Positions 1-44,285 of a stretch of 44,285 nucleotides of DNA are shown piece by piece; positions within the stretch are counted from its first letter, which is position 1, and the number at the start of each line of letters is the position of its first letter. The DNA comes from Bacteroidia bacterium (GTDB lineage Bacteria; Bacteroidota; Bacteroidia; Bacteroidales; Prolixibacteraceae): NCBI GenBank assembly GCA_026391655.1, contig JAPLDR010000108.1:12058-56342 (forward strand), written 5' to 3'. Below the pieces are notes generated by a model. It was not told the DNA's origin. It did not search any database and saw only the letters and a list, made by a program, of their open reading frames with translations. A program made the position numbers and the translations under genes.

Positions 1-1
1 A

Positions 2-1438
2 ACAGCACTTGGATTTGCTGCTTTCATCCTTATTCCCAATCAGATGCTTAGGGAGTTTGGGATTATCACCGCCCTCAATATAATGCTCGAATATGTCCTT
101 TGCATAATATTGCTGCCGATAATTTTCAGTTTTATCGATCCGCCAACAGCCAAGCATGTTAAGCATCTCGACAGCAATTTTTTCGGCGCCATTATCACTA
201 AAATCATTTACATGATCAGCTATCGCCGAAATCTTATTTATGGGATATCTGGCGGACTGGTGCTGATCGGTTTTGTGGGTATAAGTATGATGAAAACATC
301 GGGCAAAATCGTAGACGATTTTCAGAAAAACGACCCCATCTACCTTGATCTGAAGTTCTTTGAGGACAATTTTGGAGGAGTAATGCCGTTTGAAATATCG
401 ATCGATACAAAAAAGAAGAATGGTGTGATGATCGGATCGACCCTCGATAAAATCAATGAACTCCAGAAGATGATCAATACTTATCCGGAGTTTTCGAAAC
501 CACTCTCGATTGCTGAACTATTCAAGTTTTCGAAGCAAGCCTATTTTGGAGGCGATTCTTCGATGTATTCCATGCCAAGCAATGTTGAAAAAGGGTTTAT
601 AATGGGATATCTTCCCAAAAATCAAAACGGGAAGAAAAATAACCTGCTCTATGCCTATCTCGACAGCACCAAGAGGTATACGCGCGTAAGCTTTCAGATG
701 GCCGATATCGGCACGCATCATATGGATTCGCTAATGGCTAAAATCCATCCTCAGATCGACAGCATTTTTAGTCCGGCAAAGTATAATGTAAGTGTAACGG
801 GTAATAGTGTAGTGTATGCACGTGGAACAAATTTTCTGATTCACAATCTTTTCGAAAGTGTATTGATCGCGATCGTTATGATTTCACTGCTTATGGCATT
901 GCTTTTCTCCTCTTTAAGAATGATTCTGGTTTCGATGATCCCCAATATTATTCCCTTGCTGATCACCGCCGCTATCATGGGTTTTGCCGGAATACCGATC
1001 AAACCTTCAACGATCATCGTATTCAGTATCGCATTGGGAATTTCGGTAGATAATGCGATCCAATACCTTTCGCGATACCGTCACGAGCTAAAAGTAACCA
1101 ATGGCGCGATCAAACAATCGGCAATCAGTGCACTGCACGAAGCCGGATTTAGTATGATCTATACAAGTATCGTTCTGGTACTTGGATTCAGTGTATTTAT
1201 CATCTCGGGATTTGGCGGAACGCAGGCCCTGGGAGTTCTGATCTCTACTACTTTGCTGATTGCCATGTTTTTCAATATCATGGTTCTCCCATCATTGCTG
1301 TTAACACTCGACAAACGATTGACGAGCAGAGATTTTATCGAACCAATCGTTGAAATTTATGATGATGCAGATCTTGATGAATATGATAAAATGGAGGCTG
1401 CTGATTCTGATCCGAAAAAGCAAGATCCGAAGAGTTAA
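2..1438 (+). CDS. RND/MMPL-type transporter, C-terminal part (5' end outside window)
   Basis: The reading frame is open to the left edge, so the first ATG at 44 is probably internal and the real start lies outside the window. What remains is a membrane stretch near residues 1-45, a long periplasmic domain (about 90-255), and a closing block of four to five membrane helices (about 265-420). The block includes the segment SIALGISVDNAIQYLSRYRH, which resembles the TM4-type helix of the RND superfamily with its acidic residue in the membrane. The end is an acidic soluble tail rich in Asp and Glu. The arrangement fits MMPL/HpnN-like RND proteins, which export lipids or hydrophobic compounds using ion gradients. 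The substrate cannot be told from this half. The FGE-like gene follows after 12 bases, so the two may be cotranscribed. Confidence 0.85.
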   Translation, partial: TALGFAAFILIPNQMLREFGIITALNIMLEYVLCIILLPIIFSFIDPPTAKHVKHLDSNFFGAIITKIIYMISYRRNLIYGISGGLVLIGFVGISMMKTSGKIVDDFQKNDPIYLDLKFFEDNFGGVMPFEISIDTKKKNGVMIGSTLDKINELQKMINTYPEFSKPLSIAELFKFSKQAYFGGDSSMYSMPSNVEKGFIMGYLPKNQNGKKNNLLYAYLDSTKRYTRVSFQMADIGTHHMDSLMAKIHPQIDSIFSPAKYNVSVTGNSVVYARGTNFLIHNLFESVLIAIVMISLLMALLFSSLRMILVSMIPNIIPLLITAAIMGFAGIPIKPSTIIVFSIALGISVDNAIQYLSRYRHELKVTNGAIKQSAISALHEAGFSMIYTSIVLVLGFSVFIISGFGGTQALGVLISTTLLIAMFFNIMVLPSLLLTLDKRLTSRDFIEPIVEIYDDADLDEYDKMEAADSDPKKQDPKS

Positions 1439-1450
1439 AACATCATTGTA

Positions 1451-2326
1451 ATGATAAAAAACCCAGATAAACTTAAAAGACTGGCAGTATTAATGGTCAT
1501 CCTGTTTGTTGCAGCAAATATTTCGGCTCAAAAACCATCAATTGAATGGCAGAAGATACCGGCAGGTACTTTTACCATGGGAAGTCCAGGAAGCGAAGCA
1601 GACCGGAATATTATTGAAACTCAGCATAAGGTAACATTAAGTGTTTTTAAAATTGGCAGGTATGAAGTAACAATCAACCAGTTTAAAGCCTTTGTAGATG
1701 CGACCGGTTATGTTACAGATGCTGAAAAAGGGACTGGAGGAACCATGGGAAGTATTATCTGGACCGGTACAGCATTGTCTTTCAAAAAAGAGGCAAACTG
1801 GAAATACGATGAAAGAGGAATCCTACGACCTAAAACAGATTACAACTATCCCGTTATTCATGTCAGCTGGAACGATGCCAATGCTTTTGCCCAATGGATG
1901 AACTGCCATCTGCCAACTGAAGCCGAGTGGGAATACGCTTGCCGGGCAGGAACAACAACTCCCTTCTATACAGGCCTCAACCTTACTACTTCACAAGCCA
2001 ATTATGACGGCAGTTTTCCGTATAACAAAAATGCCAAAGGTGAATTCCGCAATAGAATAATGCCTGTAGGAAGCTTTATTCCAAATAGATGGGGATTGTT
2101 TGATATGTACGGCAACGTTTGTGAGTGGTGTTCTGATTGGTATGGCAATTATAAATCAGTGGTTCAAACCAATCCCCGGGGACCAGCCTCAGGGAAGCGT
2201 CGGATTTCGCGTGGCGGCGGATGGATTTACCCTGCACTACGTTGCCGATCGGCGGATCGTGGCTCCGACTATCCAGCCAACCGTACCTGCTATCGGGGTT
2301 TCCGGCTCGTATCCTCCGGGCAATGA
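1451..2326 (+). CDS. Secreted formylglycine-generating-enzyme-fold (SUMF1/FGE-sulfatase domain) protein
   Basis: The 291-residue protein has a signal peptide (about 1-26, ending NISAQ) followed by one FGE-sulfatase domain. Family motifs are visible: PAGTFTMGSP, YEVTINQFKAF, HVSWNDANAFAQWM, LPTEAEWEYACRAG, WGLFDMYGNVCEWCSDWYG, SRGGGW and CYRGFRLV. True sulfatase-activating FGEs carry two cysteines just after the GGS motif. Here the first position is Tyr and only the second Cys (LRCRSADR) remains, so sulfatase activation is unlikely and a binding or structural role is more plausible. No sulfatase gene is in the window. It closely resembles both domains of the gene at 28567-30318. The ATG at 1451 is preferred because it gives a complete signal peptide. 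Codons in another frame just past the stop (to 2414) could be an old frameshifted tail. Confidence 0.88.
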   Translation: MIKNPDKLKRLAVLMVILFVAANISAQKPSIEWQKIPAGTFTMGSPGSEADRNIIETQHKVTLSVFKIGRYEVTINQFKAFVDATGYVTDAEKGTGGTMGSIIWTGTALSFKKEANWKYDERGILRPKTDYNYPVIHVSWNDANAFAQWMNCHLPTEAEWEYACRAGTTTPFYTGLNLTTSQANYDGSFPYNKNAKGEFRNRIMPVGSFIPNRWGLFDMYGNVCEWCSDWYGNYKSVVQTNPRGPASGKRRISRGGGWIYPALRCRSADRGSDYPANRTCYRGFRLVSSGQ

Positions 2327-2502
2327 ATTTCAAATAACCGACAATACCGAATCTGAAATGCGTAAAGCAAAAAATGAAATTCTGGGTACTTCAATTAAAT
2401 CCGAAGATAAGTAATTTGGTCATTTCGACCTGGATTTTGTTCTCTTTCCCTCCCATTTTCAATAAAATTATGCCATTTAATAGGTTTATTTCCAACATTT
2501 TT

Positions 2503-2510
2503 TACTTTTA
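2503..2510 (+). promoter_or_regulatory. Candidate Bacteroidota -7 box
   Basis: TACTTTTA lies 17 bases before the acyl-CoA ligase start and differs from the Bacteroidota consensus TAnnTTTG only in its last base. A T-rich stretch (TTTATTT from 2485) sits upstream where a -33 element could be. This is a pattern match only. Confidence 0.25.
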
Positions 2511-2527
2511 CGAAAAAATGTAAGACT

Positions 2528-4276
2528 ATGCCAATTAAACGTACGTTCGATATCCTCGAACATTGCCTGAAAAACTATCCCCGCGCGGATGCCGTTTGCG
2601 GGAAATACGATAACCAATGGATCCCGTTTAGTACCGAGCAATTTGTCCGTCAGTCGGAGTTGCTCGCTATGGGACTTATGGCGCTGGGTCTGAAAAAAGG
2701 GGATCGTGTAGCTACTGTCTCCGGAAATCGTCCCGAATGGAGTTTTGTCGATATGGCGCTGGCAATGACGGGAGCCGTCCATGTTCCTGTGTACCCGACA
2801 ATCAGCGAGGAGGAATACCAGTATATTTTTAGTCATGCAGAAACCCGCTATATTTTTGTCTCCGACGATAAGCTGTATAAGAAACTAATTCCGATGGTAG
2901 GCAAAATTCCCAGCCTCGAACAGGTTTTCACCTTTAATCAGGTTGCGGGTGCCACCAATATAGACTATCTCTACAATTTGGGGAAAGAACATGAACAAGA
3001 CCTGTCCTATCCGCTTCATCAGCTGAAGGAATCGATTGGCGAAGAGGAGATGGTTAGAGTTATGCTATCGCACCGTAACCTTGTTTCGAATTTTACAACA
3101 CACGCCAATAATTTTGCAATGGGGCCCGCTCATAAAGCGATTTCGTTTTTGCCGCTATGTCATATTTTCGAACGGATTGTCAATTACAATTTTCTCTATA
3201 AAGGGATTGGTATGTATTATGTCGAAACACTGGCTCAGATCATGCCAGCCATTAAAGAGGTTCAGCCCCATATCTTCTGTGGCGTACCACGGTTACTTGA
3301 AAGGGTTTACAACAGCATCCTTACGAAGGGAAAACAACTGAAAGGGATCAAAAAAACACTCTTTTTCTGGGCCGTTGAGTTGGGAAAAAATTATGAGTAC
3401 AATATGAAACTTAATCCCTGGTTTCGATTGAAACTGGCCATCGCCGATAAGTTGATCTATTCGAAATGGCGCGCCGGACTTGGTGGAAACCTGCAGATTG
3501 TTGTATCGGGTGGAGCCGCTTTGCAACCTCGTATTGCAAGGGTTTTCAGCGCTGCAAAAATCTATGTATTGGAAGGATATGGTTTGACAGAAACTTCACC
3601 TGTAGTTGCAGTGAGTAATTTGGTCACACGCGAGATAAAAGTTGGAACCAATGGTCCAGTTTTACCAGGTGTTCAGGTAAAGATTGCTGAAGATGGTGAA
3701 ATACTGACAAAGGGACCCAATCTGATGATGGGTTACTATCGTGAACCCGAACTTACTGCAGAGGTGATCGACAAGGATGGATGGTTTCACACAGGTGATA
3801 TCGGTATTCTTGACGAAGGTAAATACCTGAAGATTACAGACCGGAAGAAAGAGATTTTCAAACTGACCGGAGGAAAATATATTGCTCCGCAAATGATTGA
3901 AAATAAATTGAAGGAGTCGATGTTTATCGAACAGGTGATCGTGATTGGCGATCATGAAAAGTTTGCCAGTGCGCTGGTTGCACCCAATTTCGAATACCTG
4001 CACGAATGGTGTGCCGAAAATCAGATTCTTTTCAGTGACAATTCAGAGTTAATAAATCATCCAAAAGTTCAGGCGGTCTTTCTGCGCGATGTCAAAGAGA
4101 TCAACAAAACACTCGGACAACACGAAGAGATCAAACGATTCAGACTGATCACCGATTTGTGGAGTCCTCAGACCGGAGAATTGTCGCAAACCCTCAAGTT
4201 GAAACGAAAGTTTATTGAAGCTAAATATAAAGATCTGATCGAAGAGATATTCGCTTCGTCACGCGAAGAAAATTAA
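2528..4276 (+). CDS. Long-chain fatty acid-CoA ligase family protein lacking the A3 P-loop motif
   Basis: The 582-residue protein belongs to the ANL adenylating superfamily (FadD15-like AMP-dependent synthetases), which activate long-chain fatty acids with ATP and CoA for lipid synthesis or oxidation. Most core motifs are present: MLSHRNLVSN, LEGYGLTETSP (A5), GWFHTGDIG (A7), ITDRKKEIFKLTGGKYIAP (A8), and a C-terminal Lys in TLKLKRKF (A10). The glycine/serine/threonine-rich A3 loop (usually like YTSGTTGxPKG), expected directly before MLSHRN, is missing: residues run EEEMVRVMLSHRN around codon 177. The frame is kept, so about 13-15 residues appear deleted. The protein would probably not adenylate, unless the gap is an assembly error. 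The gene overlaps the stop of the convergent downstream gene by three bases. Confidence 0.9.
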   Translation: MPIKRTFDILEHCLKNYPRADAVCGKYDNQWIPFSTEQFVRQSELLAMGLMALGLKKGDRVATVSGNRPEWSFVDMALAMTGAVHVPVYPTISEEEYQYIFSHAETRYIFVSDDKLYKKLIPMVGKIPSLEQVFTFNQVAGATNIDYLYNLGKEHEQDLSYPLHQLKESIGEEEMVRVMLSHRNLVSNFTTHANNFAMGPAHKAISFLPLCHIFERIVNYNFLYKGIGMYYVETLAQIMPAIKEVQPHIFCGVPRLLERVYNSILTKGKQLKGIKKTLFFWAVELGKNYEYNMKLNPWFRLKLAIADKLIYSKWRAGLGGNLQIVVSGGAALQPRIARVFSAAKIYVLEGYGLTETSPVVAVSNLVTREIKVGTNGPVLPGVQVKIAEDGEILTKGPNLMMGYYREPELTAEVIDKDGWFHTGDIGILDEGKYLKITDRKKEIFKLTGGKYIAPQMIENKLKESMFIEQVIVIGDHEKFASALVAPNFEYLHEWCAENQILFSDNSELINHPKVQAVFLRDVKEINKTLGQHEEIKRFRLITDLWSPQTGELSQTLKLKRKFIEAKYKDLIEEIFASSREEN

Positions 4277-4911
4277 TCTTTTGGAAGTCGTTGCTTACGC
4301 CGGACTGGTCTCCTGTCCGAATAATTAAACATTCCGAATTTGACTGACGCAAAAGCAGCAAATCCGCTGAGGTCGATGGATGTGAGTGAGTTATACGACA
4401 CGTTCCCCAGGTAACGATAGCAGCCGCCAAGTCCTAATTTGGCATATTTCCAGATATTGATTTCGATCATTAATCCCGGTTCTGCGAAGAAAAAGTTAGG
4501 GTCACCAGTCAAGCTATCGTTCAGACTTTCGGCGACTTTTAGCTGGCCAATACCGGCCGACAGGGGAATTGTGAGATGAACTTTCTGATGCGGCCACAGT
4601 GTGTATTCGAGATGAATGCCACCCCATTTCATTTGTAGTTTACCTGCTCCTTTTGCTTCGGGAAGTGTAACATCCTTTAAAGTGAAATTATAAAGGCCCC
4701 CGATTGCGATTTTTTTGTTGATAATCACACCGGCCCGTATACCTGGAATCACACTGTATTGTTGGACGATCTGGCTGAATTGGACCGTGGGGTTTATGAA
4801 AATGTTCAGATTTTTGGGTTGATCCTTAAACAGATGAGTCTTTATTTTGGGTTGTCCGTTCAAGTGGATCCCACAAAAAACGAAAACGATAATTGCCGGC
4901 AATAATCTCAT
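4273..4911 (-). CDS. Hypothetical secreted protein, possibly a small outer-membrane beta-barrel
   Basis: The 212-residue protein begins with a signal peptide (about 1-19, ending HLNGQ). The mature part alternates polar and hydrophobic residues in strand-like segments with many Gly and aromatic residues, for example GIRAGVIINKKIAIGGLYNF and KLGLGGCYRYLGNVSY, and ends in a short basic tail. This is the look of the small porin-like or outer-membrane beta-barrel proteins common in Bacteroidota. It contains no enzymatic motif I recognise. It is convergent with the acyl-CoA ligase gene and the two stop codons overlap in a TTAA. It has its own upstream region of about 260 bases shared with the divergent SDR gene. 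The family is not identified. Confidence 0.75.
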   Translation of the reverse strand: MRLLPAIIVFVFCGIHLNGQPKIKTHLFKDQPKNLNIFINPTVQFSQIVQQYSVIPGIRAGVIINKKIAIGGLYNFTLKDVTLPEAKGAGKLQMKWGGIHLEYTLWPHQKVHLTIPLSAGIGQLKVAESLNDSLTGDPNFFFAEPGLMIEINIWKYAKLGLGGCYRYLGNVSYNSLTSIDLSGFAAFASVKFGMFNYSDRRPVRRKQRLPKD

Positions 4912-5172
4912 ATCTTCAAATTTTAAGATGGATAGATTTTTTGTCTAAAAGTATAAATTACAGGCTCTATTAGAAAATGTACAGATAAAAAAATATTTTG
5001 ACTCTTGTATTCCGGCTTCCTAAAATGGCAGAAAATAGTAATTTGTATATTTTAGGGAATATATTTACTGCAAGGCTAAATAAACGGCTTAGTTTAACCG
5101 AAAAGGTTTTATTTTTGTTTCGCTGAATTTCTGATAACCGTATAGTATTCATAACTGAATTTTACTTTATTT
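4912..5172. promoter_or_regulatory. Divergent intergenic region with candidate -7 box
   Basis: This AT-rich spacer separates the beta-barrel-like gene (-) from the SDR gene (+). It holds TATTTTTG at 5110-5117, an exact TAnnTTTG match reading toward the SDR gene, preceded by a small AACC/GGTT inverted repeat at 5096-5108. No clear -33 element was seen at the usual distance. No gene is visible in it. Confidence 0.35.
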
Positions 5173-6099
5173 ATGGAGAAGATTTTAATTACCGGAGCTA
5201 CCGGCAATGTTGGTTTAGCCACACTAAAGTTGCTGGAAAGTAAGAATTATCCCGGTGTTGAGGTTGTTGCTGCAGTCCGGGATATTGAGCGGGCAAAGAA
5301 AATTGAAGGAATTGCCAACTGCAATTTCTGTCAGTTTGAGTTTGATGAACCAACTACATATGATAAAGCTCTGGAAGGGGTTACCAGGATCGTCCTGATT
5401 CGTCCAAACCAGGTTTCAGATGTTTCGAAGTATATTTTTCCTTTTCTGGCCAAGGCTGAGCAGACAGGCGTAAAGCATATTGTTTTTATTTCGATTGTCG
5501 GTGCTGAGCGTAACCGTATATACGCCAACCACAGGACTGAAAACCACTTTAAGAAGTTGAATATCCCTTCTACGATTCTACGTCCTTCGCTTTATATGCA
5601 GAATCTTTCAACTTTGCATCGCCATGATATTCAGTATCATGATAAGATTAATATTCCGGGAGGGACTGGTCTTGTCAATTATATCGATGTCAGAGATGTT
5701 GCCGAGGCAATCGTCACCGTGCTGATGAATTCAGGTCATGAGAACCAGGCTTACGATATTACCGGACCAGAGGTGATGGATTTTTATCAGATCGCAAAGA
5801 TCTTTTCAACCGAATTGGAACGCGAAATCAAATACACACGACCATCGGCTATTCGGTTTGTCCGACAGAAATTGGTGGATAAGAAACAGTTACTTTATGT
5901 GCTTACCCTCTCCTTGCTCTATAATGCTGTCCGAAGCGGGAAAATGAATTATACCAATGATGTTTTCCGCAACATAACTGGACACGATCCACGTCATCTT
6001 GCCGATTTTGTTCACGAATACAGGGAGTACTGGTTAAAAACAGATCAAAAAAAGAAATCCGTAAGTCTGAAAAAAAGGCTGTATCGTTTACATAAATAG
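5173..6099 (+). CDS. NmrA-like atypical short-chain dehydrogenase/reductase (NAD(P)-binding)
   Basis: The 308-residue protein starts directly with a Rossmann beta-alpha-beta unit, KILITGATGNVG, carrying the GxxGxxG dinucleotide-binding motif (residues about 3-14). It lacks the usual YxxxK catalytic pair of classical SDRs, placing it among atypical NmrA/SDR_a5-like proteins (NAD(P)H sensors, quinone or flavin reductases). FISIVGAERNRIYANHRTEN, then STILRPSLYMQNL and NYIDVRDVAEAIVTVL, are typical of this group. The C-terminal third (about 215-308) is basic and less conserved. No signal peptide is present, so it is cytoplasmic. The PL38-like gene starts 12 bases downstream, so the two are probably cotranscribed, although a functional link is not evident. 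The substrate is unknown. Confidence 0.88.
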   Translation: MEKILITGATGNVGLATLKLLESKNYPGVEVVAAVRDIERAKKIEGIANCNFCQFEFDEPTTYDKALEGVTRIVLIRPNQVSDVSKYIFPFLAKAEQTGVKHIVFISIVGAERNRIYANHRTENHFKKLNIPSTILRPSLYMQNLSTLHRHDIQYHDKINIPGGTGLVNYIDVRDVAEAIVTVLMNSGHENQAYDITGPEVMDFYQIAKIFSTELEREIKYTRPSAIRFVRQKLVDKKQLLYVLTLSLLYNAVRSGKMNYTNDVFRNITGHDPRHLADFVHEYREYWLKTDQKKKSVSLKKRLYRLHK

Positions 6100-6111
6100 C
6101 ATTTAAAAACT

Positions 6112-7329
6112 ATGATTTTAAAGAAATTGCTGAATCCTTTTGTTGTTCTGCTACTTTCTGTTGTTTTGGCAGCAGCTCAGCCATCCGTATTCCCGGAAGT
6201 TTATTCTCTGAACATTAAATTGTTGCAATACTCAAAAGAGCAATTAAAGAAAGGCGATTCTTCATTACAGAAACCATTTGATGCATTAATTAAAAGGGCT
6301 GATCAGGCTTTGACTGAAGGACCATTTACCGTGGTTTCGAAAGAGAAACTCCCACTAAGCGGTGACAAACACGATTACATGAGTATGGGTCCTTACTGGT
6401 GGCCTAATCCCAACACTCCAAATGGCTTGCCCTACATCCGAAAGGATGGCGAAAGAAATCCCGAGATCAAAAAGTTTGAAGATCGGGAGAATATCGGAAA
6501 GTTGATTAGTACGGTAAAAACACTTTCCATAGCCTATTATTTTTCAGATAATGAGAAATATGCCGACCATGCTGCACTATTGCTAAAAGTATGGTTTATC
6601 AATCCCGAAACCCGCATGAATCCGAATCTCAATTTTGGGCAGAGTATTCCCGGGATTACCGATGGACGTGCCGAAGGATTAATCGAAACGGTTGGGTTGA
6701 TTGATGTAGTGGATGGTATCGGTTTAATTAAAAATTCCAGGTCGTTGAGTGATTCTGATTTGCATACCCTTAAAAAATGGTTTTCAGATTTTCTGAATTG
6801 GATTCAGGAAAGTACTGTAGGAAAGGATGAAATTGCTGCTAAGAACAATCATGGTACCTGGTGTGATGCTCAGAGCATTTCACTTGCACTTTTTTCGGGA
6901 CAACCAAAAATAGCCGCTGCCATTATTGAAAATCGTGGTTATCAACGAATCACTTCGCAGATTCGCGAAGATGGCAGTCAACCATTGGAACTTGCACGAA
7001 CAGTTTCATGGGGCTACAGCAATATGAATTTGAGGGCTTTCTTTACACTGGCAAATCTTGCAAAAAATATCAATATTGATTTAATAAATTATAAATCAAA
7101 AGGTTTTGTTCCACTTCATCAGGCGTTGGATTTTCTGATTCCTTACCTTAAAAAGGAGAAAAAATGGGAGTTCGGGCAAATCAAACCAATGGAATATGAT
7201 AATACCTGCTTCTCATTACGCATGGGAACAATCAACTATCATGATCCCGTTTATGAGCTGTTGATCCGTAAATATGATGAAAGCGATTCTACCGATTTGA
7301 CGTTTCTTTTATGGCCTGTAATGCAATAG
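6112..7329 (+). CDS. Alginate lyase-family (PL38-like) polysaccharide lyase
   Basis: The 405-residue protein has a signal peptide (about 1-22, ending LAAAQ) and an alpha-helical alginate-lyase-type domain (PF05426). The aromatic stretch SMGPYWWPNPNTPNG and the following RKDGERNPE are characteristic of the Bacteroidota branch that includes PL38. Likely catalytic residues are visible: Asn-His in NNHGTW (His247), and Arg296 and Tyr302 in ARTVSWGYSNMN, the same residue types used by PL5/PL38 lyases for beta-elimination at uronic acids. The substrate could be alginate, glucuronan or another uronate polymer. It is followed by a degenerate relic in the same frame and then by a paralog with the same His-Arg-Tyr spacing. 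It is predicted periplasmic or extracellular. Confidence 0.85.
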   Translation: MILKKLLNPFVVLLLSVVLAAAQPSVFPEVYSLNIKLLQYSKEQLKKGDSSLQKPFDALIKRADQALTEGPFTVVSKEKLPLSGDKHDYMSMGPYWWPNPNTPNGLPYIRKDGERNPEIKKFEDRENIGKLISTVKTLSIAYYFSDNEKYADHAALLLKVWFINPETRMNPNLNFGQSIPGITDGRAEGLIETVGLIDVVDGIGLIKNSRSLSDSDLHTLKKWFSDFLNWIQESTVGKDEIAAKNNHGTWCDAQSISLALFSGQPKIAAAIIENRGYQRITSQIREDGSQPLELARTVSWGYSNMNLRAFFTLANLAKNINIDLINYKSKGFVPLHQALDFLIPYLKKEKKWEFGQIKPMEYDNTCFSLRMGTINYHDPVYELLIRKYDESDSTDLTFLLWPVMQ

Positions 7330-7575
7330 GAAATATCGATCTTAAATTCTCATCTGCCAATTTGTTGTGTTCAAACAAAAGTTCCGGCTAAGGTTCCCGA
7401 AGTAGCCTATAAACCGGCACAGAGGAGCAACAGAAACCCATTTCATCAATTGAATGGCGAGGCAACCGTAGAAAAAAATAGTAAAAATCCATTGTTGGCG
7501 ATTTCGCTTTCAAAAGAATATGTCATTGATTTTGAGACACAAAAAGGGGAAAGCTATACACTGATTCCGTTATAA
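7330..7575 (+). pseudogene. Relic of the C-terminus of a larger secreted enzyme (possibly a glycoside hydrolase)
   Basis: The DNA between the two lyase genes stays open in the upstream gene's frame after its TAG and reads about 81 codons to a TAA at 7573-7575. The last 40 or so codons look like real protein, for example KNPLLAISLSKEYVIDFET followed by KGESYTLIP. Such closing beta-strands occur at the C-terminus of Bacteroidota glycoside hydrolases (GH95-like is one possibility). There is no start codon, signal peptide or catalytic domain. I read it as the 3' remnant of a gene whose body was lost when the lyase genes were placed side by side. The family is a guess. Confidence 0.5.
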
Positions 7576-7599
7576 AATTTATTGATTAAAACAAATAAA

Positions 7600-8781
7600 A
7601 TGAAATTTAAAAGGGCAATTGCAATATTATTACTCATGGCGATAATCTTTAATACTCCTGCATTTGGAGCAAATCCGACTGGAAATATTAAGAAGGAAGC
7701 TGTTAAAGTTTTGCGTAAAGAAATCCTCCTCAGAGCTGATCTTGCGTTAAAACAGGAGCCACAGACCATTACCATGTTTATTTGTCCCCGGAGTGCGGGA
7801 GGTCAGCACGACTTTTATTCCGAAGGTGATTATTGGTGGCCTGATCCTAAAAATCCGGATGGCCCTTTTATTCAACGGGATGGCATGACCAATCCTGAGA
7901 ATTTTGTAGCTCACCGGCTGGCTATGATTCGTTTTAGTCAGATTATAGGCACCTTAGCTTCTGCCTACAAAATTACAGGTAATGAAAAATATGTTCAATC
8001 GGCTCTTACCCATTTAAATGCCTGGTTCGTAAATAATGAAACTCGTATGAATCCTTCGTTATTATATGCGCAGGCCATTAAAGGCCGATTTACGGGAAGA
8101 GGAATTGGAATTATCGATGGCATACAGTTGATGGAAGTTGCCCAGGGAATTTTGGTCATGCAAAAAGCCAGGTGTTTCGCCCAGAAACAACAGGATGCCA
8201 TAAAATTATGGTTCACTGATTTTCTGCAATGGCTAACTACCCATCAGTATGGCAAAGATGAAATGAATGCTCAAAATAATCATGGTACTTGCTGGGCTAT
8301 GCAAGTCGCCTCATTTTCAAGGCTTACGACTAACAGTGAATTGCTCGACTTCTGCCGTAACCGATACAGGGAGGTATTTCTCCCAAAGCAAATGGCAGAA
8401 AACGGCAGCTTTCCTCAGGAACTAAAGCGCACAAAACCATATGGTTATTCCATTTTTAATCTCGATGCGATGACGATGCTCTGTCAGATTCTCTCAGATA
8501 AAGACCACGATTTATGGAATTACAAAACTTCCGATGGAAAGTGCATCAAAAACGGAATCGAATATCTTTTCCCTTATATCGCCGACAAAAGCAAATGGCC
8601 GTTACCCAAAGATGTCATGTATTGGGATGATTGGCCTGTTGCACAACCTGCGCTTGTATTTGGAGCCAGTGCTTTCAAAAACAAACAATGGTTCGAAACC
8701 TGGAAATCTTTGGATCATTTCCCAAAAGTCGAAGAAGTCATCCGGAATCTTCCTGTACGTAATCCTATTATTTGGTTTTAA
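7600..8781 (+). CDS. Alginate lyase-family (PL38-like) polysaccharide lyase, second copy
   Basis: The 393-residue protein is a diverged paralog of the upstream lyase. The ATG at 7600 is preferred to an in-frame TTG at 7582 because it opens a normal signal peptide (about 1-24, ending PAFGA). It shares YWWPDPKNPDGP, the Arg-Met-Asn-Pro-Ser segment, NNHGTCW (His228), and Arg277/Tyr283 in KRTKPYGYSIFN. The His-Arg and His-Tyr distances (49 and 55) equal those of the first copy, which supports a conserved active site. The two enzymes may split one uronate polymer with different preferences. The C-terminal part contains a Trp-rich stretch (VMYWDDWPVAQP) not seen in the first copy. An SGNH hydrolase gene follows. 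Confidence 0.85.
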   Translation: MKFKRAIAILLLMAIIFNTPAFGANPTGNIKKEAVKVLRKEILLRADLALKQEPQTITMFICPRSAGGQHDFYSEGDYWWPDPKNPDGPFIQRDGMTNPENFVAHRLAMIRFSQIIGTLASAYKITGNEKYVQSALTHLNAWFVNNETRMNPSLLYAQAIKGRFTGRGIGIIDGIQLMEVAQGILVMQKARCFAQKQQDAIKLWFTDFLQWLTTHQYGKDEMNAQNNHGTCWAMQVASFSRLTTNSELLDFCRNRYREVFLPKQMAENGSFPQELKRTKPYGYSIFNLDAMTMLCQILSDKDHDLWNYKTSDGKCIKNGIEYLFPYIADKSKWPLPKDVMYWDDWPVAQPALVFGASAFKNKQWFETWKSLDHFPKVEEVIRNLPVRNPIIWF

Positions 8782-8811
8782 TTACCTCTATTTTAGTTCA
8801 TTATGAAACGA

Positions 8812-8829
8812 GCCCCGATCTATTGGGGC
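8812..8829 (+). other. GC-rich hairpin between lyase and SGNH hydrolase genes
   Basis: GCCCCG-ATCTAT-TGGGGC forms a six-pair stem (one G-T pair) with a six-base loop. It has no T-tract, so it is a poor intrinsic terminator; it may mark an mRNA 3' end or a leader structure. Its presence argues against using the ATG at 8803 as the start of the next gene. Confidence 0.35.
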
Positions 8830-8868
8830 GAGTTCCATCCGGCCTTTAAAAAAACAAGTTATATACGG

Positions 8869-9513
8869 ATGAAACATAAATCATTTGTTCGGTTGGCAAT
8901 TCTTGCCCTGTGTATTTTCTGTATTGCGGCAACCATCGATAAGGTCAGCAATGTGCTGATTATCGGTGATTCTATTTCAATTGGTTACACTCCTTTTGTG
9001 CAAAAGGCCCTGGCTCCAGATATAAATTTGGAACACAACGACGGGAATGGCGGTTCTACAGTAAGGGGAGTTGATAGTATAGAAAATTGGGTAGGGAACA
9101 AACAGTGGGATGTGATTCTTTTTAATTTTGGTTTGCACGACCTGGTACACAAAGATTCCTTAAACAAGTATGATGTAAACAGTAAAGTCGCTGTAACTTT
9201 AGATGAGTACCGGAAAAACCTGGAAGTGATCGTTTCTAAACTAAAAGAAACAACTGCGACTATCATTTTTATAACAACGACGGAAGTGCCTGAAAATTCA
9301 GCCGGCAGAAAGGTTGAAGACCCGGTAAAGTACAACAAGGTGGCACTGGAAGTGATGAAGAAAAACAACATTAAAGTAGTTGATTTATACACACTTTCAT
9401 TATCCGTTCATCCCCGGAATTCCAAACCTGGCAACGTGCATTACACCGATAAAGGATATGAACTTCTTTCAGAACCTCTAATAAAAGCGATCAGAATTGC
9501 TCTTAAAAAATAG
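8869..9513 (+). CDS. SGNH/GDSL-family hydrolase, secreted
   Basis: This is a 214-residue protein when started at the ATG at 8869. The upstream ATG at 8803 would add 22 residues before the signal peptide and run through a hairpin. The signal or anchor segment spans about residues 6-24. Block I is LIIGDSISIGY with Ser35 as the likely nucleophile, block III is FNFGLHDL, and block V is VHYTDKGYELL with the catalytic His. This is the SGNH fold of esterases that remove acetyl or other acyl groups, often from polysaccharides. Its position after two lyases fits deacetylation of the same uronate polymer, which is inference from neighbourhood. It converges on the FISUMP array with a 46-base gap. Confidence 0.85.
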   Translation: MKHKSFVRLAILALCIFCIAATIDKVSNVLIIGDSISIGYTPFVQKALAPDINLEHNDGNGGSTVRGVDSIENWVGNKQWDVILFNFGLHDLVHKDSLNKYDVNSKVAVTLDEYRKNLEVIVSKLKETTATIIFITTTEVPENSAGRKVEDPVKYNKVALEVMKKNNIKVVDLYTLSLSVHPRNSKPGNVHYTDKGYELLSEPLIKAIRIALKK

Positions 9514-9559
9514 AAAAAAAGCTAAAGTAGGATGTCGTTGGAAATCTTACTCAAATAAT

Positions 9560-9991
9560 CTATTTATCCATTATACAACGTACAGAAAAACCATCTGCCT
9601 CATTTTCATGGTAACTGCCCAAATCGTTGTAATAATAGCTCGCCTTCCGGTAAAATGCACTAAATGTTGCATACTTGGTAGAACTCCACCAGTAACCTTC
9701 GTTTCCAATGGACTTGAACGAACTATAAATGAAGCACCGGTAGCCACCCGGAAGAGCTGTAAAACCACTGCTGTTGATTGCTCCGTTATTAGGACTTTTC
9801 CAACCTTTTATTGATTTTAGCTTTCCTCCAGCAACAGCTTTACCACCTAAAGGGTCTGTAAGTGTTGTCCATTCTTTATCGCTTGGCAAATGCCAACCCG
9901 AAGGGCATGCTGTTTTTGCTGTTTTCCAGACGTATAAGTATCCGTAAATTTTTACATTATTTGTTGATGTAATACGCCATGAAATAATCAT
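9560..9991 (-). pseudogene. FISUMP copy 1, 5'-truncated
   Basis: An open frame of 143 codons holds only the second half of the Fibrobacter succinogenes major paralogous (FISUMP) domain: GYLYVWKTAKTACPSGWHLP, GFTALPGGYR, GYWWSSTKY and the closing FSVRCIMDK. The signal peptide and the N-terminal WMAENL segment present in sister copies are missing. The first 11 codons are unrelated DNA, so the breakpoint is near 9960. The last 250 bases are nearly identical to the 3' part of the copy at 11613-12266, indicating recent duplication or conversion. Without a signal peptide it is unlikely to work as its sisters do. It is the array member closest to the SGNH gene. Confidence 0.75.
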
Positions 9992-10079
9992 TTCGGTTAT
10001 TGTGAAATATCATACTCATGGCTATTTTATATTACAGAATCTTTCATATTAATATTTAGTTTTACCAATTCATTATGAT

Positions 10080-10745
10080 TTACTTTTTACGGTCTAATTT
10101 TGACCGATCTACTTCTACTCGTTTAATGCAACGAATTGACAACAAGTCAGCCTTCGGAAAGCAGAACCAATAAATACTATCGGAATTGTATGTCAGATTG
10201 CTATACCAGGCGTATTCTGTTTCAGTATCTTTTTCAACTTCACATTCTTTATAAATCCACCAGCGACTCTCATAGCCAATGGACTGGTGTATCAAGATAA
10301 ATCCTTTACCGTGTTCAGCATAGCCACCTGGAAGACCTGCAAAATTGCTTTCATTGGTTGCATTAGTATTGGGGCTTTGCCAATGGCCTGTTCCAGATTC
10401 TTTCATTTTCCCACCTGCCACACTTTCACGTCCCAAATAATCTGCAAGGTTTAGCCATTCTATATCACTCGGCAGGTCCCAACCTGATGGACATGCTATT
10501 TTTGCTGTTTCCCAGTCGTATAAGTACCCGTAAGTTTTTACATTTTTTTGTTCACCACCGTATGCCATGCAGCCACTTTCTGCTTTGTAGGCAAGGTTTT
10601 CTGCCATCCAGATTTGAGTATCTATTTTTACCGTTTTATAAGTTATACCATCTCTCTTATCGGTAAAAGTACCGGTTTCCTGAGCCAATGAACTCAATGC
10701 AATTAAAAAAATCACAATTGTCATTAAAAGCGATTTGTTTTTCAT
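10080..10745 (-). CDS. FISUMP copy 2, divergent secreted paralog
   Basis: This is a 221-residue protein from the ATG at 10745, chosen because the shared signal peptide MKNKSLLMT begins there. It has a signal peptide to about residue 22, then FTDKRDGITYKTVK, WMAENLAYKAESGC and YGYLYDWETAKIACPSGW. The usual GWHLP is GWDLP, and the usual GYWWSST block has become SRWWIYKECEVEK. The C-terminus does not stop after the common SVRC(V/I)K motif but continues with 13 mostly charged residues (VEVDRSKLDRKK). It is the most divergent complete copy. The role is unknown; family members are exported and are thought to be surface or periplasmic proteins. Confidence 0.82.
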   Translation of the reverse strand: MKNKSLLMTIVIFLIALSSLAQETGTFTDKRDGITYKTVKIDTQIWMAENLAYKAESGCMAYGGEQKNVKTYGYLYDWETAKIACPSGWDLPSDIEWLNLADYLGRESVAGGKMKESGTGHWQSPNTNATNESNFAGLPGGYAEHGKGFILIHQSIGYESRWWIYKECEVEKDTETEYAWYSNLTYNSDSIYWFCFPKADLLSIRCIKRVEVDRSKLDRKK

Positions 10746-10822
10746 TTTTTTTAATTCTAAGGTTAATGAATAATTGTTTATTTTTTTCAATGATCGCCAA
10801 CTTTAAGCTTTTGAGGTGCACC

Positions 10823-11527
10823 TTAATCCTTCAAACACCGGACACTAAAGCCGGCAACCTTATAGGAGCTGTTGTAACGGTACATATTCGTATTCTCGTA
10901 GCTCAGGGCACGGTCCCATACGGTTGTTGTATTGGTCTCCGTTGCCGACCACCAGAGGCCGTATGAGCCAATGTTCTTGAACGTTCCATCGTATTCGCGG
11001 TACCCGCCAGGCAAAGCTGTAAAGCCATTGGTATTGGTTGCACCTGTGTTTGGGCTGTTCCAATGTGTTGTTCCTGTTTCTTTCAGTTTACCACCTTCAT
11101 CTGTTCCCCGCCAACTTGTTTTATCTGCATTCGTGTGCGACATGCCAAGCGCCATTTCAAGAGTTTTCCATTCAGCATCTGTTGGCAAATGCCAGCCCGA
11201 AGGACAAAGTTCCCGATTATCATTTATTGCATACCAGTTGTAAAGTGTCCCATAAGTATTCGCGTTACCGGTGCTATTATCGTAACTGCAATATGCACCT
11301 GTGGTTAAATTGCTCCATGAATCCTTATCTGTTATATTTGGTATTTCAGAGCCATCGCGATAATAGGTGGTTTTCAGGTTTTCCGCCATCCATGTTTGAG
11401 TGCCAATTTTTACAGTTTTGTAGGTTTTACCATCTCTCTTATCGGTAAAAGTATCAGTTTTCTGGGCTACCGAACTCATTGCAATAATCAAAATTGCAAC
11501 TGTCATTAATAAAGATTTGTTTTTCAT
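10823..11527 (-). CDS. FISUMP copy 3, long form
   Basis: The 234-residue secreted paralog starts with the shared signal peptide (about 1-22). It then carries a longer first half than most copies: KTTYYRDGSEIPNITDKDSW followed by an Asn/Thr/Tyr-rich segment, then LYNWYAINDNRELCPSGWHL. It also has an insertion, LGMSHTNADKTSWRGTDEGG, before the GGKLKETGTTHWNSPNTGAT segment. It ends with GFTALPGGYREYDG, GLWWSATETN and GFSVRCLKD. The two insertions are typical of the long FISUMP variants found widely in Bacteroidota, so this copy may be closer to an ancestral form. The upstream spacer (11528-11612) carries the array's GTTTCGTTGG-like box. The function is unknown. Confidence 0.88.
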   Translation of the reverse strand: MKNKSLLMTVAILIIAMSSVAQKTDTFTDKRDGKTYKTVKIGTQTWMAENLKTTYYRDGSEIPNITDKDSWSNLTTGAYCSYDNSTGNANTYGTLYNWYAINDNRELCPSGWHLPTDAEWKTLEMALGMSHTNADKTSWRGTDEGGKLKETGTTHWNSPNTGATNTNGFTALPGGYREYDGTFKNIGSYGLWWSATETNTTTVWDRALSYENTNMYRYNSSYKVAGFSVRCLKD

Positions 11528-11612
11528 GTTACTTCATTTAATGATTATTAAAATTATTTATCATAAACCCACATGTTTGGAAGCATTTCGTTGGGAATCA
11601 TACTCAAATAAT

Positions 11613-12266
11613 CTATTTATCCATTATACAACGTACAGAAAAACCATTTGCCTCATTTTCATAGTAACTGCCCAAATCGTTGTAATAATTTCTCGCCTTC
11701 CGGTAAAATGCCTTGAATGTTGCATGCTCGGTAGAACTCCACCAGTAACCTTCGTTTCCAATGGACTTGAACGAACTATAAAGGAAGTACCGGTAGCCAC
11801 CCGGAAGAGCTGTAAAACCGCTTTCATTGGTTGCTACTATATTAGGACTTTTCCAACCTGTTATTGATTTTAGCTTTCCTCCAGCAACATCTTTACCACC
11901 TAAAAAGTCAGTAAGTGTTGTCCATTCGGCATCGCTTGGCACATGCCAGCCCGTGGGGCAAAGTTTACCGGTGTTAACTGCATGCCAATTATACAAAGCT
12001 CCATAAGTATTTTTATATGTTGCTTCATCATTTTCATACCAACAATAACCGGGTTTTGACCATGTTCTGTTATCTGTAACCAATGGTATAGCTACGCCAT
12101 CGGTATATTTGGTTACTTTCAGGTTCTCGTCCATCCAAACTTGTGTGCCTATAGTTACGGTATTGTATACATTGCCATCTATATCTTTCACTGTCTGTGC
12201 CTGTAGTCCGGTTAGCCATAAGAAAAACAAAGCTAATGCGAATAATTTAAATTTTTTGATTTTCAT
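11613..12266 (-). CDS. FISUMP copy 4, subfamily B
   Basis: This 217-residue secreted paralog belongs to a second subfamily shared only with the copy at 16704-17366. It has a different signal peptide (about 1-24, ending LTGLQAQ) and different first-half motifs: TVKDIDGNVYNTVTIGTQVW, KVTKYTDGVAIPLVTD and GYCWYENDEATYKNTYGALY. The second half returns to the common motifs GWHVPSDAEWTTLTDFLGG, GFTALPGGYRYF, GYWWSSTEHATF and GFSVRCIMDK, and is nearly identical in DNA to copy 1, so this gene looks like a mosaic. It is preceded by a perfect Shine-Dalgarno sequence, unusual for this genome. The function is unknown. Confidence 0.88.
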   Translation of the reverse strand: MKIKKFKLFALALFFLWLTGLQAQTVKDIDGNVYNTVTIGTQVWMDENLKVTKYTDGVAIPLVTDNRTWSKPGYCWYENDEATYKNTYGALYNWHAVNTGKLCPTGWHVPSDAEWTTLTDFLGGKDVAGGKLKSITGWKSPNIVATNESGFTALPGGYRYFLYSSFKSIGNEGYWWSSTEHATFKAFYRKARNYYNDLGSYYENEANGFSVRCIMDK

Positions 12267-12271
12267 CTTTT

Positions 12272-12278
12272 ACCTCCT
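12272..12278 (-). promoter_or_regulatory. Strong Shine-Dalgarno site of FISUMP copy 4
   Basis: On the minus strand AGGAGGT lies five bases before the ATG of the copy at 11613-12266. Most starts in the window show only A/T-rich leaders, as is usual in Bacteroidota, so a consensus Shine-Dalgarno sequence is notable. The same site and spacing occur before the copy at 16704-17366. Confidence 0.7.
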
Positions 12279-12363
12279 TTTTTAAAATTATTTGTATTTA
12301 TAAAATACATTAGCTTATAATATTCTTTTCTTTATTTTTTTACTTCACTCGCCAATAGTAAAA

Positions 12364-13230
12364 TCATTCTTCCTTGATCTGGTATTTTTCAGGTAGTTCA
12401 AACAAATTATAAGCGGGTTTGTTTGTACTAATCGAAATAGCAGTATAAGTTGCTATCACATTGTTTTCGTTAACTTCCATTTTAAGAATGGTTCCACCAT
12501 CAATGCCAACCTGTAAAGGCAAAGGAGTTAGAATCCGCCTGTTCTTTGTTTGAAAATCGAATCGTATTTGTTTAAGTATGATATCATTTGTTATCCAAAC
12601 AACAGCAGTAGCATAAGCCTTTACAAATCCTGATTTAACTAATTTAAATTTTTTACATTTAAATCCGCAAATATTTAAAGTTTCAGGAGTTTCTTCCAAT
12701 ATAGCCCGATAATGGGTTGGCATAAGCTTACGCATGTTCTCGTCCTTCATAGCTGCCTCCATATCGGTACATGTTGCTTTAGTTGCTGTTTTTGTCAAAG
12801 AATCGAGAAAGAAAACCTGTTTATTACTAAAATCGGCTATGATATTACCGGCAGTACCTTCTTTTTCAATCATCCTGAATTTATCATTTGAGTAATATAT
12901 ACTAATGGTAACAGGAGAAAAAGTCTTAAAAAGGTCAACACTCTCTTTGTTGCTGCCGGTGCAACTAACATCATAAATTACAGATGCAAAAGGAGCAACC
13001 GCAACAGCTTCGTTTTTTAGAGTATCATTCTCTTTGTTTTTGCTTTTTGAACCTTTGTCGTCAATTGTGATGGCAAATAATACAAATGCTAACAATATTG
13101 CCAGGCCATACACAGTTATAACCTTTTTACGGGTTTTAGCCCCCCGGAATATAACAATGGACGGTTTAATTAAACCCAGTACAATGGCTAATGCAAGCAA
13201 TAAAATAAGAAAGAAAAGAATGTAATTCAT
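12364..13230 (-). CDS. Membrane-anchored protein of unknown function, embedded in the FISUMP array
   Basis: The 288-residue protein has two N-terminal membrane helices (about 3-22 and 38-58) and a long exported or soluble domain (about 75-288). The domain contains SVIYDVSCTGSNKESVDLF, DKFRMIEKEGTAGNIIADF, and paired Cys in NICGFKCKKFKLVKSG, a pattern like the DUF4412/LolA-like envelope proteins of Bacteroidota in which a strand-rich fold holds lipids or metal-dependent ligands. That resemblance is loose and I do not assign the family. It lies between two FISUMP copies in the same direction, 97 bases upstream of the next gene's start, and may be transcribed with the array. It shows no FISUMP similarity. 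Confidence 0.78.
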   Translation of the reverse strand: MNYILFFLILLLALAIVLGLIKPSIVIFRGAKTRKKVITVYGLAILLAFVLFAITIDDKGSKSKNKENDTLKNEAVAVAPFASVIYDVSCTGSNKESVDLFKTFSPVTISIYYSNDKFRMIEKEGTAGNIIADFSNKQVFFLDSLTKTATKATCTDMEAAMKDENMRKLMPTHYRAILEETPETLNICGFKCKKFKLVKSGFVKAYATAVVWITNDIILKQIRFDFQTKNRRILTPLPLQVGIDGGTILKMEVNENNVIATYTAISISTNKPAYNLFELPEKYQIKEE

Positions 13231-13276
13231 AGGAATAATTTTTTATTATTATATTTCAGATAGCTCTTTTATCGAA

Positions 13277-13864
13277 TTAATTCTTAATACAACGCACAGA
13301 ATAACCATTTTTCTTATTGAAGTTGTATCTATCAACAGCGCTACTGCTGTGTTCCAGTCCTATCATTTTTGCATTGTTATCTACTTCTGAAGAAGTCCAC
13401 CAGTAGCCAGAGGCACCCATATTAGCGAATGTCGCATTCAGACGATAGTTGCCACCCGGAAGGGCTTCAAAGCCAATACCTTTAGTTATGTCGGCTTTAG
13501 GAGTATTCCAATTCCTATTTGATTTTAACATGTCACCTGCAGCGTCTTTACCCCCTAAGTAATCTATTAAGATTGTCCATTCTGCATCATTAGGCAAATG
13601 CCAACCTGATGGACAGGATGTTTTTGCTGCTTCCCATCTATATAACCTTCCGTAAGTTATGCAATTGCTGATGCTATCATCATAACACCAGCTATCACTG
13701 GTTTTAAAATTGAGATTTTCAGCCATCCATGTTTGCGTGCCAATTTTAACCGTTTTGTAGGTTTTACCATCTCTCGGATCGGTAAAAGTGCCAGTTTTTT
13801 GGGCTACCGAACTCATTGCAATAATCAAAATTGCAACTGTCATTAATAAAGATTTGTTTTTCAT
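13277..13864 (-). CDS. FISUMP copy 5
   Basis: This 195-residue secreted paralog has the shared signal peptide (MKNKSLLMTVAILIIAMSS) and FTDPRDGKTYKTVKIGTQTW. The middle, NFKTSDSWCYDDSISNCITY, is shared almost word for word with copy 8 at 15225-15860, whereas the second half (DYLGGKDAAGDMLKSNRNWN, ITKGIGFEALPGGNYRLNAT, GYWWTSSEVDNNAKMIGLEH) is its own. It ends NGYSVRCIKN. The DNA upstream (13865-13960) is one of three near-identical leader blocks in the array, the others preceding the copies at 13956 and 18090. The mix of shared and private segments suggests segmental exchange among paralogs. The ligand or partner is unknown. Confidence 0.87.
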   Translation of the reverse strand: MKNKSLLMTVAILIIAMSSVAQKTGTFTDPRDGKTYKTVKIGTQTWMAENLNFKTSDSWCYDDSISNCITYGRLYRWEAAKTSCPSGWHLPNDAEWTILIDYLGGKDAAGDMLKSNRNWNTPKADITKGIGFEALPGGNYRLNATFANMGASGYWWTSSEVDNNAKMIGLEHSSSAVDRYNFNKKNGYSVRCIKN

Positions 13865-13955
13865 AATGCTTAATTTAAAGATTTATAAAACTTGTTTTTC
13901 AAATGAACCAAATGCATGTATGCGTTTCGTTGGGAATTCTGCTCAAACAGACAAT

Positions 13956-14522
13956 TTAATTCTGAACACAACGCACAGAATAACAAAACATTCGTGAAGT
14001 AATACTTGCTCCTGCAGTTTTTTTATAACTATTAACATTTAGGTATAAGCATTCTCCATTCATTAATTGATATGTTGTCCAATAACCAGCTTCATTACCA
14101 AGTCCAACAAAGTTTTTAGAGAAGATGAGATACCAGCCACCATATAATGAGTTAAAACCAGCAGGGTCATCTTGTGTAAAGGCTTCAAAGAGGTCTTTAC
14201 CAGAATTTTTAAGGGTTCCTGTTAATGTACTCGTATCATCCGATGATGGTAAATGCCATCCTGATGGGCAAACATTTTTTGCTACTCCCCATTCGTACAG
14301 GTATCCGTAGGTCTTTACATTGCTTGTGTCGTTGTTGTAGGCCCAACATTCACTTTCTGCTTTGTAGGCAAGGTTTTCCGCCATCCATGTTTGTGTGCCA
14401 ATTTTTACCGTTTTATATGTTTTACCATCTCTTGTATCGGTAAAAGTACTGGTTTTTTGGGCTGCCGAACTTATTGCAATAATCAAAATTGCAATTGTCA
14501 TTAATAAAGATTTGTTTTTCAT
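13956..14522 (-). CDS. FISUMP copy 6, compact and divergent
   Basis: This is a 188-residue protein from the ATG at 14522, chosen because it begins the shared signal peptide; a longer frame to 14609 would put it inside the neighbouring gene's end. The first half is standard (WMAENLAYKAESECWAYNND, KTYGYLYEWGVAKNVCPSGW). After GWHLPSSDD the domain departs from all others: the DYLGG-GGKLK segment is replaced by STLTGTLKNSGKDLFEAF, the ALPGG motif by NSLYGGWYLIFSK, and WWSST by AGYWTTYQLMNGECLY. It closes with the standard CYSVRCVQN. It is a complete gene with a remodelled centre, as expected if the middle of the domain is the variable surface. Confidence 0.84.
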   Translation of the reverse strand: MKNKSLLMTIAILIIAISSAAQKTSTFTDTRDGKTYKTVKIGTQTWMAENLAYKAESECWAYNNDTSNVKTYGYLYEWGVAKNVCPSGWHLPSSDDTSTLTGTLKNSGKDLFEAFTQDDPAGFNSLYGGWYLIFSKNFVGLGNEAGYWTTYQLMNGECLYLNVNSYKKTAGASITSRMFCYSVRCVQN

Positions 14523-14605
14523 TCTTGTCAATTTAAAGATTAATAAAACTTGTTTTTCAAATGAACCAAATGCATGTATGCGTTTCGTTGGGGATATCAA
14601 AATTG

Positions 14606-15208
14606 TCAATTATTTTTAACACAACGCACAGAAAGCCCGTTACTTTTATCAAAGCCTTCGAAGTCTCGGTATAAACTGCTGGTATTGTGGCCAATGTACC
14701 AGTACCTTGCCTTGAATGTACTCCACTCGGTAAAACTCCACCAGTAGCCATAGCTGTCAATCCGGTTGAACGATCCGGTGATGAAACGGTAGCCACCCGG
14801 AAGGGCTGTAAAACCTGTTTCATTGGTTGCACCAATATTTGGGCTATCCCAGCCCGTAGTTGATTTTAATTTACTTCCGGCAACATCTCTACCGCCTAAA
14901 TAGTCTGTTAATGTTGACCATTCTGCATCGCCTGGCAGATGCCAGCCTGCGGGACATACATCTTTTGCTGTTTTCCAATCGTACAGATACCCGTATTTTG
15001 CCAAATTAGTTGTATCATCATAGTAAACCCAACAGCCACTTTTTGCTTTGTAAGCAAGGTTTTCAGCCATCCATGTTTGCTTACCAATTTTTATTGTTTT
15101 ATAAGTTTTACCATTTCTTGAATCGACAAAAGAACGGGTTTTTTGAGCTACCGAACTCATTGCAATAATTATAATTGCAATTGTAATTAATAAAGATTTG
15201 CTTTCCAT
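14606..15208 (-). CDS. FISUMP copy 7
   Basis: This 200-residue secreted paralog has a slightly altered signal peptide (MESKSLLITIAIIIIAMSS), with Glu-Ser instead of Lys-Asn. The domain is canonical: FVDSRNGKTYKTIKIGKQTW, GCWVYYDDTTNLAKYGYLYD, CPAGWHLPGDAEWSTLTDYL, GFTALPGGYRFITGS, GYWWSFTEWSTFKARYW and GLSVRCVKNN. It has no leader of its own: the upstream copy (15225-15860) stops 16 bases before this ATG, so it is almost certainly the second gene of that transcript. The usual upstream GTTTCGTTGG box is absent here, which supports operon expression. The biological role is unknown. Confidence 0.88.
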   Translation of the reverse strand: MESKSLLITIAIIIIAMSSVAQKTRSFVDSRNGKTYKTIKIGKQTWMAENLAYKAKSGCWVYYDDTTNLAKYGYLYDWKTAKDVCPAGWHLPGDAEWSTLTDYLGGRDVAGSKLKSTTGWDSPNIGATNETGFTALPGGYRFITGSFNRIDSYGYWWSFTEWSTFKARYWYIGHNTSSLYRDFEGFDKSNGLSVRCVKNN

Positions 15209-15224
15209 AATTTACTTAAATATT

Positions 15225-15860
15225 CTATTTATCCATTATACAACGCACAGAAAAGCCAGATAACTTATAGTTGCTATCTGTTTTACTACTGTTGAGATTA
15301 TTGTACAGGCTAAAGGTCACAGCCTTAAGAACATCATACCAGCTAGAACTCCACCAGGTGCCTGTGTTATTGATCCAAAAGAATTTATCTTCATAGTTAC
15401 GATAGCCACCCGGAAGAGCCGAGAATCCACTGCTGTTGCGTGCACCTGCATTTGGACGCGCCCAATGTATTGTGCCAGCTTCTTTTAATTTGACGCCCGC
15501 ATAATCTACGCCACCTAAGTAATCAGTTAAAGTTGTCCATTCTTCGGTCTCCGGCAAATGCCAGCCGACCGGGCATGCTTTTTTTGCCACATCCCAGGTA
15601 TATAGCCTTCCATAAGTTGCACAATTGCTGATGCTATCATCATAGCACCAGCTATCGCTGGTTTTAAAATTGAGATTTTCTGCCATCCATGTTTGTGTTC
15701 CTATTACAACTGTTTTGTAGGTTTTACCATCTCTCGGATCGGTAAAAGTATCAGTTTTTTGGGCTGCTCTCGGATCGGTAAAAGTACCGGTTCTCTGAGC
15801 TAAAGAACTCATTGCAATTATCAAAATTGCAACTGTCATTAATAAAGATTTGTTTTTCAT
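15225..15860 (-). CDS. FISUMP copy 8, with an in-frame 36-bp duplication
   Basis: This 211-residue secreted paralog starts at the ATG at 15860, where the shared signal peptide begins. Just after the signal-peptide region the segment TGTFTDPRAAQ is followed at once by KTDTFTDPRDGKTYK: a 36-base unit is tandemly repeated (repeat starts at about 15731 and 15767), adding 12 residues in frame. The rest is standard: NFKTSDSWCYDDSISNC (like copy 5), YTWDVAKKACPVGWHLPETE, GFSALPGGYRNYEDKF, GTWWSSSWYDVLK and GFSVRCIMDK. The duplication keeps the protein intact, so this copy is probably functional. It is cotranscribed with the copy at 14606. Confidence 0.87.
   Translation of the reverse strand: MKNKSLLMTVAILIIAMSSLAQRTGTFTDPRAAQKTDTFTDPRDGKTYKTVVIGTQTWMAENLNFKTSDSWCYDDSISNCATYGRLYTWDVAKKACPVGWHLPETEEWTTLTDYLGGVDYAGVKLKEAGTIHWARPNAGARNSSGFSALPGGYRNYEDKFFWINNTGTWWSSSWYDVLKAVTFSLYNNLNSSKTDSNYKLSGFSVRCIMDK
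15731..15802 (-). repeat. 36-bp tandem duplication inside FISUMP copy 8
   Basis: The word CTCTCGGATCGGTAAAAGTA occurs at 15731 and again at 15767, giving two adjacent 36-base units with a few base differences. Sister copies have a single unit. The length is divisible by three, so the reading frame is kept. Confidence 0.8.
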
Positions 15861-15964
15861 TCTTGTCAATTTTAAGGCTAATAAATATTTGTTTTGTTTC
15901 ATTTAAAGCAAACGACTGTTAGCGTTTCGTTGGAATCTTAAAGTCAGTCATCCGTCAAATCATC

Positions 15965-16546
15965 TTAATCCATCAAACACCGGACACTATAGTTGTTATT
16001 CTCGGTGATGGTGCCCCTATAGATGGATGCAGCATTGTAGAGCAGGTTCCTGTAGTAAGCGCTTGGGTAAATATAAGATGAAGAGTACTCAGTAGAACTC
16101 CACCAGTTACCGTCATTCTCAATTTTGTCGAATGTTCCAAAGCGACCGTAGCCACCAGGGAGTCCCGAAAAACCGCTTTTGTTGGTTGCTTTGGTATTTG
16201 GACTATTCCAACTTTTTTTTGATTTTAATTTGCCACCTGCAATATCTATACCGCCCAGATAATCTGTTAAAGTTGTCCATTCTGAATCGGTGGGTAAATG
16301 CCAACCGCTTGGGCAGACTTTTAATGCTGCATAATAAGTATATAAACGTCCATATATGGCGCAATTACTACTGTCATTATTGTAACAAAAGCCATAAATG
16401 CTTGTCCTATAATTTAGGTTTTCCGCCATCCATGTTTGCGTGCCAATTTTTACCGTTTTGTAGGTTTTACCATCTCTCGGGTCAGTAAAAGTACCAGTTT
16501 CCTGTGCTAACGAACTCATTGCAATAATCAAAATTGCAATTGTCAT
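15965..16546 (-). CDS. FISUMP copy 9, start displaced by a frameshifting tandem duplication
   Basis: The domain is intact (193 residues from the ATG at 16546): FTDPRDGKTYKTVKIGTQTW, YRTSIYGFCYNNDSSNCAIY, VCPSGWHLPTDSEWTTLTDY, GFSGLPGGYGRFGT, GNWWSSTEYSSSYIYP and YSVRCLMD. The normal start at 16599 no longer reads through, because a perfect 32-base tandem duplication shifts the frame and gives a 17-codon peptide ending in TAA. That TAA overlaps the next ATG as TAATG, an arrangement that often allows ribosomes to restart. The restarted protein has a shortened signal peptide lacking the positively charged N-terminus (MTIAILIIAMSSLAQ), so export may be weaker. It may be a leaky or switched-off copy. 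Confidence 0.8.
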   Translation of the reverse strand: MTIAILIIAMSSLAQETGTFTDPRDGKTYKTVKIGTQTWMAENLNYRTSIYGFCYNNDSSNCAIYGRLYTYYAALKVCPSGWHLPTDSEWTTLTDYLGGIDIAGGKLKSKKSWNSPNTKATNKSGFSGLPGGYGRFGTFDKIENDGNWWSSTEYSSSYIYPSAYYRNLLYNAASIYRGTITENNNYSVRCLMD

Positions 16547-16589
16547 TAATAAAGATTAATCAAAATTGCAATTGTCATTAATAAAGATT
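16526..16589 (-). repeat. Perfect 32-bp tandem duplication at the start of FISUMP copy 9
   Basis: Two adjacent identical 32-base units lie at 16526-16557 and 16558-16589. Other copies have one unit. Since 32 is not divisible by three, the original start codon at 16597-16599 is put out of frame; precise loss of one unit would restore the full signal peptide. Confidence 0.9.
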
Positions 16590-16703
16590 TGTTTTTCATG
16601 ATACTGGGTTTCTTAGATTAATAATATTTGTTTTTACTTATGAATCCAAAAGCAACATCTTGTTTATGATTCGTTGGAATCACCTGTATTCTATGTTATC
16701 CAA

Positions 16704-17366
16704 TTAATCCTTAATACATCGCACAGAAAACCCATCTTTCTTAGGCTTGTAGTTTCTGACTAAACTACTGTTATCTTTGTCCATGCAACGGAAGTAAGCA
16801 TAATCATCATTGCTCTGGGTTGAACTCCACCAGTTACCATAGTTCCCAATGTTGCTGAACATTATATAGTAGTCACGGTAACCACCTGGAAGGGCTGTAA
16901 AACCTTCACTGTTTGTTGCTCCGGTATTAGGGTTATTCCAATACTTCTTTCCTGTTCCTTTTAATTTACCGCCGGCAACATATTTACCACCTAAAAGGTC
17001 TGTAAGAGTTGTCCATTCTGCATCGGTGGATACATGCCAGCCGATAGGACAAAGTTTACCCGTGCTAACTACATGCCAATTATACAAAGCTCCATAAATA
17101 TTTTTATATGTTGCTTCATCATTTTCATACCAACAATAACCGGGTGTTGATAAATTTGACCATGTAGTGTTATCAGTAACCAATGGTATAGCTGCACCAT
17201 CGGTATATTTGGTTACTTTCAGGTTCCCGGCCATCCAAACTTGTGTGCCTATAGTAACGGTATTGTATAAATTGCCATCTATATCTTTCACTGTCTGTGC
17301 CTGTAGTCCGGTTAGACATAAGAAAAACAAAGTTAGGGTGAATAATTTATTGTTTATTGTTTTCAT
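16704..17366 (-). CDS. FISUMP copy 10, subfamily B
   Basis: This 220-residue secreted paralog is the close relative of the copy at 11613. It has the signal peptide FTLTLFFLCLTGLQAQ, TVKDIDGNLYNTVTIGTQVW, WMAGNLKVTKYTDGAAIPLV and GYCWYENDEATYKNIYGALY. Asn replaces Glu in the usual WMAEN-like block (WMAGN). The second half differs from copy 4 (DLLGGKYVAGGKLKGTGKKY, GFTALPGGYRDYYIM, GNWWSSTQSNDDYAYFRCMD) and ends GFSVRCIKD. So the two subfamily B genes share a 5' half and leader but carry different 3' halves. The start lies 23 bases after the stop of the upstream copy, with a perfect AGGAGGT between, suggesting cotranscription with independent strong initiation. Confidence 0.88.
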   Translation of the reverse strand: MKTINNKLFTLTLFFLCLTGLQAQTVKDIDGNLYNTVTIGTQVWMAGNLKVTKYTDGAAIPLVTDNTTWSNLSTPGYCWYENDEATYKNIYGALYNWHVVSTGKLCPIGWHVSTDAEWTTLTDLLGGKYVAGGKLKGTGKKYWNNPNTGATNSEGFTALPGGYRDYYIMFSNIGNYGNWWSSTQSNDDYAYFRCMDKDNSSLVRNYKPKKDGFSVRCIKD

Positions 17367-17371
17367 TTTTT

Positions 17372-17378
17372 ACCTCCT
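17372..17378 (-). promoter_or_regulatory. Strong Shine-Dalgarno site of FISUMP copy 10
   Basis: AGGAGGT on the minus strand, five bases before the ATG at 17366, is identical in sequence and spacing to the site of copy 4. It sits in the short gap after the stop codon of the upstream copy at 17390. Confidence 0.7.
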
Positions 17379-17389
17379 TTTTTTAAAAT

Positions 17390-18001
17390 CTATTTATCCT
17401 TAACACAACGTACAGATAACCCTATATCCATTTGAAAATCGCTGGTGAATACAGTGTTAATTTTTCCAAGCTTCAGATATTTGAATTGTTTAGCAGCGTA
17501 TGCAGCAGTTGAACTCCACCAATAACCTTCGATTCCAATAGCGTCAAATGAGACCTTGCCGTCTTCGTCTAAGTATAAAAATCCCCCTGGAAGAGCTGTA
17601 AAACCACTGCTATTTGTTGGGTTTTCATCTGGTTTTTTCCAGGTTGATTTCGCTTTTAGTTTGCCAGCTGCAACATTTTCACCGCCCAAATAATCAATTA
17701 GTGTTGCCCATTCTGCAAACTCCGGCAAATGCCAACCGGATGGACATGAATTCTTGGCAGTATACCAGTCGTATAAATATCCGTAAGTTGCCAAATTACT
17801 CTTATCTCTGTCGTAAGGGCAATAATAACCATCTTCTGCCTTGTAGGCAAGGTTTTCCGCCATCCATGTTTGTGTGCCAATTTTTACCGTTTTGTAGGTT
17901 TTACCATCTCTCTTATCTTTAAACGTACCGGTTTCCTGAGCTGCCAAACTCATTGCAATTATTAAAACTGCAATTGTCATTAATACAGATTGGTTTTTCA
18001 T
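17390..18001 (-). CDS. FISUMP copy 11
   Basis: This 203-residue secreted paralog has signal peptide MKNQSVLMTIAVLIIAMSLA and then FKDKRDGKTYKTVKIGTQTW. FKDKRDGK instead of FTD(P/K)RDGK places it in a group with the copies at 18090, 20293 and 20984. The variable part reads YKAEDGYYCPYDRDKSNLAT, NSCPSGWHLPEFAEWATLID, GFTALPGGFLYLDEDGKVSF, GYWWSSTAAYAAKQFKYLK and ends IGLSVRCVKDK. The segment between ALPGG and WWSST is longer and more acidic than in sisters. It heads a probable two-gene transcript with the subfamily B copy at 16704. The function is unknown. Confidence 0.87.
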   Translation of the reverse strand: MKNQSVLMTIAVLIIAMSLAAQETGTFKDKRDGKTYKTVKIGTQTWMAENLAYKAEDGYYCPYDRDKSNLATYGYLYDWYTAKNSCPSGWHLPEFAEWATLIDYLGGENVAAGKLKAKSTWKKPDENPTNSSGFTALPGGFLYLDEDGKVSFDAIGIEGYWWSSTAAYAAKQFKYLKLGKINTVFTSDFQMDIGLSVRCVKDK

Positions 18002-18089
18002 ATTGCTTAATTAAAAGATTAATTCAAAATTAGTTTTACTGAATATGGCTACTACTTAATAGCGTTCTTTGGAATTTGAAAACAGTAAA

Positions 18090-18719
18090 TCAATCTTTTA
18101 AACACCTGACAGAATAGCCCATTGCTTTACCACCTGTGAACCCAGCCCTTTTGGAGAAGGAGCCATCACGGTAGTCCAGTGACCAGTGATAGGCACTCAT
18201 CGAAAGAAAGGCTTCGGTAGAACTCCACCAACCGCCGATACTACCAATATCATAGAATGAATATTTATCATTTTTGAAGCTGCACCAGCCACCAGGAAGG
18301 CCCGTAAACCCGCTTTCATTGGATGCTATATGCTTAGGGCTATTAGGGCTCTGCCAATGTTTATTACCTGTTTCCTTAAGTTTACCTCCGGCAATAGTAT
18401 CGCCTCCTAAATAGTTACTTAATGTCGACCATTCAGCATCGCCTGGTAAATGCCATCCTTTAGGACATGATTTTTTTGCTGCTTCCCAGTCGTATAAGTA
18501 TCCGTAGGTTGCTACATTGCCCTCATTGTTGCTGTAGGCCCAGCAGCCACTTTCTGCCTTGTAAGCAAGATTTTCAGCCATCCATGTTTGCGTACCGATT
18601 TTTACCGTCTTGTATTTTTTGCCATCTCTCTTATCTTTAAACGTACCGGTTTCCTGAGCTGCCAAACTCATTGCAATAATCAAAATTGCAATTGTCATTA
18701 ATAAAGATTTGTTTTTCAT
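18090..18719 (-). CDS. FISUMP copy 12
   Basis: This 209-residue secreted paralog has the shared signal peptide and FKDKRDGKKYKTVKIGTQTW. It has GCWAYSNNEGNVATYGYLYD, KSCPKGWHLPGDAEWSTLSN, then an insertion SPKHIASNESGFTGLPGGW in which three to four extra residues precede the ALPGG-type motif, then GGWWSSTEAFLSMSAYHWSL and a longer final loop (KRAGFTGGKAMGYSVRCLKD). Its leader DNA (18720-18800) is almost identical to the leaders of copies 5 and 6, while the coding centre is not, another sign of mosaic evolution. The start ATG at 18719 is preceded only by A/T-rich sequence. The role is unknown. Confidence 0.87.
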   Translation of the reverse strand: MKNKSLLMTIAILIIAMSLAAQETGTFKDKRDGKKYKTVKIGTQTWMAENLAYKAESGCWAYSNNEGNVATYGYLYDWEAAKKSCPKGWHLPGDAEWSTLSNYLGGDTIAGGKLKETGNKHWQSPNSPKHIASNESGFTGLPGGWCSFKNDKYSFYDIGSIGGWWSSTEAFLSMSAYHWSLDYRDGSFSKRAGFTGGKAMGYSVRCLKD

Positions 18720-18801
18720 AATGCTTAATCTAAAGATTAATAAAACTTGTTTTCAAATGAACCAAATGCATGTATGCGTTTCGTTGGGAATATCCAAATT
18801 G

Positions 18802-19390
18802 TCAATTATTCTTAACACAGCGCACAGAAAACCCATCGGCCTCACTGCTGTAGTATCTGTCCACATTGCTGTCACTGTCCACGCTCCTGTACCAGGCAGT
18901 GCTCGTATCGTACTCGGTAGAACTCCACCAGTAGCCATCGTCCCCAACGTCGCGGAATAGTCCTTTGGGGCTACGGTAACCACCCGGAAGGGCTGTAAAA
19001 CCTGTTTCATTTGTCGCTCCTGTATTAGGGCTTGTCCAAGTTGAAGTTGATTTTAACTTTCCGCCTGCAACATCTTCACCGCCTAAGTAAGTTGTGAGGG
19101 TTGACCATTCGGCATCAGTGGGCAGATGCCAACCTGAAGGACATACAGTTTTTGCTGTTTCCCAATTGTATAGATACCCGTATTTTGCTACATTAATTAC
19201 ATCATCTTTGTATGCCCAACATCCAGTACTTGCTTTGTAGGCAAGGTTTTCGGCCATCCATGTTTGCGTACCGATTTTTACCGTTTTGTATTTTTTGCTA
19301 TCTCTCTTATCTTTAAACGGTTTCCTGAGCTGCCAAACTCATTACAATAATCAAAATTGCAATTGTCATTAATAAAGATTTGTTTTTCAT
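18802..19390 (-). pseudogene. FISUMP copy 13, frameshifted by a 5-bp deletion
   Basis: From the normal ATG at 19390 the frame reads the shared signal peptide (with Val in IIVMSLAAQ) and stops after about 25 codons at ETV-stop. Comparison with sister copies (AAACGTACCGGTTTCC on the plus strand) shows only AAACGGTTTCC here, a five-base deletion near 19319. Downstream the domain is perfect in another frame from WMAENLAYKASTGCWAYKDD through CPSGWHLPTDAEWSTLTTYL, GFTALPGGYRSPKG, GYWWSSTEYDTSTAWYR and GFSVRCVKNN (to 18802). The clean remainder shows the lesion is recent, or that the gene can be switched. Alternatively the gap is a sequencing or assembly error. As written, no secreted protein would be made. 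Confidence 0.82.
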
Positions 19391-19489
19391 ATTACGGAGT
19401 TTCTTAATTAATTATATTTGTTCTGATTTATAAATACAAAAACAATATCTTGTTTGTGTTTCGTTGGGAATTCTATTCAAAAAGACAAT

Positions 19490-20074
19490 TTAATCTTTCA
19501 AACACCGGACACTATAGCCGAAAAGCTTTTTGTAGAAGTATCTTCCCACAGATGCTTTATCGTAGGACAAGTAACGGGCCCAAGTGGATACTACATCTCC
19601 TACCGAATTGAACTCCGAAGCCGACCACCAGTAACCGAGATACCCAATGTCGTAAAACGACTCACTGTTATAACGTTGACCACCAGGCAATGCCATAAAG
19701 TTGCTGCTGTTGTCAGCGCCAGTATTAGGACTTTTCCAGCCTTTAGTTGATTTTAATTTTCCTCCTGCAAGCAATATACCACCTAAAAAATCTGTTAGTG
19801 TTGTCCATTCAGCATCGCTTGGTAAATGCCAGCTTGATGGACATACATTTTTTGCTGTTTCCCAGTTGTACAGGTAACCGTAGGTTGTTACATTGTTTTG
19901 ATCGTCCTTGTATGCCCAACATCCAGTACTTGCTTTGTAGGCAAGGTTTTCCGCCATCCATGTTTGCGTGCCAATTTTTACCGTTTTGTAGGTTTTACCA
20001 TCTCTCGGGTCAGTAAAAGTACCAGTTTCCTGTGCTAACGAACTCATTGCAATAATCAAAATTGCAATTGTCAT
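19490..20074 (-). CDS. FISUMP copy 14, original start codon deleted
   Basis: The domain is complete: FTDPRDGKTYKTVKIGTQTW, GCWAYKDDQNNVTTYGYLYN, CPSSWHLPSDAEWTTLTDFL (Ser for Gly in SGWHLP), NFMALPGGQRYNSESFYDIG, GYWWSASEFNSVG and GYSVRCLKD. The common MKNKSLL start is gone: the leader word AATCTTTA runs straight into TTAATGACA. The same word occurs twice 29 bases apart in sister copies (leader and codons 5-7), so a deletion between these short repeats explains the loss. The first usable ATG is 20074, giving a 194-residue protein whose signal peptide lacks the basic N-terminus. An imperfect palindrome lies just upstream (20117-20244). Expression and export are doubtful. Confidence 0.78.
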   Translation of the reverse strand: MTIAILIIAMSSLAQETGTFTDPRDGKTYKTVKIGTQTWMAENLAYKASTGCWAYKDDQNNVTTYGYLYNWETAKNVCPSSWHLPSDAEWTTLTDFLGGILLAGGKLKSTKGWKSPNTGADNSSNFMALPGGQRYNSESFYDIGYLGYWWSASEFNSVGDVVSTWARYLSYDKASVGRYFYKKLFGYSVRCLKD

Positions 20075-20116
20075 TAATAAAGATTAATAAATATTTGTCG
20101 AGTTTTTACCAATGAA

Positions 20117-20244
20117 CGCTAACGATTTGGCGCTTGCTTTTCGGTGGCGATGTTAACCCACTGCATTTTCCACAAAACGCTTCCGATTAAAATTATTACT
20201 TTCCTGTCTTACGAGCCACAGTCGCGCCACTGAAAGCTAACGCC
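20117..20244. repeat. Imperfect palindrome (intergenic repeat family), copy at 20.1 kb
   Basis: Arms GCTTTTCGGTGGCGA (20136-20150) and TCGCGCCACTGAAAGC (20222-20237) pair imperfectly, and both outer ends carry GCTAACG (20118-20124 and 20236-20242). The left half is about 75 percent alike to 22192-22252. It separates FISUMP copies 14 and 15. It resembles the elements at 41.7, 43.3 and 44.1 kb in size and style. Confidence 0.6.
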
Positions 20245-20292
20245 TGTTACCGTTTCGTTGGAATCTTGAATTCAGTTTATTCGCCAAATAGT

Positions 20293-20895
20293 TTATTTAT
20301 CCCTAACGCAATGAACTGACAACCCTTCCTCCTTACCAATTTCTTCCCCATCTATACTATTAATACTGTAGTGAAGGAAGCGGTCAAATGCATCGGAATC
20401 TCCGTATTCTCCAGAACTCCACCAGTATCCGCCTTTTTCAAAAGATACGAATTCCCCGTTAATATTGCGGTGACCACCAGGTAAGCCTGCAAACCCACTT
20501 TCATTGGTTGCACCAGTATTAGGCCTTTTCCAAGAAGTGTTGCCTGTTTCTTTTAGTTTACCTCCTGCTATGCTGTCACCTCCTAAATAGTCTGTTAATG
20601 TTGTCCAATCTTCATCTGTCGGTAAATGCCATCCTGAAGGACATTCTTTATTTGCTGTTTTCCAATTGTATAAATAGCCATATTTTTTTGCATTGCTCTC
20701 GTTGTTATCATAGGCCCAGCAGCCACTTTCTGCCTTGTAGGCAAGGTTTTCAGCCATCCATGTTTGCGTACCGATTTTTACCGTTTTGTATTTTTTGCCA
20801 TCTCTCTTATCTTTAAAAGTACCGGTTTCCTGAGCTGCCAAACTCATTGCAACAATCAAAATTGCAACTGTCATTAATAAATATTTGAATTTCAT
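20293..20895 (-). CDS. FISUMP copy 15
   Basis: This 200-residue secreted paralog has signal peptide MKFKYLLMTVAILIVAMSLA and then FKDKRDGKKYKTVKIGTQTW, with GCWAYDNNESNAKKYGYLYN, KECPSGWHLPTDEDWTTLTD and GDSIAGGKLKETGNTSWKRP. GFAGLPGGHRNINGEF and GYWWSSGEYGDSDAFDRFLH follow, and the end is GLSVHCVRDK, where the nearly invariant SVRC is SVHC. The region between WWSS and the end is acidic (SIDGEEIGKEEG). The leader has the AATCTTTA word and a degenerate GTTTCGTTGG box further upstream. It is a complete gene. The function is not known beyond membership of the exported FISUMP family. Confidence 0.87.
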   Translation of the reverse strand: MKFKYLLMTVAILIVAMSLAAQETGTFKDKRDGKKYKTVKIGTQTWMAENLAYKAESGCWAYDNNESNAKKYGYLYNWKTANKECPSGWHLPTDEDWTTLTDYLGGDSIAGGKLKETGNTSWKRPNTGATNESGFAGLPGGHRNINGEFVSFEKGGYWWSSGEYGDSDAFDRFLHYSINSIDGEEIGKEEGLSVHCVRDK

Positions 20896-20983
20896 AACAC
20901 ATAATTTAAAGATTAATAATATTTGTTTTTGCCAATTAGGCTGACATCTATTAGAATTTCATTTGGAATTTTACTCAAATAAT

Positions 20984-21601
20984 CTATTTATCTTTAATAC
21001 AACGCACAGAATATCCCTGAAATAACAACAACGTATTGAGATCATGCCTGGATCTGTATAAACCGCTGTAATTATAGAATATGTGCTGGAACCAGGCACT
21101 GTTTATATCATACTCGGTAGAACTCCACCAGCCACCGAAGTTCCCGATGTTGGTGAGTGCTTTCTTGTCGTGATAGGTGCCACCCGGAAGAGCCGTAAAA
21201 CCGCTACTATTAGTTGCTTCGGTATTAGGATTATTCCAATGCGCTGTGCCAGTTTCCTTCATTTTTCCTCCAGCAATTTTTTCACCTCCTAAATAGTCGC
21301 ACAATGTTGACCATTCTTCATTTGTCGGTAAATGCCATCCTTCAGGACATGCTATTTTTGCTGTTTTCCAATCGTATAAGTATCCATAGGTTGCCACATT
21401 GTCCTCATTGTCGCTGTATGCCCAGCAGCCACTTTCTGCCTTGTAGGCAAGGTTTTCAGCCATCCATGTTTGCGTACCGATTTTTACCGTTTTGTATTTT
21501 TTGCCATCTCTATTATCTTTAAAAGTACCGGTTTCCTGAGCTGCCAAACTCATTGCAACAATCAAAATTGCAACTGTCATTAATAAAGATTTGTTAATCA
21601 T
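20984..21601 (-). CDS. FISUMP copy 16
   Basis: This 205-residue secreted paralog starts at the ATG at 21601; a TTG three codons upstream is less likely. The signal peptide is MINKSLLMTVAILIVAMSLA, followed by FKDNRDGKKYKTVKIGTQTW, GCWAYSDNEDNVATYGYLYD, IACPEGWHLPTNEEWSTLCD (an extra Cys), GFTALPGGTYHDKKA, GGWWSSTEYDINSAWFQHIF and an extended tail RHDLNTLLLFQGYSVRCIKDK. It is the last intact copy at the upstream end of the array. The membrane protein gene at 21612 stops 10 bases before its start, so the two are probably one transcript, with the membrane protein translated first. Confidence 0.87.
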   Translation of the reverse strand: MINKSLLMTVAILIVAMSLAAQETGTFKDNRDGKKYKTVKIGTQTWMAENLAYKAESGCWAYSDNEDNVATYGYLYDWKTAKIACPEGWHLPTNEEWSTLCDYLGGEKIAGGKMKETGTAHWNNPNTEATNSSGFTALPGGTYHDKKALTNIGNFGGWWSSTEYDINSAWFQHIFYNYSGLYRSRHDLNTLLLFQGYSVRCIKDK

Positions 21602-21611
21602 TTTTCTCAAT

Positions 21612-22172
21612 TTATAAGGTTAATAAATAGCTATTCTTTTCTATCGTTTCTTTAAGCAAATTCGTCAGGTAAACAGCTTCTTCATCGTCGACTGAAAGTC
21701 CAAATGAGTAGGTTTTTAAACCATAGTCAAATTTGATTTTACCAGATCCAAGTCCCCAAAATGCCCATCTGCTTCCACCGGACTTCTGATCATCGATTTT
21801 TTCAAAGCGAAAATTTTTAGTCTTAGCAAGTGCCATACTCTTTTTGAGTCCAATTCCAAAGATTGATTTCTCAAACTTCATTGTATTCGAGTCTATTTTT
21901 AAAATCTCTTTCCCGAAATATCCCCATAACAGGAAGAACATTAATCCAAGTCCGCAGGAAGCCCAACCGATTATCCAGGAGGTCATGAGATCATCAATTA
22001 TTACATTTCCACTGCTCTCAAAACTAAAGGTTGAAATGGCACTTTTAAATCCAAAATACCAACCAACAAGCCATACAGTCCCAAAGAGTAAAATGGCCCA
22101 ATCTTTCTTTGAAGGAATCGATATTGTTAATCGTCCCAATGAGTTGTCAATTTTCGCTTTTCCGTTATTCAT
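21612..22172 (-). CDS. Two-helix membrane protein of unknown function, upstream of the FISUMP array
   Basis: The 186-residue protein has a short polar N-terminus, two hydrophobic helices (about 26-46 and 64-86, Trp/Phe/Gly-rich) and a C-terminal cytoplasmic-type domain of about 100 residues. The C-terminal part (MKFEKSIFGIGLKKSMALAK, KNFRFEKIDD, RWAFWGLGSGKIKFDYGLKT, FGLSVDDEEAVYLTNLLKE) resembles the PH-like domains that follow two membrane helices in many small bacterial membrane proteins. I do not recognise a named family. It is in the same direction as the array and 10 bases before FISUMP copy 16. Its only visible link to the paralogs is position. Confidence 0.75.
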   Translation of the reverse strand: MNNGKAKIDNSLGRLTISIPSKKDWAILLFGTVWLVGWYFGFKSAISTFSFESSGNVIIDDLMTSWIIGWASCGLGLMFFLLWGYFGKEILKIDSNTMKFEKSIFGIGLKKSMALAKTKNFRFEKIDDQKSGGSRWAFWGLGSGKIKFDYGLKTYSFGLSVDDEEAVYLTNLLKETIEKNSYLLTL

Positions 22173-22191
22173 TGTCGTTTTCTAATTATGA

Positions 22192-22252
22192 CTAACGTTC
22201 ACGGGCTTGATTTTCAGTGGCAATGCTAATCCGTTGCATTTTCCACGAAGCC
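22192..22252. repeat. Half-copy of intergenic repeat
   Basis: This 61-base block starts CTAACG and contains TTGCATTTTCCACGAAGCC. It aligns with about 75 percent identity to 20119-20180 (CTGCATTTTCCACAAAACGC at its end). The partner arm of the palindrome is not seen here because a FISUMP relic begins at 22263. Confidence 0.55.
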
Positions 22253-22262
22253 AAATAGCCAA

Positions 22263-22608
22263 TTAATTCTTAACACAACGCACAGATAAACTATAGGCCT
22301 TTACGCAGATGAGTTTGGGCACCTACCAGCCGGGGGGACATATAAACAGTGAATCTACAACGGTATACCAGTTGTATAATGCACCATAAAAGCCTGGGAT
22401 TGTAACTGAATCATTTTCATACCAAAATCTTGCACCTGTTGTCTGATTGTAACATCTCAGTAATCGAAACAGGTTACATTTATTTGCTTATTCGAAGAGT
22501 AAACACGACCAGCTATGTTTATTCCATTATTCCAGCCTTGAACGTATCATAAGGAAGACATGAAAGAGTTGACATACAGCAGATTAATGTTTGGTTCGTG
22601 TTTTTCAT
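22263..22608 (-). pseudogene. FISUMP copy 17, degraded relic
   Basis: Three fragments of a FISUMP gene can be read on the minus strand in different frames. There is an ATG at 22608 followed by MKNTNQTLICCMSTLSCLP; a middle piece with FWYENDSVTIPGFYGALYNW, like subfamily B; and CPPGW leading, after an internal loss, into the closing SLSVRCVKN and TAA at 22263-22265. Stops and shifts separate them, and the ALPGG and WWSST blocks are gone, leaving about 115 codons of a domain that normally needs about 200. It marks the upstream edge of the array and shows that the cluster also loses members. Confidence 0.65.
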
Positions 22609-22795
22609 CTGATTTAGGCTTTTTGATCTCGCTTTAATGTTTATGTTTATGTTTACAATAGCAAATATAAGAATAAAAGTAATAACAACAAACTACTTTC
22701 AATGTAAAAGGTCTGTAAAAAAAATTCTAAATTTGGATGGTTGTTAGGGTCTGAGAATTTGAGTCTTTTATTTAAATTTTTAAATCTGTCATTTT
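22609..22795 (+). promoter_or_regulatory. Upstream region of the GH29 gene with candidate -7 box
   Basis: This AT-rich leader contains TAAATTTG at 22728-22735, an exact TAnnTTTG match about 60 bases before the start codon. No convincing -33 element was found. No gene or repeat is seen otherwise. Confidence 0.4.
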
Positions 22796-24229
22796 ATGAA
22801 AAAAACTTTATTTCTAATTATAACTGGCTTATTCTTCATGCAAAGTGCTTTTGCACAGGAGAGTAAGGAGGCGCGTGACAAACGGATGCAATGGTGGCGC
22901 GAAACCCACTTCGGAATGTTTATTCACAGGGGGCCGTATTCGGTTCTTGGTGGGGTTTACAACGGCAATCAGCAAAGGCGGGGTGGCGCCGAGTGGATCA
23001 TGAACCGCTGCAAAATTCCGGTTGCTGAATATCAGAAATATGCATCTACTTTAAATCCGGTCAATTACGATCCTGAATCATGGGTATTGCTTGCGAAACA
23101 GGCCGGAATGAAGTATATGATCATCACTGCCAAGCATCACGATGGTTTTGCGATGTTTAAATCGAATGCAAGCAAATTCAACATTGTCGATTTTACGCCT
23201 TACGGAAAAGATGTCCTCGATGCGCTCGCTAAAGCCTGCCGCAAACACGGCATGAAACTGGGATTTTATTATTCGCAGGCACAGGACTGGAACAATCCGG
23301 GCGGAGCAGCTGCCCGGAAGGTGGCTTCTGAAGGTTGGGCCAATCCCGATTCTACCCGTATCGATGCGTTCACAACTGCCAACAAAGGTCATTGGGATCC
23401 TGCCCAAATGACTAAAACGATGGATGAATACATCGGGAAGGTGGCTATTCCTCAGGTTCGTGAACTGATGACCAACTATGGCGATATTGCTGTCCTATGG
23501 TGGGATACGCCAACCAATATGACCGATGAGTATGCCCTGAAATTACAGGCACTGCTGAAACTTCAACCTAATATCATCACCAACGACAGGCTCAAACGAC
23601 CCAATTTCCCCGGTGATACAGGAACTCCTGAACAGAAAATTCCCGGTCAGGATGAACTTGACGGAAAAGACTGGGAAACCTGTATGACAATGGGCAGCTC
23701 CTGGGGATTCAAAAGTTGGGATGAGAAATGGAAATCTCCTGAAACACTGATCCGTAACCTGTGCGATATTGCCTCCAAAGGTGGAAATTATCTCCTAAAT
23801 ATTGGCCCAAATTCACTTGGTGAGATTCCTCAGCAAAGTATCGACGCTTTGAAAACTGTTGGAAGCTGGATGAAAACCAACAGTGAAGCCATTTATAAAA
23901 CCACGGCGAGTCCGCTCGGAAGCCTGCCATGGGGGCGTTGTACCCAAAAGGAAGTAAATGGGAATACTGTTTTTTATTTATCTGTTTTCGACTGGCCAAA
24001 AGATGGTAAACTGATTGTTCCCGGGCTCAATCAATCAGTTGCTTCTGCAAAATTACTTGCAAACGGATCACCTTTAAAAACAAAAACCAGCAATGACGGA
24101 TTGGAAATTTCTGTTCCTTCAAAAGCTGCCGATGCCATTGCTTCAGTCATCAAAGTCACCTTAATAGGGAAAATTGAAGCGACAACTAAAGGTGCTGCGA
24201 AGAAGATGAAAACAGGAGCATTGGATTAA
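22796..24229 (+). CDS. Alpha-L-fucosidase, GH29 family
   Basis: This 477-residue secreted enzyme has a signal peptide (about 1-21, ending SAFAQ) followed by a GH29 barrel. Characteristic segments are WWRETHFGMFIHRGPYSV, WVLLAKQAGMKYMIITAKHH (substrate-site His pair), HGMKLGFYYSQAQDWNNPG, and AVLWWDTPTNM with Asp237 as the likely nucleophile. GNYLLNIGPNSLGEIP closes the barrel and a small beta-sandwich follows (about 375-460). The enzyme releases alpha-L-fucose from glycans by a retaining mechanism in the periplasm or outside the cell. The GH31 gene lies 230 bases downstream in the same direction. No fucose catabolic gene or SusCD pair is adjacent, so it is an isolated glycan-utilisation gene pair. 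Confidence 0.93.
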   Translation: MKKTLFLIITGLFFMQSAFAQESKEARDKRMQWWRETHFGMFIHRGPYSVLGGVYNGNQQRRGGAEWIMNRCKIPVAEYQKYASTLNPVNYDPESWVLLAKQAGMKYMIITAKHHDGFAMFKSNASKFNIVDFTPYGKDVLDALAKACRKHGMKLGFYYSQAQDWNNPGGAAARKVASEGWANPDSTRIDAFTTANKGHWDPAQMTKTMDEYIGKVAIPQVRELMTNYGDIAVLWWDTPTNMTDEYALKLQALLKLQPNIITNDRLKRPNFPGDTGTPEQKIPGQDELDGKDWETCMTMGSSWGFKSWDEKWKSPETLIRNLCDIASKGGNYLLNIGPNSLGEIPQQSIDALKTVGSWMKTNSEAIYKTTASPLGSLPWGRCTQKEVNGNTVFYLSVFDWPKDGKLIVPGLNQSVASAKLLANGSPLKTKTSNDGLEISVPSKAADAIASVIKVTLIGKIEATTKGAAKKMKTGALD

Positions 24230-24459
24230 TACATTTTTTATTTGGACTTTTTGGAGATTCAATGATTAGTAAAATAGAATAATGAAATGAGCATGATTAC
24301 GAAAACACCAATCGGAATGAATATAAACTTCATGCGAATCGAAGATCAACGAAGTTAATTCCATACGACCATTAAAAATCAAATTATATACGTATGAAAA
24401 AATAACAATTTTCCAGCTCCTTTTGATTAGTACATCAACTTATTAATTTATTACGAATC

Positions 24460-26607
24460 ATGAGATTACCCCTAAAATTATTAGTTATTTTGCTTGGGTT
24501 TTCACAATTTACAAAAGCGCAATCCCCAACCTGGTCAGAAGTTGCACCCGGAGTTTGGAAAACTATTATCGGAAATCCTGAAGTATTTGATCTTTTGGAA
24601 GCTGCTGAGGCAAAGCCCAATGTTGAGGCTCTTCAAAAGCTCGGGACTGCAAATTTTCCGTTATCCAAGGCCGATATAGCAGCCGAGGTTAATAATGGCC
24701 AGACATTTCTCCGGTTCCCATTGGTTAAAGAAGAACAGATTTTCGGATTTGGATTGAATTATAAAACTGTATATCAACGCGGTAGAATCCTTGAATTACA
24801 TGTTGACCATTATGGTGGTGTTGATAACGGGCGCACCCATGCCCCGGTACCTTTTTATGTGTCAGACAAAGGATATGGCGTATTCATCAACAGTGCAAGG
24901 TATATGAAGGTATGGGCTGGTTCTGCCGTGCGCAAGGATAGTCCGAATGCTCCCGAGCCCCGCGATCGCAATACCGATAAAAAATGGACCTCAAAACCTT
25001 ATTCGGATGCTGTGGAAATACTGGTTCCGTTCGCCGGAGTTGAGGTTTATGTTTTTGCCGGCCCTACAGCCCTCGATGCCGTACGTCGTTACAACCTTTA
25101 TTCAGGAGGTGGACCTCTTCCTCCACGGTGGGGATTGGGCTTCACACAGCGTGTTCCAACACTCTCAACAGCCGAACAGGTTGTCCAGAGTGCCAAACTC
25201 TTTACCGAGCATGGTTTTCCACTCGATTTTATTGGTCTTGAGCCAGGCTGGCAGAGCAAATCCTATCCTTGTACGTTTGAATGGGACAAATCGCGCTTCC
25301 CCGATCCGGCAGCATTTTTGAAGACCATGAAAAGCCTGGGAATCCGAATCAATTTATGGACAAATCCATATATATCAGCCGAATCGCCCATCTACAAACC
25401 TATGTTGCCTTATGTTGGAACGCACACCGTCTGGGGTGGCGTCGTACCCGATTACACCATTCCAAAGGCACAAAGTATTTTGCTTGAGCAGCTCAGCAAC
25501 GACCAGGTGAAAATAGGCGTAAGTGGCTATAAGATTGATGAATGTGATGGTTACGATCGCTATTTGTGGCCCGACGTGGCTAAATTCCCTTCGGGAAAGA
25601 GTGCAGAACAAATTCGTCAGACCTATGGATTAATACTTCAGAAAATTACCACGGGACTTTTCAGGCAAAATAATACTCGAACCTGGGGTCTCGTAAGAGC
25701 CTCAAATGGTGGTGGTTCTTCATTTCCTTATGTAATTTACAGTGATTCATACATTCATGAAGATTATATTACAGGACTGATTAACAGCGGATTTGCCGGA
25801 GTTCTCTGGACGCCTGAAGTGCGTGGTGCAAAGACAGGCGAAGAATGGATCCGACGAATACAAACTGTATGTTTCTCGCCAATGGCCATGATCAATGCCT
25901 GGTCAAGCGGTACAAAACCATGGTCATTTCCGGAAGTTGAAAAAGATGTAAAATTTTATTCCGATCTTCGCATGCAACTCATGCCCTACTTCTATTCAGA
26001 ATTTGCTAAATATCACTTTGAAGGAACACCACCTTTCCGTGCGATGAATCTTGAGCCTGGTTTTAAGGTCAATACAGAATTGGTGGTAAAAACCACTAAC
26101 CTGAATGTGGATCCATATACTGACACAATTCAGAAAGAAATTAAGGATCAGTATATGTCGGGCGAATATATGCTCGTAGCGCCTTTATTTGCTGGCCAAA
26201 CTTCGCGCGAGGTGATTCTTCCAAAGGGGAAATGGTACGATTTTTATACGGGGAAATATGCCGGCGATGGAGAAGTGATTAAAGTATCACCCGGAATTGA
26301 AAGAATTCCGCTCTTTGTCAAAGACGGTGCCATCATTCCCATGATGAAAGCCACACTTCACGCCCCTGTTGCCGGTGAAAAGGTTGACCTTGAAATTTGT
26401 TATTACGGCGCTAAACCAGGAAGCTACAAACTCTATGACGATGATGGCGAAACGTTTAACTACGAAAAAGGCGATTTTTCATGGCGCGAATTAAAGGTGT
26501 CTCCCGATAAAAAAGGAAAATTGATTGGAACAATTTCGAAAGCCGAAAAAGGGAAATCTGATAATATTGGGAACATAACCTGGAAATTCATGACCCCGGA
26601 AAAATAA
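24460..26607 (+). CDS. Glycoside hydrolase family 31 enzyme (alpha-glycosidase)
   Basis: The 715-residue protein has a signal peptide (about 1-20, ending FTKAQ), an N-terminal beta-sandwich, a barrel beginning near PPRWGLGFTQRVPTLSTAEQ, and C-terminal beta domains ending near YDDDGETFNYEKGDFSWREL. The predicted nucleophile is Asp360 in SGYKIDECDGYDRY and the acid/base Asp429 in YVIYSDSYIHEDY. The typical GH31 WIDMNE and SGD words are replaced by KIDECDG and YSDS, pointing to a less common subgroup acting on something other than maltose-type sugars (galactosides or xylosides are possible). The specificity is not readable. It is probably periplasmic, acting alongside the GH29 fucosidase. Confidence 0.9.
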   Translation: MRLPLKLLVILLGFSQFTKAQSPTWSEVAPGVWKTIIGNPEVFDLLEAAEAKPNVEALQKLGTANFPLSKADIAAEVNNGQTFLRFPLVKEEQIFGFGLNYKTVYQRGRILELHVDHYGGVDNGRTHAPVPFYVSDKGYGVFINSARYMKVWAGSAVRKDSPNAPEPRDRNTDKKWTSKPYSDAVEILVPFAGVEVYVFAGPTALDAVRRYNLYSGGGPLPPRWGLGFTQRVPTLSTAEQVVQSAKLFTEHGFPLDFIGLEPGWQSKSYPCTFEWDKSRFPDPAAFLKTMKSLGIRINLWTNPYISAESPIYKPMLPYVGTHTVWGGVVPDYTIPKAQSILLEQLSNDQVKIGVSGYKIDECDGYDRYLWPDVAKFPSGKSAEQIRQTYGLILQKITTGLFRQNNTRTWGLVRASNGGGSSFPYVIYSDSYIHEDYITGLINSGFAGVLWTPEVRGAKTGEEWIRRIQTVCFSPMAMINAWSSGTKPWSFPEVEKDVKFYSDLRMQLMPYFYSEFAKYHFEGTPPFRAMNLEPGFKVNTELVVKTTNLNVDPYTDTIQKEIKDQYMSGEYMLVAPLFAGQTSREVILPKGKWYDFYTGKYAGDGEVIKVSPGIERIPLFVKDGAIIPMMKATLHAPVAGEKVDLEICYYGAKPGSYKLYDDDGETFNYEKGDFSWRELKVSPDKKGKLIGTISKAEKGKSDNIGNITWKFMTPEK

Positions 26608-26683
26608 AAATCCTGGTTGTTATACCTTTCATTAGACCGGCTTTTATTATATTGATTATTAATTAAGTTTGGAGCATTTCAAA

Positions 26684-28549
26684 ATGGAAGTAAATAAGAA
26701 AAATACAAACAAAAATCTTTTTTCGAATAATTTGATTCGGATATTTGTGCCGTCTGTAATCCTGCTTTTATCGGTTCTGTCCTATTATTTCTACAATAAT
26801 TTCAACAAGATGGTCTCGGAATCAATTATGCGGAGTTTCAACTCTAATGTGATCTCCGACGTATATGATTTGAGTTTTGAACAGTTGAATATCAATATTA
26901 TCACTGGTGACCTGAAAATCCGGAATGTGATTATTCGCCCGAAAGAAACTCCTTTGACGCGTTATCCTTACATCAATAGCTCGTTTGTTTTAAAAACCAG
27001 CCGGATTCATCTAAATAAGGTCAATCTTTATGATTTACTGAAAGTTAACCGGTTGAAAGTGTCGAAGATTGAAATTGAGAAACCAGAAATCTCTATCCTC
27101 CTTCATGGCAGGAACCCTATTATTTTCCCTTTTAAGGAGACCGGTAAAAATTTAGAAGCTGATAACAATAAATTCAAAAATTATCTCGAGTCTTATTTTC
27201 TTAGGGAATTCGTCCTGACAGATGCGTTACTGACAATGGAAGACGAGGATGCCGGCATGAGTTATAAAATTGGAGCCTTAAATATTTCGGTCAGTGATCT
27301 TTTTCTTAATCAGCAGACCGGGGTCGATTCGCTGTCTTTCAGAAAAGCGGATCTTATGCTCAACGATTTTATAACTAATTCTAAAACAGGCAGTATCAGG
27401 TCGGCAAAATCAAAAAACTATGAACTGAGCATTGATTCCCTTAAAATCCAGCAGCGACCCGATACGATTGATTATCAGGTAGCAAATTTTAAATCGCAGA
27501 TCACAGACTGGGAAATCTTTACTTCTGACAGTATTTATAAAATCGGAGCCAATTCCGTGGAATTATCGTACAAGGATAAAGCCATACATGTTAATGAGTT
27601 GATTATGAAACCTGCAATTAGCCGTGAAGCATTTAATCAACAAAATAAGTTTCAGAAAGAGCAGTATTCGATCACCGTAAAAAAAATGGATCTTCTGAAT
27701 ATTAGTTTCGATCGTCTGAAATTCAATCAGAAACTATTCATCGCTCAGGTTAATCTTCAAAATGCTGATGTGGTTATTTATAAGGATAAAACAAAGGCTC
27801 AGGATTTGAAACGGTTTCCTGAATTTCCGGGACAGCAATTAAGTGAGATTGGTATTCCTTTAACTATTAATGACCTAAACATTTCGGAATCAACGCTGGC
27901 GTACGAGGAAAAAAAGACAGACGGTGATTTGGCCGCTGTGAAAATTGGAAGACTTAATTTAAAAGCCAAAAATATTTCCAACCAAACACCCGATTCTCTT
28001 CTTTCGGTAAAACTGAATGGTTTTCTTGAGAATAAGGTTCCTTTCGATATGATGTTGGTATTCAGTTATAAAATTCCCGGGTTTAGTTTTAAAGGTGCGT
28101 TTAAATCCTTTGAATTGACAAATTTAAATCCTGTAATCCAGGCATTTGCACCTACGAGTGTCAAAAAAGGAATTGTTGATGCGATTACCTTTTCCGGAAA
28201 TGGTAATCAGAAAAAGGCAACAGGCAACATGGAATTTCTTTATCATGACCTTGGTTTAACCATTGATCTGCAGAAATTTTCGAAGTTTAAAAACTCGCTG
28301 ATCACTTTTGCTGCCAAGAGCTTTCTGAATTCAAGCAATCCTATCTCACCTGAAAAACCTGCCAGGGTGGTGGCATTCACAGTTGAGCGCGATGTGAATA
28401 AAGGATTTATTAACCTGATTGTTAAATCAGTAGTATCCGGATTGAAAGAGACGATTCACCCTTCGAAAGAGAACAGGAAGCTTAATCACGATTCAAATAG
28501 AGCGGTTAGAAAGGAACAAAGAAAGCAGGAAAAGCTTATTTCGAAGTAA
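26684..28549 (+). CDS. AsmA/DUF748-like envelope protein
   Basis: This is a 621-residue protein from the ATG at 26684; a TTG at 26669 is less likely. It has a short basic N-terminus, one membrane helix (about 17-40, IFVPSVILLLSVLSYYF) and a very long periplasmic part. The periplasmic part has repeated strand patterns typical of AsmA-like/DUF748 proteins, such as LSFEQLNINIITGDLKIRNV, LNKVNLYDLLKVNRLKVSKI and LNISVSDLFLNQQTG. These proteins are long beta-grooves thought to move phospholipids between membranes or to aid outer-membrane assembly. The C-terminus is basic (RKEQRKQEKLISK). The family call rests on pattern, not on a signature motif. It is convergent with the double FGE gene, 17 bases apart. 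Confidence 0.72.
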   Translation: MEVNKKNTNKNLFSNNLIRIFVPSVILLLSVLSYYFYNNFNKMVSESIMRSFNSNVISDVYDLSFEQLNINIITGDLKIRNVIIRPKETPLTRYPYINSSFVLKTSRIHLNKVNLYDLLKVNRLKVSKIEIEKPEISILLHGRNPIIFPFKETGKNLEADNNKFKNYLESYFLREFVLTDALLTMEDEDAGMSYKIGALNISVSDLFLNQQTGVDSLSFRKADLMLNDFITNSKTGSIRSAKSKNYELSIDSLKIQQRPDTIDYQVANFKSQITDWEIFTSDSIYKIGANSVELSYKDKAIHVNELIMKPAISREAFNQQNKFQKEQYSITVKKMDLLNISFDRLKFNQKLFIAQVNLQNADVVIYKDKTKAQDLKRFPEFPGQQLSEIGIPLTINDLNISESTLAYEEKKTDGDLAAVKIGRLNLKAKNISNQTPDSLLSVKLNGFLENKVPFDMMLVFSYKIPGFSFKGAFKSFELTNLNPVIQAFAPTSVKKGIVDAITFSGNGNQKKATGNMEFLYHDLGLTIDLQKFSKFKNSLITFAAKSFLNSSNPISPEKPARVVAFTVERDVNKGFINLIVKSVVSGLKETIHPSKENRKLNHDSNRAVRKEQRKQEKLISK

Positions 28550-28566
28550 AAGGAAATTCACAGGGT

Positions 28567-30318
28567 TTACTCAAGGAAAACGATCCGGAAGCCTAAGTCG
28601 CAACAGCGGTAATCCGGCTGATCATCATAGCGGTCTGCTGACCTGCAACGTCGCGCACTAAGGTACCAGCTGCCGCCACGAATCACTCGCGACGGCTTCC
28701 ATTCAGGCCCTTTAGGATTGGTTTGGGCCATTGGCGAATAATCGCCATAACAATCACTACACCACTCCCTTACATTGCCATGCATATCAAACAAACCCCA
28801 ATCATTTGAAATAAAACTGCCTGCCGGCATAGTTTTTTCCCGGCATTCGCTTTTTGCATGATTACTATAAGGATAATTGCCGTTATAATTAGCCTGAGTA
28901 GTACTCAGATTGACACCTGTATTAAAAGGAGTTGTGGTTCCGGCACGACATGCATATTCCCACTCAGCTTCAGTCGGCAGACGACTACCCATCCAATCGG
29001 CAAAGGCTTTTGCATCGTTCCAGCTGACATGGATAACCGGATGGTTGTATTCATTTGGTGGCCGAAGATTTCCTCTTTCATCACATTTCCAATTCACTCC
29101 TTCTCTGATCTCCATTTTTGTGCCTGTCCAAATTACACTTCCCTGAAAACCTCCTGTTCCTTTTTCGGCATCTGTAACATAGCCTGTGGAGTCAATAAAG
29201 GTTTTAAACTGCTTCATTGTCACCTCATTATTACTCATAATAAAGGCACTCAGCGTCACATCATGTTGAATTTCATTCTCCTTTCTGTCGGTTTCACTCT
29301 TAGGGCTACCCATCTTGAAAGTACCTTCCGGTGCGCTTGCCCATTCAATTGTAGCAATCCGCGCATCCAATCTTGTTGCTACAACTGCTGAACTTTCTTG
29401 ATTTGGTTCATTAATGAGATTCCCAATTATTCTCTTTTTATCAGCATTGACAGACAAAGCAAGGCGGAAACCACGATAACAGGAACGGTCGGCTGGAAAT
29501 TCAGAGCCGCGATCCGCCGATCGGCATCGCAGCGTATTATAGATCCAGCCACCTCCCCGGGAAACGCGGCGTGTTCCTGCTGCAGGTCCTTTAGGATTAG
29601 TTTGTGCCTCTTCTGAATAATCGCTGTACCAATCACTGCACCACTCGCATACGTTGCCGGCCATATCATACAAACCCCATTCATTTGGAGAGAAACTGCC
29701 TACCGGCATTATTCTCCTTCGGTATTCACCCTCTGCATTCTTGTTGTATGATAAACTACCATCGAAATTAGATTGCGAGGTTTTAAGGTTATTTCCTGTA
29801 TAAAACGGAGTAGTTGTTCCGACACGGCAGGCATATTCCCACTCCGCTTCAGTCGGCAGACGACAGCTCATCCATTCGGCAAAAGCTTTGGCATCGTTCC
29901 AACTGACATGAATTACCGGATGGTTATATTCCGTTTCCGGTCGCAGGTTTCCTCTTTCATCATATCTCCAATTTGCAGCTGCTTTGTATACAAACTCTGT
30001 ACCGTTCCAAATTACACTTCCATTGGTACCAGCAGTTCCTTTTTCGGCATCAGTAACATAGCCAGTAACATCAACAAACGCTTTAAACTGCCTGACGGTT
30101 ACCTCGTACTTACCAATTTTATAATCATTTAGTGTCACCCTATGTTGGGTTTCGTTAACCTTCCGGTCTGGTTCACTGGTTGGACTACCCATGATAAAAG
30201 TACCTGCCGGTATTTCTTCCCATTCAATAGCGGGTTTTTGAGCCGACACATTTGATGCAATAATCATGGCAACCATAATTGCAACCAGGCTTTTTAGTCT
30301 TTCGGTATCTCTTGCCAT
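28567..30318 (-). CDS. Secreted protein with two FGE-sulfatase (SUMF1-like) domains
   Basis: This 583-residue protein has a signal peptide (about 1-26, ending NVSAQ) and two complete FGE-fold domains (about 27-300 and 325-583) joined by a linker of about 30 residues rich in Asn, Glu and Ser. Both contain GTF(I/K)MGSP, HVSWNDAKAFA, LPTEAEWEYACR, WGL(Y/F)DM, GNV(C/R)EWCSD and RGG(G/S)W. Neither has the paired active-site cysteines of formylglycine-generating enzyme: each has Tyr at the first position and one Cys in RCRSADR. Sulfatase activation is therefore unlikely. Each domain resembles the single-domain protein at 1451, so this gene probably arose by internal duplication. The fold is related to C-type lectins, so a binding role is possible. 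Confidence 0.88.
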   Translation of the reverse strand: MARDTERLKSLVAIMVAMIIASNVSAQKPAIEWEEIPAGTFIMGSPTSEPDRKVNETQHRVTLNDYKIGKYEVTVRQFKAFVDVTGYVTDAEKGTAGTNGSVIWNGTEFVYKAAANWRYDERGNLRPETEYNHPVIHVSWNDAKAFAEWMSCRLPTEAEWEYACRVGTTTPFYTGNNLKTSQSNFDGSLSYNKNAEGEYRRRIMPVGSFSPNEWGLYDMAGNVCEWCSDWYSDYSEEAQTNPKGPAAGTRRVSRGGGWIYNTLRCRSADRGSEFPADRSCYRGFRLALSVNADKKRIIGNLINEPNQESSAVVATRLDARIATIEWASAPEGTFKMGSPKSETDRKENEIQHDVTLSAFIMSNNEVTMKQFKTFIDSTGYVTDAEKGTGGFQGSVIWTGTKMEIREGVNWKCDERGNLRPPNEYNHPVIHVSWNDAKAFADWMGSRLPTEAEWEYACRAGTTTPFNTGVNLSTTQANYNGNYPYSNHAKSECREKTMPAGSFISNDWGLFDMHGNVREWCSDCYGDYSPMAQTNPKGPEWKPSRVIRGGSWYLSARRCRSADRYDDQPDYRCCDLGFRIVFLE

Positions 30319-30486
30319 GATAAGGATGTTTGTATAAGTTCAGGATACTTTTCAAAAAAAATGGATTGCGGTTCGTTCTGGTTGAACTTCACTTTATTAA
30401 CGAACGCAAATTAGGTATTAAAAAAACAAAATGCAATACGTATGAATTATTTTGTATCTGTTTATTAAGATAACCGAAATATTGCC
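30319..30486 (-). promoter_or_regulatory. Leader of the double-FGE gene with a small inverted repeat
   Basis: This AT-rich spacer between the GH127 gene's end and the FGE gene's start contains GTTCGTT (30371-30377) and AACGAAC (30399-30405) as a 7-base inverted repeat separated by 21 bases. It could be an operator or chance. No gene is visible. Confidence 0.2.
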
Positions 30487-30498
30487 GCCAAGTCGCGC

Positions 30499-32487
30499 CT
30501 AATCTGCCCGCGGCGATGCAGATTTCATTGTGGTTGTAGCTTCCTTGTCGGGCATCCAGACCAGCATATTGGCCATGCCACGGTTGTTCCAGGCATAATA
30601 CGGAATGGCTTTTAGCGTAACCGGTTCAACAGATTTGGAATTGCCGGATTGGCTTACTTTGCTGCCCTTCATCGATAGGGTCACGACACCACCCAGCAGA
30701 TTTTTCTCAAATTGACTTTCAACAGTTGCTTCCGGCGAAACAAACTCATCGTACATCCAACCATTATTATTATCCTTATCTTCAAAACAATACACGACCG
30801 GACCGCGCTGGTAGGCAACTTTCCCCTTATCATTGGTTACTTGAATGTTTGCTGCAATTTTACGTACGGGCATCGGAAAATCAATTTCCACTTGATCGCC
30901 TTTTCCCCATCGCTGATTCAACACTGCGTATCCATTCACTAATTCCAATTGTTTTTCTTTGCCATTTATCCGAATGGTGTATTTTTCAGTATTTTGATTC
31001 ACAAATTGATACAAATCAGACGGGACTGCCTGGTTTTGCGCCCATCCGGGAATACGGATTTTCAAACCAAAACGATCATTACCCGGTTTGTTGACAATAA
31101 TGACCACTTTGCCATCCCATGGATAACTGGTTTGCTGAATAATGCCAATCGTATCTTTTCCGAGTTGTATCGAAGCCTTTCCGGCAGCAAACAGGTTGAT
31201 GTAAATACTGTGATCGTCGGTAGTGTAAACATATCCGGGTACCGAAGCCATAAAACGGGTGATGTTTCCCGGACAGCAGGCACAGCCGAACCAGGGAGCA
31301 CGCTCGTGGTTGTGTACCGATTCGAGCGGGTTATCGTAGAAAAATTTGTCACCACTGAGTGAAACTCCTGAAATCACACCGTTGTAAAGTGCACGTTCCA
31401 GCACATCGTAAAATTTTGAATTGCCGTCGTTCAGAAACAAGCGATAGTTCCAGTAAACGTTCGAAATAGATGCACAGGTTTCGCAGTAAGCAGTCATGTT
31501 TGGCAGTTCGTAATTTGGACCAAAACCTTCGCCCTGAGCCCTTGAGCCAATTCCCCCGGTGATGTACAGCTTTTTCGAAACCACGTTTCCCCATACCCGT
31601 TTAGCGGCATCCATTAGTGCCTGATCTTTCATCAGTGAAGCCACATCGGTTACTCCTGAATAAAGGTATCCAAAACGAACAGCATGGCCGACAGCTTCAT
31701 CCTGATTGATAATCAGTTTATGATCCTGACTGTATTCGCTCAGTTTGTGTCCATCGGTTCCTTTTCCTGTTTCGTCGATAAAAAATCGGGCCAGTTTCAG
31801 GTATTTCTCATTGTTGGTTACACGATAAAGTTTTACAAGCGCCATTTCAACAATCGGGTGTCCGGAGGGAACTTTTTTCTGTCCTTCACCGGGACCGAAA
31901 ACCTGATCCACGAGATCTGCATTTTTTAATGCGATATTGAACAAGGTTCGTTTTCCTGTGGCCTGAAAATGGGCAACCGCTGCTTCGTAAAGGTGACCGC
32001 AATTATACAACTCGTGACTATTGAGCCGATCCCAACGACCTTTTCCGTACCAGCGTTCAATTCGTTTGCATTTGTTGGTCAGGCAGGTATAAAGATATCT
32101 GTCCTTTTCCTGCGCCGCACCGATCAGTGTGATTAAACTGTCGAGGTAAGCATCGAGTTTTTTATCGTACTGAACAGCTAATGCATACGAAGCTCCTTCG
32201 AGCACTTTGTACACATCGGTATCATCAAACGGGAAATCGCCCTTGTGTTCTCCTTTGATCAATCCGCCAGCGAGTGCGAAATTATCCAGCCGTCCGGTTT
32301 CTTCGCATTTCCCGAACGCTGAAGGGATAGAAACGGTCCGGTTGATGCTGATTTTCGGAGCCCAAAACTGATCATCGAGATGGACTGCTGTAAATGGAAC
32401 CGGTTTTAAAGGAGTGTTTGTTTCTTCCTTTTGATTACAGGAACACCAACAAAACAAGACGAAAACGAAGGATAGTAGTCTCATCAT
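30499..32487 (-). CDS. GH127-family (DUF1680) beta-L-arabinofuranosidase-like lipoprotein
   Basis: This is a 662-residue protein from the ATG at 32487 (a second ATG is directly after it). The N-terminus, LLSFVFVLFCWCSCNQKE, looks like a lipoprotein signal with Cys near residue 18, so it is probably membrane-anchored. The catalytic domain starts with the GH127 hallmark PFTAVHLDDQFWAPKISINR and has TGRLDNF, GKGRWDRLNSHELYNCGHLY, ITGGIGSRAQGEGFGPNYEL, TAYCETCASISNVYWNYRLF, and WFGCACCPGNITRFMASV. The CETC and CACC motifs supply the metal-bound cysteines, one of which acts as nucleophile in this family. The likely product is L-arabinose from arabinofuranosides, although related GH families with other specificity are hard to exclude. 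A serine hydrolase gene lies upstream on the same strand. Confidence 0.9.
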   Translation of the reverse strand: MMRLLSFVFVLFCWCSCNQKEETNTPLKPVPFTAVHLDDQFWAPKISINRTVSIPSAFGKCEETGRLDNFALAGGLIKGEHKGDFPFDDTDVYKVLEGASYALAVQYDKKLDAYLDSLITLIGAAQEKDRYLYTCLTNKCKRIERWYGKGRWDRLNSHELYNCGHLYEAAVAHFQATGKRTLFNIALKNADLVDQVFGPGEGQKKVPSGHPIVEMALVKLYRVTNNEKYLKLARFFIDETGKGTDGHKLSEYSQDHKLIINQDEAVGHAVRFGYLYSGVTDVASLMKDQALMDAAKRVWGNVVSKKLYITGGIGSRAQGEGFGPNYELPNMTAYCETCASISNVYWNYRLFLNDGNSKFYDVLERALYNGVISGVSLSGDKFFYDNPLESVHNHERAPWFGCACCPGNITRFMASVPGYVYTTDDHSIYINLFAAGKASIQLGKDTIGIIQQTSYPWDGKVVIIVNKPGNDRFGLKIRIPGWAQNQAVPSDLYQFVNQNTEKYTIRINGKEKQLELVNGYAVLNQRWGKGDQVEIDFPMPVRKIAANIQVTNDKGKVAYQRGPVVYCFEDKDNNNGWMYDEFVSPEATVESQFEKNLLGGVVTLSMKGSKVSQSGNSKSVEPVTLKAIPYYAWNNRGMANMLVWMPDKEATTTMKSASPRAD

Positions 32488-32558
32488 AGATTGTATAAAT
32501 AACAAACAAGGTATATCACGGGGTAATTATTTCCTGCGGAGACGTTTGTGTAATGCTG

Positions 32559-33890
32559 CTATTTATCTTTTGTGAATAAATAAACACCTCCGCTCTGCTT
32601 CAATGTCAGTTCGTTTTTATCCGGGTTAAATTCAATAATCACTCCGGCCTGGTCAAATTTAAATTTGTCTTTTTCAGTAGCTTCAAGCGGGAAGGAGGAT
32701 TGTCCTGTTGCTTGTGCAATAAGTTTTGAGTCGTCTTTTGTTATTGCGATTTTTAACGGAAGTTGGGTACTCGAATAAATACCTAAATACTTGTCGAGGT
32801 CTTCCGATTTTAAAGAAAGGGAATTGAATGTTGGGATTGAATAATCGCGACCAAAATAAATACTTAAAACGCCAATCAGAATATCGTTCATCGGAAATAC
32901 CATCCCGTTCGTACAATAAGCAACGGCTAAGCTATCTTCAGGGAAATAGGCCAGGTTCGATCCAAAGCCATCAATACCACCATTATGCCCATAGGCTTTT
33001 TTTGTATTGAATGGTATTTGAAACATCCCCATTCCATAGCCTTCTGTGATCGTTTTCATTTGATCTAAGCTCTTTTGAGAAACCAATTTCAATGAAAATA
33101 ATGCTTCAATAAACTTGGTAAGATCAGTAGGAGTTGACACTATAGAACCTGCACCGCCGGGAATACTCATATCTGTTTCAGGCATTTGCTTCCAGCTACC
33201 TGCAAACTGAAAAGAATAACATTCATTGTTGTTCGTATTGATCTTGCCTCCATAATAAGTTTTTGAAAGCCCGATCTTAGAAGTTATCCTTTGCCTCAGA
33301 TTGATAGAATAGGATTGTTTGGTAATCTTTTCAATGATATATCCCAAAATAACAAAGTTAGCGTTACTATACGCTGCTTTTTCATTTGGCTGAAAATCAA
33401 CCTTGTTTTTAGAAATGACGGCAAGCATTTCATCCTGGGTTTTCGGTTGTGTCATCCATGTAGCATACTCAGCGTCGTCAGTGAAATTGTGTAACCCGCT
33501 TCGATGATTAAGCAAGTTGCCAATGGTAATTTTGCTCGCATTTGGCAGTTTTGGAAAATAGGAATCTAAGGTTGTAGTGAGTTTTAATTTCCCCTCTTCA
33601 ACAAGCTGGAAAATCATTGTAGCAGTAAACATTTTCGAAATTGAACCAATTCTGTATTCGGTCAAAGTCGTGGATGGTTTCTTCCCGTTGTCGGTTATGG
33701 AACTGTAACCAATTGCGCGGCTATAAATCACATTTCCGTTTTTCGACAGGGTTAAACTACCCATTGCCTTCTCTTTTTGGGCAAGAACATCGAACAAGCG
33801 ATCAAGTTTTGGTTTGTCAAAGTTTTGAGCATAAACTGTCCCAAATGAAAGTCCTGATAGCAGGATTGCTGTAAAGATTGTGTTTTTCAT
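32559..33890 (-). CDS. Class C beta-lactamase-fold serine hydrolase, secreted
   Basis: This 443-residue protein has a signal peptide (about 1-22, ending GTVYAQ). The penicillin-binding-protein fold signature is complete: SxxK as Ser83-Ile-Ser-Lys86 in YRIGSISKMF, YxN as Tyr174-Ser-Asn176 in KAAYSNANFV, and a GHNGG motif in KKAYGHNGGIDGFGSN at the third site. NHRSGLHNF is also typical. After the catalytic domain (to about 340) follows a C-terminal beta domain (about 345-443, LGIYSSTQLPLKI) seen in esterase- or peptidase-like family members rather than antibiotic-resistance enzymes. A peptidase or esterase role in the periplasm is therefore more likely than beta-lactam resistance. The GH127-like gene follows on the same strand, 71 bases away. 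Confidence 0.9.
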   Translation of the reverse strand: MKNTIFTAILLSGLSFGTVYAQNFDKPKLDRLFDVLAQKEKAMGSLTLSKNGNVIYSRAIGYSSITDNGKKPSTTLTEYRIGSISKMFTATMIFQLVEEGKLKLTTTLDSYFPKLPNASKITIGNLLNHRSGLHNFTDDAEYATWMTQPKTQDEMLAVISKNKVDFQPNEKAAYSNANFVILGYIIEKITKQSYSINLRQRITSKIGLSKTYYGGKINTNNNECYSFQFAGSWKQMPETDMSIPGGAGSIVSTPTDLTKFIEALFSLKLVSQKSLDQMKTITEGYGMGMFQIPFNTKKAYGHNGGIDGFGSNLAYFPEDSLAVAYCTNGMVFPMNDILIGVLSIYFGRDYSIPTFNSLSLKSEDLDKYLGIYSSTQLPLKIAITKDDSKLIAQATGQSSFPLEATEKDKFKFDQAGVIIEFNPDKNELTLKQSGGVYLFTKDK

Positions 33891-33967
33891 TATGTGGTTC
33901 TTTTATTATTAAGTTATTGTCTTTTATTGTAATATAAATGTTTGCATTCAATCGTTGATTTTACTTC

Positions 33968-34489
33968 TTATTTCATCCATTGCATGGGGTATCCAAGTCG
34001 TATTTTTATATCCTCCATCTCGGCACAATGCCACATCTCATGTTTGAAACTCCACGAAAGTGCTTCATATTTTATCTCTGCCCTTGGATGTTTGAAAGGA
34101 ATTGGTTCAAGCTTTTCATCCAATTGTTCTTCCGAAAGCTTCATTAAATTCTCAATCGCGGTATTATGCACCAATTCCAAATCTTCTTTTAATTTTTTAA
34201 CTGGAATCAAATCATTTGATAATGACCTATGTAATGACCCCATTCCATAAAATAACCGATTATATCTATCCAACGGCATATGCTCAGCGACTTTTGCATT
34301 CCGGCCACTAATCACAGTTAATGTATGAAAATTTTGGCTGACAATCAGATGCCCAACCTGCCACGCAAAATTTGAATCGGTACTGTCAGGTATCCGATAC
34401 CACATGTCTTCGGGTAATTCCCCGATCAACCTAATGGTGAAATTTCGTGTCTCAATTATCTGGTCTCTTAAAAATTCAATTTTATTCAT
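33968..34489 (-). CDS. DinB-like four-helix protein
   Basis: The 173-residue cytoplasmic protein has no signal peptide. The DinB/YfiT-like helical bundle is recognisable by its metal-type histidines: WQVGHLIVSQNFH after an N-terminal helix (LRDQIIETRNFTIRLIGELP) and SWSFKHEMWHCAEMEDIK near the C-terminus. Proteins of this superfamily include thiol-dependent transferases and damage-induced proteins of unclear role, common as single genes in Bacteroidota. The start ATG at 34489 is the first possible one. There is a 78-base gap to the serine hydrolase gene downstream and 124 bases to the lipoprotein gene upstream. Its substrate is unknown. Confidence 0.85.
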   Translation of the reverse strand: MNKIEFLRDQIIETRNFTIRLIGELPEDMWYRIPDSTDSNFAWQVGHLIVSQNFHTLTVISGRNAKVAEHMPLDRYNRLFYGMGSLHRSLSNDLIPVKKLKEDLELVHNTAIENLMKLSEEQLDEKLEPIPFKHPRAEIKYEALSWSFKHEMWHCAEMEDIKIRLGYPMQWMK

Positions 34490-34613
34490 ATTGATACTTT
34501 TGGTTCAATTTCTACATTTGGCTTACGTTAGGGTATTAAATGAAGTCTTAATCGTTACAAACGACTGACAGCGTGCTCCTTGTTTCAAACGAAGGGTATC
34601 CTGGATAAATAAG

Positions 34614-35054
34614 TTATTCGTTTACAACCAGTACCAATTCTTTCTGTTTACAATAATTTATAATTTCATTTTTAGTATTGCTATCAGGTAATGAAAGATT
34701 TCCGTAATTAACACGCCAGCATTTACTTAACCATCCTTCGCCAATCCAAAATATATTTTCTTTTACCGGAAACTTATTAAGTAACATTTTAAGCGAATCT
34801 TTACCAATAACAGCGATTTTATTTGTAGTGACTTCATCATATGTTTTCAATCTGTTTGTCCCTATCAGAATTGAATAATTCCAAACATTTCCATTCGGCC
34901 AGCTATATAATTCCCAGCCTTTCATTGAAGAAGAAAATGATAGTGTATCAAGTTTTGTGGAGTTTGTGGCCTGGCTGTTCTCATCCGAACATTTTACAAA
35001 ATTAAAGGAGATAACAATCACTGAAACAACGATTAATATTTGTAGTTTTTTCAT
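34614..35054 (-). CDS. Small putative lipoprotein of unknown function
   Basis: This 146-residue protein has the lipoprotein-like N-terminus MKKLQILIVVSVIVISFNFV followed by KCSDENS, so Cys at about 22 may be acylated. The remainder (LDTLSFSSSMKGWELYSWPN, NYSILIGTNRLKTYDEVTTN, WIGEGWLSKCWRVNYGNLSL) is a compact domain of about 115 residues with several Trp residues. I do not recognise the family; one could be searched from the WELYSWPN block. It is on the same strand as the DinB gene, probably in its own unit, and faces the long spacer before the NlpC/P60 gene. It is predicted to be membrane-attached and exposed to the periplasm or outside. Confidence 0.7.
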   Translation of the reverse strand: MKKLQILIVVSVIVISFNFVKCSDENSQATNSTKLDTLSFSSSMKGWELYSWPNGNVWNYSILIGTNRLKTYDEVTTNKIAVIGKDSLKMLLNKFPVKENIFWIGEGWLSKCWRVNYGNLSLPDSNTKNEIINYCKQKELVLVVNE

Positions 35055-35443
35055 CTTCCTGTTTATTAGTTAATTGTAAACAATTAATGGTTGCTATAAG
35101 TAGTTATTCAAGTATAACCGTTGAACTTAGAAGAAATTTATCTCAAAGTTATATAATATTTTAAAGTATGGCGATTTATATCTTCAATTTTTTACCTGTT
35201 TATGTCATGTATCCATACAAATCAAATTATGCATTTTCCCCAAATATGAAGATCTTATTAAAAAGTTTTGGAAACCAATTGGTGAGATTGTTTTGAATCC
35301 GACCTGCTTAATTTGGCCAATCTAAATCAAATGCCTACTTTGACACCTGAAATAATTCCAATAAGTAATTATTTCAGGTAGTTTTTATTTATATAAAGAG
35401 CTTATTACAACAGGCGAATAACTTAGTAAATAACTCAATTACA
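35055..35443. other. Spacer of about 390 bp between divergent genes
   Basis: No protein-coding gene is supported here. It contains AT-rich DNA, a strong perfect hairpin (35345-35379) 65 bases before the NlpC/P60 gene, and both promoters must lie in it. Short open frames at 35230-35340 are too weak to call. Confidence 0.5.
35345..35379 (+). terminator. Perfect 13-bp hairpin with T-run, upstream of the NlpC/P60 gene
   Basis: ACCTGAAATAATT (35345-35357) and AATTATTTCAGGT (35367-35379) form a perfect 13-bp stem with a nine-base loop, followed by AGTTTTTATTTA on the plus strand. That is the form of an intrinsic terminator reading rightward, although no rightward gene ends here. It may act as an attenuator in the leader of the downstream gene or end a small RNA. 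Confidence 0.65.
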
Positions 35444-35953
35444 ATGAGAAAGAAGATTTCTTTTATTATTATAGTTTTACTGATATCCTTTTCATTACAA
35501 TCAAAGAATAAAGCATCAAATTCGGAATTGGATAAATCAGTAAGCGCTCCAATCAGCCTTAAAAGAGCTGATGTCATCCGGTTTGCAAAAAATCTTCTGG
35601 GTACTCCATATCGTTTTGCATGCAGCAATCCTAAAAAAGGTTTTGATTGTTCCGGATTCGTAAATTATGTTTATAAAAAGTTTAAAATAAAGCTACCCAG
35701 GAGTTCCGCTGCCTTTGGAGCTCTCGGAAAAGGACTAAAACCAGAAGAATTTAAAGAGGGTGACGTGTTAGTTTTTTATGGATTTAAAAATAAGACACGA
35801 ATTGGTCATGTAGGCATTATTTGTGAGGCGGCAGGAATGAATTCTAAATTTATACATTCATCCTCGGGTAAGGCCAAGGGTGTAATCATCAGCGAATTGA
35901 GTTCAGACATGTATAAGCGACGTTTTTACAAATGCGTTGATGAGATAAACTAA
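35444..35953 (+). CDS. NlpC/P60-family cell-wall peptidase, secreted
   Basis: This 169-residue protein has a signal peptide (about 1-20) and a single NlpC/P60 domain (about 38-165). The catalytic triad is visible: Cys69 in KGFDCSGFVNYVY, His122 in RIGHVGIICEA and His138 in SKFIHSSSGKAKG. RSSAAFGALGKGLKPEEFKE and GDVLVFYG are also typical. These enzymes cut peptide bonds in peptidoglycan stem peptides, often after D-Glu. There is no SH3 or LysM domain, so it is a minimal enzyme. It is a lone gene transcribed away from its neighbours. A strong hairpin 65 bases upstream may control it by attenuation, which is inference. Confidence 0.92.
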   Translation: MRKKISFIIIVLLISFSLQSKNKASNSELDKSVSAPISLKRADVIRFAKNLLGTPYRFACSNPKKGFDCSGFVNYVYKKFKIKLPRSSAAFGALGKGLKPEEFKEGDVLVFYGFKNKTRIGHVGIICEAAGMNSKFIHSSSGKAKGVIISELSSDMYKRRFYKCVDEIN

Positions 35954-36037
35954 ATGGAAAAGCATGCAGTTGTGGCAGATTTGTAATCTGAACCAGCGGC
36001 TACCTATTTTTGACTTTTATATGTCCAAATGAGCAGG

Positions 36038-37954
36038 TTAGTAACCAGGATTTTGAATGAGATTTTTATTTGCCGCCATTTCATTATTCATGATTGGGAA
36101 GAAGTAGTATTTGTTTTGCCATGACCTGTTATCGCCAGGGAAATCGCCTGACCTAAATTCGGGTACCGACCAGGTGGAACCATCTGGTTTCCTGTAATTG
36201 TCGGATCTTTTTCCTTTATATCCTGAAGGTGGAATAAAAAACCGGGTATAATCCGTATCGTCGGAAGTAGTGGCCGTCACATAATTAACATACACTTTAT
36301 GTGTTTGATGATAAGCTTCAGGGCCAATCAACCACCGGCGAACATCCCAGAAGCGTTGATCTTCAAAAACCATTTCTACCCGGCGCTCATGACGGTATGC
36401 CTGGCGCAACGCATTACCCGCTAATGAAGTTGCAAGATCAGGTTGTCCTGCCCGTTTCCGTATCAGGTTGATATAGGTTCGCGCTTCAGCATCCTGTCCC
36501 AGTTCAATGCAGACTTCAGCATAATTCAAAAGAATTTCGGCATAACGGATATGCTTAAAAGGAATATCCTGTTTGCTAATCAAAGGATCGACAGCCGGAT
36601 CAATAAATTTCCGGAGGAAATAGCCCGAATAACTACCGCTCCAGTTGCTCATAGGACTGTATGGATTATCAAGTCCATGTTTTATCCCGATACCAGATAA
36701 ATTAGAGATATAGCCAACCTGAATTTTTCTGAAAGGGTCCTGGGTGATTAAATCGGCAGGACGAGTTCTCCAGGGAGCGCCTTCGTAAAGGATGGTGGCA
36801 TAAAACCTTGCCTCCCTGTATGTGTATGGAGATGATTTGTGAACCGGATTGTTCCAGTCGAATTTGCTACCGTTCTTCATTTCGTATTCATCGACTATAT
36901 CTCCAATAGGTGTATTGTTGGCCCAGTTGTGATAACCCCAAGAGCCACAGTACATTCCCGGATTATATCCATTCCAGTCTTCATCGGTATGCGAAGTAAA
37001 GTATTGTAAAAGAATATCTTCTTCAGTTCCTTTGGAAAGGAAGAAATCCACCAGATTTTGGGCCACTGAATCTGCCGGTGCAGGATTCTTCTTATACAGA
37101 TCGTATTTCCCCAAATCGATCACTGCTTTGGCTGCATCTTTGGCCGCCTGCCAGCGTGCAACGGCATCACCTGAAGTATAACCTAATAGCTCAGGTTTGG
37201 AGTACCCGTTTGTAACAACGCCATTTTTCGAAGGATTATGCAGGTCGCTGGCGGCATAAAGTAAAACGCGCGACTTGAGGGCCAGTGCCGCTCCTTTTGT
37301 GGCACGGCCTGCCAGTTTTGCATCAGTATATTCGACAGGCAAATTCAATGCTGCAGAATCAAGCTGACTGGCAATAAATTTGATACAATCGTTGTAAGAA
37401 TTGCGTGTAACGTAGAAATCATCGTTAATACCGTATGCTTTGGTAATAATTGGAACTCCGCCATACATGGCTACCAGGCTGGCATAAGTCCAGGCACGCA
37501 AAAAGTACACTTCGCCCTTTAATCGGCTAACCCAATTGTACTCATCGGTTTTTAGTGCGCCTATATTTGAAAAGAACAGGTTCGTTCTCCTGACATTTGA
37601 ATACAAGGGCGCCCATCGGAGGAGTTCAGTTTGCGGAGAAGACCAACCATCTCCCCAACCACATAGATCGTTAGCTGAAATCTCACCTTTATTGAAATTG
37701 GTCGTTCCCCAATCGGGTGTGAAGAATGATTCATCCGAGAAATCGGATAATCTTTTAATGGCGAAAGGCAATCCAAGTGCGTTTCGGTATATAGAGTTGA
37801 CAAACGTCTCTATTAAAGGAAGGTCACTCCAAACTTCTGTATCAGTAATTTCACTTAATGACGGTTTATTTAAAAACTGATCCGTGTTTTCACACGAAAA
37901 AACGGCTATTAAGCTGATAATGTATAGCATCCATCTTATTGCTGATTTTTTCAT
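36038..37954 (-). CDS. SusD/RagB-family nutrient-uptake outer-membrane lipoprotein (orphan)
   Basis: The 638-residue protein has a lipoprotein signal (about 1-21, IAVFSC) and the SusD layout. It starts FLNKPSLSEITDTEVWSDLP, carries helical TPR-like repeats (WRAGLGG-style Ala-rich helices and IRYAEILLNYAEVCIELGQD), and contains RHERRVEMVFEDQRFWDVRR, the most conserved SusD block, near residues 525-545. SusD lids capture glycans at the cell surface and pass them to a TonB-dependent SusC porin. No SusC gene is next to it: upstream is a 560-base spacer and then the cytochrome biogenesis gene, downstream a divergent peptidase. The partner must be elsewhere or lost. The glycan is unknown. Confidence 0.93.
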   Translation of the reverse strand: MKKSAIRWMLYIISLIAVFSCENTDQFLNKPSLSEITDTEVWSDLPLIETFVNSIYRNALGLPFAIKRLSDFSDESFFTPDWGTTNFNKGEISANDLCGWGDGWSSPQTELLRWAPLYSNVRRTNLFFSNIGALKTDEYNWVSRLKGEVYFLRAWTYASLVAMYGGVPIITKAYGINDDFYVTRNSYNDCIKFIASQLDSAALNLPVEYTDAKLAGRATKGAALALKSRVLLYAASDLHNPSKNGVVTNGYSKPELLGYTSGDAVARWQAAKDAAKAVIDLGKYDLYKKNPAPADSVAQNLVDFFLSKGTEEDILLQYFTSHTDEDWNGYNPGMYCGSWGYHNWANNTPIGDIVDEYEMKNGSKFDWNNPVHKSSPYTYREARFYATILYEGAPWRTRPADLITQDPFRKIQVGYISNLSGIGIKHGLDNPYSPMSNWSGSYSGYFLRKFIDPAVDPLISKQDIPFKHIRYAEILLNYAEVCIELGQDAEARTYINLIRKRAGQPDLATSLAGNALRQAYRHERRVEMVFEDQRFWDVRRWLIGPEAYHQTHKVYVNYVTATTSDDTDYTRFFIPPSGYKGKRSDNYRKPDGSTWSVPEFRSGDFPGDNRSWQNKYYFFPIMNNEMAANKNLIQNPGY

Positions 37955-38458
37955 TGTAGCAGATAGATTGATTTTTTTTCTGGTCCAGGTTCCTGTTATT
38001 CCGTTTTATCTCCCATCACAACTACCGTTAATAATAATAAATTTCAGTTCATTATTAAGTAATCTAATAATCATAAACTCCTTGGTTCTTGCATGCAGCA
38101 CCCCCAATATCTTTAAATGTAGTTTGTTTATCCTTCAGTTGAGAGTATCCCCAAAGTCAATCTCAGCACCAAAAAAATCTCAGATAATGATTTAATAATC
38201 CAACAAAGTTAACCAAATTAGATATTTACCAAACTTTTTTATATTTAATCTTCTTATCATTCTTGCCAGCATACCAAAAATAAATTTATCCAATCAATCG
38301 ACGATTGAAATTGTATATAACAAACATAGCTGGTTGATATAAAATTTCTTACTTCCATGATTAAAAGGATAAAAGGTTTGTTTATTAAAGGATTGAAAAT
38401 CCCAGGTCTGAAGGTTATAATTTGTCTTTCCCAAAGCTATAAAAAAAATCACGCAAAA
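37955..38458. other. Spacer of about 500 bp upstream of SusD
   Basis: This AT-rich region between the terminator of the cytochrome biogenesis gene and the SusD start shows no supported gene. It would be the usual place for a SusC gene or regulator, and neither is present. TACATTTA on the minus strand near 38112-38119 is a weak -7 candidate. Confidence 0.4.
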
Positions 38459-38491
38459 AGCCCTGACAGGTTTTGAAAATCTGTCAGGGCT
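38459..38491 (-). terminator. Intrinsic terminator of the CcsBA gene
   Basis: AGCCCTGACAG (38459-38469) and CTGTCAGGGCT (38481-38491) form a perfect 11-bp stem. On the minus strand the stem is followed by TTTTTGCG and a further T-run. It lies 25 bases after the stop codon of the gene at 38516, as expected for its terminator. Confidence 0.88.
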
Positions 38492-38515
38492 AATATGACT
38501 ATCATTCAGGTAACC

Positions 38516-41500
38516 TTATGGCTTCGCTGACTCCTTAAATTTATTTTCTTTCTTCCACGCTACGTAAGCAAGGACACCGATTAATGCAAATACAACAACT
38601 ACGACGAGCGGAAATTTCAACCCTTCGCCACTTCCATAGGAATGCAATCCCGACAAGTAATAGTTCACGCCAAGGTAGGTCATCAACACTGAAAGGAGAC
38701 CAATAACCGCCGCCAGGTTAAACGCAAACCAACCTTTAAATCCGGGTATCTGCCTCATATGTGTTATGAAACTGTACAACAGGATGGTTACCAATGACCA
38801 GGTTTCCTTTGGATCCCAGCCCCAATAACGCCCCCACGATTCGTTGGCCCATATCCCGCCAAGGAACGTCCCGATTGTAAGAAAATAAAGCCCGAGTATC
38901 ATCGCAGCCTCATTGATTACAGTCATTTGATCAACTGTCAACCTGATTCTATTACGGTTTTCCGGATTCTGAAAAGCGGTCATCAGCAGGTTTATAAGCC
39001 CTATAATAGCGCTTACACCTACAAAACCATAACTGGCAGTGATAATCGCCACATGGATTGTCAACCAGTATGATTTAAGTACAGGGACAAGATTTGTTAT
39101 TTCGGGGTTTAGCCAGCTCATCTGGGCCACAAAAAGGGTGAGACCCGAAAGAATTGCTGCGGCTGCAAGCACCATAGGATTACGACGGGCGAAGATCAAA
39201 CCTGCAAACATTCCGGCCCAGGCAATATAGATCATTGATTCGTATCCATCGCTCCAGGGCATATGACCCGCAACATATCCACGGACAATCAACCCTGTCG
39301 TATGGGCCAGGAAACCGGCAAACAAACCGATAACCGCATAGTTGACTGCCTTTTTGAGCAAAGCCTTACCAGTAAACAACGAATAAAAGAAAAACCCAAG
39401 CAGGACAAAACCGAGCAGGACATACCAACCGGAGAGATCCTTAAAAATATTGATGTGATTGTACAAAATTTCGAGCTGCTGTTTCGTCTTTCCAGGAATT
39501 AGAGCCGATCCGTATTTCTGTTGATAACCCATAATATCGGAAATCGATTTAATACTCAATTGTTGATTACCACTTCGCAAAGCTGATATGAAATTGGGAA
39601 AAGCATTGGATACAAACACCGAGTCGGAACTAAAATTGACAGGAATCAGTCCGACAGGCGCATACCAGGTTTGGTCGGCACGATTGGTGGATGGGAAGAC
39701 ACGGAGCATATCACCATGATAAACCTGATAAACAACATTAAGCCGATCGTCAACTTTAATCACATTGTTGTCAAAAGCCTTTCGCTCAGCCGGTTTCTTT
39801 CCATAAGCGATTTGCACGTCATTGGCCAATTTATAATTTCCCTGCTGATCGAAGAAATCGTTAAATGAGGCTTTCCCCCCACTACGACCAAGTCTTGCTT
39901 CTATCTGATCGTCAGAGATGGCGATCATCTCAACCTGCTGCCACCCAATCGGATTCATCGACATTCCGAGTACCACCTGTTCAGGCACCTGTCCTAAAAG
40001 GTTTTCGGAACGCGAGACTTTCATCACCACCTCATATGCCACTGTGCTGAAAGGTTTGATTCTTCCGTCGTGCCCTTGTACCCAAACTTTTGCAAACTCT
40101 TTGGCAATTACAGGTGATACAGGCTGAGGTTCTGCGGCACTTGCAGAAAAACCGCTTAGTAATAACAGCAGCACTACCAGCGTACCTCCTGCAGAGGCAC
40201 GTTTCATCAATCCATAGAAATGACTCCTGGGGTTAAAGATCGATAAAAGAATTCCCAGAAAGAGAAAGAAATAACCCAGGTAAGTGAGTGTCGTTCCTGC
40301 AATATCTTTATTGACGGAAAGAATAGTGCCTCTCTCATCCTGATCGTAAGAAGATTGGTAGAAACGATATCCCCTGTGTTTAAGAACATTATTCATGAAT
40401 ATTTTATGATCTTCATTCAAACCCTGCTCCTTATCTGTGAGGGTAATCAGACTTTCATACGACGAAGGGCTGTTGGAGCCCGGATACCTTTTGAGAACAA
40501 AATCGTTCAATTTCAGTGAGAAAGGCAACACTGTTTCTTCCGGCCCGATCCACATTTTATAATTCACCCCTTCGAAGGTTCCTGAATATTTTGGAGTTTC
40601 ATTCTGTGACGAGGTCCAGAGTGTGATTAACTGTTGTTTTTGGTTGTCATTTAGCTGAACAATCAGCGCATTTTCACCTGTTGGTGTTCCGTTACCGGCA
40701 ACGGCTACAGCTTTAGCGGCAGGTAAAAACCTTTTCACCACGATAGTAATATTTGTCGTCCGGTAGATTACTTTTTCGGAACAGGCAATTTCTTTCCCGG
40801 GAGGAAACACAAGCGCATCCTTACCCTGCATATCCATCACACTGATAGTATCTTTGGAAAAAAGTCTTAGAGAATCGCCTTTAAAATTAAACCGGACAGC
40901 CGATTCGGCATTAAAACCAATCGTTGTTCCATTTGGTGTAATAACCTGACCGGATCGCAGCAATTCCGAATGCATAACGCCACTTTGCGCATATACCAGA
41001 TCAATAATCGGTTCTCCCTGTGCATCAGCCTCCACACTGCGTTGTGCATCAGCAAAATAATTCACCGACTTTATCACAACCTTCTTGTTACCGAATTTGA
41101 TCTCATCCGAAAATTTATTTCCGGAAGCCGCAGTGAAGTTTGCCGATTCGGACAATCGCTGTTCTTTGCCTTGATATTCAGCAGCTATATTAAATTTAAT
41201 TTCCGAAGAAACGATAATATTGGTACTCTCCCCTTCGCGGATGTGAACCACTCCTTCACTTCCAAAATAGCGGGTTACGCCGGCTCCAATAATGACAAGA
41301 ATAAAAGCAAGATGAAAAACACCCATCGTAAGCTTTTGAAACTTATACATTTTAAATCTGATAAAATTGGCAACCATATTAATCGTGAGTAGCAGCATGA
41401 TCAGTTCGAGCCACCATGAGTTATAAACCATTGCACGAGCCGCCTCAACACCATAGGCATTTTCGACAAACGTGGCAAAGCCTAATGAAAAAGCGAACAG

Positions 41501-41557
41501 AATCAACAGAAATCCTGCTGTCGCAATAGAGAAAAGAAATTTGAAAAAATTCTTCAT
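38516..41557 (-). CDS. ccsBA: Fused cytochrome c biogenesis protein CcsB-CcsA (system II, CcsBA)
   Basis: This 1013-residue protein starts at the ATG at 41557; a frame-extending start at 41614 adds 19 residues before the first helix. The N-terminal half is ResB/CcsB-like: membrane helices near 5-25, 40-55 and 75-95, a large periplasmic part, then YRFYQSSYDQDERGTILSVN and another helix. The C-terminal third (about 745-1000) is CcsA-like with about eight helices and the heme-handling WWD motif, ANESWGRYWGWDPKETWSL. The fused protein exports heme and attaches it to CXXCH motifs of periplasmic c-type cytochromes. A long domain in the middle (about 500-720) has a signal-like segment. It is single-copy and stands alone, with its own terminator. 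Confidence 0.93.
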   Translation of the reverse strand: MKNFFKFLFSIATAGFLLILFAFSLGFATFVENAYGVEAARAMVYNSWWLELIMLLLTINMVANFIRFKMYKFQKLTMGVFHLAFILVIIGAGVTRYFGSEGVVHIREGESTNIIVSSEIKFNIAAEYQGKEQRLSESANFTAASGNKFSDEIKFGNKKVVIKSVNYFADAQRSVEADAQGEPIIDLVYAQSGVMHSELLRSGQVITPNGTTIGFNAESAVRFNFKGDSLRLFSKDTISVMDMQGKDALVFPPGKEIACSEKVIYRTTNITIVVKRFLPAAKAVAVAGNGTPTGENALIVQLNDNQKQQLITLWTSSQNETPKYSGTFEGVNYKMWIGPEETVLPFSLKLNDFVLKRYPGSNSPSSYESLITLTDKEQGLNEDHKIFMNNVLKHRGYRFYQSSYDQDERGTILSVNKDIAGTTLTYLGYFFLFLGILLSIFNPRSHFYGLMKRASAGGTLVVLLLLLSGFSASAAEPQPVSPVIAKEFAKVWVQGHDGRIKPFSTVAYEVVMKVSRSENLLGQVPEQVVLGMSMNPIGWQQVEMIAISDDQIEARLGRSGGKASFNDFFDQQGNYKLANDVQIAYGKKPAERKAFDNNVIKVDDRLNVVYQVYHGDMLRVFPSTNRADQTWYAPVGLIPVNFSSDSVFVSNAFPNFISALRSGNQQLSIKSISDIMGYQQKYGSALIPGKTKQQLEILYNHINIFKDLSGWYVLLGFVLLGFFFYSLFTGKALLKKAVNYAVIGLFAGFLAHTTGLIVRGYVAGHMPWSDGYESMIYIAWAGMFAGLIFARRNPMVLAAAAILSGLTLFVAQMSWLNPEITNLVPVLKSYWLTIHVAIITASYGFVGVSAIIGLINLLMTAFQNPENRNRIRLTVDQMTVINEAAMILGLYFLTIGTFLGGIWANESWGRYWGWDPKETWSLVTILLYSFITHMRQIPGFKGWFAFNLAAVIGLLSVLMTYLGVNYYLSGLHSYGSGEGLKFPLVVVVVFALIGVLAYVAWKKENKFKESAKP

Positions 41558-41720
41558 TCGAATAAATTTTAGATTGCTAAAATAGATAAAAAACAAAGAC
41601 CGGTAATTGTTCACAGGTCCTGGATAACTATTTATATCTATAATACAAAATTGGGTGGGTAATATGTAGTTACTTCAATGTTTGCGAATGGTTATTAGTG
41701 TCTGGAGACATATAAGGTCC

Positions 41721-41833
41721 CATGCTAAAAAGTGTTGGGGAGTTCGGGGCTGCGTTTCTGTCAGACGTTAATGAACTTACCTGCGAGCAATAAACTTCCC
41801 ATTGCAATTTCTACCCCAATAATTTTTAGTATG
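41721..41833. repeat. Imperfect palindrome, element A
   Basis: CATGCTAAAAAGTGTTGGGG (41721-41740) pairs with CCCCAATAATTTTTAGTATG (41814-41833) at 17 of 20 positions, around a 73-base centre. GTTAGCT follows the right arm. It lies in the 297-base spacer before the CcsBA gene and marks one end of the small-gene stretch on the right. Confidence 0.6.
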
Positions 41834-41854
41834 TGTTAGCTGTTGCCCATTTTA

Positions 41855-42601
41855 TTAGTATTTCAATTCTTTCCCTTTTGAATAAGCGATTTCAAGATAT
41901 TTTTTCCTTATCTCAGAGCTAACTGATAAAATTGCATGAAAATATATATGATCAACATTTTCAATTCCCGGATATTTCAAACTCCAATCATCAATTGTTT
42001 TTTCCATGGCAGCTTTAAATCCTTTTTCCTGGTATACTTTTTCATTGAAAAATGTAGGATGCATAATAACAGCTTTTTTAATCTTAAGTAATGGAATTCG
42101 ACCTTCCGGGTCTCCTTTCCAGCCTTGCTCATTCAATTTATATGCGAAACCATAGGTTAAAACTCTTTCCATCCAACCTTTGACTAATGCAGGAAAATGC
42201 ATCCAGAAAACCTGAGTTATAAAAACAAGAACATCTGCTTCGGCAACTTTCTTTTGATGCAATAAAACATCTTTTGGCTTTTGTGAGTTGATCAGCTAAA
42301 TGATATCATCATCAGTTTTGTTTTTTATATACATTTTTGTAAAAAACCGCTTGATTGGTCCACCTGCTAGAGCGATGATCATTCCTCTCAAGTTCATCTG
42401 CTGAAAAAGGTCCTTTGGAATATCCTGATCAACGAAGAATGAAAAATCCATATCCTGAAATATGGGATTGAACTTTTCCTTATACAAATCGAGAATTTCA
42501 TACTGATGTCCCGCGTCCTTGAGCCCTTTTACAAAGTTATCAAGGATTGCTTTTGTAAATGACATCGGGTTTGGATGTGCAAAAACGATTAGTACTTTCA
42601 T
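41855..42601 (-). pseudogene. Flavodoxin-fold NAD(P)H oxidoreductase with in-frame amber codon
   Basis: Read from the ATG at 42601, the protein begins MKVLIVFAHPNPMSFTKAIL, the flavin-binding start of the Flavodoxin_2/NAD(P)H quinone oxidoreductase family. It runs through RGMIIALAGGPIKRFFTKMY to KTDDDII and a TAG at 42296-42298. The same frame then continues with LINSQKPKDVLLHQKKVAEA and QVFWMHFPALVKGWMERVLT, the second half of the same domain, to 41855. All 248 positions fit one gene, so a single base change makes the stop. The two halves separately would not fold as the enzyme. It could be a recent nonsense mutation or a sequence error. The gene lies 11 bases after the methyltransferase gene in the same operon. 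Confidence 0.8.
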
Positions 42602-42612
42602 TATTGTAACTT

Positions 42613-43182
42613 TTAAAAGGTTATATATCTGTTCACTCTTTTTGTGTATTGTCTGTATTCTTCGCCATATTGAGAGCTGAGGAACTGCTCTTCCTTGATC
42701 ATTATAAAATGGTGGATGATCCATGCACCAATGAATGCTGGTACATTTAAATAATGAGGATTGAAAAGACATGATGAAAACAAGATGAATATAAATCCTA
42801 AATAGAATGGATGCCGGCTTATCGAATAAATACCATTGGTCTGTAATTGGTGAGTTTTAGAAGAAGATAAACCGAAAACCAGATCTTTATTCAGCTTTAT
42901 TGTAGAAAGAAATAGTATGACAGTTCCAATAATTAAAAAGGCTAAAGCAACTATGTCAATAAATTCAAGGGGGACAAAGAGTCGATAGACATTTAAGTTT
43001 AGTCCTTTTAGAAGTAGAAATGTCAGGTTTACAAGTACAAGTGTTTTTGCAAGAAGGAAAAAAAACACTGGAATTGGGGGTCGTCCGATGATTTGTTGTT
43101 TCTTGATTATTGCCCTTCCAACAACTGCTGCTATCAAGATAATTAACAACAAAGAGATCATTAAAACAATTGTTGAAATCAT
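42613..43182 (-). CDS. Isoprenylcysteine carboxyl methyltransferase-like (ICMT/PEMT) membrane protein
   Basis: The 189-residue integral membrane protein has about five helices (near 2-24, 38-60, 70-95, 125-150 and a short last one). The C-terminal methyltransferase core is clear: GIYSISRHPFYLGFIFILFS, then IKEEQFLSSQYGEEYRQYTK with the conserved Glu/Tyr residues that bind S-adenosylmethionine in ICMT and phospholipid methyltransferases. Bacterial relatives act on lipids or unknown small substrates, since bacteria lack prenylated proteins. It is the first gene of a two-gene unit with the flavodoxin-fold gene and sits between two of the large palindromes, in a stretch of short accessory genes. 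Confidence 0.87.
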   Translation of the reverse strand: MISTIVLMISLLLIILIAAVVGRAIIKKQQIIGRPPIPVFFFLLAKTLVLVNLTFLLLKGLNLNVYRLFVPLEFIDIVALAFLIIGTVILFLSTIKLNKDLVFGLSSSKTHQLQTNGIYSISRHPFYLGFIFILFSSCLFNPHYLNVPAFIGAWIIHHFIMIKEEQFLSSQYGEEYRQYTKRVNRYITF

Positions 43183-43238
43183 ATCGCTTCATTATTAATA
43201 TTTAAAATATGCTATCTTCATTCTTCTTGGGTTACAGC

Positions 43239-43370
43239 TAACGGTACGCATAAGGCCAGTAGCGTCTGCGGGTGCTGATTTGTCCAGTTACACCAACATA
43301 AGCGCGGATTACAGACGCTTGAACACCTACAAACCCAGCTATTGGCTTTATGCGATTTTGTGTACCGTAA
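43239..43370. repeat. Imperfect palindrome, element B
   Basis: Outer arms TAACGGTAC (43239-43247) and GTACCGTAA (43362-43370), and middle arms GCATAAGGCCAGTAGC (43248-43263) and GCTATTGGCTTTATGC (43338-43353), pair. The right side has an extra eight-base bulge between them. An inner perfect pair AGCGTCTG/CAGACGCT lies at 43261-43268 and 43312-43319. It separates the methyltransferase and acetyltransferase genes. Confidence 0.75.
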
Positions 43371-43392
43371 TTTGTTTATTATCATTCAATTA

Positions 43393-44013
43393 TTAATATT
43401 TATCATCAAGTGGTAAATACATTGAATATCTTTTAGTCACTCCATAAAATCGTTCAGTCTCTTTATCCGCGTCATATTCCTTAAATACTCTGAATCCAAA
43501 TCTTTCCCAAAAGGACAAACAACTTTTTTGGTCTGATTGCCATCCTTTTTCACAATCAGGTAAGACTAAATGTACTTCAAATCTTTTCCAATCATTTATC
43601 CTTGCCCAATCTATGGATTCTTTTACTAATCGGCTAGAAATTCCCTTTCGCAAATAATCCCCTTTTACGATTGTAAGACAATTATGGATCAATGTCCGTA
43701 TAGGTTGAGTTGAATCAAATCCGTATCCATAAAATCTAATTTTTTGTGCTATCTCAACCGGAAAAAAACTATGATATGCGATTACTTTACTATTGTCCCA
43801 TGCCACAAATCCACATCCACGATATTGGTTGATTGCCAATTGATACAATTTCTCTAAGGTCTCTCTATTATTTTTATGGGAATAATTAATGCTTGGACAA
43901 CCAGATTCAGGTATATGAGAATTCGGGTCAAATGGTTCTAATCCATTCAAACATCTGTCTGGAAGCCATTCATCCAGGTTTATCGGTTTTATTATAACTG
44001 TGTCATTAATCAT
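43393..44013 (-). CDS. GNAT-family N-acetyltransferase
   Basis: The 206-residue cytoplasmic protein has no signal peptide. The acetyl-CoA-binding motif A is visible as KGDYLRKGISSRLVKESIDW, in which the beta-bulge Arg-Lys-Gly-Ile-Ser stands for the usual RxxGxG/A. It is preceded by a strand (LIHNCLTIV) and followed by KRFEVHLVLP and FWERFGFRVFKEYD, the motif B-type end. The N-terminal 60 residues (DEWLPDRCLNGLEPFDP) are particular to this subgroup; the acceptor is unknown. Such GNAT genes are often mobile or accessory. Here the gene stands alone between two long palindromes (elements B and C), which is the arrangement of an exchangeable single-gene cassette. Confidence 0.87.
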   Translation of the reverse strand: MINDTVIIKPINLDEWLPDRCLNGLEPFDPNSHIPESGCPSINYSHKNNRETLEKLYQLAINQYRGCGFVAWDNSKVIAYHSFFPVEIAQKIRFYGYGFDSTQPIRTLIHNCLTIVKGDYLRKGISSRLVKESIDWARINDWKRFEVHLVLPDCEKGWQSDQKSCLSFWERFGFRVFKEYDADKETERFYGVTKRYSMYLPLDDKY

Positions 44014-44039
44014 CTGAGATTCGGTCTGTTATTATGGCG

Positions 44040-44168
44040 CACAACGTTCCGCAGCTACACGCAGGCGGGGTTTTTTATCACTAAACTATTTACGTATCAA
44101 TATTTTACTTTTTCTTCTTTCCTATCCTGCGAACACCGAAACCCCGCTTGCGGGTAGGTGCTGTTGTG
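44040..44168. repeat. Imperfect palindrome, element C
   Basis: CACAAC at 44040-44045 pairs with GTTGTG at 44163-44168, and TACACGCAGGCGGGGTTT (44056-44073) with AAACCCCGCTTGCGGGTA (44139-44156), apart from two mismatches. The left arm has an extra seven-base bulge (GTTCCGC) and the right arm three extra bases. The centre is 65 bases. It separates the acetyltransferase gene and the antitoxin-like gene. Confidence 0.75.
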
Positions 44169-44173
44169 GTTAG

Positions 44174-44285
44174 TTACTTTATTGATATATCCAATTTTCG
44201 TCCCAATCCAGTCTCAATAATTTTTCTTAAAGTGGCAATTTCCAAATCAGATCTATCATTCTCAATCTTAGAAATATAAGTTCTT
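44174..44285 (-). CDS. HTH XRE/HigA-type antitoxin-like regulator, C-terminal end only
   Basis: The minus strand reads without a stop from the window's right edge to TAA at 44174-44176. The 36 visible residues end ...RTYISKIENDRSDLEIATLR, then KIIETGLGRKLDISIK. SYISKIE-type plus ATLRKIIE is the recognition helix and following helices of XRE/HTH_3 antitoxins such as HigA, whose partner is a RelE/HigB toxin usually lying directly upstream. The partner would be outside this window. The gene is cut by the window edge, so length and start are unknown. Its position next to element C matches the small accessory genes before it. Confidence 0.75.
   Translation of the reverse strand, partial: RTYISKIENDRSDLEIATLRKIIETGLGRKLDISIK

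What the first reader, a model, noticed from the sequence alone, without database searches (positions are those of the whole stretch)
9560..22608. Tandem array of 17 FISUMP paralogs on one strand
Seen: 17 consecutive domain copies (14 with a complete domain, 3 defective), all leftward, sharing the WMAENL, GWHLP, ALPGG, WWSST and SVRC motifs and a shared secretion signal. Known: the FISUMP domain (PF09603/TIGR02145) occurs as multi-copy secreted paralogs in Fibrobacter and Bacteroidota, but its function is not established. Inference: the array is a diversifying surface or secreted repertoire, for example for adhesion or ligand binding. It is the window's best candidate for an undescribed system.
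Basis: partly seen in the sequence, partly recalled or inferred. Interest (0 to 1): 0.75.

Follow-up and report, generated by a model that had tools for sequence, protein, structure and literature searches.

The report
Secreted-protein gene array from mobile cassettes
A row of 17 related genes for small secreted, probably ligand-binding proteins appears to be built from integron-style mobile gene cassettes that were gathered, multiplied and recombined, which gives a concrete origin for a protein family of unknown function.

Summary
The array is real: 17 FISUMP (PF09603) copies on the minus strand at 9560-22451, 14 intact and 3 defective, interrupted by two unrelated ORFs. One gap (20117-20252) holds an intact attC-type foldback, another a half site, others only an outer arm. 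A covariance model of this foldback finds sites in 69 of 295 genomes of the order, own included; 25 of 26 stem pairs show compensatory change, and sites form same-strand cassette arrays. In another family's genome a FISUMP gene is a textbook single-gene cassette whose two ends recur in the window. Elsewhere the 3' cassette-end 16-mer follows FISUMP or Lcl_C genes and two diversity-generating-retroelement (DGR) reverse transcriptases. Window copies have more than one origin and reassort 5' and 3' parts. Best reading: a decayed store of FISUMP gene cassettes encoding secreted C-type-lectin-like binders, diversified by recombination. No integron integrase or DGR enzyme was found in this genome. 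Mobility and ligand binding are inferred.

The parts
9560..9991 (-). FISUMP copy, N-terminally truncated; its 3' ~300 nt is 92% identical to the 3' end of copy 11613
10080..10790 (-). FISUMP copy
10823..11527 (-). FISUMP copy, best family score in the array
11613..12266 (-). FISUMP copy; chimera: 5' part like 16704, 3' part and 3' UTR like 9560
12364..13230 (-). non-FISUMP ORF inside the array (weak, sub-cut-off DUF4412 match)
13277..13864 (-). FISUMP copy
13956..14609 (-). FISUMP copy; the likely start is the internal ATG near 14546
14606..15208 (-). FISUMP copy
15225..15902 (-). FISUMP copy
15965..16546 (-). FISUMP copy; the only window unit whose 3' end keeps the exact 16-mer CCAACGAAACGCTAAC, followed by a short attC left arm
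16704..17366 (-). FISUMP copy of the second lineage (with 11613)
17390..18001 (-). FISUMP copy
18090..18719 (-). FISUMP copy used for the structure model
18802..19257 (-). FISUMP copy, ORF broken after the signal stretch
19490..20074 (-). FISUMP copy directly downstream of the intact attC-type site; its leader holds the 20-nt cassette start
20293..20895 (-). FISUMP copy directly upstream of the intact attC-type site
20984..21610 (-). FISUMP copy
22317..22451 (-). FISUMP remnant with an in-frame stop
21612..22172 (-). non-FISUMP ORF preceded by the attC right half (cassette-like position)
20117..20252 (-). intact attC-type foldback (135 bits, E 4e-34; it belongs to the set the model was built from); the palindrome's outer arms extend to 20109-20263
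22192..22249 (-). right half of an attC-type site (78% identical to the intact one, E 4.5e-6; only 7.1 bits, E 4, in the full model)
20251..20261 (-). cassette 3'-end motif CCAACGAAACG; further exact copies at 13923-13933, 14581-14591, 15923-15933, 18777-18787; one mismatch at 11584-11594 and 19457-19467
20104..20117 (-). cassette 5'-start motif GTTCATTGGTAAAA; near copies at 13895-13908, 14553-14566, 18749-18762 (its count alone is not above chance)
44039..44169 (-). second intact attC-type site, unlike the first in sequence but with the same foldback (54.7 bits, E 1.8e-12)

Best explanation
The array is a decayed, expanded store of FISUMP gene cassettes. Each unit began as a gene followed by an attC-type recombination site, the kind an integron-type recombinase excises and inserts as folded single-stranded DNA. 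More than one FISUMP lineage was collected at this locus. Copies then multiplied and recombined by ordinary homologous recombination, mainly across the conserved GWHLP block, so that one 5' part (leader, signal stretch, scaffold) is paired with different 3' parts (variable face, SVRC end, 3' UTR). Most attC sites have since collapsed to short hairpins, as expected when an unstable palindrome is no longer used. The proteins are exported, C-type-lectin-like binders whose loops between LPGG and SVRC set ligand specificity. Shown: the copies, one intact and one half site in the array, the cassette ends, the same kind of cassette in another family, the mosaic, and more than one origin. Inferred: recombinase action, order of events, collapse of the other sites, export, fold and ligand binding.
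For: Intact site. Covariation in 70 distinct sites: 25 of 26 pairs changed on both sides, 293 double-changed cells against at most 73 in slid controls, only the C-G pair of AAC/GTT invariant (fitted to the model, which favours it). The unfitted build set: 8 of 26 pairs and 17 cells, slid controls at most 3 pairs and 6 cells. Same-strand arrays with 71 of 73 flanking ORFs co-oriented, median stop-to-site distance 23 nt (40 sites in 11 loci). FISUMP cassette L114:3943-4542 between two sites of a five-site array; its start GTTAGCGTTCATTGGTAAAA equals that of window unit 19490 and its end CCAACGAAACGCTAAC that of unit 15965. Motif within 1 substitution after 7 of 16 window copies and 0 of 5 non-array FISUMP genes read in this genome; the model finds no site in those 5 loci at E below 0.6. 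Seven of 12 genome-wide 16-mer places carry a model match starting exactly 9 nt into the motif. Non-monophyly. Chimera and independence of the 5' part.
Against: Only one intact site lies in the 13 kb array, and no window unit keeps both exact cassette ends. Seven of 16 ORF copies lack the end motif even at 3 substitutions; two of them (18090, 20984) show looser variants by eye. One of the 5 control flanks has a 2-substitution match. No integron integrase over cut-off in this genome. The window foldback alone is not a significant fold (z -1.70, 14 of 200 shuffles fold as well); the number of pair types is not above shuffles (215 of 500). Capture of a single FISUMP-attC unit followed by tandem duplication would explain much. 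Window copies do cluster in the tree more than shuffled labels (5 changes, shuffled mean 10.0), only 13 of 57 inner branches are starred, and the bootstrap had not settled. The start motif's count is not above chance (6 found, 4.88 expected). Fold matches are not significant (best E 0.13).
Confidence: 0.62

Rival explanations
1. Ordinary tandem gene duplication and gene conversion of a secreted paralog family; one FISUMP gene happened to be captured with an attC-type site that was then copied or lost with it. No cassette assembly took place.
For: Repeat units with conserved 5' ends, a 92% identical 300-nt segment shared by 9560 and 11613, only one intact site, no integrase, clustering of window copies in the tree. 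Multi-copy FISUMP genes are common: 81 of 119 order genomes have a match at E 1e-15.
Against: Copies 11613 and 16704 group with FISUMP genes of other genomes and one other FISUMP gene of this genome under a starred fork that excludes the other window copies. Unit ends recur as the ends of an actual cassette in another family. Two unrelated ORFs sit inside, one right after an attC right half.
Confidence: 0.25
2. The palindromes are not attC sites but another foldback: a transcription terminator, a REP/MITE-type element, an RNA element, or the hairpin that some DGRs need downstream of the variable region.
For: A hairpin downstream of the VR is required in a subset of DGRs (PMC3521204, passage seen); FISUMP occurs in DGR targets (PMC4159848, passages seen). 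Sites occur in many genomes without a recognised integrase.
Against: No Rfam match in the window at gathering scores, and in 4 array loci only a DUF805 RNA outside the sites. Sites follow genes of many kinds, and two places with the 16-mer follow DGR reverse transcriptases rather than VRs. Fixed orientation and gaps of 0.6-4.6 kb (one of 8.7 kb) holding co-oriented ORFs. The conserved AAC/GTT core with covarying arms is the attC pattern.
Confidence: 0.08
3. An active diversity-generating retroelement rewrites these copies in place now.
For: Five copies (10823, 14606, 15965, 18802, 20984) have 55-69% C among C/T-ending codons in the variable part against 31-40% before it, e.g. 22 of 32 against 18 of 53 in 10823; cassette copies L114 and L041 show the same. 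Copies 18802 and 20984 resemble the template of L203 and a presumed template of L150, with more mismatches at A (e.g. 7 of 18 against 4 of 27; no test made).
Against: None of the 3 reverse transcriptases found in this genome has the DGR motif (motif as given in PMC3521204). Synonymous sites are near saturation in both parts (median pS 0.65 and 0.68), so differences are old and not A-specific. The codon pattern is absent or reversed in other copies (13956: 6 of 30 against 22 of 51) and in cassette copies L115 and L120.
Confidence: 0.03

Closest known systems
CALIN (cluster of attC sites lacking an integron integrase)
   Same: attC-type sites, co-oriented ORFs between them in relatives, no integrase found in the genome
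   Different: The usual definition asks for at least two attC within 4 kb (PMC9024848, PMC9668308, passages seen); the FISUMP array has one intact and one half site. Among Bacteroidetes proper IntegronFinder 2 names one complete integron, in Salinibacter ruber (PMC9024848, passage).
Chromosomal integrons with lineage-specific attC (Vibrio-type, recalled)
   Same: One site type repeated within a lineage, often one ORF per cassette
   Different: No IntI seen beside the sites. IntI over cut-off in 5 of 295 order genomes; none of those five stretches has a site of this model, though one of these genomes, G007, has one on another contig.
FISUMP / Fib_succ_major (PF09603, TIGR02145)
   Same: Full members: copy 10823 scores 190.9 bits in Pfam and 143.2 in TIGR02145
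   Different: The 5 other FISUMP genes of this genome that were read (of 11) show no such site.
DGR target proteins (Lcl_C / DUF1566 and FISUMP, C-type lectin fold)
   Same: Same domains, variable C-terminal face; the cassette 3' end is shared with DGR units L202 and L203
   Different: No DGR enzyme found and no A-specific variation in this genome.

Membership tests
FISUMP (PF09603 / TIGR02145) | score above curated cut-off over the domain | tested here: met
   16 of 17 matches on this contig exceed 33.9 bits; TIGR02145 143.2 and 149.7 bits for the two copies tested
attC site | imperfect palindrome, structure conserved while sequence varies, AAC/GTT core conserved | tested here: met
   window sites 135 and 54.7 bits
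attC site | full RYYYAAC / GTTRRRY consensus (recalled) | tested here: inconclusive
   TAAC/GTTA well kept, outer bases vary (helix 1: 75.8% of cells paired); window site reads CGGTAAC / GTTAGCG
attC site | recombined by an integron integrase | not testable with these tools
   needs an assay
Integron | intI gene (TIGR02249 over cut-off) | tested here: not met
   own-genome matches all below cut-off; best protein 203.1 bits against 265, with model columns 179-235 unmatched
CALIN | two or more attC within 4 kb, no integrase | tested here: not met
   one intact site at 20117 and a half site at 22192 in the array; site spacing met in relatives such as L087 and L114
DGR | DGR-type reverse transcriptase plus template and A-specific substitutions | tested here: not met
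   for this genome; met in L156, L202, L203
C-type lectin fold | significant structural match | tested here: inconclusive
   model pLDDT 80.7, pTM 0.79; the four top Foldseek hits are C-type-lectin-like venom proteins but E is 0.13 or worse; no PDB sequence match up to E 1

The most novel reading that the evidence does not exclude
In Bacteroidota, diversity-generating retroelements travel in integron-type cassettes. Whole DGR units and their lone lectin-like target genes (FISUMP, Lcl_C) are packaged with the same cassette 3' end and an attC-type site, moved by a recombinase other than classical IntI, perhaps the N-terminally extended tyrosine recombinase found near some arrays and once in this genome. 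Hypervariable binders are made where a DGR is present, then shed, captured and stockpiled elsewhere. The window array would be such a stockpile of frozen variants, further shuffled by recombination.
Probability: 0.3. Interest if true: 0.85.

Novelty: new variant of a known kind. Interest (0 to 1): 0.64.

Why it matters
FISUMP proteins are common in this order (81 of 119 genomes) and, as far as I know, have no established role. If the family spreads as attC cassettes and shares a cassette end with DGR units, its copy-number bursts have a mechanism, and its function as an exchangeable, variable binding protein becomes directly testable. It would also show attC-type cassette arrays to be frequent in an order where complete integrons are rarely reported, with the recombinase still to be found.

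Tried and rejected
Active DGR in this genome: rejected (no DGR-type RT found, synonymous near-saturation). FISUMP cassettes as targets of the L156 template: rejected, mismatches are not confined to A in the 7 foreign and 16 window copies compared. Known RNA family: none in the window at gathering scores. The integrase-like protein of this genome (C133) as IntI: rejected, below cut-off and without the extra region; as an alternative recombinase it stays a lead. Relatives lie in 4 of the fetched array loci: L089 (one gene upstream of the first site, apparently frame-broken), L098 (just over 1 kb upstream), L123 (about 5.6 kb away) and L086 (a divergent fragment). 34 control loci (115 kb) had none, too few to be significant. 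No R1 site lies near it in this genome. Defence function of the two interspersed ORFs: no PADLOC match. Those two ORFs also have no homologue among ORFs of 65 fetched loci at E 0.001. Start motif as independent evidence: not above chance at 2 mismatches. Literature: the listings, plus passages of PMC4891356 and PMC3521204, showed no paper joining DGRs and integron cassettes beyond a 2012 speculation; the library is open-access PMC only, and other papers of those lists were not opened. FISUMP searches.

Full report
Observation. The 17 FISUMP copies are present on the minus strand. Sixteen are ORFs at 9560-21610 and one is a remnant at 22317-22451. Two ORFs without Pfam matches at E 0.001, 12364-13230 and 21612-22172, interrupt the row. 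The genome has 11 more FISUMP matches on other contigs.

Foldback in the gaps. Reading the gaps on the coding strand showed shared ends around the genes and, between copies 20293 and 19490, a 155-nt palindrome. On its own it does not fold significantly better than shuffles (z -1.70), so the case rests on comparison. BLASTN found it in 8 of 295 genomes of the order (own included), up to 85% identical in another family. Eleven elements, one of them the window's, gave an alignment with 26 stem pairs; 86.5% of cells pair and 8 pairs change on both sides, against at most 3 in slid controls; the number of pair types was not above shuffles. The resulting model R1 finds sites in 69 of 295 genomes at E 0.01 (at most 11 candidates scored per genome, so a lower bound). 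An exact pattern scan of named genomes gave 38 stretches; the titles that name a group are Bacteroidota, three contigs say only uncultured bacterium.

These are attC-type sites. In 70 distinct matches 25 of 26 pairs have compensatory changes, 293 double-changed cells against at most 73 when partners are slid, and only the C-G pair of the AAC/GTT core never varies. That alignment is fitted to the model, contains five opposite-strand echoes and six elements of the build set. By my hand count of the tables, after dropping echoes and repeated contig stretches, 24 stretches hold two or more sites (68 sites), and in all 24 the sites lie on one strand; some stretches had been fetched because they showed two sites. 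In 11 of these loci (40 sites) 71 of 73 flanking ORFs run with the site, and the median distance from stop codon to site is 23 nt. This is the layout of integron cassette arrays. IntI over cut-off occurs in 5 of 295 order genomes and not in this one. The five IntI stretches contain no R1 match up to E 1; one of them (L091) has other attC-like repeats, so R1 does not cover every attC. Rfam has no family for the sites.

Sites in the window. The full window holds two intact sites: 20117-20252 (135 bits) inside the array and 44039-44169 (54.7 bits) near the contig end. A right half lies at 22192-22249 after the remnant; the full model gives it only 7.1 bits. Other gaps keep the left boundary CCAACGAAACG followed by a short hairpin or nothing (read by eye). 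At one mismatch the window has 8 hits where shuffles give 0.59, 7 of them in the array (five exact, two with one mismatch) and one at 38837. Within 110 nt of the stop, 9 of 16 ORF copies show the motif at up to 3 substitutions and 7 of 16 at up to 1.

FISUMP as a cassette elsewhere. A window-built FISUMP profile hit L114, L115, L120, L041 and L126 and L134, which overlap L041, among the attC-type loci scanned. In L114 (Bacteroidetes bacterium isolate Cfx2-01, another family) the FISUMP gene 3943-4542 lies alone between two sites of a five-site array. Its cassette starts GTTAGCGTTCATTGGTAAAA, as window unit 19490 does, and ends CCAACGAAACGCTAAC, as unit 15965 does (unit 20293 differs by one base, and no window unit has both exact ends). 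In L041 the site follows the FISUMP stop; in L115 the FISUMP gene follows a site and runs off the contig; in L120 another gene lies between FISUMP and the site. The end motif is missing at up to 1 substitution from the 5 non-array FISUMP flanks of this genome that I read, of 11 such genes; one of the five has a 2-substitution match 1 nt after its stop. Of seven foreign FISUMP genes put to the same script or typed in, L114, L041 and L158 have the exact motif and L115, L120, L157 and L160 gave no row.

Link to DGRs. The 16-mer CCAACGAAACGCTAAC, chosen after seeing it in the window, L114, L041 and L158, occurs at 12 places in 9 of 393 order genomes, and the reversed control never. The eight new places: the preceding gene is FISUMP in L198 (153 nt away) and L201; Lcl_C in L190 and L191 (92 and 39 nt away); a DGR reverse transcriptase in L196 and L199, ending 3 and 6 nt before it; another gene in L195; unknown at a contig edge in L193. 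For L200, the L158 place, the script printed a spurious 61-aa ORF; the FISUMP gene is read from L158. Seven of the 12 places have an R1 match starting exactly 9 nt into the motif, five of these weak (17-20 bits, E 0.003-0.016). L202 and L203 are complete DGRs: bAvd (PF22296), DGR-type RT, template and variable region, with 21 of 23 and 23 of 28 template-to-variable differences at A. L156, a DGR in the genome that also carries FISUMP cassettes, has 22 of 22, but none of the 23 copies compared derives from its template. DiGReF's authors already speculated that DGRs might use an integron system (PMC3521204, passage seen).

How the copies vary. Between LPGG and SVRC mean entropy is 2.24 bits, against 0.96 and 1.13 before it. 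Synonymous sites are near saturation in both parts (median pS 0.65 and 0.68 over 120 pairs), while pN rises from 0.28 to 0.44, so most divergence is old; the 3' parts of 9560 and 11613 are the exception (pS 0.03). Copy 11613 is a chimera: 78-100% like 16704 in 50-nt windows of its 5' part and 84-100% like 9560 in its 3' part and UTR, with the switch near GWHLP. Distances in the 5' third do not correlate with those in the middle or the variable part (r -0.01 and -0.29), while middle and variable part do (r 0.63, P below 0.001; 14 copies, without 9560 and the outlier 13956; 0.83 with 13956). Weak signal in the 5' third could also lower that correlation. In a tree of 61 proteins the window copies need 5 label changes and starred forks force at least 2, so one origin is excluded at that level; they still cluster more than shuffled labels (mean 10.0), and many forks are weak.

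Protein. The 14 intact copies start with a hydrophobic signal-like stretch (read by eye). The model is fairly confident (pLDDT 80.7, pTM 0.79). The best Foldseek matches are C-type-lectin-like proteins, but none is significant (E 0.13 or worse). FISUMP and DUF1566 are reported as related DGR target domains (PMC4159848, passages seen), and L114 and L204 also hit Lcl_C below its cut-off. I therefore expect an exported binder with exchangeable specificity; this is inference.

Verdict. The array is best read as a decayed and expanded store of FISUMP gene cassettes. The cassette ancestry rests on several lines; active mobility, the recombinase and ligand binding are open.

Noticed in passing
window 43393-44285: The contig ends inside a cassette-like stretch: tail of an HTH_3-like ORF (44174-44284, sub-cut-off Pfam match), an attC-type site 4 nt later, then a GNAT-like gene.
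   Followed up: partly
L009 / G000:C133:352-2318: N-terminally extended tyrosine recombinase (466 aa) followed by a PIN-like gene (just below cut-off) near a contig end; a 68% identical, apparently frame-broken relative lies one gene upstream of an attC-type array in L089.
   Followed up: partly
L088:5584-5716 (G000:C28): A further attC-type site of this genome (50.3 bits) beside a masked run of N.
   Followed up: no
L150, L152, L154, L155 (G012): One genome with four DGR-type reverse transcriptase loci besides at least 11 attC-type sites and FISUMP cassettes.
   Followed up: partly
L206 (G089:C113): A repeat at six places, 84-96% identical and 1.6-3.4 kb apart, possibly another attC-type family, in the stretch where an Lcl_C gene precedes the cassette-end motif.
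   Followed up: no
L114:3610-3678: Rfam DUF805 RNA (RF03081, 74.4 bits) in the leader of the cassette after the FISUMP cassette.
   Followed up: no
L042:680-4637: A three-gene unit bounded by attC-type sites; the first gene has weak PADLOC PD-T4-6 matches and looks kinase-like, the next two are read by eye as VWA- and PP2C-like.
   Followed up: no
window 8803-9513 and 22796-24229: The array is flanked by a GDSL lipase-type gene and an alpha-L-fucosidase gene (PF01120), so it may sit in a glycan-degradation neighbourhood.
   Followed up: no
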